Part shown: in pieces, positions 1-64,000 of the stretch
How the letters are laid out: the number at the start of each line of letters is the position of its first letter
Numbering within the stretch: position 1 is the first letter of the stretch
Source of the DNA: Spirosoma endbachense
GTDB taxonomy: Bacteria; Bacteroidota; Bacteroidia; Cytophagales; Spirosomataceae
Length of the DNA: 64,000 bases
Direction: 5' to 3'
Assembly (NCBI RefSeq): GCF_010233585.1
Contig: NZ_CP045997.1
Coordinates: forward strand, 1,949,749-2,013,748
Notes under the pieces: generated by a model
Told to the model about the DNA's origin: nothing
What the model saw: only the letters and a program-made list of their open reading frames with translations
The model's database searches: none
Program-made: the position numbers and the translations under genes

Positions 1-269
1 CTCCCTGGAGCATCTTGGTAGCTCCTCCCAAAGCTATCTGGTCCATGTTCTATCTGGTCATTTTTGGCAGTATCGTCGGATTTTCATCCTACGCCTGGCT
101 GGCACGGAATGCACCGCCCCAACTCCTGTCGACCTATGCATTTGTGAATCCGGTAGTGGCCATGCTACTGGGTACGTTTTTTGCCGGGGAAGTATTCTCA
201 AGCCAGTCACTCATTGGGGCAATGATTGCCCTGGCAGGGGTAGTACTGATCACATTGGGCAGGAAATAG
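1..269 (+). CDS. EamA/DMT family transporter, C-terminal fragment cut by the window edge
   Basis: The reading frame is open to the left edge, so the true start lies outside the window; an internal TTG at 15 is not a credible start. The remaining ~89 residues hold about three hydrophobic helices, with the family-typical stretch AYAWL/ARNAPPQ, then STYAFVNPVVA and a last helix IALAGVVLITLG. That pattern (helix, short loop with a proline pair, FVNPV in the ninth helix, terminal LAGV helix) is the last part of the second EamA repeat of drug/metabolite exporters. Such proteins are inner-membrane exporters with ten helices; the substrate cannot be told. The next gene follows in the same direction after 54 bases, so co-transcription is possible. 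Confidence 0.85.
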   Translation, partial: PWSILVAPPKAIWSMFYLVIFGSIVGFSSYAWLARNAPPQLLSTYAFVNPVVAMLLGTFFAGEVFSSQSLIGAMIALAGVVLITLGRK

Positions 270-323
270 CCGTCTGTTAAAACCTGCCAACTGCCTGCTA
301 ACGACTGAATATTACCGACAATC

Positions 324-929
324 ATGCGCACCGTAGCTATTCTGCTTTTCAACGAAATTGAGGTTCTGGACTTCGCCGGGCCATTTGAAGTCTTCGGCAT
401 AGCGGGTAAAGTAGCTGGCAAACCCCATTTTCAGGTTTTTACGGTTGCCGAACGAGGTCCCGTTTATGCCCGCAATGGTCTATGTGTAACGCCAACGTAT
501 CTGTTAAATGATCACCCAAAAGCCGACATCATTATTGTGCCGGGTGGTGGCGGCTACCATACCGACGGAACACCCTTTGGTTCACGACGCGAAATGGATA
601 ATCCTGCCATTCTAAACTGGGTTCGTCGATCGGCCGAAACAGCGGAGTTGGTCCTTTCGGTTTGTACCGGAGCGTTAATACTGGCGAAAGCGGGTTTGCT
701 CGAAGCCCTCTCCGCGACTACGCATTACATGGCTATCGACAGTCTTTCTCAGCTAGCGCCCAACACAACCGTCCTTCCGGCTGAACGCTATGTCGATAAT
801 GGCCAGATCATTACCTCTGCGGGCATTTCGGCCGGAATCGATATGTCATTGTATGTTGTTGGCAGGCTCCTCGGTAAAGACATTGCCGACGAAACAGCCG
901 AATACATGCAGTATGATTATTGGAAATGA
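324..929 (+). CDS. DJ-1/PfpI family protein (class I glutamine amidotransferase-like fold)
   Basis: A 201-residue single-domain protein. It starts with the beta-strand VAILLFNEIEVLDFAGPFEVF typical of AraC-associated and isonitrile-hydratase-like DJ-1 members, has the VPGGGG turn near residue 73, and a nucleophile elbow SVCTGA with Cys114. No signal peptide, so cytoplasmic. There is no AraC DNA-binding domain at the end, so it is a stand-alone enzyme or sensor rather than a regulator. Isonitrile hydratase and glyoxalase III activities both occur in this family; the sequence alone does not choose between them. It is convergent with the short-chain dehydrogenase at 996-1760 and the two genes share a long perfect hairpin between them. 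Confidence 0.88.
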   Translation: MRTVAILLFNEIEVLDFAGPFEVFGIAGKVAGKPHFQVFTVAERGPVYARNGLCVTPTYLLNDHPKADIIIVPGGGGYHTDGTPFGSRREMDNPAILNWVRRSAETAELVLSVCTGALILAKAGLLEALSATTHYMAIDSLSQLAPNTTVLPAERYVDNGQIITSAGISAGIDMSLYVVGRLLGKDIADETAEYMQYDYWK

Positions 930-947
930 GTGAATTGTTGAATGATT

Positions 948-1001
948 GAGTGATTGAATAGCTGACTAATTGAGATTAATTAGTCAGCTATTCAATCACT
1001 C
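948..1001. terminator. 24-bp perfect inverted repeat between convergent genes
   Basis: Arms 948-971 and 978-1001 are exact reverse complements with a 6-base loop. The right arm covers the stop codon of the leftward gene (996-998). No T-run follows on either side, so it may act as a bidirectional RNA hairpin that stops transcription or protects 3' ends. The left arm lies in a stretch made of variations on TGATTGA, which continues left to about 928. Confidence 0.7.
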
Positions 1002-1760
1002 TACCGGCGGTGGGCTTACGCTGGTCCATCCGCCATCAACGACCAGGCTTTGGCCCGTTATATGGCGAGAGGATGGCGAAACCAGAAACAGAGCCGCATT
1101 GGCAATATCCTCGACAGTGGCCGGGCGGCCCATCGGTGTAATGCGCGACCAGATCGGGATATATGTCGGATCATCCAGGGTACGTTCGGTTAACGTAGCG
1201 CCCGGCGCAATGGCATTTACGGTAATGCCAAGGGGTGAAAAATCGATAACCAGTTGCTTCGCCAGCATTTCCAGTCCTGCTTTGGTCATACTGTAGACGG
1301 GCAGACCGGGGTGCGCCTGGTGCCCTACTACCGACGACATAAACAACATGCTTCCTCCTTTGCCCTGCTCACGCATCTGACGGGCAGCGGCCTGCGCCAG
1401 AAAAAAGCTCCCGCGTAAGTTCACATTGACAATTTTCTGGAATGCATCGGGTGTTGTGGTGAAGATATCGCCAAAAATAGTAATACCCGCATTGGCGATC
1501 GCGATGTCTACCGAACCGAATCTGCTGACGGCAGTATCGACCATCTGTTCAATAAACGAAACCTCGGAGACGTCGCCAGGGTATGCTTCACAACGATAGC
1601 CATCCTGTTGTATGGCATCAGCGGCTTTATGAGCCAGTGCTTCATCATAATCGTTGAGTACTACATTGGCACCCTGTTTAGCAAGGGCGCGGGCAATAGC
1701 AAAGCCAATTCCCTGTCCGGCACCAGTAATGATAGCGGTTTGGTTAACAAAATCAGTCAT
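996..1760 (-). CDS. SDR family NAD(P)-dependent oxidoreductase
   Basis: A 254-residue classical short-chain dehydrogenase. The nucleotide-binding TGAGQGIG motif is at residues 12-19, NAG at 90-92, and the catalytic set is Ser143, Tyr156 and Lys160 (YSMTK). The C-terminal half has the NAIAPGAT segment and ends with a VVDGG turn, as in glucose 1-dehydrogenase/3-oxoacyl-reductase-like members. Asp at the end of the second strand (VVLNDYD) suggests preference for NAD over NADP. It is the last gene of a leftward operon behind the IlvD/Edd dehydratase and a VOC protein, which points to oxidation or reduction of a sugar or sugar acid rather than fatty-acid synthesis. Its exact substrate is unknown. 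Confidence 0.92.
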   Translation of the reverse strand: MTDFVNQTAIITGAGQGIGFAIARALAKQGANVVLNDYDEALAHKAADAIQQDGYRCEAYPGDVSEVSFIEQMVDTAVSRFGSVDIAIANAGITIFGDIFTTTPDAFQKIVNVNLRGSFFLAQAAARQMREQGKGGSMLFMSSVVGHQAHPGLPVYSMTKAGLEMLAKQLVIDFSPLGITVNAIAPGATLTERTLDDPTYIPIWSRITPMGRPATVEDIANAALFLVSPSSRHITGQSLVVDGGWTSVSPPPVE

Positions 1761-1792
1761 TAAAAAGTCGTTTTCCCAGAAACCAGCTTTTC

Positions 1793-2176
1793 CTATTCAG
1801 CGGCTTTGGGCTCCCAAAGTTCGATTTTATTGCCTTCCGGGTCCATAATCCAGCCAAATTTACCGTAATCATATTCTTCAATTTCGCCGATAACCGTTAC
1901 CCCTTCAGCCTTCAATACTGCGAGCAACTCGGTCAAATTTTCAACCTGAAAATTAAACATGAAATCCTTACTGGACGGCGCAAAATACGTAGAGTCTTTA
2001 GCAAACGTTGACCATTGTGTATAGCCTTTTTGCTCTGCGTCGTCAGCATGTCTCCATTCAAATGTAGCGCCATACTGATCAGTCTGAAATCCCAGATGAG
2101 TGCCGTACCAATTCCTGAGTTCATCAGGCTTTTCAGCTTTAAAAAATAGCCCTCCAATTCCAGTTACTCGCTTCAT
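1793..2176 (-). CDS. VOC family protein (glyoxalase/bleomycin resistance/dioxygenase fold)
   Basis: A 127-residue cytoplasmic protein with the paired beta-alpha-beta-beta-beta layout of the vicinal oxygen chelate fold. The first module starts at GIGGLFFKAEKPDELRNWY and the second ends with the very typical WIMDPEGNKIELWEP, in which the Glu of IELWEP is the usual metal ligand. It lies 11 bases downstream of the dehydratase and 32 bases upstream of the dehydrogenase, in the same operon. Members of the family include glyoxalases, epimerases and fosfomycin-type resistance proteins; position in a sugar-acid operon favours a small-metabolite isomerase or a detoxifying role, but this is inference. 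Confidence 0.88.
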   Translation of the reverse strand: MKRVTGIGGLFFKAEKPDELRNWYGTHLGFQTDQYGATFEWRHADDAEQKGYTQWSTFAKDSTYFAPSSKDFMFNFQVENLTELLAVLKAEGVTVIGEIEEYDYGKFGWIMDPEGNKIELWEPKAAE

Positions 2177-2187
2177 GTTCTTTATTG

Positions 2188-3894
2188 TTAGTGTGAATCA
2201 CGCTTTACTTCACTACCCGAACCGCCCCGTAGAAAATCGAAGTCGGCTCCTTCGTGAGCCTGCGTAACGTGGCGAATATACAGATTTACATAGCCCCGAT
2301 CATAACCCAGGTCAAGCGGTTTGAAATGAACGAGCCGGCCAGCCAGTTCTTCATCCGACACATGCAGATGAAGGCTCCGGTTTTCAACATCGAGTGTAAT
2401 CAGATCACCATTTTGCACAAGTGCCAGATTACCGCCAACGGCTGCTTCGGGCGAAACGTGCAGAATAACCGTGCCGAAACCGGTACCACTCATCCGGCCA
2501 TCTGAAATGCGAACCATATCATGAACTCCCAGTGCCAGTATCTTGGCGGGGAGCTGCATGTTCCCTACTTCAGGCATACCCGGATACCCTTTGGGACCAA
2601 CGTTTTTCAGGACCAGAACACAACCCGGATCAACATCCAGATCAGGATCGTCGATTCGCGCTTTGTAGTCATCGATGTTTTCAAAAACTACAGCCCGACC
2701 CGTATGCTGCATCAGTGCAGGCGATGCCGCCGAGGGTTTTATGACAGCCCCGTTCAGGCAGAGATTACCCCGCAAAACGGCTACACCCGACTCGGGTTTG
2801 AAGGGTTGCCCGACCGTTGCAATTACGGCGGGGTCATAGCATTGCGCATCGGCACAGTTTTCACCAATGGTTCGACCGTTAACGGTTATGGCGTCGTTGT
2901 TGAGATAGTCCCGAAGTTCACGGATAACGGCCGGTAAGCCTCCGGCATAGAACAGATCTTCCACGAAATGTTCGCCAGAAGGTTGCAGATTGGTCAACAG
3001 TGGGATTTTAGCCGATAGCGTATCGAAATCATCGAGCGATAGATCGACGCCCACCCGCCCGGCAATGGCCGTCAGATGGAGGATAAAATTGGTTGAGCCA
3101 CCCAATGCGGCATTGATCATAATGGCATTTTCAAACGCCTGCCGGGTGAGAATCTTCGATGGTGTTATGCCTTCACGCGCGAGCTCAACGGCCCGCATAC
3201 CGGTCAGATGAGCGAGTACTTTCCGACGCGAATCGGCTGCCGGAATGGTTGCATTGTCGGGTAGTGCTAACCCCAGCGATTCGACCATGGCCGCCATTGT
3301 GGAGGCTGTTCCCATCACGGCACAGTGCCCCTGCGAACGAGCCATACTGGCTTCAGCAGCCACAAACTCAGCCTGGCTCATCTCGCCCATTTTAAAGGCT
3401 TCGGCAAACCGCCAGAGATCACTCGTTCCAATCTTTCGGCCCTGAAAACGACCGGCCAGCATCGGTCCGCCCGATACGACAAGCGTAGGAATGTCGACGC
3501 TACAGGCTCCCATCACGAGAGAAGGCGTAGTTTTATCGCAACCACACATCAGAATGACCGCATCGATCGAGTTGCCACGAATGCTTTCTTCCACATCCAT
3601 ACTGGCGAGATTGCGGAATAACATGGCAGTCGGCTTGATCTGGCATTCGCCCAACGACATCACGGGAAATTCAAGCGGAAAACCACCCGCTTCCCAAACC
3701 CCTCGTTTGATGGCTTCGGCCAGTTCGCGAAAATGTGCGTTGCAGGGCGTCAGTTCCGACCAGGTATTACAAATACCAATAACGGGTTTTCCCTCAAACT
3801 CATGGTGCGGGAAACCCTGGTTTTTCATCCAGGCACGATAAATAAAGCCGTCTTTTCCGGTGCGGCCAAACCAATCTCGGGAACGTAGGGGCAT
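2188..3894 (-). CDS. IlvD/Edd family sugar-acid dehydratase (L-arabinonate/D-xylonate dehydratase type)
   Basis: The start ATG at 3894 gives 568 residues, the usual length of aldonate dehydratases; the longer frame to 4032 adds 46 residues with no family resemblance. The three [2Fe-2S] ligands are visible: Cys51 (TPCN), Cys119 (CGCDKT) and Cys191 (QGHC), with the spacing of structurally known L-arabinonate dehydratase. The NTWSELTPCN and GGFPLEFP segments are those of the sugar-acid branch, not of dihydroxyacid dehydratase IlvD. The enzyme removes water from an aldonate to give a 2-keto-3-deoxy sugar acid. A -7 box TATTTTTG on the minus strand at 3976-3983 fits as its promoter. First gene of the operon with the VOC and SDR genes. 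Confidence 0.9.
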   Translation of the reverse strand: MPLRSRDWFGRTGKDGFIYRAWMKNQGFPHHEFEGKPVIGICNTWSELTPCNAHFRELAEAIKRGVWEAGGFPLEFPVMSLGECQIKPTAMLFRNLASMDVEESIRGNSIDAVILMCGCDKTTPSLVMGACSVDIPTLVVSGGPMLAGRFQGRKIGTSDLWRFAEAFKMGEMSQAEFVAAEASMARSQGHCAVMGTASTMAAMVESLGLALPDNATIPAADSRRKVLAHLTGMRAVELAREGITPSKILTRQAFENAIMINAALGGSTNFILHLTAIAGRVGVDLSLDDFDTLSAKIPLLTNLQPSGEHFVEDLFYAGGLPAVIRELRDYLNNDAITVNGRTIGENCADAQCYDPAVIATVGQPFKPESGVAVLRGNLCLNGAVIKPSAASPALMQHTGRAVVFENIDDYKARIDDPDLDVDPGCVLVLKNVGPKGYPGMPEVGNMQLPAKILALGVHDMVRISDGRMSGTGFGTVILHVSPEAAVGGNLALVQNGDLITLDVENRSLHLHVSDEELAGRLVHFKPLDLGYDRGYVNLYIRHVTQAHEGADFDFLRGGSGSEVKRDSH

Positions 3895-4336
3895 TGTCAA
3901 TGACCAGTAAGTAGTGATCAATAAAGTCGTCTTATTGTCGATTATACTTTTGGCAAGTGTGCCGTTGGGCAGTTGCAAAAATAGCCTCGGATTTTGCATT
4001 AACCATAGCTTAATGCACATTTTTCGCCACAAAGATAACTAGAATACCAGCGAAACTATAGTTTTTTTGCTGGTTAGCCTAATTTATTAATTTCCATAGC
4101 TTAGGCTTACTTGGGTCTCAAGTTCAACTGGCCTCAACCTATCTGTATTAGTCCAATTATCGCTTTCACCACTTTTTTCATGTGTTATTTTAAGGTCGTG
4201 ATTTTCAGTCTGTTTACCGGAAAACCTGACAACAAGTAGTACATCGCCCAATTAGTTTTAATCTAAAATATTGACAATCAACAAACTAATACTTTATCTA
4301 CTGGCGTTATAGACTCAGTACCATCAAACTTATGTT
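3895..4336. other. AT-rich divergent intergenic region
   Basis: This 442-base gap separates the leftward dehydratase operon from the rightward lytic transglycosylase. It holds the minus-strand -7 box at 3976-3983. No convincing gene, repeat or RNA structure was seen in the rest. A promoter for the rightward gene must lie here but no clear TAnnTTTG box is visible on the plus strand. Confidence 0.6.
3976..3983 (-). promoter_or_regulatory. -7 promoter box TATTTTTG for the dehydratase operon
   Basis: Read on the minus strand the octamer is TATTTTTG, matching the Bacteroidota -7 consensus TAnnTTTG. It lies about 80 bases before the ATG at 3894. No clear -33 element was identified. Confidence 0.5.
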
Positions 4337-5227
4337 TTGTTAAAGCGAGTTGGATTTTCTTTATTGATGGCCGTAATTCGTCCGGCTGTCACGGTTGCTG
4401 CAAAGTTTACCGCCACCACAGTCCCCAATCTCAACCCATCTACGATTAGCTCTGCAAATCATTCGGACGCGACCCGGTCTGGCGCGACCCGGTCAGGGCT
4501 GATGCAATCCGATGCAACGCGGTCTGACATGTCCCGCACCAGTGCCAAAGCAGCCTTACTGGCAACGGCACTTAACGCCCCGGAGCTTCCTTTGCTCGAT
4601 GTCGATTTCTGCGGAGAGTGCCTGCCACTCGACAAGATCGATGTTGTTGACCGCTGGAAACATGTATTTACGCTGTTTCGTAGTCACGCCAGCGATCTGG
4701 GCAACCTCCGTGAACGGGCCGAGGCATTTTTCCCGATTATCGATCCGATTCTGGAGAAATACGACATTCCTGATGATTTCCGCTACGTTCCCCTTGCCGA
4801 AAGTGCGTTACGTCCAAAAGCGGTTTCACGAGCAGGTGCAGCAGGTTACTGGCAATTAATGCCTGGCACTGCCCGTTCGTTGGGGTTACGGGTAGGTGGA
4901 CGTATTGATGAGCGTTTCAATGTGCTTAAAGCAACAGATGCCGCCTGTCGATACCTGCGAAAACTATATGATCAGTTGGGTTCATGGTCGTTGGTAGCCG
5001 CAGCGTACAACGCCGGGCCGGGCCTGATGAAAAATCAACTAAAACGCCACGAACACCGCGATTACTACCAGATGAGCCTTCCACGCGAAACCAAATATTA
5101 CCTCTACCGCGTGTTGCTCTACAAAGAAGTAATGTCTCGCCCGAACGATTATTCGTCCTTTTTGTCTCCTGTTCCACAAACAGCCTATCGATTTCAGCCT
5201 CTGGCGTCAGCTATACAAATCGGTTAA
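4337..5227 (+). CDS. Lytic transglycosylase (SLT domain, MltD/Slt-like)
   Basis: A 296-residue exported protein with an SLT domain in its second half. The catalytic Glu155 lies in PLAESAL, followed by GAAGYWQLMPGTAR and AAYNAGPG, the three classic SLT motifs. It cleaves peptidoglycan glycan strands to 1,6-anhydro ends. The start is uncertain: TTG at 4337 gives the longest frame, but ATG at 4367 is also possible and leaves a shorter signal segment. Between the signal region and the SLT domain is a low-complexity stretch (residues ~43-66) built of repeats of ATRSG/DATRSD. There is no LysM domain, unlike many MltD proteins. Downstream are two hairpins, so it is probably monocistronic. Confidence 0.88.
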   Translation: MLKRVGFSLLMAVIRPAVTVAAKFTATTVPNLNPSTISSANHSDATRSGATRSGLMQSDATRSDMSRTSAKAALLATALNAPELPLLDVDFCGECLPLDKIDVVDRWKHVFTLFRSHASDLGNLRERAEAFFPIIDPILEKYDIPDDFRYVPLAESALRPKAVSRAGAAGYWQLMPGTARSLGLRVGGRIDERFNVLKATDAACRYLRKLYDQLGSWSLVAAAYNAGPGLMKNQLKRHEHRDYYQMSLPRETKYYLYRVLLYKEVMSRPNDYSSFLSPVPQTAYRFQPLASAIQIG

Positions 5228-5244
5228 AAATACGATTCATATAG

Positions 5245-5283
5245 GCAGAACGGTCGTAGAATCAGATTCTACGACCGTTCTGC
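5245..5283 (+). terminator. 18-19 bp perfect hairpin after the lytic transglycosylase gene
   Basis: Arms 5245-5263 and 5265-5283 are exact reverse complements around a single central base, so a folded RNA would have 18 pairs and a 3-base loop. It begins 17 bases after the stop codon. It is not followed by a T-run; a second hairpin with a T-run comes just after it. Confidence 0.7.
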
Positions 5284-5290
5284 ATGTTAA

Positions 5291-5323
5291 TAAAGTCTGC
5301 TGATAGTAGACTTTACTTTTTTT
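5291..5323 (+). terminator. Rho-independent terminator with T-run
   Basis: Stem 5291-5300 pairs with 5306-5315 (10 pairs, one G-U) around a 5-base loop, and seven T residues follow at 5317-5323. With the hairpin at 5245-5283 this makes a double stop that isolates the sigma-factor operon from upstream transcription. Confidence 0.8.
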
Positions 5324-5507
5324 ATTCACATTATTCAGTCTTTCCCATTAACAGATTAGACAGGAATAAATTTTACCAGCAAATCAGATCAGGCCTTTCT
5401 CCAGGATAGCCTACATGGGTATTAGCGTTAGGAAATCGACTTATTAAGTTTACTTAGTTAACTTTTATAGCACACCACACAAAAGCGTTTAACCCAATTC
5501 ACAGATT

Positions 5508-6170
5508 ATGGCCGCATTTTTTCGTAGTTCAGTCAATAAGGTCGCCGTGCAGCCATCATTCAGCCAGTTTCAACAGGACGAACAGGCATTTTATGAAGCA
5601 CTTCGGGCCAACGATCAACAAGCCTGGGACTATCTGATGATTCAGGTTCACAATCAGTTTGTTGTTCCGCAATCCCGTCAGAATTATGACTATGATACGT
5701 TAATTTCAGCCTATACCGAAGGGCTGGCTGTTGTTAAAGACAACATTTTAAGCGGTCGTTTTACGCACGAGAAAGCCAAAGTCACAACCTATGCGCATAG
5801 CGTTTGCCGGTTTACACTACTTAATCTGTATGACAAAGACAAACGTCGGCAGGAAGTATCGCCGTTTCAGGAGCAATCAGCAGATGAGTCAGAAGAAAGT
5901 TCGTCGGCAGTTCGTGATGAAGCGGTCGACTGGCTCCTTCAGACAGATATCGACGATCATAGCTGGGCGCTTGAGCCACTCAAACTCGCTATGTCTGGCC
6001 TGAAAGATCGTTGTCAGACCATTTTGCGCCTGTTTTATATTGACGAAGTTCCTGACCGCGAAGCCGCCATTCAACTCAATATCAACGAAGCTAATCTACG
6101 CCAGCAACGTCGCAACTGCGTCATGGGGCTTCGACAGTCCTTTAACCAACTAAAAAACTCGTATTTATAA
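5508..6170 (+). CDS. ECF-like sigma-70 family RNA polymerase sigma factor
   Basis: A 220-residue cytoplasmic protein. Residues ~25-110 form a region-2-like helical block (EAFYEALRANDQQAWDYL start, ending in VCRFTLLNLYDKDKRR), and residues ~160-215 form region 4 with the LKDRCQTILRLFYIDEVPDREAA helix-turn-helix pattern. Region 3 is absent, as in ECF sigma factors. The acidic linker between them (DESEESSS) is longer than usual. It opens a thirteen-gene block and its stop codon TAA overlaps the ATG of the next gene (TAATG), so translation is coupled to the anti-sigma-like partner. It probably directs transcription of this same block, but no target promoter can be proved from sequence. Confidence 0.88.
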   Translation: MAAFFRSSVNKVAVQPSFSQFQQDEQAFYEALRANDQQAWDYLMIQVHNQFVVPQSRQNYDYDTLISAYTEGLAVVKDNILSGRFTHEKAKVTTYAHSVCRFTLLNLYDKDKRRQEVSPFQEQSADESEESSSAVRDEAVDWLLQTDIDDHSWALEPLKLAMSGLKDRCQTILRLFYIDEVPDREAAIQLNINEANLRQQRRNCVMGLRQSFNQLKNSYL

Positions 6171-6916
6171 TGTCTATTTCTCAATCTGATTTCGAACGGG
6201 CTGAAGATTATATCGCAGGTCGGCTATCGGCTGGTGAGAAGGCACAGTTCGAACGTGAGCTAACCAGCAACGGCGAATTATCCCGCGAAGTTACCCGTTT
6301 GAAAGCGATGCAGAGTGGCCTTCGTCGTATGAATTATCGCGACGAAATAGCGGCCCGCCATGCTGAATTGTTACTTCGAGGAGACATAAAACCCACTCAT
6401 ACCGAAATGGGCAAGGTGGTTCCTTTTGGCTCCACACGGCCAATGTGGCAGTATCTGGCCATTGCAGCCAGCGTCCTGTTGATACTCGGATTTGGCTGGT
6501 TTTTCATGCAGGATCGATTCATGGCCCCATCACCCGCCGACATAGCAGCCCGATATATGGAGCCAGACTTGCGGCTTGACCCGACTACCCGCGATGGTGA
6601 GCCTTTACTTACGGCACCCGGTCCAGATCAGGTAAGCCGTCTGCAGGCCATCGCCCGCGATACGTCGGCTATCCGGGCCGGATTCACCTTATTGCAGAAA
6701 AACGAACCGGCTCAGGCAATAGCGTTACTGCAACCAGCCCGCAACTGTCCGCTACCCGACTGGCAGGCCAATGCCCGCTATTTACTGGCCCTCGGCTATC
6801 TGCAAACAGGTCAGGTAGATCTGGCAAAAGCAGAGCTCGGCACACTTCGTAAAACAACCTATTTTGGCAATCAGGCTGAGCAGTTACTCCATGAACTTTC
6901 AGCGAGTCAACCCTAA
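6170..6916 (+). CDS. Membrane anti-sigma-factor-like protein with periplasmic repeat region
   Basis: A 248-residue protein. The N-terminal ~55 residues (AEDYIAGRLSAGEKAQFERE) match the short acidic helical segment seen in RskA-type and Bacteroidota anti-sigma proteins, where it binds the sigma factor. A single transmembrane helix lies at about residues 100-117 (AIAASVLLILGFGWFF). The C-terminal ~120 residues are helical with alanine/leucine spacing like tetratricopeptide repeats (ALLQPARN, ARYLLALGYLQTGQVDLAKAEL), and would lie in the periplasm. No zinc-binding HxxxCxxC is present. The one-base overlap with the sigma gene supports a sigma/anti-sigma pair. The periplasmic part could sense an envelope signal or partner proteins from the same operon. 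Confidence 0.75.
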   Translation: MSISQSDFERAEDYIAGRLSAGEKAQFERELTSNGELSREVTRLKAMQSGLRRMNYRDEIAARHAELLLRGDIKPTHTEMGKVVPFGSTRPMWQYLAIAASVLLILGFGWFFMQDRFMAPSPADIAARYMEPDLRLDPTTRDGEPLLTAPGPDQVSRLQAIARDTSAIRAGFTLLQKNEPAQAIALLQPARNCPLPDWQANARYLLALGYLQTGQVDLAKAELGTLRKTTYFGNQAEQLLHELSASQP

Positions 6917-6946
6917 TCATTCGGCTCGATAAACCAGACAGATCGT

Positions 6947-8041
6947 ATGATCAAACTTCTCACTAGTCTGCTCATAACCTTAGTTAGCCAGGTAGCTTAT
7001 TCGCAAACGTTCCATGCCTTGATCGTAGCGGATACGCAGGCAGCTGACGTCGGCCCCGGTTGCCAGAAGGATGTTGCGGCCATGACAACCACTTTCAAGG
7101 CCATTGCCTCTGGAATTGGTTATCCTTTAAATCTGGTTGTATTGAGCGATTCGGGCTTCAGGCGGCCCAGCATTGAGCAACGGCTTCACAACCTGCACAT
7201 TGGACCAAAGGATGTTGCCTTTCTCTATTACACAGGTCATGGACACAATCTTGCCGGACGCACCGATCCATTTCCCTTGCTCAGTGTTGAACCCGGCAAC
7301 GACCCCTCTCTGCGATCACTTCATGATTCGCTACGGGCAAAACTTGCCCGGCTCACGATCACAATGGCCGATGCCTGCAATATTGTACTACCCGCCGGAA
7401 CACGCGGTCTGATGATCAACCCTATGTTGAAAGGCGGAACGGTAGAAGATGATATCAACCGGGTGCTGGCGAATTTATTTCTGGATCAGACCGGCGATGT
7501 ACTTATTGCGGCCTGCCAGCCCCATCAGTCTGCCTGCATGCTTAGCGATCAGGGAAGTCATTACACACGGTCATGGGAACAGGCCCTGTCGGTGCTGACA
7601 ACGACCCGCTCCCGACTAAGTTGGATTGATTTATTACTCGATGCTCAGGCTCGGGTAGACAGGCTTGCCCGACCCGATAGTTCGCACCAAACGTCGATTT
7701 ATGAGATTAATCTGAAACCTGTAAAGCAACAGTTACCACCCGACGCGCATTTTACGGCGATTAGCCAATACCTCAATACGCTGACAGACGAGCGACTGAC
7801 CTACGCCGAACGAGCCCTGCAACGACAAAAAGCCACTCAGTATTTCAACGCAGATGCCCGCGTAACGATCTATCAAAACGATACATCGGTCGGTGAATAT
7901 GCCCTCAACGATATGCTTAAACGACTGACCCTTAATGCCGTAAAAATCGGGCAGGTTAATTTTATTGAAAAACGATCGAAGCGAACGCCAAACGGAAAAC
8001 TATACCAAACGATTGCCATTCAGGAAGTATGGTCGAATTAA
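6947..8041 (+). CDS. Secreted caspase-like (C14) cysteine peptidase
   Basis: A 364-residue protein with a signal peptide ending VAYSQ. The caspase fold is shown by the first strand HALIVADTQ, the catalytic His98 in YYTGHGHN and the catalytic Cys144 in MADACN, with usual spacing between them. The first strand has VADTQ where metacaspases have IGxxxY, and a GPGCQKD segment where the DA helix usually reads NDA. The ~150 C-terminal residues have no recognised domain. It lies 30 bases after the anti-sigma-like gene. Caspase-like peptidases cut after Arg/Lys or Asp in a few substrates; an exported one could process the neighbouring secreted proteins or the anti-sigma domain. This is inference. Confidence 0.82.
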   Translation: MIKLLTSLLITLVSQVAYSQTFHALIVADTQAADVGPGCQKDVAAMTTTFKAIASGIGYPLNLVVLSDSGFRRPSIEQRLHNLHIGPKDVAFLYYTGHGHNLAGRTDPFPLLSVEPGNDPSLRSLHDSLRAKLARLTITMADACNIVLPAGTRGLMINPMLKGGTVEDDINRVLANLFLDQTGDVLIAACQPHQSACMLSDQGSHYTRSWEQALSVLTTTRSRLSWIDLLLDAQARVDRLARPDSSHQTSIYEINLKPVKQQLPPDAHFTAISQYLNTLTDERLTYAERALQRQKATQYFNADARVTIYQNDTSVGEYALNDMLKRLTLNAVKIGQVNFIEKRSKRTPNGKLYQTIAIQEVWSN

Positions 8042-8108
8042 ATCGCTATATTCTTTCACAAAGCTCCATTACCCACTATATACCAGTCTGTAAGCTCCTC
8101 TTGCCGTA

Positions 8109-8708
8109 ATGAAGTTGCTTTCCGTTCATATCCTCACATTGTTTACTTGCCTGTGGCTCTGGCTGTCGGGTGGTCTGCCTGATCCGTGCCATGCCCAGGT
8201 ACGGCTGACAAATTCCGGTCGGCCCCAGGCGACAGCCATGCCCACTGTCCGACTACTAAAACTACCGCTGACCCAAAAAATCGATAGCATTCTGCATCAC
8301 ATACGAACATATTCGCAGATCCCGGCAAACCACCAGGAACGATACGCCCGCGAACTAACCGCTTATTTTGCTCCATCTGGCTATATTTCAGTTCATCAGC
8401 CGGGGCAGCCAGACGCCCGTCTATCGGTAAATGATTACCTTGCACAGTTTGGCAATCGGTCGGCAGCGGTTCAGTTTAAAGGTGCCGAAGTCGTGTATTA
8501 TGGCCAGTCGATTAAAACCGCAGCGGGCGACTGGCAAACGATGGTAACCACCTATCGGAATGCGACAACCTTTACCGGAAACAAGCCACAGGCCTCCGAC
8601 ATTGCTACCGTCATGACACCCGTGGGAACAGCTCCGCTTACAACGAATTATTGGCAGATTTTTACTCTATACCTCACCATTCCTAAAGCTGGCTCAACCC
8701 GACAGTAG
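8109..8708 (+). CDS. Secreted protein of unknown function (possible NTF2-like fold)
   Basis: A 199-residue protein with a hydrophobic signal segment (residues 1-30, ending PCHAQ). The mature part has a helix (ERYARELTAYFAPSG), then short strands including LSVNDYLAQFG and VVYYGQSI and a C-terminal strand block (NYWQIFTLYLTI). The order helix, then x(V/I)x-x-YL segment, then strands recurs in the proteins at 10332-10934 and 11925-13460, which suggests a shared small alpha+beta domain of the NTF2/SnoaL kind. I recognise no catalytic residues. It sits between the caspase and the papain-like peptidase genes, 67 and 18 bases away. Confidence 0.7.
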   Translation: MKLLSVHILTLFTCLWLWLSGGLPDPCHAQVRLTNSGRPQATAMPTVRLLKLPLTQKIDSILHHIRTYSQIPANHQERYARELTAYFAPSGYISVHQPGQPDARLSVNDYLAQFGNRSAAVQFKGAEVVYYGQSIKTAAGDWQTMVTTYRNATTFTGNKPQASDIATVMTPVGTAPLTTNYWQIFTLYLTIPKAGSTRQ

Positions 8709-8726
8709 GCAGCACCGCCCCTCGTA

Positions 8727-10325
8727 ATGAAAACTCTCCTCTGGTTTACGATCTTGCTTTCGGCACAATGGGTTTGGGCACAGGCTCCAGCCGACCTGGT
8801 GAATTCGGGCTTACGTTTCGATGATGAAGCCTACCTGCGTGTCGAACAAAAGCCCGACAATGTGATCTATAAGGCTCCACTTCCCAGAGCAATTTCCTAC
8901 GAAAAATACTTGCCAGACATTGAACGGCAGGGCGACTATGGCACTTGTGTGGCGTTTACCTGTGCGTATTATACCCGAACGGCTATCGAAGCCATTCAGC
9001 GAAACCTGACGACTAAACCGCAGATCAATCAGACCCGATTTTCACCAACCTACCTTTATTCCCGACTCAAGTTACCGAACGACGTGACCTGCCAGCAGGG
9101 CGGAACAATGGATGAAGGCTTATTGGCGCTCAAAAATTACGGAGCTCCATTCTGGTCCAGTCTCCCCTATCCACAATGCATCAGGAATGTTAAACCCTAT
9201 GACTCTGAAGCTTCGCAGTTTCGGATTCGTCATTTTGAACGGATTTTTGACTTTGCCACTATGTTCCGCGTGGTTCGCCAGAACAATAATCTCGAGTCGG
9301 TTGTCAATGCGAATATACAGAACATCAAACGGGCGCTGGCCGGTGGCTATCCGGTTCCCATCGGCATGATGATTCCTTTGTCATTTCAGGCTGTTTCGAC
9401 GGATACCTGGACGCCCGCTCCGTCTGATGTCGACGATTTATACCAGGAAATCAGATCCGGCTTTAAACGCCGTAAATTATATGGACATGCCCTCACGGTT
9501 GTTGGCTACGACGATAGCCGCCAGGCTTTTCGAGTTGTCAATAGCTGGGGGACACGCTGGGCCGACAATGGTTTGTGCTGGATAAAATACCGGGACTTTG
9601 TCTTGTTTACGCGCTATGCGTTCCGGGTGTATCCGATGGAACAACCCACGGCAAAACTAACCAAAGTGACACCCATTATTGCTAAAACTAATACCAGGCC
9701 ACAATCTCCTACTGCTCCTAAACGATCACCAGTGCCAACCACGCAACCCGACAAATCGGTAACGATGCAGGCCAGCGTGGAAATGCGGCTGGTAGACGGC
9801 TCCGACATGCCTGCACGGCGGTTGATGAGCCGGGGTTCGACCGTTGGCGACGATACAAACGACGAAATTGGTGCCTACAAACTTGTTAATGGCTACGCAT
9901 CCGGAACACGGTTCAAACTGACGGTCAATAACGACAAAGCGGCTTATGTCTACGTGATCGGAACCGATCAGAGCATGAAACTTACACGGTTATTCCCTTA
10001 TGCCGATAGCCTGAGTGCCATGATCGATGCGAAGGAGTCGGCGGTGTTACCGGGCCCAACCAAACACATTCGGCTCGATAATAATCCGGGACAGGAATAT
10101 TATCTGGTCCTGTTTGCGGATAAACCGCTCGATATGAGTGCCCTCATAACCAGAATGAGTGCTATAGGTGGCAGTTTATCGCATAAAATTACGCAAACAC
10201 TCGGCGATCAGTTGATGGACTGGCACACGATGAACTACGATCCAGAACAAATTACATTCAGTACTGCTACTGACCCCATTGGCAAAGTAGTTCCCGTGCT
10301 CATTAGCCTCGACCATAAACCGTAA
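8727..10325 (+). CDS. Secreted papain-family (C1) cysteine peptidase with C-terminal DUF4384 domain
   Basis: A 532-residue protein with signal peptide ending VWAQA. The papain catalytic set is visible: Gln68 and Cys74 in RQGDYGTCVAF, His254 in YGHALTVVGYDD, and Asn272 in VNSWGTRWADNG. No inhibitory propeptide of usual length precedes the domain. After a Pro/Thr-rich linker (residues ~310-345), the last ~170 residues match DUF4384: GTRFKLTVNNDKAAYVYVIG, then LTRLFPY and EYYLVLFADKPLD. DUF4384 is a beta-rich domain often joined to kinases or caspases in bacteria. The same domain occurs in the protein at 11925-13460. Gap to the next gene is only 6 bases, so strongly operonic. Confidence 0.88.
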   Translation: MKTLLWFTILLSAQWVWAQAPADLVNSGLRFDDEAYLRVEQKPDNVIYKAPLPRAISYEKYLPDIERQGDYGTCVAFTCAYYTRTAIEAIQRNLTTKPQINQTRFSPTYLYSRLKLPNDVTCQQGGTMDEGLLALKNYGAPFWSSLPYPQCIRNVKPYDSEASQFRIRHFERIFDFATMFRVVRQNNNLESVVNANIQNIKRALAGGYPVPIGMMIPLSFQAVSTDTWTPAPSDVDDLYQEIRSGFKRRKLYGHALTVVGYDDSRQAFRVVNSWGTRWADNGLCWIKYRDFVLFTRYAFRVYPMEQPTAKLTKVTPIIAKTNTRPQSPTAPKRSPVPTTQPDKSVTMQASVEMRLVDGSDMPARRLMSRGSTVGDDTNDEIGAYKLVNGYASGTRFKLTVNNDKAAYVYVIGTDQSMKLTRLFPYADSLSAMIDAKESAVLPGPTKHIRLDNNPGQEYYLVLFADKPLDMSALITRMSAIGGSLSHKITQTLGDQLMDWHTMNYDPEQITFSTATDPIGKVVPVLISLDHKP

Positions 10326-10331
10326 CCCACC

Positions 10332-10934
10332 ATGAAACCATTCCTAGCCACACTACTTCTATTACTTTTCGCCACATCGCTGAGTTGGTCACAGGATCGG
10401 CTCAAGCAATCGTATGTCGACGATGACCTGTCTGAGAAAGAAGCCGCCGATCTGAAAAACCGGACTAAACAACGCATTGCTGAACTTCAGAATTACCTCA
10501 ACATCATACCCGACTCCAAGCGTTCGACGGCCGAACGCGAAGATGCCGTTGAACAGGCACTCCTGTTGTTTACCAACGAAGCGAACATGGAAATAATAGA
10601 CCGAAAAGGGAAGCGAACGATGCCCGTTAAACGCTATTTCCGGAACCTGCTCGACATCAGCACAGGCTATTACACCCATATCGACATTACGCAGTACGAT
10701 GTAGCCTATGTGAGCGATTTCCGGCTTGGCACCGATGGCAACTACCATAGCACCGGCACGTATTACCAGGATTTTAAAGGTTTTCGGGGCGATCAGGCCG
10801 TTTATCATGACCGTACCAAGAAAGATGTCAGTATCCGGGCCGATGCCCGATTGAATGAATACAACGAGAAAAAATGGACGCTGTTGCTTGGCAACGTGAA
10901 GGCCAGAAGCCTGGAAGTTATACCCGCTAACTAA
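10332..10934 (+). CDS. Secreted protein of unknown function (possible NTF2-like fold)
   Basis: A 200-residue protein with signal peptide ending LSWSQ. The mature part starts with two charged helices (residues ~25-80), then MPVKRYFRNLL followed by strands and an aromatic-rich part (GTYYQDFKGF), and ends with KKWTLLLGNVKARSLEVI. The segment (L/M)P(V/I)K.Y(F/L).N.L also occurs in the protein at 11925-13460 (LPIKQYLVNVL), and a related one in 8109-8708, so these look like divergent copies of one domain. No enzyme motif is recognised. It starts 6 bases after the papain-like gene. Confidence 0.7.
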   Translation: MKPFLATLLLLLFATSLSWSQDRLKQSYVDDDLSEKEAADLKNRTKQRIAELQNYLNIIPDSKRSTAEREDAVEQALLLFTNEANMEIIDRKGKRTMPVKRYFRNLLDISTGYYTHIDITQYDVAYVSDFRLGTDGNYHSTGTYYQDFKGFRGDQAVYHDRTKKDVSIRADARLNEYNEKKWTLLLGNVKARSLEVIPAN

Positions 10935-10979
10935 TAATCAGCCAGTAACGGCCAACAGCTAAATCTTTTCTTCTTCTCT

Positions 10980-11843
10980 ATGCGTCGCTCTCGTTTACTT
11001 CTCTTCATCGCGCTATGGATTGGAATTTTCGGCCAGAAAGGCTGGTCGCAATCCTTGCCGATCCAGACTACACAGCCGGTGAAGCAGATCGAGGAGTTTC
11101 TGAAACGGTTTTATTATGAACAGACTCCCGACCAGCGCCCGCTCACAACCGACTCGTTAAGAGCCCTGTATCCACGAAGGGCGTATCTGCTTAGTCTGTT
11201 TGATGCTAAAGATAGCCGTCGAACAACGCAGCCCAGCTACAAACAGGCTATCGATACGTTCGTTACCGAGCTTTCGGAAGCGGAAGAAAAGCCTGACGAC
11301 CTGTATGCAAACGTATTGGCCGAAACACCCTTTCGGGCCAGCTATCGGGGTAAGGCCGAAACACTGACCGTTTTTTGGCAAATGACGCACATAGGTCGCG
11401 CGCAGGGTTGGCGCATGGTAGGATTGGACGCTCCGTTTCTAACTGCCAGTACCGACACCTCAAAAGCGCCACTATCCGGCGACACAACACAACGGGCAAC
11501 CCGTCCGCTTACACTGTCGCCAAATACGCACGAAACCAGTTTTCTGGAATTCCACCGGGTCATCAAACAGGGTCATGATTTACGGTTACTCCTGAGTGAC
11601 TCGCTGAGTCAGACAGGCGTTGGGCGAACCTTTATTGAGGCTGTCCGCCAGCGCGAACTCCGCCTGATCGAAACCGAACGTGTTTCACTGTTTATCCCGA
11701 CTAAATCTGGCTGGATTGTTCGGGTTGACGAATTCTCACGCGACAACGAAAACTCGGGCTGGCTCATCAGCGATTTATACGGCACCCGGTCGCCATCGCG
11801 GCTTCCACCCGAGCTGGCAACTCTTGTACGGATTCGCCCCTAA
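10980..11843 (+). CDS. Secreted protein of unknown function
   Basis: A 287-residue protein with signal peptide ending KGWSQ. The mature region begins with a helix (QIEEFLKRFYYEQ), has a central block ending in a strand pair with a conserved-looking WQMTHIGRAQGWRM, then a Ser/Thr-rich linker (~155-180) and a second helical/strand domain up to the end (LLLSDSLSQTGVGRTFIEA, ending in ELATLVRIRP). The arrangement of first domain resembles the neighbouring NTF2-like candidates in size but the sequence resemblance is weak. No catalytic motif seen. Spacing to neighbours is 45 and 81 bases, so it stays within the operon. Confidence 0.68.
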   Translation: MRRSRLLLFIALWIGIFGQKGWSQSLPIQTTQPVKQIEEFLKRFYYEQTPDQRPLTTDSLRALYPRRAYLLSLFDAKDSRRTTQPSYKQAIDTFVTELSEAEEKPDDLYANVLAETPFRASYRGKAETLTVFWQMTHIGRAQGWRMVGLDAPFLTASTDTSKAPLSGDTTQRATRPLTLSPNTHETSFLEFHRVIKQGHDLRLLLSDSLSQTGVGRTFIEAVRQRELRLIETERVSLFIPTKSGWIVRVDEFSRDNENSGWLISDLYGTRSPSRLPPELATLVRIRP

Positions 11844-11924
11844 CCAAACGGGTGAGTCTGGTTCGTTGATCAACCAGTATACTATAGAACGTTCGCCCGA
11901 AAGCATCTAACAGCTTCATCTTTC

Positions 11925-13460
11925 ATGGTCAGATATTGGTTTTTATTGTGTTTTTTACTGCTCACAGGGCTGGCTTCAGGGCAGCCTCAACCGGCACAAC
12001 CCAAAATCGAAGCACCCACATTCCGGCCTTCGGATGAGGTATACATTGCCCGTCAGGCCAGGCGCTTTCTGGAAACTGCCTACTACTTCAGGCTGAATGA
12101 ATTAGGTCGCCCGGCCAGCGATCTATCGGCGGCCGAAAAACGGCAGATTATGGCCGGTCTGCTTGATCGTTGTTTTGGTAATGGTAACCCGTTGGTCGTC
12201 AATGACCTGGACCCCTACCAGCGGGAGAGTTCTGAATTACCGATCAAACAGTATCTGGTTAATGTGTTGACCTTCTATCGTGCCGGCGATCTTGCTATCG
12301 GTAATGACCTGACCGATGGGCTACATTATGGCCGGATTCAGGCAAACGCAGCCGGAAAACTTTTCATGCCGTTGTATGTTTCTGAAACCCTGACCGGTAC
12401 TTACGACAATAACCGGGCACCCAAAAAACGGCATGAATTACGGCAGGTTAAAGAATTCAGGCTGGAGTTTACGTTCGACAACAGCAATTGTCAGCGGGTA
12501 TTCGATAATCTGAAAATCGGTGGTATTCGGCGTCTTGCCGCTATCCCATCAGCCTCCCGGCTATTGACCGGCCGCGAAGACCTGGCTCAAATGCGGGCGC
12601 AGGAGCAGGATCTCAATATGGTAGTCGACTGTTTGACCGAAGGAATTCGACGGCAATTACCCGCCGAGACGAAGCATATTCTGATCGACAATTTTACGTT
12701 TGAAAATCGGGGAATCAGCACCGAATTCGGTGAAGCGCTGACGCAAACGCTCCGTCAACAGCTCCAGCAACGAACGGGTGCGGTTGTCGAGATACTCAAA
12801 AGCGACAATCAGACTGCCGATTATACAGTGCGGGGAAGTTTCGCAACGACGGGCGATCAGGTGGAGATCCGGGCAAAATTGTTTAACAAACAAGCGGCTT
12901 TCGAGCGCGATCTGGTATCCAGTGACCTGCCCGTCCGCTGGGTACGGCAAAACCAATTGACGTTCGAGTCGCCGAAAGATGCCAATAGCCTGCGCATGGA
13001 AGCAGCCGTAAAGACAGTAATGGCCCCGCAATCGGTCGGTGATTTTTCCATTGAATTACAAACGAACCGGGGGCGTCAGGGCGTTACCTATCATGAGGGC
13101 GAACGGATGACCATTAAGCTGAAAGTAAGTAAACCCGCTACCGTTCGCCTGATTTATGTACTGGAAGACGGTACGCAAACGTTACTATTCGACAATTACC
13201 GGATTGATGGGCAGGCCGTGGGGCAGTTCATCGATGTACCGGGTGACTTTGAATGCTCTAGCCCATTTGGACAGGAATTTCTACTAGCCTTCGCCACAAC
13301 TGATACGTTTGCTCCCCTCGAGACGAAGAAGCAGAACAGCTTCAATGTCTTGACGGGTGAACTGACCAATACTGTTCTCCGTACGGTACGGGGTTTACGG
13401 GCAAATGGCATCATTGTGGCTGATAAGGTGCAGATTACGACACGCCCAGTGCGGTTTTAA
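11925..13460 (+). CDS. Secreted multidomain protein: NTF2-like, FlgO/TolB-like and DUF4384 parts
   Basis: A 511-residue protein with signal peptide ending LASGQ. Residues ~35-200 resemble the neighbouring secreted proteins (LPIKQYLVNVL segment). Residues ~235-330 read ILIDNFTFENRGISTEFGEA, then LRQQLQQRTGAVVEIL and YTVRGSFATTGDQVEIRAKLFN; this is the pattern of FlgO/TolB N-terminal-type domains that bind or scaffold at the cell surface. Residues ~360-490 match DUF4384 (EGERMTIKLKVSKPATVRLIYV, then QEFLLAFATTDTF). It therefore shares a C-terminal domain with the papain-like protein three genes upstream. The next gene starts 10 bases later. A structural role in a surface assembly is inferred. 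Confidence 0.72.
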   Translation: MVRYWFLLCFLLLTGLASGQPQPAQPKIEAPTFRPSDEVYIARQARRFLETAYYFRLNELGRPASDLSAAEKRQIMAGLLDRCFGNGNPLVVNDLDPYQRESSELPIKQYLVNVLTFYRAGDLAIGNDLTDGLHYGRIQANAAGKLFMPLYVSETLTGTYDNNRAPKKRHELRQVKEFRLEFTFDNSNCQRVFDNLKIGGIRRLAAIPSASRLLTGREDLAQMRAQEQDLNMVVDCLTEGIRRQLPAETKHILIDNFTFENRGISTEFGEALTQTLRQQLQQRTGAVVEILKSDNQTADYTVRGSFATTGDQVEIRAKLFNKQAAFERDLVSSDLPVRWVRQNQLTFESPKDANSLRMEAAVKTVMAPQSVGDFSIELQTNRGRQGVTYHEGERMTIKLKVSKPATVRLIYVLEDGTQTLLFDNYRIDGQAVGQFIDVPGDFECSSPFGQEFLLAFATTDTFAPLETKKQNSFNVLTGELTNTVLRTVRGLRANGIIVADKVQITTRPVRF

Positions 13461-13470
13461 CCCAGACCAA

Positions 13471-15957
13471 ATGTACTACCTGCCCATTCGCCTGCGTGGT
13501 GAAAAAGTTCATATTGTGCCCCTGCGTTCATCGCGCGAATCAGCCGATGGTGTTGTTCCATCATTTATTATTCCCTACGATCCCCAAACAGCCCTGACAC
13601 GATTGCTGACGCTCGACGGCGAGGTGCGACTTGTAGCGCATGGTGGAACAAACCTCGACCGGGTAATTGATGGCATAACACTGCATGAAAACCGTCCGGA
13701 TTCGCTTACCCTTCACCTGACGGTGTCAGATACTGATGCACCAGCAGAAGACTTGTTGGACCAGAGCGCTCACTTTTTGCTCGAACCGGCCGATGAAACT
13801 GAATCGGGACTGGCGCTACTGGCCCGAACAAAAGATCGTCAGATCCCACGGACCAACGCGCTGACCATAAACGTGCAAACCCAGTTGGATGGCCAACCAT
13901 ACCTGGGTGAAATCAGGCTGTATCTGGCAGAACCACATGCTATTTATGACGTTGTGATGGACTTCGGCTCAGAAGCCAGTCAGATTGTGCTGACCAATCG
14001 GGGCAGCGGGCAGCGCGTGCTGGAACGGCTCAATATTGTCGATGACCTGTTGCGGTATTTCTATCCGAACCTGCTCACTTCCGATAGCGGCAAACTAACG
14101 GCAAAAGCCCTTCATCAGCGTGATCCTGATCCGGACTTACTTCGTTCGGTATTTTTTCTACGTCGGTCAGGAGCCGTATTTCAGTCAACGGATGCGCCCA
14201 ATCAACACGGCGACGCAGAATACCTGAACCTGCTGACCGAACGCGACCGGATTGATTCACTGGCCCAAAGTCATTTTCTGGTATCGAATCTTAAGCTGGC
14301 TCACCTGGGTGCCTATCGATTCGATGTTTCGTTTGCCTCGCCAGCCACCAATGAATTTGGGGTTTCGATCCGCCGGTTCAGTGATACCATTAGCGGTTTG
14401 CAGCAGGCTATTGTCAATTACCTGCTCCGAACGGTGCTGGAACACCTTCATCATAGCCATCCGGCCAATCAGCCGTTTTTCTTATCCGTCAAATTACTTG
14501 TGCCAAACGTTTTTGAGCAGCAGCGGGTCAGCACACTTGTTCAGGGTACGTACCGAAATCTGCATGACCTCCTGCAACCCGACTCGCCCTATGCCCTTCG
14601 CGGGGCCGAAGTCGGAACGTTATCGGAGAGCGACGCTGCTTTTCTTGGCTACCGCGAAAGCCGGTCTGTTCAGCGGCAACCTCTACCGTTGAAAGGTCGT
14701 TACCTGATTGTTGATTCGGGGAAAGGGACTACTGATTTTTCGCTGATCGAGCGTGACGATGAAACCAAATCTGTCTTTCGATCGGGTTTCATCGGGGCAG
14801 GCAATGCGATTTCCTACGCTTTCGTGGAAACGGTTTTCGCGGCTATTTTTGGTCCAGATTCTACAGTCAGGCAGCAGGCCATCTGGCGAATTGCCCTCGG
14901 TCCTACCACAGATCTGGTCGACAAAATTCGGTTTGGAGAGATTATCGAAACCTTGAAGCGAGGATTCGACAAAGGCAGGAATCAAACTGCTTACCGCCCC
15001 ATTCATGACCTGATCGGCCAGCAGATACAGGATATTCGCGCCCGGTATCAGAACAACGTGGGTTCGGCTGGCTTGCTGAAAGAGGTGACGGACGCACTGG
15101 AAACGCTCGCAGGGCAGCAGGAGTCATTACAGGACGAATTTGGTTTCATCAATAACGTAGTCAAACGGCTGACCGATAAACTGGCGCAGGAAGTCGTTTA
15201 TTCAGGCTTTTATGATCCAGACTCACCACCGCAGGTCATTCTGACGGGCCGGGCATTTTTGTTCCGGCTCTTTGCCGAAGAAGTCAGCAATCGGTTTGGC
15301 AATGTTCGTTTAGCGTCTGATGGGCGAGATACAACAGCACTGAAGAAAATTTGTCTGGCGGGTGCATTCAGCAGTGAGACCATCAATTACGATGCGAATC
15401 TTGTCGGCCAACCAACTCGGCAGGTCGATGGCGATGCGGGCATTCGCCTGGTCGATGCGGGTCACGAAACCGGTGCCGTGGCGGTGTTGCTGCCCCGTCC
15501 TTATGAGAAATTAACGGAGGCAGCCCACCGGCTCAAAGGTATGGTGACCAAAGTTGACGGTTTTCTGCAAAAGATTCGCTACGAGCCCGATCCATCATCG
15601 CCCGTTACAACTCAAACCGCCCCAACGACCTTACAATCAAGACGGCCGCTGCCGTCGTTGTATGAGGGCGTTACGTTCAGAAACTACCAGTCGTCAAGCC
15701 AGTGGATTTCCATCAGTGGATTGCGGTATGCCCATCCGGCCTTGTTGACACCCAATCAGCCAACGGTCAATGTGTTTTTTACGGGTACTGAATTTCTGTT
15801 ACGGACCCCAACCGAAGCGGCCCGCCTGACCATCCGGCCCGAATTTTTTCAGCACGACCAATTCGTCTTTGAAACCTTATTCCCGTATCTCGATGAACCG
15901 CATTTCAGCCAGGTAGTGGTTGATCAGTCGGTCGGTACGCTCGATGACACAATCTGA
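13471..15957 (+). CDS. Actin/Hsp70-superfamily (ASKHA) ATPase
   Basis: The ATG at 13471 gives 828 residues and lies 10 bases after the previous stop; a longer frame from 13405 runs inside the upstream gene. There is no signal peptide or membrane helix, so it is cytoplasmic. Three nucleotide-binding segments of the ASKHA fold are visible in order: phosphate-1-like YDVVMDFGSEASQIVL (~160-175), phosphate-2 YLIVDSGKGTTDFSLIE (~410-425), and an adenosine-type VILTGRAFLFRLFAEEV (~589-604). Between them are a helical insertion (~500-580) and an N-terminal ~155-residue beta-rich extension; a ~110-residue C-terminal beta domain follows. It resembles no MreB, FtsA or DnaK closely. It may form filaments or act as a chaperone-type ATPase on the inner face of the membrane module encoded next. 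Confidence 0.75.
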   Translation: MYYLPIRLRGEKVHIVPLRSSRESADGVVPSFIIPYDPQTALTRLLTLDGEVRLVAHGGTNLDRVIDGITLHENRPDSLTLHLTVSDTDAPAEDLLDQSAHFLLEPADETESGLALLARTKDRQIPRTNALTINVQTQLDGQPYLGEIRLYLAEPHAIYDVVMDFGSEASQIVLTNRGSGQRVLERLNIVDDLLRYFYPNLLTSDSGKLTAKALHQRDPDPDLLRSVFFLRRSGAVFQSTDAPNQHGDAEYLNLLTERDRIDSLAQSHFLVSNLKLAHLGAYRFDVSFASPATNEFGVSIRRFSDTISGLQQAIVNYLLRTVLEHLHHSHPANQPFFLSVKLLVPNVFEQQRVSTLVQGTYRNLHDLLQPDSPYALRGAEVGTLSESDAAFLGYRESRSVQRQPLPLKGRYLIVDSGKGTTDFSLIERDDETKSVFRSGFIGAGNAISYAFVETVFAAIFGPDSTVRQQAIWRIALGPTTDLVDKIRFGEIIETLKRGFDKGRNQTAYRPIHDLIGQQIQDIRARYQNNVGSAGLLKEVTDALETLAGQQESLQDEFGFINNVVKRLTDKLAQEVVYSGFYDPDSPPQVILTGRAFLFRLFAEEVSNRFGNVRLASDGRDTTALKKICLAGAFSSETINYDANLVGQPTRQVDGDAGIRLVDAGHETGAVAVLLPRPYEKLTEAAHRLKGMVTKVDGFLQKIRYEPDPSSPVTTQTAPTTLQSRRPLPSLYEGVTFRNYQSSSQWISISGLRYAHPALLTPNQPTVNVFFTGTEFLLRTPTEAARLTIRPEFFQHDQFVFETLFPYLDEPHFSQVVVDQSVGTLDDTI

Positions 15958-15961
15958 CTCT

Positions 15962-17203
15962 ATGACAACACGCACCAACTGGATTCGCTGGGTAGCCGCC
16001 CTGTTGTGGCTCGCGGGTCTGTGGCTATGCCTGCACCAGCCAGCTGCTATTTCTCAATCAGGGAAAACCAGCAGCGATACGCTAAGCAAGACCACGAATT
16101 ACCTGCTGACCGACTCAACAGGCTCAACCTTGTTGATTCGTGGCCCTGAACAAATAACCCGACTAACGGTAACCGACAGTGCTCTCGTGCTGAACAAAGA
16201 ACCGTTGCTATTTCGGGCCGACTCCGTGAAAGGAAGTTCGGTGAAAACGCCCCGTGATCTTGCTCTCTGGCGGAGCCAGTTCAGATTTCGACTTGGCGCT
16301 GGCGCAACTACCGACGCGGCTCGCTGGGAAGTATCCCGCCAAAAACTGGCAACATTTTGCTCCACTGGGCTTACACCTGGCCCAGCCAGCGATAAAGCTG
16401 ATCAGGCTTTATTTGAACGGTTTATTACGTTTATCGCTGATCGACAAAAAACCCAGCAAACAACGCTGATTCTCTACAACAACCTTATTCTGGATCGACT
16501 GACCACGCAGAATCTATCGCCCGATCAAGCCGTGCAACTATCTCCTTCGGAAGTTACCGACATACCAGCCAGCGCACCTTCGAGCGAGCTGCCAGGTATC
16601 GGTTTGCTGGCTTTGGGCGGACTATTATGGGGAATTGCGGCATTTATGAAACGAGACAAAGTCGCTGAACCTGCACAAGTGCCCCGACAGGAAACACCCA
16701 TTGTTCAGGAGCAGACCAGGGCCATTATAGCGCCCACCCAATCTGAAACTCCAGCGAATGTCTCTCCTGGTTTACCGGAGCAATCTCCGGCAAACCCACC
16801 CGTCCCTTCTGATTGGCAAGCTGACCAGACCGCGTTGAAGCAATACATGATGGCTTTCTACCAACGCTACGGGCAATTTTACGACGATCTGCAAACACTC
16901 TCAACAGAGTTGCCGGAGGCCGAAAAGCAACAAATCCGTCGCCAGTTAGTCGAAATGGCACTGCACGCCCATGCATTTGTGGAGGGGTATCAGCATTTAC
17001 CGTTAACACGTCTGACGGAGGTTCCCAATGTCCGATTATTGGTCCAACCGACTAATCGACCTGCTGCGCCAGACCTGACCATTGACCCATACAAAACGGC
17101 CAAACGCTATCGGGTACTGCTATCAATTTTGCAGGAGATGCAACTGGGAGAGCTGGAAAATGTACTGCTTCAGGATTTACACGTACCAAAGAGTCTGCTT
17201 TAA
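15962..17203 (+). CDS. Two-helix membrane protein of unknown function
   Basis: The ATG at 15962 (4 bases after the previous stop) gives 413 residues; an in-frame ATG at 15944 would overlap the upstream gene by 14 bases. An N-terminal helix (WVAALLWLAGLWLCL) acts as signal or anchor, and a second helix lies near residues 206-224 (GIGLLALGGLLWGIAAF) followed by a basic KRDK, giving a periplasmic domain of ~170 residues and a cytoplasmic tail of ~190. The tail has a Pro-rich linker and a helical end domain (YQRYGQFYDDLQTL onward). This topology would let it bridge the cytoplasmic ATPase encoded just before and the membrane polymerase encoded just after. No known family is recognised. Confidence 0.72.
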   Translation: MTTRTNWIRWVAALLWLAGLWLCLHQPAAISQSGKTSSDTLSKTTNYLLTDSTGSTLLIRGPEQITRLTVTDSALVLNKEPLLFRADSVKGSSVKTPRDLALWRSQFRFRLGAGATTDAARWEVSRQKLATFCSTGLTPGPASDKADQALFERFITFIADRQKTQQTTLILYNNLILDRLTTQNLSPDQAVQLSPSEVTDIPASAPSSELPGIGLLALGGLLWGIAAFMKRDKVAEPAQVPRQETPIVQEQTRAIIAPTQSETPANVSPGLPEQSPANPPVPSDWQADQTALKQYMMAFYQRYGQFYDDLQTLSTELPEAEKQQIRRQLVEMALHAHAFVEGYQHLPLTRLTEVPNVRLLVQPTNRPAAPDLTIDPYKTAKRYRVLLSILQEMQLGELENVLLQDLHVPKSLL

Positions 17204-17224
17204 ACACCTTTTCGATTGCCATTC

Positions 17225-20200
17225 ATGGATACTGCACTGGCTTTCCTGTTCAACCTGAATACCTTTCTGCTTTTGTGTGTAGTGACTGTTCTGGGAATTT
17301 TATGGCGCGGTCCATTCCAGAAAACACCCACCTACATGCTTCTGGCGGTACTCGGCGTTGCTTCGGTCCTTACCATACGAAGCTACGTGTCGGCCCCCGA
17401 GCAGATTTATACGAATGCCAGCCACCATGTTCTCGAACACATTGGCATACAGTTTCAAACGCAGTTGACACTGGCCGATGGGCAGCATCCAAACCGGGCG
17501 TTCTGGGATGCTAAACCCGGAAACCTCACACTCCAGGCCAATACATCGGGCACGACCAAACTGGTGGGTCGGGGCTTTTGCGAGCCCATATTTATCGGCA
17601 ACAACGACTTGTATACCCTGGCAAATCCGGTTTTCGAGAAGCAGGTATCCAGACAATTGACCATTGGTTATGGTCAAAATCGATCCCTATCCCTGAATGT
17701 AGAGCCCATCGACGATGACCAGACTCGCTACCTCCTGCAACTCAGCAATGGTACGTCAACAAGCCCCTGGGACACCCTTCTCTTTAACCGACGCATCAAA
17801 ACCGGCCTTTTGCTCGGAACACTCCTGAGCAGAGTACCCATCGACCGACCGGGTTTAGCACAGGCTCAAACCATGTTGGATAGCGCCTACCTGATTCGGG
17901 CCCAACTGGGTACAAAAGCGAACGAGGATAGTCCACTCTATCTGTTTCCATCGGCGGCTATGTTGCGGTCGGCAACATCACTACAAATCGATGGTGTCAC
18001 GATTGCGCTTAGTCGGCATCCCGAATTTACGGCTCCACTTGGCCCGGAGCAGTTGTTTTTCACCGGACTTAAGGTCAGCCGGACGCCACTCTACCGCGTT
18101 GGTGCCATTGGCCGTCAAATGGCGCTGTGGCTGGAAACGCCGGAGCGAATGTACCTAAAACCAACCGGCCCGACTGGTGAATCTCTTTTTCTGACCTCCT
18201 CTATCGACGATGTCATTAACAACGCATTACCGGCTGGGTATCAACTAGGAAAACTCCGGAACAGCCAGAATCGGCATCAATTTTCGGCCAGTTTATTTTA
18301 CGTAACCGGCCCTACAAGGCAGCCGATGCGATTTCGGGTTGTCAGTCAGGAACAAACGAACGCGCTGATCAACGAAAAACGCGCAGGCGACACCCTGTCT
18401 CTAAAAACAGCTACCCGTTCCGGCACACCGGCTAACCGGTGGCTCCTCCGTGTAACGGACCTAAAAGCAGTCAATCCACTTCAATTCTGGCATCTGGCTC
18501 TACTGGTTGCTCTGCTGGTAGTTGGTAGTTTAGCCTCCGTGTGGCTCACGCCGTATTCGCTTTATGGGCCAACCCGACAGCCGCTGCGCTTCATCAACAC
18601 CGAACTCATTGCGTATATACTCCTGCTGGCCTTCATGACGGTTCGAGGTATTTTACTCTGGCGGGTGGGTACGTTTCCACCCACTGATTCCTCTGCCAAT
18701 TTTGCCAACTTGAGCTGGAACTATTACACAGACACCATACTTGCTGTTTTGCTCTTTTTCGCGGTCATCTACGGGTGGAAACTCCGGGGCCAGGTGGTCA
18801 GTCAATGGATCAATCGGAACCTGGCCCAATGGCCTGATACGTTATCCGAAAAACCACTATTGGCGTACCTTCTCCCGATATTCGTCAATGTTGCTGCCGG
18901 ACCGATTGCGTGGCTGGAGCGGATTGCCAGTGTATTCCTCCCGTTGCTCGTCTACATGGTGGTGGATTACAACTGGCTCCGGCAGATTTACCGCAATGGG
19001 GATAGTTCGGTGAATTCTTCGGCATACCAGCGCCTTTCGGCCATCAACTGGTTAAGCTGCTTTGGCCTGTTAGGGATGCTCGACGCTGGATTCGCCATTA
19101 TTTTCGGGCTATTCAGTCTGCTCTACATGTGGCTGCGGTTGTTCACCTTTGAAGACCACCAGTTACCCGGCGCTTCACGCTTCGGGCAATACCGTTATCT
19201 GTTCAGTTGGTTTGGACCGCCAACCGCCATTTTATTGTACTTATATGCCCTGCCATGGCTTATCGAACTTACTTTTCGTGCGCCTGGGCCACTGCTAACG
19301 ATTGTCATCCTTACTTTTGGTGTGATCGTTCTTCGGTTTCTATGGCCTCAGGAGAAACGTCCTACGTGGGGTCTCCCGCTGGTCGCTGGTCTAATGGCCG
19401 TGTTAATTGGGAGCTTGTTTCTCTTCCCGAATGCGGTCGATCGTATGCTGGAAAAAGAAGCCCGTATCCGCTATCGGGCGGGCATATTGATTCATTCGGC
19501 CGACGAACTGATGCGTCAGGAGCAGAATCGCTTCAACAACGGAGCTAATCAAAAACTCCTTGAAGCCGCCCAGAATCAATGGCTGGTCAATTACTTCTAC
19601 GACAAAGGCAACTTCAGTCTGACCCACTACGCCCGACTGGTTCCACACATTAATACCGGCTCCACCTATCAGACACAACTTGCCGATCTGGTCGCCGTTC
19701 GTTATGTGATTGCCGAGCATAGCGAGTGGATCATCTGGATGCTTCTGGCACTGCTTCTGGGCTGGTTGATCAGTACCGTTAGTGGCGGGAAACTCAGTCC
19801 TGCCTCAAAAATGCGGGCCCAATTGGTCTGTCTGCTGTTCAGTATCGCGTTTGCCGTCTGGATGACCGCTACGAACCGGATGGTATTTGTGGGGCAGGAC
19901 TTTCCCCTATTAAGCCTGAATAGCCGCCTGACATTGCTTCTGTCTCTGTCTATCTTTGTGGCCGTTATTGTACTGGGCACACCACTTTCCTCTTCGCAGC
20001 CCTTACCGGCGCGCTATGAATTCAGTCGGTTTGGCCGACGCTCGTTTGGGGTTCTGATGGCCGGGTTAGTATTGATTGCTACCCTGTCGTATTACCTGTT
20101 TCCATTTGACCGAAATACACGCCAGTTCGATTTATCGCAAACCATCAGCGATCTGCAAACGGCTTTTGGTGAGCTTAATGGCCCTTTCCAGACGTTTCAG

Positions 20201-22504
20201 CAGGAACAAAATAACCCAAGAGGTTCGACTCGACAACTACTACGCCAGTTCGACACCTATCTGAAAGGGCCCGGACATGCAGCCGCCGATACGCTCTTTG
20301 CCCGACAGCCACTACTTCGGAGCGCGTATGCAGCCTTTCTGGCCCAACCAGCCAGAAATCGATCACAGAATCTGATTCACCTCCGTCGCTCCAATGAGGG
20401 CACATGGGAGTTTGCGGTCAATCCATTTTATTATAACGTGAGCAGTCCTGATGCTGATCAGGATGGCTATCAGGGCCATGTACTGGCTCGATCTGAATTG
20501 CCCAGTGTACTATTAGTCAATCGATCTAACAGCGACCAGTCGTTACGAATTTCCCGTAACAGCCCGGTTGCCGACTGGTTCAGCGCTCCCGGCAGCCCGT
20601 TCAGTAGCAGCAATCTGAACCTGCGGTTAAGCACAATACCCGCCAGTTGGACAACCGACTCACTACCCTTGCTGGTGCTGACCACTACCCAGGGCGACGA
20701 ACACACAACCCGGTCGCGGTATCTGGTTAAACAGGGGAGCCATGTACTGGAATCGTCGCGATCAGACTTTGCTCTGCGACTACAACCCGGCGATCTGCTC
20801 CAGTTTATGCCCGAAGGAAGTGGTCGGCTGATCAACTATGAAGTTCGGCAAAACGACCATCATTTTCTGGCACGCAATGTCTGGCTAAATGGTCGCCCGC
20901 AGTACGTGTATCCCCTGCGTGACCGTTTTTTATGGTCATACCACTTTACGAACCTGGTTAAGTCAGCCTACGACCGGGATGCAGAACGGCAACATCAGCC
21001 TGTTCGAACTACGCTCGATCGACCGCTAACCGAGAAGGTGACAGAATTAGTGCGTGATTTTTATGGCTCACGCCCACTCAGAACCCCAGCCGAACGTGCT
21101 AAAGCCTTCAGCATGGTGGTGCTCGATGAACGCGGTCAGATTCGCCTGATGGCTGATCATAAACGCGGTAATACAACAGCTATCGATCCAAACCGCATGG
21201 CCGATTTCCAGCCAATTCTCGACGCACTTTACCTTGATCCGCAACGCTATGATGAACGGATGCTGTTCGGCAACAAGTGCCTCATGCGGATGGAAAACGG
21301 TCCTGCCTCAACCTTCAAGCCGGTTTTATACGCGGCCACAACATCGCAGTTCAATCTGGGCTGGGAAAATCTACAGCTTGGCGCGGTAGATAGTCAAACA
21401 ATGGAGGCCATCGCCCGCCCAAACGGCGATGATTATACACTGCGCTATTTTGGTGGCAAAGGACTCCGGTTCACCGTTGGGCGAAACAATCTGACAGGTC
21501 ATAACAATCATTACTACCTGAGCCATTCAACAAATACCTACAATTCGCTGGTACTGCTTCTTGGCTCACTGGATGCGGCTCAGGCAAGGCGAACCAAACA
21601 GGCGTTTGTCAACAGTTCGTCCGATACTCCTTTTTTTGTGAAAGGAGTATCGGAGGATGCGAAGCGAAACTTCCCGCTAGTAAGCTATGGTGGACAAACC
21701 TATCGCATTCGTCAGTTTCCATCCTGGGATAATCCAAACTCGTTGCTGGGGCGTGGGCTTTGGGAGAATTTCGATTTGCCGATTAATTCAGCGCAGGTTG
21801 TCAGCGAAAATGGTCAGCATAGCCGCAACCTCGCTCCGGGCCTCAATGATGCCCTGATTGATGCGTCGCGCAGTTCGTTTAAACTCTGGAGTTTCCCCGA
21901 ACCCTCCCATCTGTATTTGATCGACCGACGAACAAGTCTGCAAAATGCCATTGCCCAGTGCGCATCGGGTGCCTATCCAATCACAACAACACCCCTAAAA
22001 ATGGCTGAAATGGCGGGTAAACTCTTCTCGTTTAACAACGCCTACAAAGCACATATTCTGGCCGACCAACCGCCTGTCACACAGACGGGATTTAGTGTCG
22101 ATGCGTCGTGGATAGCGCCGGATCAACTCAGTACATTTTACGCCCAGAATCTCTTTGCGGGCATGCATGAAGCCATTCAGGAAGGTACCGCTCAATGGCT
22201 GCGACCGCTGCGTGATGCTTATGACGGTCAATATTCGTTTTATGCCAAAACCGGCACGATCAGCGGGAACCGGGCAGCCGGCAGCGCACGCGATAAACAC
22301 CTCTTGCTGGTTGTTAGTCAGGAACCTTTGCACGATCGGCAATTGCACCCCTCCGATTTACGAAACAATCGTTTCCGGGTCATTTATGTGTCGTTTTACA
22401 GTCATTCGCCCGGTGGTGCCTGGGATACGGCCACCGCAGAGCTAATCCGTAAACTTATCAAAGAAGTCATCGATAGCCCACAATCGTCAGCCAGCCGCCT
22501 ATGA
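17225..22504 (+). CDS. Giant SEDS-like / penicillin-binding transpeptidase fusion protein
   Basis: A 1,759-residue membrane protein; ATG at 17225 is preferred to TTG at 17216. Two N-terminal helices (~1-52) are followed by ~370 extracytoplasmic residues. Residues ~420-970 hold about ten to thirteen helices; the last ones carry YVIAEHSEW followed by a helix and VGQDFPLLSLNSRLTLL, which resemble the EE.G and GLTLPLISYGGSS segments of FtsW/RodA. After a ~350-residue periplasmic part, the transpeptidase domain shows TTLDRPL, the SxxK motif at Ser1362-Lys1365 (ASTFKP), SxN at 1435-1437 (STN), and KTG at 1675-1677. These are the complete catalytic motifs of a class B-type penicillin-binding protein. 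A single chain would join glycan polymerase and cross-linking enzyme. The SEDS part is less certain than the transpeptidase. Confidence 0.82.
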   Translation: MDTALAFLFNLNTFLLLCVVTVLGILWRGPFQKTPTYMLLAVLGVASVLTIRSYVSAPEQIYTNASHHVLEHIGIQFQTQLTLADGQHPNRAFWDAKPGNLTLQANTSGTTKLVGRGFCEPIFIGNNDLYTLANPVFEKQVSRQLTIGYGQNRSLSLNVEPIDDDQTRYLLQLSNGTSTSPWDTLLFNRRIKTGLLLGTLLSRVPIDRPGLAQAQTMLDSAYLIRAQLGTKANEDSPLYLFPSAAMLRSATSLQIDGVTIALSRHPEFTAPLGPEQLFFTGLKVSRTPLYRVGAIGRQMALWLETPERMYLKPTGPTGESLFLTSSIDDVINNALPAGYQLGKLRNSQNRHQFSASLFYVTGPTRQPMRFRVVSQEQTNALINEKRAGDTLSLKTATRSGTPANRWLLRVTDLKAVNPLQFWHLALLVALLVVGSLASVWLTPYSLYGPTRQPLRFINTELIAYILLLAFMTVRGILLWRVGTFPPTDSSANFANLSWNYYTDTILAVLLFFAVIYGWKLRGQVVSQWINRNLAQWPDTLSEKPLLAYLLPIFVNVAAGPIAWLERIASVFLPLLVYMVVDYNWLRQIYRNGDSSVNSSAYQRLSAINWLSCFGLLGMLDAGFAIIFGLFSLLYMWLRLFTFEDHQLPGASRFGQYRYLFSWFGPPTAILLYLYALPWLIELTFRAPGPLLTIVILTFGVIVLRFLWPQEKRPTWGLPLVAGLMAVLIGSLFLFPNAVDRMLEKEARIRYRAGILIHSADELMRQEQNRFNNGANQKLLEAAQNQWLVNYFYDKGNFSLTHYARLVPHINTGSTYQTQLADLVAVRYVIAEHSEWIIWMLLALLLGWLISTVSGGKLSPASKMRAQLVCLLFSIAFAVWMTATNRMVFVGQDFPLLSLNSRLTLLLSLSIFVAVIVLGTPLSSSQPLPARYEFSRFGRRSFGVLMAGLVLIATLSYYLFPFDRNTRQFDLSQTISDLQTAFGELNGPFQTFQQEQNNPRGSTRQLLRQFDTYLKGPGHAAADTLFARQPLLRSAYAAFLAQPARNRSQNLIHLRRSNEGTWEFAVNPFYYNVSSPDADQDGYQGHVLARSELPSVLLVNRSNSDQSLRISRNSPVADWFSAPGSPFSSSNLNLRLSTIPASWTTDSLPLLVLTTTQGDEHTTRSRYLVKQGSHVLESSRSDFALRLQPGDLLQFMPEGSGRLINYEVRQNDHHFLARNVWLNGRPQYVYPLRDRFLWSYHFTNLVKSAYDRDAERQHQPVRTTLDRPLTEKVTELVRDFYGSRPLRTPAERAKAFSMVVLDERGQIRLMADHKRGNTTAIDPNRMADFQPILDALYLDPQRYDERMLFGNKCLMRMENGPASTFKPVLYAATTSQFNLGWENLQLGAVDSQTMEAIARPNGDDYTLRYFGGKGLRFTVGRNNLTGHNNHYYLSHSTNTYNSLVLLLGSLDAAQARRTKQAFVNSSSDTPFFVKGVSEDAKRNFPLVSYGGQTYRIRQFPSWDNPNSLLGRGLWENFDLPINSAQVVSENGQHSRNLAPGLNDALIDASRSSFKLWSFPEPSHLYLIDRRTSLQNAIAQCASGAYPITTTPLKMAEMAGKLFSFNNAYKAHILADQPPVTQTGFSVDASWIAPDQLSTFYAQNLFAGMHEAIQEGTAQWLRPLRDAYDGQYSFYAKTGTISGNRAAGSARDKHLLLVVSQEPLHDRQLHPSDLRNNRFRVIYVSFYSHSPGGAWDTATAELIRKLIKEVIDSPQSSASRL

Positions 22505-23034
22505 AACTTCGCCGATCCATACCCAACGAGCAACCAGCAGTGACTCCACTGCCTTCGTCCCCTCGGGCAACCCCGGTTCGCCCGAAGCCAGCCGGTTTAT
22601 TGTTCAGTATCACAACGTTTCTGGTGCTGACAATAGCTATTGTCTGGCTGAATGGCCCTTCCGACGAGGCCCCTATCCCCGCACAAACGCTCCAGCCGAA
22701 CCGAATGGACACAGATCGGCATCTGGTTTGGGTCCGGCTCGATTCGTTGCGAAACCGGCTTGATCTGTTGACGGGGGATAATGGTTTATCGATTCGTTCC
22801 GGAACCGAACGGCTGTACATTCAGGCCAGCAATCGAAAACAACTTGAGCGGTATTTGCTCAATGGCCTGGCGCTGACCCGATTTACGCAGGCAGCCAATA
22901 GCCCGGTACGGGTCGAATCGGCTGGCGATGGTTTCTCGCTACCCATTCAGCAACGACAGGGCATTACCTACGTACAGGTCCCGACCGACATCATTAGTAG
23001 TTTACTCCGCAGCACCGAATCATTAGCCGAATGA
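22501..23034 (+). CDS. Single-pass membrane protein of unknown function
   Basis: A 177-residue protein whose ATG overlaps the stop codon of the giant gene (ATGA), and whose own stop overlaps the next ATG in the same way, so all three are translationally coupled. A Pro-rich cytoplasmic N-terminus (~1-33) precedes one helix (GLLFSITTFLVLTIAIVWL), leaving ~125 residues outside. The outer part has a strand-rich pattern (DRHLVWVRLDSL, ERLYIQASNRKQLERYLLNGL, GITYVQVPTDII) with no recognised motif. Topology is like FtsL/FtsB-type partners of SEDS-PBP pairs in being a small bitopic protein, but there is no coiled-coil or sequence resemblance. Confidence 0.7.
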   Translation: MKLRRSIPNEQPAVTPLPSSPRATPVRPKPAGLLFSITTFLVLTIAIVWLNGPSDEAPIPAQTLQPNRMDTDRHLVWVRLDSLRNRLDLLTGDNGLSIRSGTERLYIQASNRKQLERYLLNGLALTRFTQAANSPVRVESAGDGFSLPIQQRQGITYVQVPTDIISSLLRSTESLAE

Positions 23035-24362
23035 AGCCGCTTACTATTCTTTCAACGTTTTCGACCAACGAACTCCGGCCCGCTTACTTTGCCCGACACG
23101 TTACGCCCGATGGAACAACCGTTCTGGTTGGTATGGCGGGCAAGTTTAGATCTTTTGCCGACGAAGCTGCACGCACGCACAGTAAGCTACTCAATTCCAG
23201 TCAATTTGAATCAATACGTCAGCAAGCATTAGCGTCATTCCGCGAGCGATTTGCCCAGCAGAAACACCAGCCTTTTAGCGGTAGTGACGATGATATTCTG
23301 CGGAGTTTCGGGCAGTTAATCATTTCCCCTACTGGAGCAGTAAACGCATTTGCCTGGGGACGTTTCCAGTTTTCGTCGGTTCAGAATGGCTCCGGACGAA
23401 CCGACCTACCGGCCGTTCTGAATCCGGGGCAGTACATCATTGGCGATGCCGAAGGAGCAGGTATTACCACTACCGTTGCGCAAAATCTGGCGAAGGTGAC
23501 CAGTCTGGATTCATTGACGCAGGCTACCGGCTCACTGGCTGACCCTTTCATGCTTGTCACCGTTGAAGTGGCTACGGAATCGTCTGCCCCTTTGCCGGTT
23601 GAAACCAAGCCGGCTGCTCCGCCGATTCAGGTGTCTGTACCCGAGCCTGTGCCAGTCGAAGTGCTGCCTACGCCAGCCCCGATGGTTGCTCAAACTCCTC
23701 GTCCGCCAGCCCAAACGCAGGTCCCTGTGAAACCCGCCCCAGAGCCGGTATCAGCATTCCCTTGGAAAGCCATTTCACTTTTTTTGCTAACCTTTATCAT
23801 TGTGGGAAGTATTGGCGGTGGTTATTATTGGTGGAAAATTCGACCAAAACAGAGAGCCGTACATCATGCGCAACAACCGAAGGATAGCGCTGAGTATGTT
23901 ATAACCTCCGAAAATGGATCAGATTTCGACGAGCCGGAAGACAGCACAGCGATTCTTGAAAACCCCGAAGAGTCAGCCCAGCCACTCAATGAATCTCCTC
24001 CGCCCAGTGAAGCTGAGCAGTTACTTCAGCAATACCGGAATCAGCCCGATTCGCTGATGTATCTGATTCGTGCTGCCGAGCAGGTGGGGGATGTACCAGA
24101 TGCCGATCGTCAGCAGGCGTTACGGAGCGAAATCGACCGCGAGCGGGCGTATCGCTTTAACGAACAGACCCAGACTGCCCGAACCACTTACGATCAGGCT
24201 GTGCTCTACCTGCTGGCTGACCAAAAAGCAAAAGCGGGCACAGCTTTACAGGCAGCCCAGCGCGCCTATGAAATGGCTCTGCTGCTCCAGCCCGACAAAG
24301 CCGACTCAGTAAGGCCACAGCTAGAGCAGGTTCGCGAAAAAATCAATTCATTGAACGAGTAA
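23031..24362 (+). CDS. Membrane protein with possible degenerate PP2C-like N-domain and helical C-domain
   Basis: A 443-residue protein. Residues ~1-185 form a globular domain (DGTTVLVGMAGKFRSFADEAA, then QYIIGDAEGAGITTTVAQ and DPFMLVTVEV) whose strand/helix order recalls PP2C phosphatases, but the metal-binding aspartates of active enzymes (ED, DGMGG) are not present. This comparison is weak. A Pro/Val-rich linker (~190-240) leads to a transmembrane helix (~245-265), an acidic stretch, then a helical C-terminal region (~325-440) with tetratricopeptide-like spacing (KAGTALQAAQRAYEMALLLQP). No signal peptide, so the N-domain is probably cytoplasmic and the repeats outside. It is the last gene before the shared terminator. 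Confidence 0.7.
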   Translation: MKPLTILSTFSTNELRPAYFARHVTPDGTTVLVGMAGKFRSFADEAARTHSKLLNSSQFESIRQQALASFRERFAQQKHQPFSGSDDDILRSFGQLIISPTGAVNAFAWGRFQFSSVQNGSGRTDLPAVLNPGQYIIGDAEGAGITTTVAQNLAKVTSLDSLTQATGSLADPFMLVTVEVATESSAPLPVETKPAAPPIQVSVPEPVPVEVLPTPAPMVAQTPRPPAQTQVPVKPAPEPVSAFPWKAISLFLLTFIIVGSIGGGYYWWKIRPKQRAVHHAQQPKDSAEYVITSENGSDFDEPEDSTAILENPEESAQPLNESPPPSEAEQLLQQYRNQPDSLMYLIRAAEQVGDVPDADRQQALRSEIDRERAYRFNEQTQTARTTYDQAVLYLLADQKAKAGTALQAAQRAYEMALLLQPDKADSVRPQLEQVREKINSLNE

Positions 24363-24374
24363 TTCTATAGTTCG

Positions 24375-24420
24375 CAGCCTGTTTTTTTTAACCGTGGCAC
24401 GGCCTAAAAAAAACAGGCTG
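24375..24420. terminator. Symmetric 16-bp hairpin terminator between convergent operons
   Basis: Arms 24375-24390 and 24405-24420 are exact reverse complements around a 14-base loop; the arms contain an eight-T and an eight-A run, and the loop itself holds a CCGTG/CACGG mini-stem. It starts 13 bases after the stop at 24362 and ends 16 bases before the stop of the leftward caspase gene, so it can end transcription in both directions. Confidence 0.8.
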
Positions 24421-24435
24421 TCCAAAAACTGAACC

Positions 24436-25554
24436 TTATTCAGGTTTAACGAAGTAGAATTTACCGCGCAGCCGCCCTTCGCTGTAGGGTGGTTGCTTGA
24501 TGCCCCGTTCTTCCAGACCGGCATCAATACGCTCGATGAGCCCGTAGATATCAACCCCAGGTTCTTCGATGTGTCGGATTAACTCGCTGGTAAACAAGCC
24601 ATTCTTCTCCAGGCCGTCGGAGGCTACTTTACCTGGCTCCGTGGCATATACGATCATGGTGCCAACGGGTGGTGCAATGGTGGTGTGGATAGGATCGCCC
24701 ATACTCCGATTCCAGGATCGGTACGGATTATTGCGGCAGGCATCCCAGAATACCAGGTTAGCACCTGTCGGATTTGCCTGCTCCATTTTAGCAACCAATC
24801 GCCGTAATGGATAGCACTCAAACTCTACATCGGGCTCGGTTGACGGATCGGCATCAACGGGTTGCAGGTAGTTATCACCATTAACCATCAGCCCATGACC
24901 AGCGTAAAAAACCAGCCCGACATTTTGCTTCTGACGCCCTAAATCGACCAGAAACGTGTCAACTGTTCGCTTCAATTCGCGGAGTGGCAGATTCTCCCGC
25001 AACACGACCTCAAAACCTACTTTTTGCAGGTAATCCCGAATGGTTCGCCCGTCGTTGATTGGATTACGAAGCGCTGCTTTCGGGTAACTTGCATTGGCTA
25101 CCACCAGAGCCAAACGCTTGGGAGCATTCGGTGATGGCGGAGTCTGTGGCCCCATTTTATACGTCACATAACGCGAGTCGGACGTGGTTGTTCCGGCGGG
25201 GTTCGTTGCGGTCAGGTGTATTTCGTTGGCCCCTGGCTCAAGTGTAATTTCTTCGGTAAGCTCCTGCCCACATTCGACATGCTTAAAACCGGTCCGTTTA
25301 TTTGGGATTTCTTTGCCGTTCTGAAAAAAATGGTAGCTAAGTGGCTCCACCGATTGTATGCACGCAGTTATCCGCACGGTTGGCACTTTTTGCTCCGACC
25401 GTGTCAGTTGCGGACTTTGCCAGGTAATGACGGGCGCGACCTGCCTGACCGTTTTTACCCAGCCGCTGGCGCTGGTTATAATGCCCGTCTGCTGCGCCAG
25501 CAAGGATTTGGCGAAGAGTAAGATTCCCCAAAAAACGATTACTATTCTTTTCAT
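24436..25554 (-). CDS. Secreted caspase-like (C14) peptidase with N-terminal Ig-like domain
   Basis: A 372-residue protein with signal peptide ending SLLAQ. Residues ~40-130 look like an Ig/carbohydrate-binding-type beta domain (ITLEPGANEIHLTATNPAG). The caspase domain begins at KRLALVVANASYP and has N-D in LRNPINDG, catalytic His220 in FYAGHG and Cys273 in WDACRNNP, a textbook metacaspase-like set. It ends with GKFYFVKPE. It is a full, probably active enzyme and more canonical than the caspase at 6947-8041. It is convergent with the large sigma-factor operon and separated from the next leftward gene upstream (25657-26484) by 102 bases. Function unknown; exported caspases may process surface proteins. 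Confidence 0.9.
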   Translation of the reverse strand: MKRIVIVFWGILLFAKSLLAQQTGIITSASGWVKTVRQVAPVITWQSPQLTRSEQKVPTVRITACIQSVEPLSYHFFQNGKEIPNKRTGFKHVECGQELTEEITLEPGANEIHLTATNPAGTTTSDSRYVTYKMGPQTPPSPNAPKRLALVVANASYPKAALRNPINDGRTIRDYLQKVGFEVVLRENLPLRELKRTVDTFLVDLGRQKQNVGLVFYAGHGLMVNGDNYLQPVDADPSTEPDVEFECYPLRRLVAKMEQANPTGANLVFWDACRNNPYRSWNRSMGDPIHTTIAPPVGTMIVYATEPGKVASDGLEKNGLFTSELIRHIEEPGVDIYGLIERIDAGLEERGIKQPPYSEGRLRGKFYFVKPE

Positions 25555-25656
25555 TTAGTGTTATGGGCCGGTAATCCTTACGGATAGATAGACAACAAAA
25601 GAGGTAAAACCGTTGTAAGTGCTATCCTTTTTATAGTAAGCGGTTCATGTTACCCG

Positions 25657-26484
25657 CTAGAACTGATAGCGAAGTCCAAATGTCGGCGTTTTCCCGACAA
25701 CGTTCATCGTAGGTCTCATTCCAATCGATTGATTTTTGCGACGCTGTTCGTTCTTTACTCCTTTCAACAGCGTGTACGTTACATCGGCAACCCAGATAAC
25801 GGCAGCCGTACTGACTGCCAGTACGTATCGATGATTCAGGCTGTTAGCCTCATTATAATAGGGAACTGCGAGCCGATCATAGGGTTGCTGAAGGTATAGC
25901 GCATACTGGTCGTTTGACTTGCCCTTCTGCAAGAGCCCATAGGCCAGTGCCCCTACATACGCGACCGAAATCAATGGCCGCAGCCCAATACTGTGTTTAG
26001 GCTGAACCATAATGTTGCCCAGACCCGGCAATAGCGCCGACAGCAACGCATTTGTCGGGCCACCGCCAATAACCTGCTGCTCCGTGCCGGTGGCCGAACT
26101 GTTTTCTACATTGCCTTTCCTAACAGCTGGACCTGGTTTACTAAAAGGTTTGATATTCACCTTTGCCTGGATTTCCTCATCCAGCGTTTCGCCGTCACGG
26201 AGGTAATCCCAGACAACGATTTTGTTCGGACCCGACGTAACGCCCAATCCGGCATCGCCCGATAGCGTTCTCACGTTCAATTGCCCCCGCAGCCGTCCTT
26301 CAATCTGAATAAAGATGGAGTCTTTCAGGGTCAGATTTTCTACGTCATACCGAATAATAACCTGCTTTGGAGACGACTCAACCCGGATGTTCGATACCAT
26401 TGGCGGTTTCTCCGGCGATTGGCCATAGCCCAAACCAATGCCGAAGCACCAGATGATAAGCCCGTTAACTAAATTTCTCTCCAT
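25657..26484 (-). CDS. Secreted/membrane protein with DUF5683-like C-terminal region
   Basis: The ATG at 26484 lies one base after the stop of the upstream lipoprotein gene and gives 275 residues; an ATG at 26508 would overlap it. A signal segment ends near GLGYGQ. Residues ~30-110 form a beta domain (QVIIRYDVENL, IQIEGRLRGQ, KIVVWDYLRDGE) like periplasmic Ig-type modules. Residues ~140-250 contain ALLPGLGNIMVQ, then helices (ISVAYVGALAYGLLQKG; VLAVSTAAVIWVADVTYTLLKG) in the pattern of DUF5683 membrane proteins of Bacteroidota. The C-terminus ends GLRYQF, as in outer-membrane-associated strands. It is co-transcribed with the PKD/LamG lipoprotein. Confidence 0.7.
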   Translation of the reverse strand: MERNLVNGLIIWCFGIGLGYGQSPEKPPMVSNIRVESSPKQVIIRYDVENLTLKDSIFIQIEGRLRGQLNVRTLSGDAGLGVTSGPNKIVVWDYLRDGETLDEEIQAKVNIKPFSKPGPAVRKGNVENSSATGTEQQVIGGGPTNALLSALLPGLGNIMVQPKHSIGLRPLISVAYVGALAYGLLQKGKSNDQYALYLQQPYDRLAVPYYNEANSLNHRYVLAVSTAAVIWVADVTYTLLKGVKNEQRRKNQSIGMRPTMNVVGKTPTFGLRYQF

Positions 26485-26485
26485 A

Positions 26486-28162
26486 TTATTGGCGACTATA
26501 AAGCGCATCGACCTGATCCTGATTTAGGGGTATATTATAGACTCGAATATCGTCCATAGCACCCTGAAAATAATTCGGAAAGTTTTTCGACTGCGCCCCA
26601 AATTTTAAGGTACCACCAATACAGTTATCGATAAAGGTTTGTGTCAAATCCGTTTTTGAGCGGATCGCTTTCCCATTTTGATACACGATCATGGTTCTAC
26701 CCGAGTAAACAAAAACCAGATGCTGCCAGATATCCACCAAAACCAGGTCAGACAGTTCCAGATCCTGCCAGCCTTTACTCTGAACACAGTTGCTCTGTTG
26801 CTTAATGTCGAAATTGATGTATGGTTTCGTAGCCGAAGACCCAACTGGTATCTCCTTGACAATGGCGCTATATTGCTCCTGTTCGCCATCGGCGAAGTTG
26901 TTTTTCATAAAAATCTGCATCCTGGATGTTCGGGCCGCTGCGCTTGGTTTAATCCAGACACTAATTGAAATACTGGCCGGGCGTAAGCTGGCATTATCCG
27001 CAATTTCGATGTAATCGTCTACACCGTCGAAATATAGAGCCGTCTGATCCCCACCCTTACGGTTAGCCGTAAACGTTGGCCCGTTCTTTAGTGTCGCATG
27101 ATTGCCGTTTCCGCTAACATCACTGGCATTTCCATCGAATGGAAAGCTGGCCACTAAACCAGTGGTCAGGTCAAAATCGAGCGTAGTAAACGGGAGAACG
27201 TCTCCATAAACAACCTGATTATCTCCATACACCGCGAACGACCGATAGTAATACCTTGTGTTGATAGACAGGTTAGTTAGTGTTACAGACGTATTGGCTC
27301 CAACAACTGGGCCGGTAATCTCAGTTGTCAATGAACCGGGTAGTTTGGGATCATTTGTCGTACTGGAATAGCAGATACCGTAACGAATAGCAGCTGGAAT
27401 GCCTGCATTATCCAGCCTGAATAACACCAAAGCCGTACTCCGATCGAGCGAACTTGTCCCAATAGTTGTTACAACCGGGAGTAAAGGTGGCGTTGTAAAC
27501 GTTCTTACATCTGAACTATAGCTGGGAGCAGCACTATTGATCGCAAAAGCGCGAACGTAATAAGTCGTACCGGGCTGCAATTGAGTTATTGTAAATGCGT
27601 TTGCCGTTCCTACCGTTGGATTCGATTTACTGTCAATGACCTGATCCGCAATTGTCGGTGGATTATTGGTTGTGGAATAACATAAACCGTACCGGCTAAT
27701 CACTCCGTTGCCATTACTGGTTACGGTCATGCGAAGGGCCGCTGAATTCATAGTTATGGTAGTCGGATCGAGGTCCTGAATGGTAACCGTGGGCGGAACA
27801 ACATTACTGATTGTTATGCTTGTACTGGCCGTGTAAGCATCTCCGCACTTATTGGTCAGATTGGCTTTAACAGCGTATGTTCCCGAAGCCGTGTATGAAT
27901 GTGGAATAGAAACCGAAACGGTCGAACTTCCTGATTGTCCATCACCAAAATCCCACTTCACATCGTCGGTGGTTCCCGTTAAAGCTGACAGCGAAAATGT
28001 TACGCTCAGTAAATTGGCCTGATAATTAATTTTTGCTGTGGGGCTTTCACACTTGGGGAATGAACGGGTATCCAGATTCCATTTACAGGCACCAACTACC
28101 CAACATAATACAAAACAACTTACTAAACGAAGCAACCAAAGCGTCGGTAAAAATTTCTTCAT
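26486..28162 (-). CDS. Lipoprotein with PKD, fibronectin-III-like and LamG domains
   Basis: A 558-residue protein. The start is ATG at 28162 (MKKFLPT); a TTG-extended frame to 28183 is less likely. The signal peptide ends in a lipobox VVGAC, so it is membrane-anchored. In order: a PKD domain (~35-125, with KWDFGDGQSG), two fibronectin-III-like repeats each holding RYG(I/L)CYSTT and TTYYVRAFA-type strands (~130-320), and a concanavalin-like LamG domain (~340-555; LVASFPFDGNASDVSGNGNHAT at its start, AMDDIRVYNIPL near its end). LamG domains of this type bind sugars or proteins on the cell surface. A -7 box TAAATTTG lies at 28181-28188 on its strand. Confidence 0.88.
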   Translation of the reverse strand: MKKFLPTLWLLRLVSCFVLCWVVGACKWNLDTRSFPKCESPTAKINYQANLLSVTFSLSALTGTTDDVKWDFGDGQSGSSTVSVSIPHSYTASGTYAVKANLTNKCGDAYTASTSITISNVVPPTVTIQDLDPTTITMNSAALRMTVTSNGNGVISRYGLCYSTTNNPPTIADQVIDSKSNPTVGTANAFTITQLQPGTTYYVRAFAINSAAPSYSSDVRTFTTPPLLPVVTTIGTSSLDRSTALVLFRLDNAGIPAAIRYGICYSSTTNDPKLPGSLTTEITGPVVGANTSVTLTNLSINTRYYYRSFAVYGDNQVVYGDVLPFTTLDFDLTTGLVASFPFDGNASDVSGNGNHATLKNGPTFTANRKGGDQTALYFDGVDDYIEIADNASLRPASISISVWIKPSAAARTSRMQIFMKNNFADGEQEQYSAIVKEIPVGSSATKPYINFDIKQQSNCVQSKGWQDLELSDLVLVDIWQHLVFVYSGRTMIVYQNGKAIRSKTDLTQTFIDNCIGGTLKFGAQSKNFPNYFQGAMDDIRVYNIPLNQDQVDALYSRQ

Positions 28163-28180
28163 GGTGCAATTGAATGGTAG

Positions 28181-28188
28181 CAAATTTA
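28181..28188 (-). promoter_or_regulatory. -7 promoter box TAAATTTG for the PKD/LamG lipoprotein gene
   Basis: On the minus strand the octamer matches TAnnTTTG exactly and lies about 19 bases upstream of the ATG at 28162, which implies a very short leader of about a dozen bases. Confidence 0.5.
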
Positions 28189-28367
28189 TGGATTGCAGGT
28201 TACATCCAGTTCCTTAATTGATTATTCGGCGGCCAAATCGGCGACTTGACTCCTTGTATTGTTTATAGTAATGTTGCACACTTTGTGAAGGTATTGGATA
28301 AATTAAAACCCAAACCCGTCAAATCAGTTATTAGAATAATCCGACCAGAACCACTGTCAGCGCTTTA

Positions 28368-29183
28368 ATGCAGTCAGACACCACCAACTCCGCCAATAAA
28401 TCATCCAGTAAGCCCGTCGTTACCCGGCGGCTGGATAAGTTCTTTTTAAATCTGGCCGATGTTTCGGCCTTTGTCGGACGCTTCTTTCGGGAAGCGTTTA
28501 TTCCTCCCTATGAATTTAAGGAGATTATCCGGCAGTGCTATGAAGTAGGTTATCGATCGTTGTTGCTGATCTCAACAACGGGTTTTATAACCGGTATCGT
28601 GTTTACCAATCAGTCGCGACCGTCATTGTCTGAATTTGGAGCAACCTCGTGGCTACCTTCCCTCATTGCCATTGCCATTGTGCGAGCCTTAGGGCCACTC
28701 GTAACCGCCCTGATTGCATCCGGCAAAGTCGGGTCGAGCATTGGTGCCGAACTGGGGTCAATGAACGTAACAGAGCAAATCGATGCGATGGAAGTATCGG
28801 GCACAAACCCATTCAAGTTCCTGGTAGTGAGTCGTGTACTGGCCACATCGATCACGATTCCCGTTCTGACCATGTATACCATTTTTGTCGGACTTCTGGG
28901 CGCCTTCATTAATGTGAATCAGAACGAGCAAACCAGCTTTGTGTCCTATTTTCAGGAGGTCTTTGGAGCCATCACGTACACCGATATTTTCGCTTCCATC
29001 ACAAAATCAATTGTATTTGGTTTTACGATCGGCATGGTCGGTTGCTACAAAGGCTATCATTCCTCAAAAGGGACTGAGGGCGTTGGTAAGGCGGCCAATG
29101 CATCCGTTGTAACAGCCATGTTTCTGGTCTTCATCGAAGAATTGCTGTCGCTTCAGATCATTACCGCCATTCGAGGCAACTAG
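28368..29183 (+). CDS. mlaE: MlaE family lipid ABC transporter permease
   Basis: A 271-residue inner-membrane protein with about five helices. The core has the MlaE/YrbE signature region: LGPLVTALIASGKVGSSIGAELG, followed by MEVSGTNPFKF and the coupling-helix region. It forms the permease of a phospholipid transport system between inner and outer membranes with the ATPase at 29251 and the MCE protein at 30119, in that order. A ~45-residue basic cytoplasmic N-terminus precedes the first helix. No MlaB or MlaC homologue is beside it, which is usual in Bacteroidota. Confidence 0.94.
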   Translation: MQSDTTNSANKSSSKPVVTRRLDKFFLNLADVSAFVGRFFREAFIPPYEFKEIIRQCYEVGYRSLLLISTTGFITGIVFTNQSRPSLSEFGATSWLPSLIAIAIVRALGPLVTALIASGKVGSSIGAELGSMNVTEQIDAMEVSGTNPFKFLVVSRVLATSITIPVLTMYTIFVGLLGAFINVNQNEQTSFVSYFQEVFGAITYTDIFASITKSIVFGFTIGMVGCYKGYHSSKGTEGVGKAANASVVTAMFLVFIEELLSLQIITAIRGN

Positions 29184-29250
29184 CGATTCGCGCTGACGAC
29201 TGAACAAGATTTTAATTAATGACCCATTTACCCAAATTCCTGTACTATAA

Positions 29251-30006
29251 ATGACACAACCAACCGATCCAGTTATCAGTATCCACGGCCTGAAAAAGTC
29301 GTTTGGCGACTTACACGTACTGCGCGGCATTGATCTGGATGTTAGCCGGGGCGAAAATGTTGTCGTGTTGGGTCGTTCTGGTACAGGAAAGTCAGTGTTG
29401 ATCAAAATTATTGTTGGTTTATTGAAGCCCGACGCCGGAAGCGTTATTGTGCTGGGCCAGGACGTTGAAAAACTTCGCGACCAAGAACTCGATCTGTTCC
29501 GTCAGAAAGTTGGCTTCTCGTTTCAGAGCAGTGCATTATATGACAGTATGAGCATTCGTGAAAATCTGGAGTTTCCGCTCATTCGCAATGTTCGGGATCT
29601 GACGCAGGGGGAAATTGACCGCGCCGTTGAAGAAGCCCTGGACGATGTTGGTTTATCGCAAACGATCAACCAGATGCCCTCGGAGCTTTCGGGTGGTCAG
29701 CGCAAGCGAATTGGCATTGCCCGAACCTTAATGCTGAAGCCCGAGATCATGCTCTACGACGAACCAACGGCCGGCCTCGATCCGATTACCAGTATCGAGA
29801 TCAACAACCTGATCAATGAAGTTAAAGAACGCTTTAAAGCGACCTCCATTATCATTACTCACGATTTGACCTGTGCGAAATCCACTGGCGATCGTGTGGC
29901 AATGCTTCTGGATGGGCGCTTTGAGCGAGTTGGCCCTTTCGAGGAGGTTTTTGCCGACCCCGATGAGCGCATACAGCAGTTTTACAATTACAAATTTGTT
30001 GATTAG
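29251..30006 (+). CDS. mlaF: ABC transporter ATP-binding protein, MlaF type
   Basis: A 251-residue ATPase with all motifs: Walker A GRSGTGKS (~44-51), Q-loop in VGFSFQSSALYD, signature LSGGQRKRIG, Walker B MLYDEPTAGLDP and the H-loop in ITHDL. The SALYDSMSIRENLEFPL stretch is typical of MlaF-type importers. It follows mlaE after 67 bases and precedes mlaD after 112 bases. It powers phospholipid movement through the Mla complex. Confidence 0.95.
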   Translation: MTQPTDPVISIHGLKKSFGDLHVLRGIDLDVSRGENVVVLGRSGTGKSVLIKIIVGLLKPDAGSVIVLGQDVEKLRDQELDLFRQKVGFSFQSSALYDSMSIRENLEFPLIRNVRDLTQGEIDRAVEEALDDVGLSQTINQMPSELSGGQRKRIGIARTLMLKPEIMLYDEPTAGLDPITSIEINNLINEVKERFKATSIIITHDLTCAKSTGDRVAMLLDGRFERVGPFEEVFADPDERIQQFYNYKFVD

Positions 30007-30118
30007 CCTATGTAAGGTAATCCGGTAAACGAATATCGGCTCAGCAATTGAACTGACACGATTTACACAATTACCTCCATTACCGAGTTACCTAAATTAC
30101 TCAATTCACTAATTCACT

Positions 30119-31141
30119 ATGAGTACAGAATCGAACAAACGCGCTGTTGTTGTTGGCATATTTGTTCTGCTAGGCATTATCATCTTTGTTGCAGGGGTGT
30201 TTGTGCTGGGCGGGCAACAAAAACGCTTCACGAAAAGCATCCGTCTCATTGCCGTTTTCAAAGATGTATCGGGCCTCAAAGCAGGTAACAACGTCTGGTT
30301 TTCAGGCGTTAAAGTCGGAACGGTTAAGCGAGTCAGTATCTATAGCAATGCGCAGGTAGAAGTAGACATGGACGTCGAACAGAGTTCGAAGCAGTTCATC
30401 CGGAAAGACGCCAGTGCAAGCATTAGCTCGGATGGGCTGATTGGCAACAAAATTGTTGTCATTGTGGGCGGAACCAATAGTCATCCTGAGGTTGAAGACG
30501 GCGACCGGCTGCAAACCCAGGCGGCCCTAAGCTCAGACCAAATTATGGCAACGCTACAGGAAAATAATAACAACCTGTTGCGCGTAACCAACGACTTTAA
30601 AGAGCTGGTCGGAAATCTTAGGAAGGGAAAAGGCACAGTAGGCGCTGTGCTGACCGATTCGATCGTTGCCAACAACTTTAAACGGGCCATGCTAAACCTG
30701 GAAAAGGCGTCGGACAACACCGTAAAGGTCACGGGCGCAGTGTCACAATTTGCGGCTAAATTAAATGCAAAGGGAACGTTAGCCAATGAACTGGTGACAG
30801 ATACAACTGTTTTCCGCCAGTTAAGCCGCTCGGCTGGTCGGCTGGAAAGTGCGGCAACGTCGGCCGATGTCGCCGTTGGCAGCCTACGAAAATCGACGGA
30901 AAACTTTAACCGTGCATCCGAAAAACTCAATAACAACAACAGTCCGTTGGGTGTGTTACTAACCGATCAGGAAACGGCGAACAACCTTCGGATTACGCTC
31001 CGGAATCTAAACAGGGGTAGCGCTTTGCTCAATGAAGACTTGAAAGCTGCTCAGAATAATTTCCTGTTGCGTGGTTTTTTCAAGAAGCAAGCGAAAGAAG
31101 ATGCCAAGCGTAAGGCAGATAGTACAGCCACAAAACCGTAG
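30119..31141 (+). CDS. mlaD: MCE domain lipid transport protein, MlaD type
   Basis: A 340-residue protein anchored by one N-terminal helix (VVVGIFVLLGIIIFVAGVFVL). The MCE domain follows (~38-120): FKDVSGLKAGNNVWFSGVKVG, then ASISSDGLIGNKIVVI, which is the standard MlaD pattern. The rest is a long helical tail rich in Asn, Thr and Lys (~140-320), with alternating hydrophobic residues suggesting a coiled coil or a helical tunnel. The upstream spacer 30030-30118 is made of repeated ATTAC/CACTA-type words. It ends at a strong hairpin at 31149-31183. Confidence 0.92.
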   Translation: MSTESNKRAVVVGIFVLLGIIIFVAGVFVLGGQQKRFTKSIRLIAVFKDVSGLKAGNNVWFSGVKVGTVKRVSIYSNAQVEVDMDVEQSSKQFIRKDASASISSDGLIGNKIVVIVGGTNSHPEVEDGDRLQTQAALSSDQIMATLQENNNNLLRVTNDFKELVGNLRKGKGTVGAVLTDSIVANNFKRAMLNLEKASDNTVKVTGAVSQFAAKLNAKGTLANELVTDTTVFRQLSRSAGRLESAATSADVAVGSLRKSTENFNRASEKLNNNNSPLGVLLTDQETANNLRITLRNLNRGSALLNEDLKAAQNNFLLRGFFKKQAKEDAKRKADSTATKP

Positions 31142-31148
31142 TCTGGCT

Positions 31149-31183
31149 TAAACCTATAAGGTTTTTGAAACCTTATAGGTTTA
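31149..31183 (+). terminator. 16-bp perfect hairpin terminator after mlaD
   Basis: Arms 31149-31164 and 31168-31183 are exact reverse complements around a 3-base loop. It starts 7 bases after the mlaD stop. Both arms contain TTT and AAA ends, and AT-rich sequence follows. Confidence 0.8.
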
Positions 31184-31325
31184 TAATTAACTACATACAG
31201 GGCTAGTACGTATAAACTATAAATTGAAATAGTACCAGGCTATTTGACCAGCTTTCATGTCACAGAATACGCCATAAAGATGTACTAGACAACCAAGTTG
31301 TGCGTTACTAAGATGCACGGACTAT

Positions 31326-31380
31326 CTACCCTTGCTGACTGTTACGGGCTTTATAGAACGGCGACTTTCAGTAAGGGTAG
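31326..31380 (+). other. Structured leader upstream of a small secreted protein gene
   Basis: Segments 31326-31338 and 31368-31380 can pair over 13 positions (one G-U), enclosing a 29-base loop, and TGTCTTTTTG follows. It ends 36 bases before the ATG at 31416. This could be a leader hairpin, an attenuator, or the end of a small RNA made from the 230-base gap after mlaD. Confidence 0.4.
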
Positions 31381-31415
31381 TGTCTTTTTGAACATTTACG
31401 ACAAATCTCTAAACA

Positions 31416-31811
31416 ATGTTGGGCTATCATTGGACTGCTCTTTGTCTGGCCATGCTTACGTTTACAAGCCGATATAACTCGTATGCACAGGCCAAAAAAC
31501 AGGAGAATTCATTTCCTACCTACCAACAGATCAAGCCCAAAGATTCGGAGATTATCGACCAGGTATCTCCGCCGAGTTCGTCAACAATATATAGCCGGAT
31601 TATTAATACCAGTTCGGCTCGATTTCCCCTGAATTTGTTTGATTATCCAGCCGGAACGGTAACATATTACCTGAATAATCAGCCCACAACCGACGTCAAA
31701 TACGTTAAAGAAGTGCTCAATAATAAAAGCATCTCTGTCGAAACGATTTCTGTAGATAAGCCTACCGAAGATGGGAAACGAATTATCAGAATACGGTATG
31801 AAGCGCTTTAA
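31416..31811 (+). CDS. Small secreted protein of unknown function
   Basis: A 131-residue protein with a signal peptide (hydrophobic ~7-17, cleavage likely after SYAQA). The mature ~105 residues hold a Ser/Pro-rich start and a strand-rich end (GTVTYYLNNQP; KYVKEVLNNKSISVETISVDK; RIIRIRYEAL). The last part has the layout of the short TonB-box-linked or TonB-like C-terminal domain, but similarity is too weak to name it. It stands alone between the Mla operon and the convergent peptidyl-prolyl isomerase gene. Confidence 0.7.
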   Translation: MLGYHWTALCLAMLTFTSRYNSYAQAKKQENSFPTYQQIKPKDSEIIDQVSPPSSSTIYSRIINTSSARFPLNLFDYPAGTVTYYLNNQPTTDVKYVKEVLNNKSISVETISVDKPTEDGKRIIRIRYEAL

Positions 31812-31852
31812 GTAGGGTAAATTCTCCGGATTGTCAGCAGGTGCATTCCAAT

Positions 31853-31908
31853 AAAAAAAGTGGTTTGTTGTTCGCCGATTCATACGAATAAGGCGAACAA
31901 CAAACCAC
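31853..31908 (-). terminator. 17-bp hairpin terminator with T-run for the SlyD-like gene
   Basis: Arms 31860-31876 and 31892-31908 are exact reverse complements around a 15-base loop. On the minus strand the hairpin is followed by seven T (A-run at 31853-31859), so it is a classic intrinsic terminator for the leftward gene; it can also stop the convergent gene ending at 31811. Confidence 0.85.
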
Positions 31909-31929
31909 AGACAGTCAGCTTTCTACCAC

Positions 31930-32397
31930 TTAATGATGCCCACCGGGACCATGAACGTGGCCATGCGCCAGTTCGTCAGGCGTCGCGTCGCGTACCTCAA
32001 CGACTTCAACGTCGAAATGCAGATTCTGGTCGGCCAATGGGTGATTGCCATCAACGGTAACCGTTTCCGGTCCTACCTGCGTTACGGTGATCAACTCGCC
32101 CTGATTGGTTTCAAACTGCATCCCAACTTCTATTTTCTGGCCACCAAACGCTTTGATTGGAACCTCCTGAATCAGTTGGGGATTTCGTTTGCCATAGCCC
32201 TTTTCAGGAACTACATCTATTTTTGCTTTGTCGCCTTTGGCTTTTCCTTCCAACCCTTCTTCCATTCCTGGAATCAGGTTACCCTTGCCATGAAGGTAAT
32301 AGAGCGGGTCACGTTCCTGGCTCGAATCCAGGATGTTGCCTGCATCATCACGAAGGGTATAGTGGATGGCGGCTACTTTATGTTTCGAGATCTGCAT
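31930..32397 (-). CDS. SlyD-like FKBP-type peptidyl-prolyl cis-trans isomerase
   Basis: The ATG at 32397 gives 155 residues; the longer frame to 32478 is not conserved-looking. The FKBP part (AAIHYTLRDDAGNILDSS, LYYLHGKGNLIPGMEEGLEG) encloses an insert-in-flap domain (~65-125, PEKGYGKRNPQLIQ to VTVDGNHPLADQNL), the defining feature of SlyD. The tail ends HGHVHGPGGHH, a short nickel/zinc-binding histidine stretch. It folds proteins in the cytoplasm and can carry metal. It is monocistronic, with its own terminator. Confidence 0.94.
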   Translation of the reverse strand: MQISKHKVAAIHYTLRDDAGNILDSSQERDPLYYLHGKGNLIPGMEEGLEGKAKGDKAKIDVVPEKGYGKRNPQLIQEVPIKAFGGQKIEVGMQFETNQGELITVTQVGPETVTVDGNHPLADQNLHFDVEVVEVRDATPDELAHGHVHGPGGHH

Positions 32398-32802
32398 AAT
32401 AATTAGCGTTCGATTGGTTTTTGGTAAGAAACAATCGAAACACAAAGTTGGCCTTTCCCATCGAAAATAAATTAACAATCGGGAAAGAATTGTTATTCAA
32501 TGCATCTGACTATCCACACATACCCATTCTCCTCACACGGGCATAGGTGAGGAGAATGGGTACTTCTCATCAGTAAAGATTTTGACTTAAACGGGCAACT
32601 GTCTTACTTATCAGAACAACAGCATCCAGTTTTTTGGCTCTTTATCAGAAAGTCCGGCTGTTCTTTCCCTCAATTTTTATCCCATTAAATACCGTTTACG
32701 AAACATTTTTTCGAAAAGGTCGTTCACCAAAAACCGATGTGTGTGGCATCGGGACTTATTCAATCGAATAAGTCGATTTGTATTCACCATTTATACTCGA
32801 CT
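32398..32802. other. Divergent intergenic region with two hairpins
   Basis: This 405-base gap lies between two divergent genes, so no 3' end is expected inside it. It holds the strong hairpin at 32521-32562 and a smaller one at 32753-32774 (9-bp arms, 4-base loop) close to the fasciclin gene start. No other gene was seen. Confidence 0.6.
32521..32562. repeat. Orphan 16-bp perfect inverted repeat
   Basis: Arms 32521-32536 and 32547-32562 are exact reverse complements around a 10-base loop, with GC-rich ends like intrinsic terminators. It lies between divergent genes, 124 bases from the nearest start, so it is not the terminator of a recognised gene. Confidence 0.7.
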
Positions 32803-33405
32803 ATGACAACGAAATCGTGTTTCGGCTGGGCGATGGGATTCGCTCTACTTATTGGGGTCAATATAACCACTACGGCTCAGGATCAGAATACCGCGACTCA
32901 GCCTAGTGCTGCTGCTACCAGTAATATGGGTATGCCAGGAGCGAATCTAAAATCAGGAGTTTCGACCGGTAAAGATCTGGCGATCAGTGCCGCTAAATCG
33001 GCCGATCATACCATTTTATTTCGGGCATTGCGCGTATCGGGGCTGACCGAACAGGCTAGTAGTAAAGGCCCTTTCACTGTGTTTGCTCCTACCAATGAGG
33101 CTTTCAATAAATTACCGGAAGGCACGGTCGATGGACTTCTGCAACCAGCGGCTAAAGCAAAACTTGTCAAACTATTAGCCTATCACGTTGTAAAAGGCAA
33201 GCTAACATCCGATCAATTGCAGGACGGCCAGAAGCTCAAAACAGTAACGGGTGGCACATTAACCGTTGGTAAACAGGGCGATACAGTTACCATTACCGAT
33301 GGGGCAGGTAACACCGCGACCGTTAACGCGGCCGATGTTGAAACTACAAACGGAATCGTTCATTCAATTGATACAGTGCTGATGCCTGCAGAAGGAGGCA
33401 AATAG
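32803..33405 (+). CDS. Secreted fasciclin (FAS1) domain protein
   Basis: The ATG at 32803 gives 200 residues with a signal peptide ending TTTAQ; the frame upstream to 32737 is not needed. A ~45-residue low-complexity Ala/Thr/Ser stretch precedes one FAS1 domain (~70-196) with the H1 motif FTVFAPTNEAFNKLP, the YHVVKGKL segment and the H2 end NGIVHSIDTVLMP. FAS1 domains mediate adhesion; single-domain secreted forms are common in Bacteroidota. A hairpin ends the transcript just after the stop codon. Confidence 0.94.
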   Translation: MTTKSCFGWAMGFALLIGVNITTTAQDQNTATQPSAAATSNMGMPGANLKSGVSTGKDLAISAAKSADHTILFRALRVSGLTEQASSKGPFTVFAPTNEAFNKLPEGTVDGLLQPAAKAKLVKLLAYHVVKGKLTSDQLQDGQKLKTVTGGTLTVGKQGDTVTITDGAGNTATVNAADVETTNGIVHSIDTVLMPAEGGK

Positions 33406-33424
33406 GCCGCAAAAATCTTTAGTA

Positions 33425-33473
33425 ACAGACAGAATCCGCCAATTCGATTACCGCGTTGGCGGATTCTGTCTGT
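33425..33473 (+). terminator. 18-bp perfect hairpin after the fasciclin gene
   Basis: Arms 33425-33442 and 33456-33473 are exact reverse complements around a 13-base loop. It begins 20 bases after the stop codon. No T-run follows. Confidence 0.75.
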
Positions 33474-33550
33474 CTACACCAACCGAACAATATTGAGAAT
33501 CGTCGGTTATCTACTTGAAAAACGGCTGTTGACAGTAGCCCCAAACCACG

Positions 33551-33558
33551 AAAGGAGG
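33551..33558 (+). promoter_or_regulatory. Strong Shine-Dalgarno sequence AAAGGAGG
   Basis: AAAGGAGG ends 5 bases before the ATG at 33564. Perfect Shine-Dalgarno sites are rare upstream of other genes in this window, as expected in Bacteroidota, so this one is notable and supports the start. Confidence 0.7.
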
Positions 33559-33563
33559 ACGTA

Positions 33564-33809
33564 ATGGAAAGTGAAGAAAAAGAAGATCTGATTCGTGCAA
33601 AACAAGCTATTTCGCCCGCAGGACTGGCCAACCAGTCGGCAGAAGGAACCAGTGGACCCGGCAGTCAGATAGACGCAGAAGAGCTGCCCGCCGATCAACT
33701 GGAGGATGACTATATGGATGGTGACGAACCGGGATCTAATCTGCGAATTCGGCATCCAAACCGGAATCCGAATCCTAAGCCCGACATTGATAAGCCTGCC
33801 TATAGTTAG
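33564..33809 (+). CDS. Small acidic protein of unknown function
   Basis: An 81-residue hydrophilic protein without signal peptide or membrane helix. The N-terminal half is rich in Glu and Ala (ESEEKEDLIRAKQ), the middle is acidic (EELPADQLEDDYMDGDEP), and the end is Asn/Pro/Arg-rich (IRHPNRNPNPKPDIDKP), suggesting a mostly disordered protein. The strong ribosome-binding site and the terminator pair around it (33425-33473 and 33837-33878) show an independent short transcription unit. Many Cytophagales carry such small disordered proteins; no function is known to me. Confidence 0.75.
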   Translation: MESEEKEDLIRAKQAISPAGLANQSAEGTSGPGSQIDAEELPADQLEDDYMDGDEPGSNLRIRHPNRNPNPKPDIDKPAYS

Positions 33810-33836
33810 TGGTTAAGGGATCAACAAAATTCGATC

Positions 33837-33878
33837 AAAAAACGCTTTTATCAGGTGCATCCGATAAAAGCGTTTTTT
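33837..33878. terminator. 16-bp bidirectional intrinsic terminator
   Basis: Arms 33837-33852 and 33863-33878 are exact reverse complements around a 10-base loop, with A6 at the left and T6 at the right, so it works in both directions. It closes the small acidic protein gene; the next gene starts 69 bases further. Confidence 0.85.
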
Positions 33879-33947
33879 GCTTTAGATCGAATCATACAAC
33901 CTAAGCGGGCATTTCGGTGTTTATTGTGCATATACACTCAACGAAAA

Positions 33948-35180
33948 ATGGATAAACGTAAAATATGGATTGGGGTGGCCATTCTGGCCGGATTAGTGAT
34001 CGTATTCTTTGTCGGTCGCCAGGTGCTACTCTGGCAGAAGACAAAACAGGAAGAGAAACAAAACCGGGAGCAGGCTTTGCGTCAGCGGAAGCAGGCCTTG
34101 CGTCAGCTTAACCAGGCAAAGCAAACTTTGCACCAGGTTTGCCAATATGCCGACTCAGTAGGCATCGATACGAGCCGCTTCACGATCAGTAGCACCGTTT
34201 CTAAAGATGATATTGCTGAAAAAATCGCCCAGTTATTAATGGAAACACGGTATGGCAAGAAGCCATCCCGTATAGAATTCAGTGGCCTTCCAGAAGCCGT
34301 TGATTCATCGTGGTCCGAAAAGATCAGTACAACCTTCTCGCCCGCAGCCATTACCGATGTTGCCTCCTTTACGCCGTATAATCAGTTAGTGAAGCACTAT
34401 AACCGATTGAGAAATCGGAAAGCAAGTCCTGGCGTTGCCGATTCGCTTCGATTGATCCGGCAAACACTAAATTTTTACCGCTATATTAATCGATTCGACC
34501 CCGATAAATTTGTGGTAGTCAATATTCCGGCGGGCGAACTGAACGTGTTTGATCGAAGTGGGAAACGGTTTTTACCCATGAAAGTCATTACGGGCAAAAA
34601 AGATAAGCGAACGCCCTGTATGACAACGTACATTAAAGACATCGTGGCCTACCCCTACTGGAATGTTCCGAAAAGTATTGCGATCAACGAAATGCTGCCC
34701 AAAATCAGGAAAAACCTGGCCTTCCTGAACAATCAGAATTTGCAGGTACTGGACAGTCGAAATCGTGAAGTAGATCCCGAAGACATTGACTGGGAAAGCC
34801 TGTCTGAGACGAATTTCCCGTACCGGATACGGCAGGCATCGGGTTGCGAGAATTCGTTAGGGTTGATTAAATTCGACCTGGAAAACCCGCTGGCCATTTA
34901 TCTCCACGATACCAATGGCCGCGACATGTTTACCCTCACTACCGATCGCTGGCGGAGTCATGGCTGCGTTCGGGTGCAGAAACCCGTCGAGTTAGCCAAT
35001 TTCGTTCTCGGCAAACAAACCTTCGATGCTGGTTTTATGAACCGCTGCCTGATCGATCAAAAGCCACAGACGCTGTCTATTCCCAAACGATTCCCGGTTT
35101 TTATCACCTATAACATTGCCGATGTCGATGCGGCTGGGCAGTTGCACTTTTATAACGATGTGTACGGACTTGGTAATTGA
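33948..35180 (+). CDS. L,D-transpeptidase, YcbB-like, membrane-anchored
   Basis: The ATG at 33948 gives 410 residues; the upstream frame overlaps the terminator and is rejected. One N-terminal helix (IWIGVAILAGLVIVFFVGRQVLLW) anchors it, followed by a charged coiled segment (~35-65). The YkuD catalytic domain (~190-370) starts at KFVVVNIPAGELNVFD and shows the active site HDTNGRDMF with RSHGCVRV, in which His338 and Cys340 lie. The domain is preceded by the N-terminal scaffold of YcbB-type enzymes but no peptidoglycan-binding domain is visible. It makes 3-3 cross-links in peptidoglycan or attaches proteins to it. Confidence 0.92.
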   Translation: MDKRKIWIGVAILAGLVIVFFVGRQVLLWQKTKQEEKQNREQALRQRKQALRQLNQAKQTLHQVCQYADSVGIDTSRFTISSTVSKDDIAEKIAQLLMETRYGKKPSRIEFSGLPEAVDSSWSEKISTTFSPAAITDVASFTPYNQLVKHYNRLRNRKASPGVADSLRLIRQTLNFYRYINRFDPDKFVVVNIPAGELNVFDRSGKRFLPMKVITGKKDKRTPCMTTYIKDIVAYPYWNVPKSIAINEMLPKIRKNLAFLNNQNLQVLDSRNREVDPEDIDWESLSETNFPYRIRQASGCENSLGLIKFDLENPLAIYLHDTNGRDMFTLTTDRWRSHGCVRVQKPVELANFVLGKQTFDAGFMNRCLIDQKPQTLSIPKRFPVFITYNIADVDAAGQLHFYNDVYGLGN

Positions 35181-35277
35181 ATTGGCTGAATTTATGCACT
35201 GAGTTATCGGAAGGCATTGATTTTGTTCGGGATTCGATAGTACTTTAGCATTACGAATCTGCTACGCACCGCTCAAT

Positions 35278-35823
35278 GTGAAAAAAATAGTTTCGTTTGG
35301 GTTGTTCATCTTACTATTCTGTCATACGCTGGCGCACGTGATTGCGGGCCTGAGCGCATGGTGGCAGGAAGAGCATGACCTATCGACTCGTTTGCAGGTT
35401 TATCGTTCGGTGGATAGCATTGTCGAATTTCAGATTCCTCTGGTCAATAAAACCGACGGTACCGGAATTGCACGTACAACCGAAGATGGTTTTAATTACC
35501 GGGGTCACTATTACAATGTTGTGAGTCTGGAGGTAAAAGGAGACACATTGCATATAGCCGGTCTGGAGTCGACCAGCCGTTCGTTCTGGCAGGATGATCT
35601 TTTGACGTTTGTAAACCATCATCTGGCCTCAGTGCCCGCCACAGGTGGAAAAGCCAGCCAACTCTTAAAGCTTCTGCTTAAAGAATACTCACCCAGTTCA
35701 CGTACAGTACTTCATTTTCTATTTTCATCCTGGCGTGAATCCATCCGGATTCCTGAATCGCCTTTGGTTTTCTCGACTCGCTCTGAGCCGATTTACTCTC
35801 CCCCGCCCGAACTGACCGCCTGA
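35278..35823 (+). CDS. Small membrane-associated protein of unknown function
   Basis: The frame begins with GTG at 35278 (MKKIVSFGLFILLFCHTLAH), a good signal or anchor segment, and runs for 181 residues. The middle part has a HYYNVVSLEVKGDTLHI strand pair and a helical part ending in LLKLLLKEYS. Such proteins, with a hydrophobic start and a short extracellular part, commonly precede TonB-dependent receptor genes in Cytophagales, where they may be metal-related; that link is inferred from the neighbour at 36241. No family motif is recognised. Confidence 0.65.
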   Translation: MKKIVSFGLFILLFCHTLAHVIAGLSAWWQEEHDLSTRLQVYRSVDSIVEFQIPLVNKTDGTGIARTTEDGFNYRGHYYNVVSLEVKGDTLHIAGLESTSRSFWQDDLLTFVNHHLASVPATGGKASQLLKLLLKEYSPSSRTVLHFLFSSWRESIRIPESPLVFSTRSEPIYSPPPELTA

Positions 35824-35906
35824 CGGTCGGTTACAGGTACGAATAAGGAGGCTCATCTGTCCAGGCGGAAGGGGCATGTTCTTGTACGTTTCAAAATTGA
35901 CAACGA

Positions 35907-36005
35907 ATGCCTGCATTTTCTGACTTTGCTTTATTGCTTGTATTGCTTCTGGTCAACCAGACGCTTTGCCTGCTATGGGCTTTACCACTCATGCCGGTTC
36001 GTTAA
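35907..36005 (+). CDS. Possible 32-residue hydrophobic membrane peptide
   Basis: ATG at 35907 opens a frame for MPAFSDFALLLVLLLVNQTL and 12 more residues, ending at TAA 36003-36005. About 22 residues form one strong transmembrane helix. It lies between the small membrane protein and the TonB receptor, both on the same strand, without an obvious Shine-Dalgarno site. Chance is possible at this length; the compact hydrophobic composition and position are the only support. Confidence 0.3.
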   Translation: MPAFSDFALLLVLLLVNQTLCLLWALPLMPVR

Positions 36006-36172
36006 CAAATCACCTATCCATTGCCTGTTTATCGCGTTCTGATCAATCGGGCAATGGGTCTTGTTCGTCATTTCCTTCGCGTTCGTTTTTCATTCTTACT
36101 CCGGATTAGGGCTCAATGCCCGATCAAATCCGCATTGGCTGCGTGTATGCTTTAGCCAATGATTGTATGCTG

Positions 36173-36204
36173 GGTCTGGTTGATGCACACCTGTTTGGTC
36201 TGGT
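36173..36204 (+). repeat. Short direct repeats before the TonB receptor gene
   Basis: GGTCTGGT occurs at 36173-36180 and again at 36197-36204, each followed by a TGCAC within a few bases (24-base period, about two helical turns). TGTATGC also recurs just upstream. These could be regulator sites for the receptor gene starting at 36241. Confidence 0.35.
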
Positions 36205-36240
36205 GCACCATTGGTCCATAAATACTTACTCCCATACTTC

Positions 36241-39021
36241 ATGAAATCTCTCTATACAAACCTGTTTTTTTTCCTGTTTCTCATTGGGCTGATACCATCC
36301 ACTTTTGCCCAGACAGCACTCAATGGCACCGTTACCGACGCCGAAACTGGAAAACTCCTAGCGGGAGCAGCCATCACCCTTAAAGGCAGTAAGCAGGGGG
36401 CCGTTACGGATGGCCAGGGCCGATTTAGTTTGCCCAGTTCTGATCTAAATGGGCGGCTAGTTATCGTATCGATGATTGGGTACGAAAAGCAGGAAGTTCT
36501 GATACCCGTAAACCAATCATTGATGGTTCGGCTACGCTCCTCGTCTGAATTGCTCGATCAGGTCGTTGTGGCAGCTTCGCGAATTGAAGAAAGTAGCCTG
36601 CGCTCGCCGGTGAGTATCGAAAAACTCGATGCCCGTGCTATCCGGCAGTCGCCTTCGGCCAACTACTTTGAAGCGCTTAATAATGTGAAGGGTGTTGATA
36701 TGGTTACCAGCGGACTGACATATCGTCAGATCAACACACGGGGCTTCAATTCGACGGGCAATAGCCGGTTTCTCCAATTGGTAGATGGGGTCGATAACCA
36801 GTCGCCGGGGCTGGGCTTTTCGGTAGGCAATCTATTTGGCGTGTCAGATTTAGATGTGGAATCTGCCGAATTAATCCCAGGGGCAGCCTCTGCCTTGTAT
36901 GGGCCGGTGGCGTTTAACGGCCTGTTGTATACGAAAACCAAAAATCCATTTGATTATCAAGGGCTAAGTATTCAGCAAAAAACAGGAATAAACCATGTTG
37001 CCGATCCAACTGGCGATGGCGCAAAGCTCTTTTCCGAAACATCGGTGCGTTATGCTAAAGCAGTTGGCAACAGGTTTGCGTTTAAACTGAATGCATCCTA
37101 CCTCAAAGGTCGCGACTGGTATGCAGCCGACTACACCGACATCGATCCGAATACCAGTCCCGATAAACGCGGCCCAACAAACCCGGGCCGAAACGCACTA
37201 AATGTTTACGGCGATGAAGTAGCGCAAACGCTGCCGGGTATTGGGCGTGTATCGCGAACAGGTTATGAAGAGCGTGATTTAACCACGTACGATGTTTACA
37301 GTCTGAAACTGAATGGCGCTCTTCATTACCGGATTTCGCCTACTGTCGAAGCCATTTATGCACTTAATGTGAATCAGGGAACGGCCAATTATACAGGTAG
37401 CAGCCGGTTTATGCTCAACGACTTCCGGTTAACGCAGCATCGGTTGGAATTACGTGGCCGAAACTTTTTCATCCGTGCCTACTCTACTGCCGAGAACTCG
37501 AATAACTCCTATAATACGCGTTCACTGGGCCAGCTCATTAACCGCGCATGGGTACGCGACCTGAGTGGCAATGTGGTTTCGCCCGACAAAGCCGACGCCA
37601 CCTGGTTTGAGCGTTATGGCGCAGCTTACGGTGGAAAAGTAGAAGGCGTTACCGCTCAGAGTAACGATGCCGCCCGCACATTTGCCGATCAGGGGCGTTA
37701 CATGCCTGGTTCTGCCGATTTTGACCGGGAAAAAGATAAGTACATTCATATTGCCGGATTACAAGGGGCAGGTGTACTCAGCCAGAGCAAATTATACCAT
37801 ATCGAAGGTCTTTATGACTTCGCCCCGCACGTCAGGGTTGTGAATTTACAGGCCGGTGGTAATCTGCGCTACTATGCAATGGAGACCAACGGAACACTCT
37901 TCGATGATAAAGTCAATAAGGTACGAGTGTCGGAATATGGCGCGTTTCTACAGGTGGCCAAAACGCTCCTGAACGATAAGCTGAAACTTACGCTATCGGG
38001 GCGCTACGACAAAAACCAGAATTTCGCCGGGAATTTTACACCAAGAGCTTCGGCGGTGTTCTCACCTAATGATGCGCATCATTTTCGGGCCAGTTATCAA
38101 ACTGGGTTTCGGAACCCGACTGTCCCTGACCAGTTTATTAAACTGAACGTTGGTCCGATCATTATTCTGGGCGGGGCTCCTGCGAATTCGACGGGTTTAG
38201 GCGCTTACGAAAACTCGTTTACATCAGCCTCTGTGGGCGATTTTGGCGCTGCGTTCGGGCAGGACCTGGCCGCAGGCACACCTTTCCCGCAGGCTGTTGC
38301 CAAAAATAAAGATAAGTTGGTGAAGTCGAACGTACCTTACATTCGCCCCGAGCAGTCGCAGGTTTTTGAAGTAGGTTATAAAGGATTGCTGACGCCCCGT
38401 TTATTGATCGATCTGAGTTATTACCACGGCCAGTACAGAAATTTCCTCATTAATCAGGTGGTTATCAGCCCGAAAAGTCCGGTACTTCTGGCTGATGGCA
38501 GTATAAATCCGACGGCAGCTTCCGATGTGCTGACGACTGCTAACCGGCAGGCTTATCAGCTTTATACCAATGCAGCCGACCGCGTTTCGACGGATGGTGC
38601 CAGCGCCGGATTGACGGCCACGCTAAATCGCGGTTATCTTCTGAATATCAATGCGACCTGGGCACAATTCAATATTCTGGATGCAAACCCGAACAATATA
38701 CCTTCTTTTAATACACCCCGATTTAAAGCCAATGCTGTACTGAGCAATGATCGTTTAACTGATCGTGTAGGCTTTAGCGTTGCCTGGCATTGGCAGGAAG
38801 CTTTCGACTGGTATGGTACATTCAATGAAAATCGACCGGGCCGTGTTCCTTCCTATTCATTGCTCGACGCACAGGTTAGTTATCGACTACCGTCTTTAAA
38901 AACAACCCTGAAACTTGGAGCCAGTAATCTGGCAAACAATTACGTTGTGCAGGCATATGGTTCATCAGCGGTGGGCGGACTATACTACCTGACACTATCT
39001 TTCGACGAATTAATGCATTGA
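36241..39021 (+). CDS. TonB-dependent outer-membrane receptor
   Basis: A 926-residue protein; the ATG at 36241 starts a proper signal peptide ending STFAQ. Residues ~23-110 form a carboxypeptidase-regulatory-like domain (LNGTVTDAETGKLLAGAAI), followed by the plug domain (~115-230: LDQVVVAASRIEESSLRSPV, then NTRGFNSTGNSRFLQLVDG) and a 22-stranded barrel with SGRYDKNQNFAGNFTPRASAVFSP near the end. It imports a ligand using TonB energy. It is neither a clear SusC nor a siderophore type. Downstream MFS and AhpD-like genes suggest import of a small metabolite. Confidence 0.93.
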   Translation: MKSLYTNLFFFLFLIGLIPSTFAQTALNGTVTDAETGKLLAGAAITLKGSKQGAVTDGQGRFSLPSSDLNGRLVIVSMIGYEKQEVLIPVNQSLMVRLRSSSELLDQVVVAASRIEESSLRSPVSIEKLDARAIRQSPSANYFEALNNVKGVDMVTSGLTYRQINTRGFNSTGNSRFLQLVDGVDNQSPGLGFSVGNLFGVSDLDVESAELIPGAASALYGPVAFNGLLYTKTKNPFDYQGLSIQQKTGINHVADPTGDGAKLFSETSVRYAKAVGNRFAFKLNASYLKGRDWYAADYTDIDPNTSPDKRGPTNPGRNALNVYGDEVAQTLPGIGRVSRTGYEERDLTTYDVYSLKLNGALHYRISPTVEAIYALNVNQGTANYTGSSRFMLNDFRLTQHRLELRGRNFFIRAYSTAENSNNSYNTRSLGQLINRAWVRDLSGNVVSPDKADATWFERYGAAYGGKVEGVTAQSNDAARTFADQGRYMPGSADFDREKDKYIHIAGLQGAGVLSQSKLYHIEGLYDFAPHVRVVNLQAGGNLRYYAMETNGTLFDDKVNKVRVSEYGAFLQVAKTLLNDKLKLTLSGRYDKNQNFAGNFTPRASAVFSPNDAHHFRASYQTGFRNPTVPDQFIKLNVGPIIILGGAPANSTGLGAYENSFTSASVGDFGAAFGQDLAAGTPFPQAVAKNKDKLVKSNVPYIRPEQSQVFEVGYKGLLTPRLLIDLSYYHGQYRNFLINQVVISPKSPVLLADGSINPTAASDVLTTANRQAYQLYTNAADRVSTDGASAGLTATLNRGYLLNINATWAQFNILDANPNNIPSFNTPRFKANAVLSNDRLTDRVGFSVAWHWQEAFDWYGTFNENRPGRVPSYSLLDAQVSYRLPSLKTTLKLGASNLANNYVVQAYGSSAVGGLYYLTLSFDELMH

Positions 39022-39031
39022 TATAAAATGA

Positions 39032-39067
39032 GTTATGACTTGCCAATCCGGATTGGCAAGTCATAAC
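39032..39067. terminator. 36-bp perfect palindrome after the receptor gene
   Basis: The sequence 39032-39067 is its own reverse complement (18-bp arms, no spacer), so an RNA copy gives about 16 pairs with a 4-base loop. It starts 10 bases after the stop codon and lies 32 bases before the next gene, so it may be a terminator, an attenuator within the operon, or an RNA-processing site. Confidence 0.7.
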
Positions 39068-39098
39068 AAAATACCATAAACCGAAAACTAGAAACCTC

Positions 39099-40313
39099 AT
39101 GGATGAAGTACTTACATCTTCCCGCCAGACAGTTACTGACCAGACCAACTGGTTTGCGTTTGGGCTTTGCTTCGGATGTTATGTGATGGGTGGTACCGTT
39201 TCAACCCTGTTATCGGTGTTTCTGCCAGTTATTCTGCCCGAATTTGGGGCTGATGCCTCGTCTGGTGCTGTGCTTAATGCCGCTTTTCTATACGGATGGA
39301 TCGGGGGTGGATTGGGTTTTGGCCTGGTTGCCGACCGTATAGGGCGGGTTCGGGCGTTAACGCTAGCCACTGCTTTAGTCGGTTTTTTTACACTACTGTG
39401 TGTTTGGGCAAGTAGCTGGCCAATGATGGCTGCCTTCCGGTTTATGGCTGGTATGGGCGTAGGTGGCGTATTGGTAATAACGACAATCTATCTGTCAGAA
39501 ATCTGGCCCGAACGTGGGCGTGCGGTTGTACTTGGATTATTGGCGATGTCGTTTCCGGTTGGCATCGTTCTGGCGGGCAGCATGAATTTGCTGTTTGCCC
39601 AGTGGCGGGTGGCCTTCTGGCTAGGTCTGATCCCATTAGTACTTGCCTTGCTGGTTGCGCAACTTTTGCCTGAATCCAGCCATTGGCAAGCGGCAAAAAA
39701 AACAAGTGATTCGAGTAGGCAATCGCTCTGGCAACCTCAGTATCGCCTTAATTTAGTGCAGGGTTCGCTTATTTTCAGCGCTGTTCTGATTGGCTTATGG
39801 GCGGTTTTTTCGTGGACTCCTTCCTGGGTTCAAACACTTTTTGCTACTGATGCCGATGCACGCCAGGCTCGTGGATTAACGATGATGCTGTTTGGTATAG
39901 GGGGTATTCTGGGGGGAGCGGTCTCTGGTTTTTTAGTTAATAAACTAGGGATGCGGTCTACATTGCTGGGTACGTTTGCCGGTTGCCTGTTCGCTTGCTG
40001 GCTGTTATTTGGCACGAATCAGGCGTTTTCGCCCGTAATTTATGCAGAAACGGCGCTCCTCTCGCTCTGTTTTGGCGTGAGTCAGGGTACATTATCAAGC
40101 TTCGTACCACTCCTGTTTCCAATTGCCATTCGAGCAACCGCATCAGGCTTCTGTTTTAATGTTGGCCGGGTGCTGACAGCTACCGGTGTATTTTTTGTTG
40201 GATCGCTGGTTGCCGTATTTGGCGGCTTAGGGAATGCATTGCTCTTCTTCTCTTTAACGTTTGCGCTGGCTTTTACCGTGACCTGGTTTAGCCACCGAAC
40301 AACATCCGTTTGA
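39099..40313 (+). CDS. MFS family transporter
   Basis: A 404-residue protein with twelve predicted helices. The loop 2-3 motif GLVADRIGRVRA matches the MFS signature A, and the segment MAGMGVGGVLVITTIYLSEIWPERGRA matches the aromatic-acid/sugar-porter region after helix 4. Similarity to aromatic acid:H+ symporters (AAHS family) is the best guess. It lies between a TonB receptor and an AhpD-like gene, 25 bases before the latter, so the three probably take up and process one compound. Confidence 0.88.
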   Translation: MDEVLTSSRQTVTDQTNWFAFGLCFGCYVMGGTVSTLLSVFLPVILPEFGADASSGAVLNAAFLYGWIGGGLGFGLVADRIGRVRALTLATALVGFFTLLCVWASSWPMMAAFRFMAGMGVGGVLVITTIYLSEIWPERGRAVVLGLLAMSFPVGIVLAGSMNLLFAQWRVAFWLGLIPLVLALLVAQLLPESSHWQAAKKTSDSSRQSLWQPQYRLNLVQGSLIFSAVLIGLWAVFSWTPSWVQTLFATDADARQARGLTMMLFGIGGILGGAVSGFLVNKLGMRSTLLGTFAGCLFACWLLFGTNQAFSPVIYAETALLSLCFGVSQGTLSSFVPLLFPIAIRATASGFCFNVGRVLTATGVFFVGSLVAVFGGLGNALLFFSLTFALAFTVTWFSHRTTSV

Positions 40314-40338
40314 TTTCTACACAAAAAAAATAAATCAA

Positions 40339-40896
40339 ATGCCTCATATTCAACTTCCAGAAGGTGTTCCTGGTATTCGTAGTCTGGTGATGTATAGACC
40401 CGATACGGGAAAGCCACTTTATGAATTGGCTCAGACTTTATTACGCGGTGATTCACCCCTGAGTCAGGCTGAACGCGAACTGATTGCAACCTACGTATCG
40501 GCTCGTAACAACTGTAATTTCTGTACGCAGAGCCATGCCGCTGCGGCCCGTGCCCTATTTGGCCCAGACCGGGAGGTGGTGGATTTTGTTCTGGGCGAAT
40601 ACGAAACGGCCCCGATTTCGGATAAGCTAAAAGCTCTGCTTACGATTGCCGCACATGTTCAGACCGATGCCCGAACCGTCAGTGATGCGGATGTAGCCAA
40701 CGCCCGTCAGTATGGAGCGAGCGACCGCGACATCCATGATACCGTATTAATTGCGGCCACATTCTGCATGTTCAATCGCTATGTTGATGGCCTGGCTACC
40801 TTGTCACCTATCGACTCAACGGTCTATGAACCAATGGGAGAACGGCTTGCGCAACATGGTTACGTCCTGCCAGCAACACAAGCTCCCGCTAACTAG
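40339..40896 (+). CDS. AhpD/carboxymuconolactone decarboxylase family protein
   Basis: A 185-residue all-helical protein with the CMD/AhpD redox motif CNFCTQSH (Cys59, Cys62, His66). This is the branch often named 'peroxidase-related enzyme', which works as a thiol-dependent peroxidase or decarboxylase. It starts 25 bases after the MFS gene, so it is in the same operon. A paralogue (42035-42601, other strand) has the same start (MPHIQL) and the same motif positions. The last residues are Ala/Thr/Pro-rich. Confidence 0.9.
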   Translation: MPHIQLPEGVPGIRSLVMYRPDTGKPLYELAQTLLRGDSPLSQAERELIATYVSARNNCNFCTQSHAAAARALFGPDREVVDFVLGEYETAPISDKLKALLTIAAHVQTDARTVSDADVANARQYGASDRDIHDTVLIAATFCMFNRYVDGLATLSPIDSTVYEPMGERLAQHGYVLPATQAPAN

Positions 40897-41352
40897 TTGA
40901 TCGCAACGATACACATTGGTATGCCAACAATCAATAACTCATAGGTTAAGTTAACCATATTCCCCACTTGCTCTGCGGGTGGGGACATATCTTTCTTTAA
41001 CTGCCTATTAGCCTCATAAGTAGTATTTAGTCCCTCAGCTTTAATAACTTCCATGATTTGGCCCATTATACGAGGACTTCTGAGCGTTCATCATCATATG
41101 GATTGTAAAGAAAGTAGAATTACGTTCTTGAGCGTACGAATGATTAGCTACGAGTTGCCATTGGTGCTATTGTCGGTTAAAAAGCTTCGAATGGCAATTT
41201 AATTCGGTAAAAGGATCCGCTGTTATTGGCTAGCTTTAACGAAAAACAGCAGCCGAACCAAGGTATAATATGGCCTGGGTTTGGTTTATCTATGTTACCT
41301 TTGTCCTATATAACGATGGGCTTATCAAAACCTTTTCGAATTAGAAATCTCC
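40897..41352. other. 456-base AT-rich gap
   Basis: No gene with recognisable features was seen. A -7 box TACCTTTG lies at 41296-41303, 50 bases before the next gene. An 8-bp pairing between 41155-41162 and 41190-41197 is too weak to call. A 62-codon frame at 41226 runs over the promoter and is probably chance. Confidence 0.55.
41296..41303 (+). promoter_or_regulatory. -7 promoter box TACCTTTG
   Basis: The octamer matches TAnnTTTG exactly and lies about 50 bases upstream of the ATG at 41353. Confidence 0.45.
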
Positions 41353-41940
41353 ATGCAACCGACCATTTATTTAATACCACGCTGGGGCGGCAAAATTCAT
41401 TCAGATTGGTATGATTGGTTTGGTGCCGAAATCATGGAACGATATGGCCTCTCGGTTATAGTACTCGACATGCCTAACTGGAATCAACCCGATGTTGAGG
41501 AGTCTGTGAACTTTTTGCTAAGCCAGATTTCTCACGTTGATAAATTGACCTATTTCATAGGACACAGCGTAGGCTGCCAGGTCGTAATCCGGTATCTTAT
41601 TGCCCGATTGGGGCAGGATAAAACATTGGAAATAGGCGGTATTCTATTGATAGCCGCCTGGTTCATGGTCGATAGACCCTGGGACACGATCAATCCGTGG
41701 ATAGCCAATAAAGGATTGGATTATCGCTCACTTTCCGAACGAGTGCGGTTTAGGAAGGTAGTCCTATCGGACAATGATCCGTTTACGCCCAACTACGCAG
41801 AAAACAAAAAATTGTGGGTTGATCGTATCAATGCAAGTGTGACGGTGTATCCTCAGCGATCACATTTTAACAGTAAAGCCGAGCCTGGCGTGATCGAAGG
41901 ATTTGCAGAAATGATAGACCAGACCATTAAGACTACTTAG
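41353..41940 (+). CDS. RBBP9/YdeN family alpha/beta hydrolase
   Basis: A 195-residue cytoplasmic serine hydrolase. The nucleophile elbow IGHSVGCQV has Ser72; the acid is in VLSDNDPFTP and the histidine in PQRSHFNSKAEPG, in the order of the family. The opening YLIPRWGGKIHSDWYDW is typical of RBBP9-like hydrolases. The substrate is unknown; such proteins are small esterases. It has its own -7 box and is separated from the AhpD operon by a long gap. Confidence 0.92.
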   Translation: MQPTIYLIPRWGGKIHSDWYDWFGAEIMERYGLSVIVLDMPNWNQPDVEESVNFLLSQISHVDKLTYFIGHSVGCQVVIRYLIARLGQDKTLEIGGILLIAAWFMVDRPWDTINPWIANKGLDYRSLSERVRFRKVVLSDNDPFTPNYAENKKLWVDRINASVTVYPQRSHFNSKAEPGVIEGFAEMIDQTIKTT

Positions 41941-42034
41941 CTATACGTTTCGAAAAGCTAATCTTACTCTCTAGTGTGCGCGACCAATAATGAACTGGCA
42001 GTATTCCTGTCGCGGTCCTTTAACTTCTAAAAAT

Positions 42035-42601
42035 TCAGGCATTTTTCTTCAGATGATCGTAGCCGTGCTTTAAACGGTTGTAACCGTGCGTCGTGATTCG
42101 TTCACCAAGTTGGGCATAGAATGCCGGTTCGGTAGGCGTTACTGTAGAGAGGCCGTCTACATATTTATTGTAGAGGCAAAACAACGCGGCAATCAAAACC
42201 GTATCGTGGAGTTCACGGTCGGTAGCACCCGCTGCTTTTGCCCGCTCAACGGCTTCGGGCGTTACCTCCTTACCATTTTTCTGCACCAGAGCGGCTACGT
42301 GCAGTAAAGCCTTCATTTTATTGGAAACCGGCGCCGTTTCGTAATCCTGCTTTACTAATTCACACGTTTCTGATTCGCCCAGCAGGCGGTCGGCAGCGGC
42401 CGTATGAGCTGTGGTACAAAACCGGCATTCGTTGCGAGACGACACCAATGTAGCAATCAGTTCCCGTTCGCCCTCGGTCAGCGTCGATTCGCCCCGTAAT
42501 AACAGTTGAGTCAGTTCGCGGATAGGTTGCGCAGAATCCTGACGGTATTCTAGCAAGCCGGTTATACCCGGCAAGTGGGTTTCGAGCTGGATATGGGGCA
42601 T
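42035..42601 (-). CDS. AhpD/carboxymuconolactone decarboxylase family protein (paralogue)
   Basis: ATG at 42601 gives 188 residues; a GTG/TTG-type extension to 42628 is not needed. The redox motif CRFCTTAH puts Cys59, Cys62 and His66 at the same positions as in the copy at 40339-40896, and the N-termini match (MPHIQL). The C-terminus carries a small repeat HGYNRLKHGYDHL. It lies 13 bases after the stop of the L,D-transpeptidase-like gene on the same strand, so it is co-transcribed with it. The pairing of the two paralogues on opposite strands 1.1 kb apart suggests an old local duplication. Confidence 0.9.
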   Translation of the reverse strand: MPHIQLETHLPGITGLLEYRQDSAQPIRELTQLLLRGESTLTEGERELIATLVSSRNECRFCTTAHTAAADRLLGESETCELVKQDYETAPVSNKMKALLHVAALVQKNGKEVTPEAVERAKAAGATDRELHDTVLIAALFCLYNKYVDGLSTVTPTEPAFYAQLGERITTHGYNRLKHGYDHLKKNA

Positions 42602-42614
42602 GATCAATAAAGGG

Positions 42615-43337
42615 TTACAGGGTAGCAAACGCGTCGGCCAGAAACGTGGACTGCTGCAAATAATTCGGATCAGGCGAATACACGAACAGACAGGTCCCTC
42701 CCTTTACGGCTTCAATAATTGGCTTCGACAGGGCATAAGGTACAGCGGGACAACCCTGACTGCGGCCCAGCCGGCCGGTTTTACGAATAAAATCTTCGCA
42801 GACATAGTCGGCTCCGTGGAGCACAATGTTGCGATTATAGACATTATCATTAAAGCCTTTTTCCAAGCCCTTCAACTGGAGAGACAGACCATGTTTTCCC
42901 ATGTAGGTATTGAGCGTCTGATAAAATCCCAGGCTACTCTGAAAGGACGAGTTCGTATTCGAGAACTGATTGGGAACCAAATCACCGGAATTACGGCCAT
43001 GCGAAACATACGTATTGAAGAGTAGTTTCTTGTTGGCCAAATCAACCACATAGAGCCGTTTTTTATTCGATGGCTGACTTAGATCGACGATCGATATAAC
43101 GGATTTCGTCGTGTCTAGTTTCTGCCAGCCCCGTATTGCATACTCAAAAACGCTCTTTTGTAAACCAGATTGAGCCAGATTGAGTTGATCATATACGTCA
43201 AGCTTTGCAAAACTCCTGACTTTGGGAGCAGCTTTGATTGTGGTAGACGCGGCTACAACACTACGAGTAGATTTGAGTCCGGTGCTTGCAAAATAAGCTA
43301 ACGCAAGAACAGCCAGAAGCCAAACGACTTTCTTCAT
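42615..43337 (-). CDS. Exported murein L,D-transpeptidase catalytic domain protein
   Basis: ATG at 43337 gives 240 residues with an N-terminal signal/anchor (VVWLLAVLALAYF). The catalytic region carries NIVLHGADYV (His174) and GRLGRSQGCPAVP (Cys196), the variant active site of the YkuD_2 family, with VSHGRNSGD upstream. It remodels peptidoglycan or transfers proteins to it in the periplasm. This is the second L,D-transpeptidase of the window and differs in type from 33948-35180. It precedes the AhpD-like gene in one leftward operon and is divergent from the EcsC gene. Confidence 0.88.
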   Translation of the reverse strand: MKKVVWLLAVLALAYFASTGLKSTRSVVAASTTIKAAPKVRSFAKLDVYDQLNLAQSGLQKSVFEYAIRGWQKLDTTKSVISIVDLSQPSNKKRLYVVDLANKKLLFNTYVSHGRNSGDLVPNQFSNTNSSFQSSLGFYQTLNTYMGKHGLSLQLKGLEKGFNDNVYNRNIVLHGADYVCEDFIRKTGRLGRSQGCPAVPYALSKPIIEAVKGGTCLFVYSPDPNYLQQSTFLADAFATL

Positions 43338-43446
43338 AAGCACTAGCGGGTGTTGTTGGGATTTGTGATAGGAAATGTACTAATAAAACCCGATTCGGAT
43401 CATTTTAATTCGCTAAACTACTATCTTTTTGCCAGAAATTCTTGTT

Positions 43447-44184
43447 ATGACTCCCTACGAAGAAGCTGTTCAGACCGAACTGACCCGCTGGCAACAGGCC
43501 ATGCAAAAGCCCCCATCGACCGTTGGGCGGCTTTCTACGGCGGTTCAACGCCGGATCAATCGCATCATTCCCAGGCGTGTTCATCAACTGATTACAGCAA
43601 CCATTAAGCAAATGACGCGGGCGGTGCTGTTTGGGGCTGAATTTCTGAATCGGTTACCCGAAGCAGGTCTGACTTTACCCCAGCGTGAAGCAGCTGTCGT
43701 TGACCGAATCAATTTTTACCGGAAGGCCGGAGCCGCCGAAGGAGGAGTTACCGGAGCAGGAGGATTGTTGCTGGGATTAGCCGACTTTCCGCTGTTGCTG
43801 GGGCTAAAAATGAAAATGCTGTTTGAGATTGCTGCTCTATACGGCCATTCAGTTAGCGACTACCGCGAACGGGTTTATATTCTCTACATTTTTCAGCTGG
43901 CTTTTTCGAGCCAGGAGCGCAGGCAGGTCGTTTACCGCTACATTGCTGACTGGCCCGAACATAGCCGCCAGCTCCCCGACGACATCAATCAGTTCGATTG
44001 GCTGACCTTTCAGCAGGAATACCGCGATTATATCGATCTGGTTAAAATGGCTCAACTGATTCCGGGCATAGGCGCTGCGGTGGGCATTGTGGCCAACTAT
44101 CAGCTCGTTAGCCAGCTAGGTCGTACGGCCATGAATGCTTACCGGATGCGGTGGGCAGAAGAAAACAAATCTCTATTGACCTAA
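43447..44184 (+). CDS. EcsC family protein
   Basis: ATG at 43447 gives 245 residues (a TTG at 43429 is also in frame). The GGVTGAGGLLLGLADFPLLLGLKMKMLFEIAALYG stretch is split here as GGVTGAGGLLLGLADFPLLL and KMKMLFEIAALYG, the central EcsC motif; the region near the end (IPGIGAAVGIVANYQL) is also typical. The protein is probably peripheral to the membrane, with one hydrophobic hairpin. In Bacillus EcsC is encoded with an ABC transporter that affects secretion; here it stands alone. It ends one base before the stop codon of the convergent serine hydrolase gene. Confidence 0.88.
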   Translation: MTPYEEAVQTELTRWQQAMQKPPSTVGRLSTAVQRRINRIIPRRVHQLITATIKQMTRAVLFGAEFLNRLPEAGLTLPQREAAVVDRINFYRKAGAAEGGVTGAGGLLLGLADFPLLLGLKMKMLFEIAALYGHSVSDYRERVYILYIFQLAFSSQERRQVVYRYIADWPEHSRQLPDDINQFDWLTFQQEYRDYIDLVKMAQLIPGIGAAVGIVANYQLVSQLGRTAMNAYRMRWAEENKSLLT

Positions 44185-44185
44185 T

Positions 44186-45337
44186 CTATTTTTCCGCCCG
44201 TTTATTGGCCTGTTTGCGAACTTCTTCCCGCCAGTCAATCCCTAAAAACCCGAACGCCGGGTGCTGACCACCAATCGTTTGTTTTAGAATTTCGTCGGCA
44301 AAGTCTAACCCGTTCGATCCGTTCGCAAAATAAATGACCGCATCATTGCGGTCACTGTTTGCCGTGACATAGCACTTAAACGCGCCATTATCGCCCCAAT
44401 GCCAGAAATAGTTTCCGGTTGGTGTTTGCTCAATGCCAATGCCTAATCCCCAGAATAAGCCCGGAGCCAGTGTATCTGAGCCAGAAAAACGCTTTGGTAA
44501 TTGACTCTGTGGTCGAAGCATTTCTTCAGTGGTCGTCTTTTTTAAACCCGTAGGTTTCAGCAGAGCCAGAATGAATTGGGAGTAATCGACAGCCGTGGTA
44601 TGAAGGGAATAAGCCATGTTTGCCTGCGAAGGTTTGTATTTGGTCTCCGTTTCGCCCGATTCGTTGTGTGGCAGCGCATAATTGCTGTTGAAGGTCGACT
44701 TCCAGACAAACCCACTGTTGGTCATGCCCAGTGGTTTCAGCACCCGCTCTTCCATTAGTTCATTGATGGGTTTGTCCGTAATTTTCTCGACCACTTTTTG
44801 TAAAAAAACGAAGCCTTCGCCAGAGTAGCCAAATCGGTCGCCCGGCGAAAAAACCATCGAAAGCTGGTTCGATTCCCTTTTTTTGCGCCAGTTCGGGAAA
44901 CCCGATTGATGGCTCAACACCAAACGAGCTGTTATTTTTTGGTAGCGTTCGTCGGCCGCAGCATCTGGATAAGGCATGTATTCATACAGTGGTTTATCTA
45001 AATCCAGCTTGCCTTCTTCAACCAGTTGCAATACCACATAAGCAAAGACCGGTTTGCTGAGCGACGCAGCTTCGAACACGGTAGTAGGGGTAACCAACTG
45101 AGTCGAATCAGCTTTCGTTATGCCATATCCTTTACTATAAACCCGCTTATTCGCTCGGATAAGCACAATGGAGAGACCGGGTACGTGGGCGCTATCCATC
45201 AACTGGGTTATGCGCTGATCCAACCGGGAAAACTCTGTAGTGGTCAGAGCCGATTGGCCGTATGCCTGTTGAATCACGACCAGGAAGAGGAAAACCCAGT
45301 AGTATAAAATGCCCAGACGTAGTATAGGTAAGTTCAT
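44186..45337 (-). CDS. Secreted serine hydrolase (beta-lactamase/class C esterase family)
   Basis: ATG at 45337 gives 383 residues with a signal peptide ending AYGQ. The nucleophile motif SxxK is Ser92-Lys95 (ASLSKP), the tyrosine motif is YSG near 171-173 in place of YxN, and HWGDNGAF stands where KTG occurs in penicillin-binding proteins. This set is that of class C-type esterases and D-amino-acid peptidases rather than resistance beta-lactamases. It ends one base from the end of the EcsC gene, so transcription must stop inside the coding regions. Confidence 0.92.
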   Translation of the reverse strand: MNLPILRLGILYYWVFLFLVVIQQAYGQSALTTTEFSRLDQRITQLMDSAHVPGLSIVLIRANKRVYSKGYGITKADSTQLVTPTTVFEAASLSKPVFAYVVLQLVEEGKLDLDKPLYEYMPYPDAAADERYQKITARLVLSHQSGFPNWRKKRESNQLSMVFSPGDRFGYSGEGFVFLQKVVEKITDKPINELMEERVLKPLGMTNSGFVWKSTFNSNYALPHNESGETETKYKPSQANMAYSLHTTAVDYSQFILALLKPTGLKKTTTEEMLRPQSQLPKRFSGSDTLAPGLFWGLGIGIEQTPTGNYFWHWGDNGAFKCYVTANSDRNDAVIYFANGSNGLDFADEILKQTIGGQHPAFGFLGIDWREEVRKQANKRAEK

Positions 45338-45494
45338 TCGCAACGGTTTTCGGAAAGATAGTGAATAGCGGGCCTTCGTTGCATTGCTATTCAGTAGCGA
45401 TTTAGTTTAAGGTTCCTGGATAGGTTTCGGCTGTTTCCATTCATGAGTTGATTTTCGACTAAGGAAACACCATAAACGCTAACTGCGCCCTACC

Positions 45495-45959
45495 ATGAAA
45501 ACCTACCTCCTGGGAATTTGCCTGTTGTTGATCAGTTCGTTTACGTATGGGCAATCAACGGTCGATTCGGTGCAAAACCCGGCTTCTGTCGCTGCGGACG
45601 TGCCCGCTTTGATTCCTCTGAACCAGGTGAATTCGCCAGAGCACAAGACCGATGCCCCAGACCACATGAGCGAGCAGAGTATTCTGGCGCTGTGTATTCT
45701 TGGCTTTGGTCTACTGGCCATTATTGGCGAGATCTTTTTTATTCAAAGTATGGGCGATGCGTTAAAGATGGATGCCTTCGATGCGCTGCGTCTATTGACC
45801 GTCACACTCATTATTGTCGGGGCTCTTTTTGTGTCAATGGGCACCAATGATAATACAAGAACGGCGGCTGCAACTGGCTTGCTGGGCACCATAGCCGGGT
45901 ACATGCTCGCTCGGAGTGGCTTAACAAAGGGTGGGCCAACGGATGAAGTCAAACGCTGA
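45495..45959 (+). CDS. Small membrane protein of unknown function
   Basis: A 154-residue protein with a signal segment (residues ~1-19, ending FTYGQ), a ~40-residue outer loop, and three hydrophobic stretches (ILALCILGFGLLAIIGEIFFI; LTVTLIIVGALFVSM; TGLLGTIAGYMLARSG). The end is short and basic. No family was recognised. The next gene starts 7 bases after its stop, so they are coupled. Confidence 0.65.
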   Translation: MKTYLLGICLLLISSFTYGQSTVDSVQNPASVAADVPALIPLNQVNSPEHKTDAPDHMSEQSILALCILGFGLLAIIGEIFFIQSMGDALKMDAFDALRLLTVTLIIVGALFVSMGTNDNTRTAAATGLLGTIAGYMLARSGLTKGGPTDEVKR

Positions 45960-45966
45960 ATACAAA

Positions 45967-46335
45967 ATGAAAACGATTATGATGCTGGTAAATATGGTTA
46001 TGATGGTAACGGCGGTTTATCCACAGGTGGTACAGCGACCTACGCGAGCAGTACCGCCCAAAATTTACAGTCAGCAATCGGTCATTACGTTGCTGAACAA
46101 CACAAAAGATCTACTGAAATTTCAACTGCGGTATGATACGCCGGGAGCCCAATGGGCTACCTATCAGCTTTCGGCTGGTGAGCGGAAAGCGGTTCCCGTA
46201 AGAGGGTCATACCTGAATCTGTATATGGCCAATACGGGAAAACTGCCTTTAACGTATTCCTTGGTGGCGGGAAAAAACTACCAGTTTTACTGGAGCGTTC
46301 CCCGAGGAATGTATGATGTTGACCTGATGCAGTAG
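45967..46335 (+). CDS. Small secreted protein of unknown function
   Basis: ATG at 45967 gives 122 residues; the longer frame from 45931 runs into the previous gene. A signal peptide ends near AVYPQ. The mature part is strand-rich: ITLLNNTKDLLKFQLRYDTP, YQLSAGERKAVPVRG and LTYSLVAGKNYQFYWSV, like a small beta-sandwich. It is 7 bases after the membrane protein gene and ends at a short hairpin shared with the convergent beta-barrel gene. Confidence 0.65.
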   Translation: MKTIMMLVNMVMMVTAVYPQVVQRPTRAVPPKIYSQQSVITLLNNTKDLLKFQLRYDTPGAQWATYQLSAGERKAVPVRGSYLNLYMANTGKLPLTYSLVAGKNYQFYWSVPRGMYDVDLMQ

Positions 46336-46361
46336 GGCGTTTTTGGGGCTATAGTCAGCCA

Positions 46362-46379
46362 TTGGCCGAAAACGGCCAA
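46362..46379. terminator. Short hairpin between convergent genes
   Basis: TTGGCCG (46362-46368) pairs with CGGCCAA (46373-46379) around an AAAA loop. It lies midway between the two convergent stop codons, so it may stop both. Confidence 0.45.
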
Positions 46380-46388
46380 CTGCCTGTT

Positions 46389-47060
46389 TCAGAATGTATA
46401 GATCAATTGTGTCTGCAAACCCAGTTCATACGTGCGCTTATCGGTGTGTGACCCGCCGAATCGCCCTAATCGATAAGTCAACGTTGGCTGTGCTGTCAAT
46501 GCCAGGTTCGAGTCGATCTGATAAACGGCTCCGGCTCCAATCATAGCATTGAAGATCGGACCAGGATCGGGGTTGAGCCGAAGCTTTTGCGTTGGCAGAT
46601 CATCACGCTCGGCAATTACCCGCGACGAGAACGGAATATCTACCAGCAGGGCCAGCGTATAATAAGGGGACAATTGATTAGTTGATGATCGACAATTGAT
46701 CATCAGCGGAATCCGAATACCCCGGTTCCGAATGATTGTGTTTCCTTCTCCCGCAATGGGCAACCGGGCAACACGCGTTGGCAGGTATCGATACCAGATT
46801 CCGGCGGATACCGACCAGCCCGGAGCATACGTATAATAGCCCGTCAGACCGGCCGAATAACCCACTGTGCCAATGGGACCAGGCAGGTAAACAGGTTCAA
46901 CAACCTGCCCATCACTGTCAGGAAATAGATAAAGACGATTATAGGCGGTATGAACGTATAAAGGAGTTACTGTCGCCGAAATGGATAATTTTTCCTGACC
47001 AAGCGAAGGTACAGCCTGTAGCAGCAGCAGGCATAGAAACGAACAGAACAGTTTGGTCAT
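46389..47060 (-). CDS. Outer-membrane beta-barrel protein
   Basis: A 223-residue protein with a signal peptide ending SLGQ. The mature part consists of alternating strands with aromatic ends (SISATVTPLYVHTAYNRLYL, TVGYSAGLTGYYTYAPGWSVSAGIWYRYLP), ends GLQTQLIYTF with terminal phenylalanine, and contains no enzyme motif. The size fits an eight-stranded barrel of the PorT/OmpW-like kind. It follows DUF4142 on the same strand, but a terminator separates them. Confidence 0.82.
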   Translation of the reverse strand: MTKLFCSFLCLLLLQAVPSLGQEKLSISATVTPLYVHTAYNRLYLFPDSDGQVVEPVYLPGPIGTVGYSAGLTGYYTYAPGWSVSAGIWYRYLPTRVARLPIAGEGNTIIRNRGIRIPLMINCRSSTNQLSPYYTLALLVDIPFSSRVIAERDDLPTQKLRLNPDPGPIFNAMIGAGAVYQIDSNLALTAQPTLTYRLGRFGGSHTDKRTYELGLQTQLIYTF

Positions 47061-47097
47061 AAGCGTAGTACACGATCATTTGGGGGTGAAATAAAAC

Positions 47098-47134
47098 AAA
47101 AAAGGGCACCGACCAACTGGCAGTGCCCTTTTTT
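47098..47134 (-). terminator. Bidirectional intrinsic terminator
   Basis: AAAAAAGGGCAC (47098-47109) pairs with the reverse complement at 47123-47134, with A6 and T6 at the ends. It lies 14 bases beyond the stop codon of the DUF4142 gene on the minus strand and prevents read-through into the beta-barrel gene. Confidence 0.85.
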
Positions 47135-47148
47135 GAGGTTCAGGTCTC

Positions 47149-47706
47149 TTACTTCATGGCATCATTGATCGCTTTGATCTTATCCAGATGCTCTTTTAGC
47201 GTTGGTATTGTTTTCGAAGCAAAAGCCTTGATATCAGGATCTTTACCATCCTTACTGGCTTCTTCAAATTCGTCGACATCTTCTTTGTGATCATCTACCA
47301 TCATGCTCACATATTTCTTGTCGAAATCCTTGCCCGACAGTTTGGCCAGCTCGTCAACATGTTTCTGGTGCTCTTCGCCCAGCGTTGTTGGCAAGGTGAT
47401 ATTCTTACTGGCAGCAAGCGCTTTCAGTTCGTCGTTGGCCTGCGAATGGTCTTTCACCATCATAGCCCCGAAGTCTTTAACCTGCTGACTTTGTGCTTTT
47501 TCCTGCGCCATACGGCCTAGTTCAACTTCAAGCATTCCACCACTGGCGGCTTTTACGGCAAACTCCGAATCATCATCGTCAGATGTTTTTTTATCTTCGT
47601 TCGCCTGTTCGGCGCGCTCTTCACTGTCTTTATTTCCGCTACTACCGCATGATTGCAGGGTAAGCCCGCTGGCAATGAGCATGGCCAGAAGAATGGTCTT
47701 TTTCAT
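47149..47706 (-). CDS. DUF4142 domain lipoprotein
   Basis: A 185-residue protein whose signal peptide ends in a lipobox LQSC (Cys20), followed by a hydrophilic acidic linker (~22-45, DDDDSEF). The DUF4142 helical domain (~46-180) begins FAVKAASGGMLEVELGRMAQ and contains KDFGAMMVKDHSQANDEL and YVSMMVDDHKEDVDEFEEA, the two ferritin-like helical pairs of the family. Family members are often linked to stress or outer-membrane integrity. It is monocistronic with its own terminator. Confidence 0.94.
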   Translation of the reverse strand: MKKTILLAMLIASGLTLQSCGSSGNKDSEERAEQANEDKKTSDDDDSEFAVKAASGGMLEVELGRMAQEKAQSQQVKDFGAMMVKDHSQANDELKALAASKNITLPTTLGEEHQKHVDELAKLSGKDFDKKYVSMMVDDHKEDVDEFEEASKDGKDPDIKAFASKTIPTLKEHLDKIKAINDAMK

Positions 47707-47845
47707 GGTCTTGTTGTTTTTATAACGTTGATATACAGAACTTTAAATAAAACTCTTCTCCAACCGTATTGTTTGGACTGCGTGCGGTGAGTTATTTTAT
47801 GGGCCACTTGGCCGCATTCTCCTACCTGATAACCAGTCCTTTCGT

Positions 47846-48793
47846 ATGCTCTTTTTGTTTTTAAGTGTTCTGCTTTCGGTGGTGCTCCTGCTAAACTTCC
47901 GGTTGTTTCCGCGGTACGACGTCAATACATTTCAGGCCATTGTTTTTAATTATCCCATCTGTTTCCTGACCGGCTATCTGCTGTTGCCCGCCGGTCAATC
48001 GTTCACAATTGATTTTTCGCAAACCTGGACATGGCTTGCCCTGGGTCTGGGCGTTGGGTTTATCCTGACGTTTATGCTTTCGGGAGCTTCTACCCAGCGA
48101 ATGGGAATTACAGTAACGTCATTAGCTAATAACCTGTCATTGGTCATTCCGGTCTGTTTTAGTCTTTTTGTCTTTCAGGCCGGGGGGAAAGTTTTTGATG
48201 CTCTAAATTACCTTGGGCTGATACTGGCCGTGGTAGCAGTTGGCCTGAGTACCTACAAAAAAGAAACCAACGAATTATCTGTAGAGACGCCCGTGCTGGA
48301 AGGCCAACCAGCTCCTTCGCCCGTTACACCACGTCGGTTGGGTGCAAACGTGCTGTTGCCGGTCGCTGTGTTTTTATTTTACGGGGCTACGAACACAATG
48401 ATCAATTACATGAATATTCGCTACATTTCTTCGGCCGATAAAACCATCGTTGTCATGCTGACAATGGTCCTGGGCGCAGTTGTAGCGGGGTTGGTCATGC
48501 TGATCGTTCGGGTCATTCAGGGGAAAGAGGTAATTCAAGGCCGCAACCTGATTGGCGCAGTAACACTTGGCGTCCCGAATTTTCTAAGTTTCTATACGCT
48601 CCTGCTGGCTTTGTCGCAGTTTGGCGGCAACGGTGCGTTCGTTTATCCCCTCTATAACATTGGTGTCATTCTGATAGCCGCCCTCATGGCCGCTGTCTTT
48701 TTCCGGGAAAAGCTGTCAGTCGCCAACAAAATTGGACTGGCACTGGCAGTGTTGGCGATTGGATTGATTTCGTGGCAGGAGTTAGCGGGATAG
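47846..48793 (+). CDS. DMT family transporter
   Basis: A 315-residue inner-membrane protein with ten predicted helices in two repeats of five. The first half includes ASTQRMGITVTSLANNLSL, the second SSADKTIVVMLTMVLGAVVAG and a last helix GLALAVLAIGLISW, as in EamA-like exporters, with a cytoplasmic loop at residues ~140-170. It belongs to the large drug/metabolite transporter superfamily; the substrate is unknown. No terminator was found between it and the short leftward gene after it. Confidence 0.82.
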   Translation: MLFLFLSVLLSVVLLLNFRLFPRYDVNTFQAIVFNYPICFLTGYLLLPAGQSFTIDFSQTWTWLALGLGVGFILTFMLSGASTQRMGITVTSLANNLSLVIPVCFSLFVFQAGGKVFDALNYLGLILAVVAVGLSTYKKETNELSVETPVLEGQPAPSPVTPRRLGANVLLPVAVFLFYGATNTMINYMNIRYISSADKTIVVMLTMVLGAVVAGLVMLIVRVIQGKEVIQGRNLIGAVTLGVPNFLSFYTLLLALSQFGGNGAFVYPLYNIGVILIAALMAAVFFREKLSVANKIGLALAVLAIGLISWQELAG

Positions 48794-48871
48794 TCAAAAG
48801 GTTTATTGAAAACGTCCACCCGAACGCCATCCAATTCTGAATGGTCCTGTAAGCAGGGCTAAATGAATAGG

Positions 48872-48997
48872 CTATTTCGAAAAGACTCCTTTCGCAATCA
48901 GGTATGGGATCAATAGCCAGAGCAGGCCTTTGATCAGAAAAAATAAGAAGCCCAGCCAACCTACGCGCTTGAGCCATATTTTGAACCGCTCGTTCAT
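48872..48997 (-). CDS. 41-residue small membrane protein
   Basis: The minus-strand frame from ATG 48997 to TAG 48872-48874 encodes 41 residues: a basic start (MNERFKIWLKRVGWLGF), a strong helix of ~22 residues (FLFFLIKGLLWLLIPYLIA) and a short basic tail. Positive-inside charge and the GxxGFLFFLxKGLLW pattern argue for a real inner-membrane peptide. It lies 65 bases downstream of the ECF42 gene on the same strand, so it may be co-transcribed with that operon, and it is too short for usual gene callers. Confidence 0.6.
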   Translation of the reverse strand: MNERFKIWLKRVGWLGFLFFLIKGLLWLLIPYLIAKGVFSK

Positions 48998-49062
48998 GGC
49001 TGTCGTTTTTCGGGCAAAGATAACCACGAATGCGGTGCAGGAAACACCGTTGTTGCGGTTTG

Positions 49063-50334
49063 TTAAAGACGAGCCAGTTTGCGGTCCAGTAACGCCCGTT
49101 CATTGACGGACGTCGTCAACGACCGGGCACGACGATATGCCTGCCGGGCTGATTCTACCTGACAACTCTGTTCATAAAGATCACCCAGAATAGCGTGGTA
49201 ATGATGACTCTTCTCCAATCCATTCAGCGCCAAAACTTCCAGAATGGCCGTCATCGGCCCGTCGACCTTTGCCAGCGCAACTGCCCGATGCAATGCAACA
49301 ACCGGCGACGGCTTTTGAGCCAATAACAGATCATAGTACAGCAGAATAGTTGACCAGTCTGTCGCTTCGTACGTTGGAGCACTACAATGGATCATGGCAA
49401 TACCAGCCTCCAGATGATATTCGCCCGGCCCTTCGCCTTCGGCCGACCGGTCTAGATACTCGTGTCCTTTCTGAATTAAGGGCTGACTCCAGCGGCTGCG
49501 AACCTGATCGGGAAGTAGCACGATTGCGCCAGTTTCGTCAGTCCGGGCATCAAACCGGGCCGCCTGAAAACACATCAACGCGAGCAGCGCGTGGACCGCA
49601 GGAAACTGTGTTTTGGGCGTTTGGGCCAGTAACAGACACAACCGCATGGCCTCTTCACACAAATCCCGGCGAATGAGCATATCCGGATGCGATGAGTTAT
49701 ACCCTTCATTAAAAAGCAGGTAAATGCTCTTCAGCACCGTATCCAGCCGAGAAGTAAGCTGCGAGCCCGTTGGCACTTCCAGCCGGATTCCATCCTGACG
49801 AATTTTTTCTTTCGCCCGGTAGAGCCGCTTCGTAATGGTTTCATCACTGGTAAGAAAGGCAACGGCAATTTCATGAACGCTCAGTCCGCATAAAATCTTC
49901 AGACACATGGCCATCTGCGATTCTACGGCAATAGCGGGATGGCAGATAGCAAACAGCATTCGTAGCTGGCTATCCGTAATCTCATCATCAAAAAAATAGT
50001 GATTGACCATAGCTTCGGCCGTTTCCTGATTGCTCAGGTACTCAACCTCCGAACTGATCTGATGGAATCGCTTCTCTCGACGGACCACATCCAGAGCTTT
50101 ATTTTTAGCTACCCGATATAGCCATGCTCTTGGATTGTCAGGAATGCCCTGAAACGGCCAGCTCTGCAAAGCCTGCATCATCGCTTCCTGCACAATATCC
50201 TGGGCCAGATCAAGCCGATCGAAACCGAGCATACACGTCAATACCGAGGCCATCCGTCCAGCCTCATGGCGGAACAGATGGTCGACCAACTGATTTGACG
50301 TCGTCGAGGGCGACACGGTAGCAGAATCCGGCAT
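49063..50334 (-). CDS. ECF42-type RNA polymerase sigma factor with C-terminal TPR extension
   Basis: A 423-residue sigma factor, about twice the ECF length. Residues ~15-110 contain region 2 with DLAQDIVQEAMMQALQSWP and NPRAWLYRVAKNKALDVVRR, and ~130-195 contain region 4. The remaining ~220 residues (PTGSQLTSRLDTVLKSIYLLFNEGYNSS to the end) form the DUF6596/TPR extension typical of ECF42. In this class the extension is needed for activity, there is no anti-sigma factor, and a YCII/DGPF protein is encoded next to it, as seen here at 50383-50739. Confidence 0.93.
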   Translation of the reverse strand: MPDSATVSPSTTSNQLVDHLFRHEAGRMASVLTCMLGFDRLDLAQDIVQEAMMQALQSWPFQGIPDNPRAWLYRVAKNKALDVVRREKRFHQISSEVEYLSNQETAEAMVNHYFFDDEITDSQLRMLFAICHPAIAVESQMAMCLKILCGLSVHEIAVAFLTSDETITKRLYRAKEKIRQDGIRLEVPTGSQLTSRLDTVLKSIYLLFNEGYNSSHPDMLIRRDLCEEAMRLCLLLAQTPKTQFPAVHALLALMCFQAARFDARTDETGAIVLLPDQVRSRWSQPLIQKGHEYLDRSAEGEGPGEYHLEAGIAMIHCSAPTYEATDWSTILLYYDLLLAQKPSPVVALHRAVALAKVDGPMTAILEVLALNGLEKSHHYHAILGDLYEQSCQVESARQAYRRARSLTTSVNERALLDRKLARL

Positions 50335-50382
50335 TGATACTCAAATGGCCCCTCCCCTTTTGGAAGAGGGGCTTGTATTGAT

Positions 50383-50739
50383 TTAGCCAAAGTTAACAAT
50401 CGGGCGGACTTCTACCGACGATCCTTCACTTTCGAAAAGAGGACAGCCTTGGGCTAACTCAGTAGCCTCTTCAATGCTGGCTACATTGAGGAGCATGTAC
50501 CCTCCAATGATTTCTTTTCCTTCTGTGTATGGGCCATCCGTAACTAGTTGACCGCCTTTGGTCATAAGCTTACCCATAGGCATAAGTGCTTCCGTTCCAA
50601 GCAGTTTGCCCTGAGCCGCAATACCGCCAATCCATTTATTCCATTTTTCCATTTCGGCCTGCATCGCTTCCGGCGACTGATCCATAAAGTTCTGCTCCTG
50701 AGAAAACGGCGAGTGGAAGATGAGCATAAATTTGTCCAT
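50383..50739 (-). CDS. YCII-related (DGPF) domain protein
   Basis: A 118-residue cytoplasmic protein: KFMLIFHSPF start, then KWNKWIGGIAAQGKL, and VTDGPYTEGKEIIGGYM, the DGPF motif of YCII-related proteins. It ends with VEVRPI. Fold is ferredoxin-like. It is the first gene of the leftward pair with the ECF42 sigma factor, 48 bases apart. This pairing is well known for ECF42, where the DGPF proteins are regulon members of unknown activity. Confidence 0.93.
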   Translation of the reverse strand: MDKFMLIFHSPFSQEQNFMDQSPEAMQAEMEKWNKWIGGIAAQGKLLGTEALMPMGKLMTKGGQLVTDGPYTEGKEIIGGYMLLNVASIEEATELAQGCPLFESEGSSVEVRPIVNFG

Positions 50740-51174
50740 ACGATTTGTTTGTTTAAGGATTGAAAGATATTGAATTTGTTTTTCACCTCTAAGACGAACA
50801 GACTTTCTAAATCCGGACAGCTGAATTATTTTTTTTCGAAAATTTTTCCAATCCGCCTTATCAACCCGACTGACCCAACCCTTAGTGGTCTATAGGAAAT
50901 CATACTCGACATCGGGAATGTCTCCGTTTGATATAAATTAAAACAGCTGGTAAAAATCCTGGAAGTAGTGGCAGGAAGCCGGTTTAGTTTATGACATCAT
51001 AACAGGATAAATACCTTTTTAAATCACCTACTTAACTAATTGGCATACAGATAAATAGAATTCTCACTGATTCAATAAGTTATTTACCGTTGGTACACAA
51101 GTAGGTCTATTATTGCCCAGAATTAAGTAGAATTACTTTCTACTCAAAACATTCTAATACTAAATACTCAGGTT
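50740..51174. other. Divergent intergenic region, AT-rich
   Basis: This 435-base gap separates the YCII/ECF42 pair from the repeat-protein gene. Homopolymer T and A runs are frequent (for example near 50829-50850). No gene, strong hairpin or exact TAnnTTTG box was found. Confidence 0.55.
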
Positions 51175-53709
51175 ATGAATAATACGTCTACAACTCGGTC
51201 AATTAGTTGGTTAATCGGGCTTATCCTGTTCTTTTCCTGGAACTTACAGTCGGAGGGCACCCCCCGGCGAATCGATCCTGGCCATCTGGTTCAGTCTAGT
51301 GAGTTCTTCAAGCTACTAACTCCAGCCGCTGACCTCCCTCCCCTCAGCGCGACGGCCACCGTGGGGGTGCCTTTTAGCTTCGATCTGCCCTTCCTGATCC
51401 CCCTCAACGGCACGACCTCCGTCTCTGTAACGGGGCTACCCGCCAATGGACTGAGTGTTCAACTTGGTTCCGGCTTTGGGTCAGTTATTAAGGGAACGCC
51501 CCTCACCTCAGGAGTGATGAATCTGACCCTGGTCAACTCCCAAACGCCCAGCGGCCTATCCGCCTGGCAAGCCATCACCCTCACCATCAACCCTCCGCTC
51601 CCTCCTCTTAGCGCGTCGGCCACCGTTGGGGTGCCTTTCAGCTTCGAGCTGGCCTTCCTGATCCCCCTCAACGGCACGACCTCCGTCTCTGTAACGGGGC
51701 TACCCGCTAATGGACTGAGCGTTCAAGCAGGTTCTCCAGGGTCAGCCATTAAGGGGACACCCCTCACCTCAGGAGTGATGAATCTGACTTTGGTCAACTC
51801 CCAAACGCCCAGCGGCCTGACCGCCTGGCAAGCCATCACCCTCACCATCGGCCCTCCACTCCCTCCTCTTAGCGCGACGGCCACCGTGGGGGTGCCTTTT
51901 AGCTTCAATCTGCCCTTCCTGATCCCCCTCAACGGCACGACTTCCGTCTCTGTAACGGGGCTACCCGCCAACGGACTGAGCGTTCAAGCAGGTTCCGGCT
52001 TTGGGTCAGCCATTAAGGGGACACCCCTCACCTCAGGAGTGATGAACCTAACCCTGGTCAACTCCCAAACGCCCAGCGGCCTGACCGCCTGGCAAGCCAT
52101 CACCCTCACCATCGGCCCTTCACTCCCTCCTCTTAGCGCGTCGGCCACCGTTGGGGTGCCTTTCAGCTTCGAGCTGGCCTTCCTGATCCCCCTCAACGGC
52201 ACGACTTCCGTCTCTGTAACGGGGCTACCCGCTAATGGACTGAGCGTTCAAGCAGGTTCCGGCTTTGGGTCAGCCATTAAAGGAACACCCCTCACCTCAG
52301 GAGTGATGAATCTGACTTTGGTCAACTCCCAAACGCCCAGCGGCCTGACTGCCTGGCAAGCCATCACCCTTACCATCGGCCCTCCGCTCCCTCCTCTTAG
52401 CGCGACGGCCACCGTTGGGGTGCCTTTTAGCTTCGATCTGCCCTTCCTGATCCCCCTCAACGGCACGACCTCCGTCTCTGTAACGGGGCTACCCGCCAAC
52501 GGACTGAGCGTTCAACTTGGTTCCGGCTTTGGGTCAGCCATTAAGGGGACACCCCTCACCTCAGGAGTGATGAATCTGACTTTGGTCAACTCCCAAACAC
52601 CCAGCGGCTTATCTGCCTGGCAAGCTATCACGCTCTACGTCACTGGAGGGGTTCTGACGCTACAGCCCCCCACCTATAACTGTGCAACAGGGGCTTTTCG
52701 GTTCAACACCAGCGGGGGAGATGGCAGCCCCATTACCTTCTTCGCCATTGGCATCACCGGGCTAACGACCAATCCAGATCAGTTTGTCGATACGGATCAG
52801 CGCACCGCCAGTGATGCACCGCCTATTCTGCTCCACGCCACGCAGAACGGTACAACAGTGACCTACCTATGGGACATCCGCGCTCAGTGCCCCGTCAATA
52901 AACCAGGGGGAACGCTGACGCTGCTGGCGCCAACCTACAACTGTGTAACAGGCTCGTTTCACTTCAACACCAACGGGGGGGATGGAAGCCCGATTACCTT
53001 CTTCGCCATTGGCATCACTGGGCCAACCACGTCACCTGACCAGTTTGTCGATACAGGATTGCGCACTGCCAGTGATGCACCGCCTATTCTGCTCTACGCC
53101 ACACAGAACGGTACGACCGTGACCTACTTATGGGACATCCGCGCTCAGTGTCCCGTCACGCCCACTCCCCCGAGCAGCACGTTGACGCTGTTAGCGCCAA
53201 CCTACAACTGTGCAACGGGGGCCTTTCGGTTCAACACCAGCGGAGGGGATGGCAGCCCGATTACCTTCTTCGCCATTGGTATTACGGGATCAACGACCAA
53301 TCCGGATCAGTTTGTCGATACAGAACTGCGCACCGCCAACGATACCCAACCGATTCTGCTCCAGGCCACGCAGAACGGTACGACGGTGACTTACCTATGG
53401 AACCTGAAAGCAGTCTGTGGTCGGGCGCGACTTAGTGCAGTTGAACCGGATCGTAAATTAAGCGTGAAAGTCCTGGGCAACCCAGTCGTGGGCGAGATAG
53501 TGCACATTGAGGTGAGTGGGGCTGAAGGCCAGCCCATGTTCGTAGCTTTACTCGATCAACAGGGACGCCCCGTGAGCGAGGAACATATTATGCAGGCAGC
53601 TGCTATTGAGCGACTTGATGTAAAGCTTGGCCGTTCACCAGGCGTGCATTTGCTTCAGGTAAATATCCCAGGTCAAACGGAAGTGGTACGGGTGTTGAAG
53701 ACGGAATAA
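51175..53709 (+). CDS. Secreted surface protein of near-identical tandem repeats with C-terminal sorting-like domain
   Basis: An 844-residue protein with a signal peptide (WLIGLILFFSWNLQS). Five Ig-like repeats of 87-88 residues (51334-52650) follow, each with ATVGVPFSF, LIPLNGTTSVSVTGLPANGL and GVMNLTLVNSQTPSG, then three repeats of about 87-89 residues (52651 to ~53427), each with PTYNCxTGxFxFNT, DGSPITFFAIGITG and QNGTTVTYLWDI. The last ~90 residues (KLSVKVLGNPVVGEIVHIEV ... VHLLQVNIPG) resemble the type IX secretion sorting domain. The repeats are almost identical at DNA level, so the array is young or kept uniform by recombination. It stands alone between two terminators. Confidence 0.86.
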   Translation: MNNTSTTRSISWLIGLILFFSWNLQSEGTPRRIDPGHLVQSSEFFKLLTPAADLPPLSATATVGVPFSFDLPFLIPLNGTTSVSVTGLPANGLSVQLGSGFGSVIKGTPLTSGVMNLTLVNSQTPSGLSAWQAITLTINPPLPPLSASATVGVPFSFELAFLIPLNGTTSVSVTGLPANGLSVQAGSPGSAIKGTPLTSGVMNLTLVNSQTPSGLTAWQAITLTIGPPLPPLSATATVGVPFSFNLPFLIPLNGTTSVSVTGLPANGLSVQAGSGFGSAIKGTPLTSGVMNLTLVNSQTPSGLTAWQAITLTIGPSLPPLSASATVGVPFSFELAFLIPLNGTTSVSVTGLPANGLSVQAGSGFGSAIKGTPLTSGVMNLTLVNSQTPSGLTAWQAITLTIGPPLPPLSATATVGVPFSFDLPFLIPLNGTTSVSVTGLPANGLSVQLGSGFGSAIKGTPLTSGVMNLTLVNSQTPSGLSAWQAITLYVTGGVLTLQPPTYNCATGAFRFNTSGGDGSPITFFAIGITGLTTNPDQFVDTDQRTASDAPPILLHATQNGTTVTYLWDIRAQCPVNKPGGTLTLLAPTYNCVTGSFHFNTNGGDGSPITFFAIGITGPTTSPDQFVDTGLRTASDAPPILLYATQNGTTVTYLWDIRAQCPVTPTPPSSTLTLLAPTYNCATGAFRFNTSGGDGSPITFFAIGITGSTTNPDQFVDTELRTANDTQPILLQATQNGTTVTYLWNLKAVCGRARLSAVEPDRKLSVKVLGNPVVGEIVHIEVSGAEGQPMFVALLDQQGRPVSEEHIMQAAAIERLDVKLGRSPGVHLLQVNIPGQTEVVRVLKTE
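51334..52650 (+). repeat. Five tandem 261-264 bp repeats inside the surface-protein gene
   Basis: Copies start at 51334, 51598, 51859, 52123 and 52387. Four are 264 bp; the second is 261 bp because one codon is missing (AGSPG in place of AGSGFG). The copies differ at few positions; copies 1, 3 and 5 share ATATVGVPFSF(D/N)LPF, while 2 and 4 share the SASATVGVPFSFELAF variant, an alternating pattern. Confidence 0.85.
52651..53427 (+). repeat. Three tandem ~261-267 bp repeats inside the surface-protein gene
   Basis: Copies start at 52651, 52912 and 53179, each opening with CTGACGCT and coding for LTL.(P/A)PTYNC. The third is followed by a CGRARLSAVEP linker to the C-terminal domain. DNA identity is high but lower than in the first array. 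Confidence 0.8.
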
Positions 53710-53739
53710 GCAACCCAGCCTGCTTCAGGATATAAAGCG

Positions 53740-53770
53740 AAAGCCCGAATCGTATTGATTTGGGCTTTTT
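53740..53770 (+). terminator. Intrinsic terminator after the repeat-protein gene
   Basis: Arms 53740-53751 and 53757-53768 pair over 12 positions (one G-U) around a 5-base loop; T5 follows at 53766-53770. It starts about 30 bases after the stop codon. Confidence 0.8.
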
Positions 53771-53963
53771 GTTTGATTTAAAAGCAAAGTAGAAGTATAG
53801 CATAAAACTTCTGATTGAGGTTTTATGAATAATTATAAGCCTGCACTATCGTGCCGCAACCGAACGATTCGATACAAGCTTACTTAACCGGTTATGACTG
53901 ACTAAATTCAATCTGAGCCACTACCTGAAAGCCTGCTCTCACGTAGACCACCGGAAATCTTCG

Positions 53964-53971
53964 TACCTTTG
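53964..53971 (+). promoter_or_regulatory. -7 promoter box TACCTTTG just before the threonylcarbamoyl-AMP synthase gene
   Basis: The octamer matches TAnnTTTG and ends 5 bases before the ATG at 53977, so transcription probably starts at or within a few bases of the start codon, giving a leaderless or nearly leaderless mRNA. Confidence 0.55.
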
Positions 53972-53976
53972 CGCCC

Positions 53977-54930
53977 ATGACGCAGATTGGCACGGATGTT
54001 CGTCTAGCAGCCGAGTTTTTACAAGCAGGTAATGTTGTCGGGATTCCGACCGAAACGGTATATGGACTGGCTGGCAATGCCTTTAATCCGGATGCTGTAC
54101 TGACTATTTTTCGGGTCAAAAATCGCCCGGCTTTCGACCCACTGATTATTCATACTGATTCATTGGCAAAGGTCGAACAGTTTGTCACTTCAGTTCCCGA
54201 ACCAGCCCAAAAACTTGCCCGGATGTTCTGGCCTGGACCGTTGACACTGCTTTTGCCTAAGCACGACCAAATTTCGGATCTCGTTACGTCGGGCTTGCCT
54301 ACTGTTGCCGTACGCATTCCCAACCATCCGCTCACCCTAGACCTGTTGCGCTCGATTGATTTCCCATTAGCGGCTCCAAGTGCCAACCCGTTCGGCTACA
54401 TCAGCCCGACTACGGCCCAGCACGTGGCCGATCAATTGGGCGATCAAATTCCGTACATTCTGGACGGTGGCCCGGCCAGCATTGGTCTGGAATCGACAAT
54501 TATTGGATTTGAGAACAGAAAGGCTACCGTTTTCCGGCTGGGTGGTATGGCCCTTGAGCAAATCGAAGGGGTCATTGGGCCAGTTGATGTACGAACTCAT
54601 TCGACTTCTAACCCCAATGCTCCTGGCATGCTAAGCAGCCATTATGCTCCGCGTAAACCACTTATATTGCTTAAACCGGGCGAAAGTCCTCAGCCCGACA
54701 AACGCGCCGGAGCATTGGCTTTTCGAGAGCCATTTGGTGGCATATCGCCTGATAATCAGCGGATACTATCCCCTACCGGTGACCTGAACGAAGCGGCCAA
54801 AAATCTATTTGCGCACTTAAGAACGCTTGATGCGCTTCCCGTTGATGTTATCTACGCAGAACAACTTCCCAATCAGGGGCTGGGCTGGGCCATAAACGAC
54901 CGCTTGAAACGGGCATCGGTACAGGACTGA
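53977..54930 (+). CDS. tsaC: L-threonylcarbamoyladenylate synthase (TsaC/Sua5 family)
   Basis: A 317-residue cytoplasmic enzyme. The YrdC domain (~8-190) has GIPTETVYGLAGNAFN, the lysine/arginine pair in RVKNRPAFDPLI and the SAN motif in APSANPFGYIS; it binds ATP, threonine and bicarbonate. The C-terminal ~115 residues (PGMLSSHYAPRKPLIL onward) form the Sua5/YwlC accessory domain, so this is the long type. It makes threonylcarbamoyl-AMP for the t6A modification of tRNAs that read ANN codons. Gene context gives no further partner. The short distance from the -7 box suggests a leaderless mRNA. Confidence 0.94.
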   Translation: MTQIGTDVRLAAEFLQAGNVVGIPTETVYGLAGNAFNPDAVLTIFRVKNRPAFDPLIIHTDSLAKVEQFVTSVPEPAQKLARMFWPGPLTLLLPKHDQISDLVTSGLPTVAVRIPNHPLTLDLLRSIDFPLAAPSANPFGYISPTTAQHVADQLGDQIPYILDGGPASIGLESTIIGFENRKATVFRLGGMALEQIEGVIGPVDVRTHSTSNPNAPGMLSSHYAPRKPLILLKPGESPQPDKRAGALAFREPFGGISPDNQRILSPTGDLNEAAKNLFAHLRTLDALPVDVIYAEQLPNQGLGWAINDRLKRASVQD

Positions 54931-54944
54931 CACTCTGACAAAAA

Positions 54945-55874
54945 TCAGTCAACGTCCAGTTCTTTACTCCTCCCCTGCAAGCCACCGGTATGAACAGCTA
55001 CAACCGTAGCATCGTTGGGAAAGTAGCCCTGACGGGCCAGATCGTAAATACCGTAGAGCATTTTCCCGGTGTAGATCTGTTCAAGCTTAACACCTGTTTT
55101 CCGTTCAAATGCCTGAATAAAAGCAATCAGCTCGGGCGTAGTTTTAGCATATCCGCCAAAAGGATAGTCAACTTGTCTGAGCCGGGCATGAGCCCGTCCA
55201 GCTTCTATCGGTTCAGGCTCCAGTTTAGCCAGGTCAAGCCCTTTTAGCACCACAAACCCCAACACCACAGTTTCTTTCGGTGCCGATCGCGCCAGACCGG
55301 CAACCGTACCACCCGTTCCGACCGGGCAACACACATAGTCGGGAATACGGCTTAGCTGGGCAATTAATTCGGGAATGATTTCGGTCGTACCGCATATCGC
55401 CAGTTCATTGGTTCCCCCTTCGGGAATCACATAACACGGCCCGAATCGATTTATCAGGTCGGCCTGGAAATCTGGATCATTTTTCTGACGATACTCGGCT
55501 CGGCTTACAAAATACAGGGTCATTCCACACGATTCGCAAAAGGCCAGCGTCGGGTTGCGAGCAGAAGTTGCCAACTCGTCCCCTCGCACAATGCCGATGG
55601 TTTTGAAACCAAATACCTGCCCCGCGGCAGCCGTCGCATACAGGTGGTTGGAATAGGCCCCGCCAAAAGTTAGTAATGTGTTTAAATTCTGCTTCTGAGC
55701 TTCCAGCAGGTTATATTTCAGCTTACGCCATTTGTTACCAGAAACGAGTGGATGCAGCAAGTCGTCCCGTTTCAGGTACAGCCGAATACCGATGGGCTCG
55801 GGAAATGGATCGTTGAGCAGTTGGACCGGCGAGTTACCAGCTAATTCGGCCAGTTGCCGGGCAAGTTCGTCCAT
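54945..55874 (-). CDS. D-cysteine desulfhydrase/ACC deaminase-like PLP enzyme
   Basis: A 309-residue enzyme of PLP fold-type II. Lys48 in SGNKWRKLKYN is the Schiff-base lysine, followed by LTFGGAYSNHLYATAAAG (the nucleophile-serine helix) and PEGGTNELAICG; the GTGGTVAGLA loop binds phosphate. This is the ACC deaminase/D-cysteine desulfhydrase branch. The reaction removes H2S or ammonia from D-cysteine or related amino acids. It overlaps no neighbour and is convergent with the tsaC gene (14-base gap). Confidence 0.9.
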   Translation of the reverse strand: MDELARQLAELAGNSPVQLLNDPFPEPIGIRLYLKRDDLLHPLVSGNKWRKLKYNLLEAQKQNLNTLLTFGGAYSNHLYATAAAGQVFGFKTIGIVRGDELATSARNPTLAFCESCGMTLYFVSRAEYRQKNDPDFQADLINRFGPCYVIPEGGTNELAICGTTEIIPELIAQLSRIPDYVCCPVGTGGTVAGLARSAPKETVVLGFVVLKGLDLAKLEPEPIEAGRAHARLRQVDYPFGGYAKTTPELIAFIQAFERKTGVKLEQIYTGKMLYGIYDLARQGYFPNDATVVAVHTGGLQGRSKELDVD

Positions 55875-55880
55875 AATCCT

Positions 55881-55888
55881 TATTTTTG
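55881..55888 (+). promoter_or_regulatory. -7 promoter box TATTTTTG for the pseudouridine synthase gene
   Basis: The octamer matches TAnnTTTG and lies ~110 bases upstream of the ATG at 56001, leaving a leader of about 105 bases. The divergent PLP enzyme gene starts at 55874. Confidence 0.45.
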
Positions 55889-56000
55889 CTGTTTATACGG
55901 TTTTTATAGCTTGCCGGGAGGAAATCAGCAAACAGGCATCAAAACTTGCCTGAAGCTGCGCGACACCCCTCGGCTATGCTACATCTGCAAATCTGAGAAA

Positions 56001-57035
56001 ATGGTAGCGGAAACGGAAGACGAATTACCCGAAGACGACGAATTATACGAACATCACCGCATTGTGGTCGATAAAGGCCAGAGCCTGCTGCGCATCGACC
56101 GGTTCCTGATGGACCGGCTCCAGAATGCCACGCGCACCAAAATTCAGGCCGCTATTGATGTAGAGTCCGTACAGGTAAACGGGAAAATCACCAAAGCCAG
56201 CTACAAAATCAAACCGGCGGATGTAATAACCGTTTCGCTGCCTCACCCACCCCGCGATACCGATATTAAGCCGGAAAACATTCCGCTTACTATTGTTTTT
56301 GAAGATGACGACCTGCTTGTGCTCAACAAACCAGCCGGTATGGTTGTGCATCCCGCCCACGGCAACTGGGATGGTACGCTGGTCAACGCACTGGTTTATC
56401 ACTTCCAGAACCTGCCCACCTCCCGAAATGGCGATATCAGGCCGGGGCTGGTACACCGGATTGATAAGGATACGTCGGGCCTGATGGTTATTGCCAAGAC
56501 GGAATACGCCATGACGCACCTGGCAAGGCAGTTTTTTGACCACAGTATCGAGCGTACCTACAATGCGCTTGTCTGGGGACAACCGGAGCCACCCGATGGT
56601 ATCATCACGGGTTATATCGGTCGAAGCGTGAGGGACCGAAAAGTGCAGGTGATCTATGATGACGAAGCCAAGGGTAAATGGTCGGTTACGCATTATAAAA
56701 CACTGGAACCCTTACGCTACGTCACACTGGTTCAGTGTAATCTGGAAACAGGCCGTACGCATCAGATCCGGGCACACATGAAGCATATTGGGCATCCCTT
56801 ATTCAACGATGCCATGTATGGCGGTGATCGCATTCTTCGGGGCAATCCGGTCGGCAGCTATAAAGCCTTTGTCGAAAACGCCTTTAAGTTATTACCCCGG
56901 CAGGCATTACACGCGAAATCATTAGGCTTTATCCATCCACGCAGTCGCCAGTGGCTTCAGTTTGACTCTGACCTCCCCGACGATTTTCAGGCTACTCTGA
57001 CAAAATGGAAGAATTTAATTGCCAATGCACAATGA
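56001..57035 (+). CDS. RluA/RluD family pseudouridine synthase
   Basis: ATG at 56001 gives 344 residues; the longer upstream frame overlaps the divergent promoter and is rejected. Residues ~25-85 form an S4 RNA-binding domain (RIDRFLMDRLQNATRTKIQA), and the catalytic domain follows with VLNKPAGMVVHPAHG and the active-site Asp155 in HRIDKDTSGL, then LETGRTHQIRAH. S4 plus this motif point to RluD-type enzymes that modify 23S rRNA helix 69. It is followed by a GNAT gene 77 bases later. Confidence 0.94.
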   Translation: MVAETEDELPEDDELYEHHRIVVDKGQSLLRIDRFLMDRLQNATRTKIQAAIDVESVQVNGKITKASYKIKPADVITVSLPHPPRDTDIKPENIPLTIVFEDDDLLVLNKPAGMVVHPAHGNWDGTLVNALVYHFQNLPTSRNGDIRPGLVHRIDKDTSGLMVIAKTEYAMTHLARQFFDHSIERTYNALVWGQPEPPDGIITGYIGRSVRDRKVQVIYDDEAKGKWSVTHYKTLEPLRYVTLVQCNLETGRTHQIRAHMKHIGHPLFNDAMYGGDRILRGNPVGSYKAFVENAFKLLPRQALHAKSLGFIHPRSRQWLQFDSDLPDDFQATLTKWKNLIANAQ

Positions 57036-57112
57036 ATACGGTGCAATCAGTCTGCTCATCGTCCCTTTAACACCAATCCTTCATTTTATAGATCCTCTAC
57101 TACATTATACCC

Positions 57113-57565
57113 ATGATTTCGATTCGTCCTGGCACCCGTACCGACATTCCACAAGCCTTTGCTCTAGTAACTGAACTTGCCGTTTACGAATTAGCAGCCG
57201 ATCAGGTAACCAATTCCGCTGAGCAGATGGCCGATGATGGCTTCGGAGCCAATCCACTTTTCGGGATGCTTGTCGCTGAAGATTCTGAAAGTCAGAAAAT
57301 TGTTGGCATGGCCTTGTATTATTTTCGGTATTCGACCTGGAAAGGCAAGCGTCTTTACCTGGAAGATATTATTGTTACCGAAGATTTTCGGGGTTATGGC
57401 ATCGGAAAATTACTTTTAGATGCTACCATTGAAATGGCTCATGAGACCCATTGCACGGGCATGATGTGGCAGGTACTCGACTGGAATAAGCCTGCTATTG
57501 GCTTCTATCAGCAATTTGGTACCCGTTTCGACGACGGCTGGACGAACTGTCATCTGGATTTTTGA
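57113..57565 (+). CDS. GNAT family N-acetyltransferase (diamine/spermidine-acetyltransferase-like)
   Basis: A 150-residue enzyme. The acetyl-CoA motif is DFRGYGIGKLLL with the preceding strand LYLEDIIV, and the tail MMWQVLDWNKPAIGFYQQFG fits the SSAT branch. It transfers acetyl groups to amines; the exact substrate is unknown. It follows the pseudouridine synthase on the same strand and ends in a hairpin at 57585-57624. Confidence 0.92.
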   Translation: MISIRPGTRTDIPQAFALVTELAVYELAADQVTNSAEQMADDGFGANPLFGMLVAEDSESQKIVGMALYYFRYSTWKGKRLYLEDIIVTEDFRGYGIGKLLLDATIEMAHETHCTGMMWQVLDWNKPAIGFYQQFGTRFDDGWTNCHLDF

Positions 57566-57584
57566 ACAGGGAATAGGATGCCCG

Positions 57585-57624
57585 GAGCAGGGAGAAAGGC
57601 CCGTTTCCTAAAATCTCCCTGCTC
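57585..57624 (+). terminator. 11-bp hairpin after the GNAT gene
   Basis: GAGCAGGGAGA (57585-57595) and its exact reverse complement at 57614-57624 enclose an 18-base loop, 19 bases after the stop codon. No T-run follows, so it may be weak or a 3'-end protector. Confidence 0.5.
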
Positions 57625-57653
57625 ATTGCGCCCTGCCCCATGCGCAAAAACCC

Positions 57654-57661
57654 TATCTTTG
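57654..57661 (+). promoter_or_regulatory. -7 promoter box TATCTTTG for the glycosyltransferase gene
   Basis: The octamer matches TAnnTTTG and lies 23 bases before the ATG at 57685. Confidence 0.55.
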
Positions 57662-57684
57662 CGGTTCGAGAATAGTGACAAAGC

Positions 57685-59943
57685 ATGACGTATCGTCAAC
57701 GTAAAGCCATCCGAATCGCTGGCTGGGTATTTCTTAGTATATTTTTATTGGGCTGTGTAGGTGCCGGTATTGCTTATTCCAAGCGTGAAAGCCTGCTTCA
57801 ATCTGCCCTTGAGCGAGCCATCCGAAAAGCAAAGCGAGACTACAATCTTGACGTTCGGATCGGCTCGGCCAAATTTACAGGTCTAAGCTCCCTGGCCTTT
57901 ACTGATATTTCGGTCGTTCCCGAAAAACGCGACAGTCTGGCTCGTATCAAGCGGGTAGAATTAGCCGTTCGGTTCTGGCCACTGCTGGCTGGTAAAGTCG
58001 GCTTATCTGGTATGACCCTCGAAAATGGGCTTATTCAGGTCATAAAGCGCGATTCGCTCACTAATATTGATTTTCTGCTCCGTCGAAAGCGCGACTCGAC
58101 AGAAACAGATAGTCCCAATGAGAGCAGCAGGCACACCGATTTATCGAATGTGGCCGAGAATCTGATCGACAATATTCTTTCTAAAATCCCCGAAGACCTG
58201 AACATTAGTAATCTGGAGTTTCGGGGCATGGACAATAAGGATACGATCAGTCTGCTTACGCAAACAGCTACCATTAAGGATGAAGCGGTCCTATCGACAC
58301 TCAAGCTGAATGGTAATCAGGCCACCTGGCACGTTACCGGTACGGCCGATCCCGCTGACCGCGAATATGATCTGGCGCTCTATGCCGAGGGTCGGGGCGG
58401 ACGCCCTAAACCACTCGAATTATCGTATATTCAGAAGCGATTCAATCTGAAATTACAGGCAGATACAGTTCGGGCCCAGCTTCGCGATGTAGATCGGGCG
58501 GGTGATGAGTTTCGACTCGAAGGGGTAGGCTCCGTGCGAAATCTGCGGATTAACCACCCAGCCATTGCCCGAACGGATGTGCTTGTGCCACAAGCTTCGA
58601 TGAATGCGAATCTGTTTGTAGGCGAAGATTATGTGGGTGTCGATAGCTCATCAGTCGTTCGACTTGGCGAAGTCAGTGCACGACCGTTTATAAAATACCA
58701 GCTAAAGCCAACCAAGATTTATGATGTGCAGTTGCATACCGATCTGCTGGATGCACAGGCACTTTTCAACTCATTTCCGCAGGGTCTGTTTGAATCGCTG
58801 GAAGGTATGCAGGTAGCCGGAAAGCTAAAATACGACGCAACATTCCATCTGGATACCTCCCTACCTGACTCCGTGCAGTTTAATTCGGGGCTGACACCCG
58901 AAGGGTTTCGGGTGTTGAAAATGGGACGCACTGATTTTGCTGCCATCAATCACCCATTCATTTATACCCCATACGAGAAAGGAAAACCCGTTCGGGATAT
59001 CATGATTGGTCCCGAAAATCCGGACTATACGCCACTGAATCAGATTTCGCCCGATCTGCGTAATGCGTTATTAACCTCAGAAGATTATAATTTTTTCACC
59101 CACAAAGGGTTCAATGAAAAAGCGTTTCGGGTATCTATTGCCACCAATTTCAAGGAGAAATCCTTCAAACGCGGGGCAAGTACCATATCGATGCAGCTGG
59201 TTAAAAACGCCTTTCTGAATCGCAATAAAACGCTCTCCCGTAAAGTCGAAGAGATTTTGATTGTCTGGTTGATCGAAAACGAACACATCGTTCCGAAAAA
59301 CCGGATGTATGAGGTCTATCTAAACATTATTGAGTGGGGACGTAACATTTATGGCATCGGCGAAGCAGCTCGGTATTATTTCGCAAAAAGCCCCGCCGAT
59401 CTCAATCTAGGCGAAAGTATTTTCCTGGCGTTTGTCGTTCCACGCCCTAAACGCGCCCTCGACTGGTTTTTACCCGACGGTTCGCTACAGGCCCGGAATG
59501 TACGCGGTTATTTCCGGCTCATTGGAAAAATCATGGCCCGACGCGGATTAACCGCGCCCGATTCAGGTGCTTTTGGATTCTATGATGTTCGATTGCGCGA
59601 AGGGCTTCGGCGCCAGATTGCACCGGTCGATTCCCTGTTCCAGAGCGACAGCCTGATGACCGAACCGGTTGACGGGACTGATGAGGACAATGACGAAGGA
59701 ACCGGAATTGGAAACTTCTTCCGGCGGTTATTTAAAGGCAAGAAAAGCGACGAGAAAAGCACGACCGATGAGGTGCCAGCGGTTCAACCCGACCGTCGAC
59801 CTGCTGATCGTCCTGATGTTCTTCCCAGCGAACCCGTTACAACTGACACGGTAAAGACCCGTAAGCAACTTCGCCAGGAACGACGCGAACGCAAGCGTAG
59901 GGAGAAGGAAGCTCAAAAGGAGTTAGAAAATAATAATCCATAA
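57685..59943 (+). CDS. Monofunctional GT51 peptidoglycan glycosyltransferase with large N-terminal periplasmic region
   Basis: A 752-residue membrane protein. One N-terminal helix (IAGWVFLSIFLLGCVGAGIAY) is followed by ~390 residues of beta-rich, AsmA-like periplasmic sequence. The GT51 domain (~415-640) carries the catalytic Glu466 in TSEDYNFFTHKGF, the GASTISMQLVKN segment, RKVEEILIVWLIE and YLNIIEWGRNIYG, which are the donor/acceptor motifs of class A PBPs. No transpeptidase domain follows; the last ~100 residues are Asp/Arg/Lys-rich. It polymerises glycan strands. The AsmA-like region is unusual for a bacterial transglycosylase, though such proteins occur in Bacteroidota. The next small gene starts 11 bases later. 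Confidence 0.92.
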   Translation: MTYRQRKAIRIAGWVFLSIFLLGCVGAGIAYSKRESLLQSALERAIRKAKRDYNLDVRIGSAKFTGLSSLAFTDISVVPEKRDSLARIKRVELAVRFWPLLAGKVGLSGMTLENGLIQVIKRDSLTNIDFLLRRKRDSTETDSPNESSRHTDLSNVAENLIDNILSKIPEDLNISNLEFRGMDNKDTISLLTQTATIKDEAVLSTLKLNGNQATWHVTGTADPADREYDLALYAEGRGGRPKPLELSYIQKRFNLKLQADTVRAQLRDVDRAGDEFRLEGVGSVRNLRINHPAIARTDVLVPQASMNANLFVGEDYVGVDSSSVVRLGEVSARPFIKYQLKPTKIYDVQLHTDLLDAQALFNSFPQGLFESLEGMQVAGKLKYDATFHLDTSLPDSVQFNSGLTPEGFRVLKMGRTDFAAINHPFIYTPYEKGKPVRDIMIGPENPDYTPLNQISPDLRNALLTSEDYNFFTHKGFNEKAFRVSIATNFKEKSFKRGASTISMQLVKNAFLNRNKTLSRKVEEILIVWLIENEHIVPKNRMYEVYLNIIEWGRNIYGIGEAARYYFAKSPADLNLGESIFLAFVVPRPKRALDWFLPDGSLQARNVRGYFRLIGKIMARRGLTAPDSGAFGFYDVRLREGLRRQIAPVDSLFQSDSLMTEPVDGTDEDNDEGTGIGNFFRRLFKGKKSDEKSTTDEVPAVQPDRRPADRPDVLPSEPVTTDTVKTRKQLRQERRERKRREKEAQKELENNNP

Positions 59944-59954
59944 AGCGATTCATA

Positions 59955-60323
59955 ATGAAAGCGTTGATAAGACTTCTCCTGATTGTGGTAGTCATTGGTG
60001 GCATTGCGCTCTACTTTATGTCGCAGTATAACCATACATCATTCACACCACAGACAATAGACCTAACGGTCGACTGTTCGGAGGTCGATAATGTGCTGGT
60101 TACATCAACGGTCAATGTTGTCGTTGAGAATTTATCGTCCCGATCTCATAACGATATTTCCGTAAAAATTACGGCATTTGACGAATCGGGCAAATTGCTC
60201 AAAGAGAAATACACTACATTTTCACGAACCCTTTCTCCGAACAGTAGTTTCGACAAACCCGTTACGCTACCCGCCGAAACGAAACGCTGCGACTGTAAAA
60301 TCGTTAGCTCGCATCCACTCTGA
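59955..60323 (+). CDS. Small membrane-anchored protein of unknown function
   Basis: A 122-residue protein with an N-terminal helix (LIRLLLIVVVIGGIALYFM) and a ~95-residue beta domain outside (VNVVVENLSSRSHNDISVKI, AFDESGKLLKEKY, FDKPVTLPAETKRCDC), like the FxLYD/LEA-type Ig modules that follow single anchors. Paired Cys residues (near 45 and in RCDCK) could form disulfides. It starts 11 bases after the GT51 gene, so it is probably part of the same mRNA. A terminator follows. Confidence 0.75.
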   Translation: MKALIRLLLIVVVIGGIALYFMSQYNHTSFTPQTIDLTVDCSEVDNVLVTSTVNVVVENLSSRSHNDISVKITAFDESGKLLKEKYTTFSRTLSPNSSFDKPVTLPAETKRCDCKIVSSHPL

Positions 60324-60367
60324 TAAGCTCTCAAATGGGTTAGGTATGATCTGTGTTCGACCGCCGA

Positions 60368-60399
60368 AATGCCCGATTTAACCAGCTAAATCGGGCATT
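60368..60399 (+). terminator. 13-bp perfect hairpin
   Basis: AATGCCCGATTTA (60368-60380) and its exact reverse complement (60387-60399) enclose a 6-base loop, 45 bases after the stop of the small membrane protein gene. Confidence 0.7.
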
Positions 60400-60604
60400 G
60401 GTACTTATTCGTTTTATCATACGAAATATGATCTCCAATTTTGAGCCGGATTTACGTTCAGCGTTATACAACGATTAGCTGGTACACCCTACATATCGGG
60501 CATAGCACCGTACGTATAATACACTTTTTCAAAAAAAGCTTAATGGTTTAAGCAACGATTCCATATCAATTGGCATCCTTGTAAAAAACGCAAAAAATAA
60601 GATC

Positions 60605-60940
60605 ATGTTAACTGCTAAAAAATACGGAATTCGTCTTTTAGTTGATAACAAACAGATTCTGGTCAAATCAGTGGGTGGCAATCTGTTCCACTCCAAATAC
60701 TGGGAGTTTTGGGGCGAGTATGACGAAACAGGCCGATTAATTGGCCATCCTGTTCGATCGCTGGTACCGAACCATGCGGTAGACGAACAAACCGACGAAA
60801 AGATCACCTTACCGATTCATGGCGTTGCCCTCGACGTAGCTGAAATTGTTAGTCAGCAACTCAACAGCACGGCCTATGTCGAAGCAGCGATTCGGGAAAA
60901 GTATGCGCGAGACCGGGAAGTAGCCAATCTGGTCAATTAA
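60605..60940 (+). CDS. Small cytoplasmic protein of unknown function
   Basis: A 111-residue soluble protein without signal peptide. It opens with strands (YGIRLLVDNKQILVKSVGG), has an aromatic HSKYWEFWGEYDETG loop, a central RSLVPNHAVDEQ part and a C-terminal helix (VAEIVSQQLNSTAYVEAAIREKYARDREV). No motif was recognised. It stands alone between two hairpin terminators. Confidence 0.65.
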   Translation: MLTAKKYGIRLLVDNKQILVKSVGGNLFHSKYWEFWGEYDETGRLIGHPVRSLVPNHAVDEQTDEKITLPIHGVALDVAEIVSQQLNSTAYVEAAIREKYARDREVANLVN

Positions 60941-61031
60941 GGGTGAGGACTAAATTCCTGAGAGGTCTTGAGCATAATCGGTATGCTCCATTCTAATTGC
61001 CCGACTAGCGAGCGATACGAAGCCATTTTAT

Positions 61032-61077
61032 GTAAGCTGTTTAGGATTATTACAATCCTGAACAGCTTACCTTTTTT
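61032..61077 (+). terminator. Intrinsic terminator with T-run
   Basis: Arms 61032-61048 and 61054-61070 pair over 17 positions (one G-U) around a 5-base loop, followed by CTTTTTT at 61071-61077. It ends the transcript of the gene at 60605-60940, 91 bases after its stop. Confidence 0.85.
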
Positions 61078-62016
61078 AGAGCCCTATTGACATACACTAT
61101 TCATTGTCAATTTATTATAAGTAGTCTTCGTTTAAAAATCAGGCTTTTAGCTAATTTAATTTCGCCCGCGAGTCACGATAGTTCATGATTTGAGTACACT
61201 GAAAATGGGATCAATAGTATACGTTCCCGCCTATTAGTTGACGAAAATTGATCGAATCCACCAATTTTCACCTGCTTTAACCATATTACTTGATAAAGAT
61301 TCGGTTGTACATTTTGCCTTTTCAATGAAAAATCAAAAGCACTTATTGTACTTTACCAAGAATAGCAAACTATTCTTATACTGCAACTAGTTAAGTATGT
61401 GAGCGAAGAAGGTGCAACGTCCTTTTTCTCCACTATTGATTATTAAGAAATTATCTAAATTATGAATTCGTCATACACACTAAAGCAAGAAAATAAAGCG
61501 AAGGCTATATGGATATCGATTTGTACTTTTTCACGTTTATTCATACTTGGCTTTATTCATCAGAACGCAGTCGTTTTTGAGGGACTAACCCGCATCATGA
61601 CACCGTTCGGCGGCAACTTGCTATCCGGAACCCGATAAACGCTTTTTGCTTCTATACCGGGCAAGCTGTCCGGATACTTCTCAGACTTTTCTGCGCACTC
61701 AACCCTGTTCTGGCCCAGAAGGCCAATACCATCGGGGAAATGCTTAATTCCTGTTTTGTGCAACGGGTTAATGACCCAGCTCACAAAATCAACCAGGTTA
61801 ACAGCTGCGCATGACTCCGCCTGACCTGGCTATAGTAATGGCCATTGTCAGAGCAGCTTAGGGAACATTCTCTGCCAGAGGATGGCCTTTGCTATCACAC
61901 TAACAACGAGACAAAGAACACCAGACAAGCGACTCATTGACAACGTGATCATGAATCTACCTGTCATTCGTATGTCTGCTATGTGGTGGTCTCCATCTTG
62001 AATTAACCCCATTGTC
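61071..62016. other. Gene-poor kilobase
   Basis: After the terminator, about 940 bases carry no recognised gene. The left third (61080-61460) is strongly AT-rich. From 61462 there is an open frame of 58 codons, and on the minus strand a 74-codon frame at 61560-61784 with no family motif. Base composition changes near 61560 from AT-rich to about half GC, as if a former coding segment began there. No repeat ends or insertion-sequence terminal repeats were seen. Confidence 0.5.
61462..61638 (+). CDS. Possible 58-residue protein or remnant
   Basis: ATG 61462 to TAA 61636-61638. The predicted peptide has a polar start (NSSYTLKQENKAK), a hydrophobic middle (AIWISICTFSRLFILGFI) and a short end. One helix could make it a membrane peptide. 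It has no recognised relatives and overlaps the minus-strand frame at 61560-61784, so it may be a remnant. Confidence 0.25.
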   Translation: MNSSYTLKQENKAKAIWISICTFSRLFILGFIHQNAVVFEGLTRIMTPFGGNLLSGTR

Positions 62017-62337
62017 ATGAATCGTTTTTCAGTTATATACCTGCTCAGAAAGCAGTATCACCATATTTACAGTGCCACTTATACCGAAGCTGAAGCTGTT
62101 TTACGGCAGTTGTCAACTCAGAAAGGACGCACGCCTATCGGCATCTACGATGCTAAAACCGAGCTTTTTTATTGGGAGCCTACCCGGCAAAGCCGATACA
62201 ATGAAGCAGGCATTGAAGAACAGGGAAAGCTGGGCGACCAGATTATCGGGATTGCACAGCGACTGCGCCAACGTGGTGATGAATGGCGATCCCAGAGTAA
62301 TTCCATTTCTCAGCTTCTCAGTATAAACAAGGTCTAG
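62017..62337 (+). CDS. Small cytoplasmic protein of unknown function
   Basis: A 106-residue soluble protein: FSVIYLLRKQYHHIYSATY start, then AEAVLRQLSTQKGRTPIGIYD, ELFYWEPT and a helical end (LGDQIIGIAQRLRQRGDEW). The pattern strand-helix-strand-strand-helix suggests a small alpha+beta domain. The start ATG fits, with an upstream AT-rich leader. It precedes the mannitol dehydrogenase family gene by 64 bases, with a weak 6-bp hairpin between (62350-62364). Confidence 0.6.
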   Translation: MNRFSVIYLLRKQYHHIYSATYTEAEAVLRQLSTQKGRTPIGIYDAKTELFYWEPTRQSRYNEAGIEEQGKLGDQIIGIAQRLRQRGDEWRSQSNSISQLLSINKV

Positions 62338-62401
62338 ATGACAAAAAACACCGGGATGCCCGGTTGTCACGTCAATCAATAACGCTATAAACGCATTGAC
62401 T

Positions 62402-63892
62402 ATGTTGACCCTCATTCAGAACACACTGGCTAAAGATTCATCTGCTATCCATGTGCCAAAATATAACCCGACCGAATTAACCGCTGGTATTGCCCATATT
62501 GGTGTCGGGAATTTTCACCGGGCACATCAGGCCTACTATACCAATAACTACCTGAACCTAACCAAACAGACAAACTGGGGGATTCGTGGTATTGGTATAA
62601 CAGCTTCGGGTAAGTCGATGGCAACGAAATTCGCCAATCAGGATAGCCTCTATACACTCACCGAATATTTGCCCAATGGATCATCGAACGTATCGGTGGT
62701 TGGGGCCATTATGGATTACGTAGCTGCCAGCGACGATCCGGAAAAGGCGATTGAGTATTTAGCCGACCCCGCCATCAGAATTGTATCGCTTACGATAACC
62801 GAAGGTGGCTATAATATGGACGAGAATGGTAATTTCAGGCTCGATACACCAGCCATTCGCCATGATTTAGCGAACCCTGGCCAACCCGAAACCGCTTTTG
62901 GCTATGTAACCGAAGCGTTAGCCCGCAGACGGGAACGCGGCTCCAGCCCATTCACGATTTTATCGTGCGACAACCTGCAACACAACGGAAATGTAGCGAA
63001 GAAAGCATTTCTTTCGTTCGCCTATGCCAGAAATCCTGAACTGGCAAACTGGATCGACGATCAGGTAACCTTCCCGAATTCGATGGTCGATCGTATAACG
63101 CCTACGGTAGACGATCTCGACCGGCTTCGGCTCAATGCCGAGAGTGGCATCAATGATGCCATGCCGGTATACTGCGAAGATTTTACGGAGTGGGTGATCG
63201 AAGATAATTTCTGCGCAGGTCGGCCAGACTGGGAACTGGCAGGCGTTACGTTTGTCGATGATGTTGCCCCCTACGAAGCATTGAAGTTGCGTTTCCTGAA
63301 CGCTTCACACAGCATGCTGGCCTATCCGGCCTTTCTGTCAGGCTATCGAACGGTTCATGAAGCGATGAACGACAACGTATTCAGTAACTACATCAGCGTC
63401 TTCATCAATCATATAGTCACGCCACTGGTTACGCCCCCGGACCCCGTTGATCTGACCGACTATAAAAACAAATTAGTGAGTCGACTGTCGAACGCTGCGG
63501 TAAGCGATCAGTTAGCGCGATTGTGTTTTGATGGGGCCTCTAAATTGCCTACGTTCCTGTTGCCTACACTGAGCGACCTGGCCGCGCAGAATAAGCCGAC
63601 TTACTGTATCGCATTTCTGATTGCTGCTTACGGGCATTATTTACGGGCCAAATCTGATGACAAAGGAACACCCTACACAGTCGATGAACCGTTCCTATTG
63701 GAAGATGACTGGCTGAAAATCAGGGACACGGATGAATTGGCATTTTTAGACACGTCGCCACTGGCTTCGGCTAATCTGCGGTCAATTCCTCATTTTGCGG
63801 CTGCCTACAAGTTATACAGAAAGCAGATCGCGATTTATGGCGTTGCTTTTTCGCTCCGCCAAGCAATGTGCACGTTCTGGGAGACCATTTAA
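62402..63892 (+). CDS. Mannitol dehydrogenase family (polyol-specific long-chain) oxidoreductase
   Basis: ATG at 62402 gives 496 residues, the usual size for the family (a TTG two codons upstream is in frame). The N-terminal Rossmann part begins AHIGVGNFHRAHQAYY; the C-terminal domain has the substrate motif KLRFLNASHSMLAYPAF, with the catalytic Lys and the Asn and His of the family's K-x4-N-x2-H pattern, and the YHVDEPFL-type turn. Enzymes of this family oxidise mannitol, arabinitol, fructuronate or tagaturonate with NAD. The operon partner cannot fix the substrate. A hairpin (63940-63965) follows. Confidence 0.93.
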   Translation: MLTLIQNTLAKDSSAIHVPKYNPTELTAGIAHIGVGNFHRAHQAYYTNNYLNLTKQTNWGIRGIGITASGKSMATKFANQDSLYTLTEYLPNGSSNVSVVGAIMDYVAASDDPEKAIEYLADPAIRIVSLTITEGGYNMDENGNFRLDTPAIRHDLANPGQPETAFGYVTEALARRRERGSSPFTILSCDNLQHNGNVAKKAFLSFAYARNPELANWIDDQVTFPNSMVDRITPTVDDLDRLRLNAESGINDAMPVYCEDFTEWVIEDNFCAGRPDWELAGVTFVDDVAPYEALKLRFLNASHSMLAYPAFLSGYRTVHEAMNDNVFSNYISVFINHIVTPLVTPPDPVDLTDYKNKLVSRLSNAAVSDQLARLCFDGASKLPTFLLPTLSDLAAQNKPTYCIAFLIAAYGHYLRAKSDDKGTPYTVDEPFLLEDDWLKIRDTDELAFLDTSPLASANLRSIPHFAAAYKLYRKQIAIYGVAFSLRQAMCTFWETI

Positions 63893-63939
63893 GTAATGTG
63901 GATGCCCCCCCTTTGACACCGTTTAGTGGGTAATAACGT

Positions 63940-63965
63940 GAGGTCAGGTTCTTCAACCTGACCTC
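63940..63965 (+). terminator. 11-bp hairpin after the mannitol dehydrogenase gene
   Basis: GAGGTCAGGTT (63940-63950) and its reverse complement (63955-63965) enclose the loop CTTC, a stable tetraloop. No T-run is visible before the window ends. Confidence 0.6.
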
Positions 63966-64000
63966 TGATGACGGTTCGCTGTTGCGATTCTTAAAACCGA

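Follow-up and report, generated by a model that had tools for sequence, protein, structure and literature searches.

A candidate SEDS-bPBP wall synthase with an actin-fold ATPase partner in Spirosoma endbachense and other Bacteroidota

A thirteen-gene block of the Spirosoma endbachense genome contains a conserved module that consists of an ATPase (g9), a g10-type membrane protein, a giant protein (g11) and a small g12-type bitopic protein. On balance, we favor the view that this core is an accessory SEDS-bPBP peptidoglycan synthase with an ATPase partner. The synthase probably serves envelope repair or remodelling, a role that, like its trigger, we infer. The initial annotation had read the block as an envelope building or remodelling module; fold, profile and synteny evidence backs its SEDS-like/PBP fusion, the actin-fold ATPase partner and the linkage to sigma/anti-sigma and exported cysteine peptidase genes, whereas its proteolytic switch and envelope sensing are hypothetical.

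Organization of the locus

All thirteen open reading frames (5508..24362 of the window, the whole 64,000-nucleotide stretch of DNA that was analyzed) were confirmed on the + strand, codirectional as annotated, and folding recovered both annotated flanking hairpins.

5245..5323, +, double-hairpin terminator 5' of the operon (two stems, -43.0 kcal/mol, T run at the end)
5508..6170, +, g1, sigma-70 family (ECF-like) factor (TIGR02937 above cutoff)
6170..6916, +, g2, anti-sigma-like membrane protein, TPR-like at the C-terminus (NF052375, TPR_19, inspection)
6947..8041, +, g3, exported caspase-like peptidase (PF00656 above Pfam cutoff; signal peptide by inspection)
8109..8708, +, g4, small exported protein without a Pfam match (inspection: signal peptide)
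8727..10325, +, g5, exported papain-like peptidase with DUF4384 (PF00112 and PF14326 above Pfam cutoff)
10332..10934, +, g6, small exported protein without a Pfam match (inspection: signal peptide)
10980..11843, +, g7, small exported protein without a Pfam match (inspection: signal peptide)
11925..13460, +, g8, exported protein with DUF4384 (PF14326 above Pfam cutoff; signal peptide by inspection)
13471..15957, +, g9, predicted actin-fold (ASKHA) ATPase, 828 aa (fold of predicted model)
15944..17203, +, g10, membrane protein encoded between the ATPase and the giant, with an uncertain start (C-terminal profile matches)
17225..22504, +, g11, giant putative SEDS-like polymerase/PBP transpeptidase fusion, 1759 aa (fold and profile comparisons)
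18542..19993, +, g11 residues 440-923, predicted SEDS (RodA) fold (predicted model; invariant Asp821)
20993..22492, +, g11 residues 1257-1756, putative PBP-type transpeptidase (hhalign, conserved columns)
22501..23034, +, g12, small bitopic member of the core (homologues beside the giant)
23031..24362, +, g13, bitopic protein, no assigned fold (homologues in loci L005, L006 and L007)
24375..24420, no strand, symmetric terminator common to the convergent gene at 24436-25554 (stem -26.5 kcal/mol)

The three overlaps described earlier are correct (TAATG at g1/g2, ATGA at g11/g12 and again at g12/g13); for the gaps, given with them as 4-81 bases, the clear ones measure 6 to 81 bases. Starts were corrected for three genes: g9 to ATG 13471, where MYYLP matches the start of relatives; g11 to ATG 17225; and g10 probably to ATG 15944, a 14-base overlap with g9, with ATG 15962 as the alternative. 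A strict Bacteroidota promoter pattern was absent from the + strand of the window, and a relaxed form, searched over 4001-25600, gave two candidate matches, at 13278 and 14820. Given these results and the flanking hairpins, a single g1-g13 transcript is plausible. A close Spirosoma relative carries the identical thirteen genes in identical order; because this order is kept and the core recurs in scattered Bacteroidota groups, the arrangement is more than chance.

The ECF sigma factor call holds, with g1 at 46.6 bits against NCBIfam TIGR02937 (cutoff 42.9), alongside a weak match to Sigma70_r4_2 under the Pfam cutoff. The annotated anti-sigma-like membrane protein, g2, matches the antisigma family NF052375 at 39.6 bits, under the cutoff of 100; it also has a weak Pfam match to TPR_19 and, by inspection, one transmembrane segment. 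The caspase-like, papain-like and DUF4384 proteins (g3, g5 and g8) were borne out by matches above Pfam cutoffs. A His98/Cys144 dyad is retained in g3 and a Cys74/His254/Asn272 triad in g5, which we take to be the catalytic residues. No Pfam match was obtained for g4, g6 or g7, and 40 comparisons of these three proteins and g8 with exported neighbors in other clades reached a maximum of 1.9%.

The giant fusion, the ATPase and the adjacent membrane proteins

The model of g11 has the SEDS transmembrane fold, and the RodA subunit of RodA-PBP2 is all that it matches strongly. Compared with a SEDS profile built from the open reading frames lying on the match, g11 scored 77.5% with 24 canonical SEDS proteins and 93.4% when the SEDS parts of six fusions were added. 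Based on the alignment, Asp821, invariant in 49 rows, is aligned with the SDFIF Asp of the SEDS profile and thus appears to be at the position of the catalytic Asp262 of RodA (PMC10449877). Among 20 polytopic control families, one turned out to be a split N-terminal half of the giant, a true relative (E 2.8e-23); the other 19 gave E-values of at least 0.064.

The putative transpeptidase domain has its motifs in order (Ser1362-x-x-Lys1365, Ser1435-x-Asn1437 and Lys1675-Thr-Gly); across 43 rows, the S, K, S, N and K columns are invariant, and T and G are present in at least 90%. It matched the PBPs of relatives at 97.5% over 339 columns with an hhalign E-value of 7.3e-12, which, like all hhalign E-values here, refers to a single comparison and is to be treated as a P-value. 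Against sequences of solved structures, the transpeptidase profile found PBP1B (E 0.065), and the membrane half had no useful match. The N-terminal region is predicted to be large, extracytoplasmic and beta-rich, with no strong fold match when the whole model was compared.

Several observations on g11 count against a wall synthase. Neither domain is called by Pfam: PF01098 is absent from the g11 scan at E<=1, g11 lies outside the three PF01098 matches of its genome, and Transpeptidase (PF00905) reached 14.8 bits against a cutoff of 22.1, with a precomputed call in 3 of 21 relatives. Foldseek alone found nothing significant for the giant in the PDB (best E 0.15; RodA row E 1.7, probability 0.90). 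In addition, the giant is split within the SEDS-like membrane region in L078 and L079, so it is not a single chain in every locus.

The model of g9, which begins at residue 2, places an Hsp70/MreB-like core at about residues 156-640 and has the actin fold expected of MreB. A Pfam scan of g9 at E<=1 returned no MreB family (PF06723). Against sequences of solved structures, the best match of the g9 profile was a designed helical repeat protein (E 3e-4), with MreB and DnaK appearing from E 0.15. The actin fold proposed initially is thus supported by the model, but the guide role is just one of two options because g9 is no nearer to MreB than to Hsp70. An MreB-family match of 850-870 aa in Taibaiella and Edaphocola genomes was, on inspection, the product of a DnaK-like gene with a DnaJ-like neighbor. 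The long ATPases of related genera carry an RNase-type HEPN N-terminal extension, which would be superfluous for a plain wall synthase and counts against one. This extension, with the RNxxxH motif, was seen in five of the seven aligned ATPases longer than 900 aa, the remaining two being without it; the motif is also present in the ATPases of L005, L006 and L007. There is no HEPN in g9 itself.

The C-terminal part of g10 is similar to proteins encoded at the corresponding position in two further clades (E 8e-9 and 1e-6). In a third clade, that of the Chitinophagaceae-type loci, the 336-aa proteins lying between the ATPase and the giant did not match it (2.4%). The count of g10-type proteins from a widening search (58 of 68 loci) grew with each round and was set aside. 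Just 40 of the 68 loci that hold the giant have a detected g12 homologue, placed -88 to +182 bases from the giant's end; this frequency counts against a wall synthase. For g13, a Pfam scan gave zero matches, and neither a degenerate PP2C (a match spanning 21 columns) nor the following protein of other clades, about 390-440 aa long (15 columns), was supported as an identity.

Distribution of the module

The giant is present in 68 of the 77 named loci with the ATPase; of the nine others, five are at contig ends, and four have no giant in the stretch examined. These four, for which a contig end is no explanation, count against a wall synthase. Between ATPase distances and giant distances, the correlation is 0.971. 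The genes of the annotated thirteen-gene module are kept together in relatives, but the conserved core is smaller: the ATPase and the giant stay linked, and relatives of the sigma, anti-sigma, papain and caspase genes are found only in five Spirosomataceae-type loci. For L005, the sigma assignment is weak (17.5 against 24.1 bits), and for L006 it depends on clustering with L005; this, too, counts against the proposed function.

The module was found in 3 of 36 Spirosoma genomes, with no match in 33 (four of the 36 are less than 90% complete). All 16 genomes searched for MreB and a canonical SEDS protein carry both. Thus, the module is rare and accessory, added to the canonical machinery. A mobile origin was rejected, no relative having been found among viral contigs or plasmids.

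Proposed function and comparison with known systems

In the favored scenario, the divergent SEDS domain of g11 would polymerize lipid II (Asp821), and the strand would be cross-linked by the PBP transpeptidase of the same polypeptide (Ser1362). The cytosolic g9, a near-constant partner of g11, most likely switches or positions it via the cytoplasmic part of g10, and g12 could be a small activator outside the membrane, much like MreC and FtsL-type proteins for canonical synthases. Given the dedicated sigma/anti-sigma pair in Spirosomataceae, the operon is probably turned on by envelope state, be it wall damage, attack or developmental change. The exported papain-like and caspase-like peptidases and the DUF4384 proteins could be involved in envelope protein processing or anti-sigma release.

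A less likely function is envelope surveillance in a conflict system, in which the giant would sense or counter wall attack (phage lysis or contact-delivered wall hydrolases) and the ATPase would relay the signal to a growth-stopping HEPN RNase in some genera and to cysteine peptidases in Spirosoma. The HEPN-type extensions, the patchy presence in Spirosoma, two TerD genes close to the giant in L019 and caspases with C-terminal FGE-like or Sel1 domains are compatible with such a function, but g9 is devoid of HEPN, viral and plasmid relatives were not found, and both wall domains keep catalytic residues that a mere sensor would not need. Furthermore, when ten of the thirteen proteins (all except g4, g6 and g7) were compared with PADLOC-DB 2.0.0, g9, g11, g12 and g13 were unmatched, g10 gave E 0.05 and the g3 caspase E 3e-4. 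Also in favor, described conflict systems, like the present locus, combine ECF sigma and caspase genes in one neighborhood (PMC8195603). The present locus differs in having exported peptidases and a putative wall synthase; the words "transpeptidase" and "ASKHA" are both absent from that text.

A role in morphogenesis or development, in which the machine would give special cells a curved, ring or filament form rather than repair damage, is unlikely: the combination of an ATPase with SEDS-bPBP is similar to Rod and divisome logic, with MreB-level fold similarity, but the module is scattered among Bacteroidota groups and had no match in most Spirosoma genomes. It is improbable that the giant makes or ligates an envelope polymer other than peptidoglycan, with a transpeptidase-like domain acting on another substrate: the two domains have diverged strongly, the fold of the beta region lacks a strong match and O-antigen ligases also have SEDS-like folds, but the strong fold matches are confined to RodA, the PBP motifs are retained and a CW_7 protein is a neighbor in L019.

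Returning to the accessory synthase, we tentatively suggest that it might be a third kind of Bacteroidota SEDS-bPBP machine, besides the elongasome and divisome, made of one giant protein and an Hsp70-like ATPase rather than MreB, FtsA or FtsZ. With a driving or switching ATPase of this type, a chaperone-type nucleotide cycle would control wall synthesis from across the membrane, and in Spirosomataceae a dedicated sigma factor and cysteine peptidases would couple that synthesis to envelope damage. If so, family searches have overlooked a wall-synthesis machine in which polymerase and cross-linker are locked 1:1 in one chain and the ATPase partner falls outside MreB, FtsA and FtsZ. The system makes testable the control of a SEDS-bPBP synthase by a cytosolic ATPase across the membrane, as well as the reason for an extra wall synthase in bacteria with MreB, RodA and FtsW. 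It would also tie cell-wall synthesis to exported caspase-like and papain-like peptidases in Spirosomataceae and to TerD proteins elsewhere.

Among known proteins, g9 shares the actin-fold nucleotide-binding core and phosphate motifs with Hsp70/Hsp110 and MreB (ASKHA) but differs in an extra N-terminal beta region, strong linkage to the giant and no family-level Pfam match. The SEDS-PBP fusions of other Spirosoma (L120-L125, 1321-1398 aa) likewise have SEDS and transpeptidase domains in one chain and in the same order, with profile matches to g11 in both (E 1.5e-5 and 2.7e-4). Unlike g11, the L122 fusion is above Pfam cutoffs for both domains, and its neighbors are FHA, PP2C and two Ser/Thr kinases; no g9 relative was found in these six stretches. 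The Rod system similarly has an actin-fold ATPase partner (MreB there, g9 here), but the thirteen operon genes include no Pfam match to MreC, MreD or RodZ. Other close counterparts are the RodA-PBP2 and FtsW-FtsI SEDS-bPBP complexes (PDB 6pl6 and 8tj3), which g11 resembles in its predicted SEDS fold, the position of its putative catalytic Asp and its transpeptidase motifs; in contrast to these, the present system has a single 1759-aa chain with domains under Pfam cutoffs and a large N-terminal extracytoplasmic beta region, together with an ATPase of about 820 aa.

Operon and genomic setting

A plus-strand block of thirteen genes between terminators had been proposed in the initial annotation, and this was borne out, with the same genes found in identical order in a close Spirosoma genome:

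5508-24362, + strand, thirteen genes (g1-g13), flanked by two hairpin terminators

Among the thirteen proteins, only caspase, papain, and DUF4384 domains scored above the Pfam cutoff; NCBIfam models, scanned against 10 of the 13 proteins, identified the sigma factor above and the anti-sigma factor below the cutoff. The nearest named match of the actin-fold ATPase g9 is a protein from Spirosoma aureum (98% identity). MreB and canonical SEDS proteins are encoded in all 16 module-bearing genomes searched, and the genome holding the window (10.3 Mb) has seven PF00905 matches outside the operon, five of these in frames of 653-876 aa. The module is thus an addition to the normal wall machinery.

Another caspase gene (24436-25554, - strand) converges on the operon; it matches PF00656 more strongly (102 bits) than the operon caspase does and has four further matches in the same genome. 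Envelope genes located near the operon encode an SLT transglycosylase (4337-5227), MlaE/ABC/MlaD (28368-31141), a YkuD L,D-transpeptidase (33855-35180), and a Transgly (PF00912)-domain protein (57685-59943).

ATPase-giant core

Two peptide patterns searched against one genome per species (84,980 species) yielded at least 77 named loci encoding g9 relatives, with two loci in some genomes. The giant SEDS-PBP fusion (g11) is present in 68 of the 77, in 67 of these on the same strand and after the ATPase (median distance, 1060 bases). Among the nine giant-less loci, five (L010, L011, L026, L059, and L077) meet a contig end that lies in the ATPase gene or no more than 2.2 kb from it; in L008, L009, L030, and L046, the giant was not found in the stretch examined around the ATPase. 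The ATPases of L008 (9998-12493) and L009 are followed by a large repeat protein of TPR-like appearance (1364 aa in L008), possibly an alternative partner.

Across 61 loci, the ATPase and giant distance matrices were correlated at 0.971 (maximum of 1000 permutations, 0.228), which speaks against independent inheritance but not against simple vertical descent of both. A g12-type small bitopic protein is encoded directly 3' of the giant in 40 of the 68 giant loci. The membrane protein g10 matched proteins at its position in two other clades (E = 8e-9 and 1e-6) and gave no match to those of Chitinophagaceae-type loci.

The g9 ATPase was found in 11 of 222 Spirosomataceae genomes. Among 36 Spirosoma genomes, the giant was detected in three, exactly those that encode g9. 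A single-sequence g9 search matched 2 of 296 Bacteroidota genomes; the profile search, in which two candidates were scored per genome, matched 8 of 395, two clearly and six with short matches (E = 3.5e-6 or weaker), one of them in an 801-aa frame. Viral contigs gave 58 pattern matches, none of which could be confirmed as a relative, and none was found in the plasmids searched.

The central proposal, a wall synthase with an ATPase partner, withstood tests capable of breaking it. Fold, profile, and motif evidence gives good support to the predicted wall-synthase chemistry of the giant, and gene linkage does the same for its probable partnership with the ATPase. In FtsW, Asp297 is a putative catalytic residue (PMC8765783).

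Accessory genes and clade-specific additions

The expectation that peptidase genes accompany the ATPase and the giant in relatives held for the five Spirosomataceae-type loci (L003-L007). Papain/DUF4384 genes occur in all five, and caspase, anti-sigma, and sigma genes in four each; the sigma match in L005 is below the Pfam cutoff, that of L006 was assigned by clustering with L005, and the L004 contig has little sequence upstream. In the other loci, phmmer searches with 25 queries found no relatives of the sigma, anti-sigma, papain, or caspase proteins at E = 1e-4, a threshold that more distant relatives could escape. Putative regulation, trigger, and proteolysis of the module are graded as plausible. 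Exported caspases with fused FGE-sulfatase-like or Sel1 domains are encoded inside or beside the core (L003:19714-21267, L004:12245-13828, and L006:13123-15399).

In the Phocaeicola locus L019, the genes for the giant and its small partner precede a pair of TerD genes and one gene for a CW_7-repeat protein (13766-16089); all three have relatives in the Prevotellaceae loci L025 and L062. An N-terminal extension, identified as Swt1-type HEPN where named, is present in the ATPases of Persicitalea, Runella, Dyadobacter, and their relatives; such domains are fused to other ATPases as well (PMC3710099). An RNxxxH motif is present in five of the seven aligned ATPases longer than 900 aa, the remaining two having no such extension, and in the HEPN-like extension of the ATPases at L005:4520-7513, L006:9440-12412, and L007:9440-12406, which suggests an RNase output in those genera.

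Comparison with known systems

No description of the whole gene set was found in titles and abstract openings of the best-matching open PubMed Central papers. The words ASKHA and transpeptidase are absent from the available parts of PMC7159879 and PMC8195603 (conflict systems), and the fusion terms sought in PMC6207328 are not present.

Other Spirosoma encode SEDS-PBP fusions of 1321-1398 aa in stretches without a g9 relative (L120-L125), and the giant matches these over both domains in the correct order (E = 1.5e-5 and 2.7e-4). In one of the six stretches, a sigma/anti-sigma pair akin to g1/g2 (L120:391-1897) is located close to the canonical fusion and oriented convergently to it. The L122 fusion exceeds Pfam cutoffs for both domains and adjoins FHA, PP2C, and two Ser/Thr kinase genes (L122:2407-13037), a gene set reminiscent of actinobacterial rodA-pbpA-kinase clusters. 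These fusions and the giant could be kinase-controlled and ATPase-controlled variants, respectively, of one idea.
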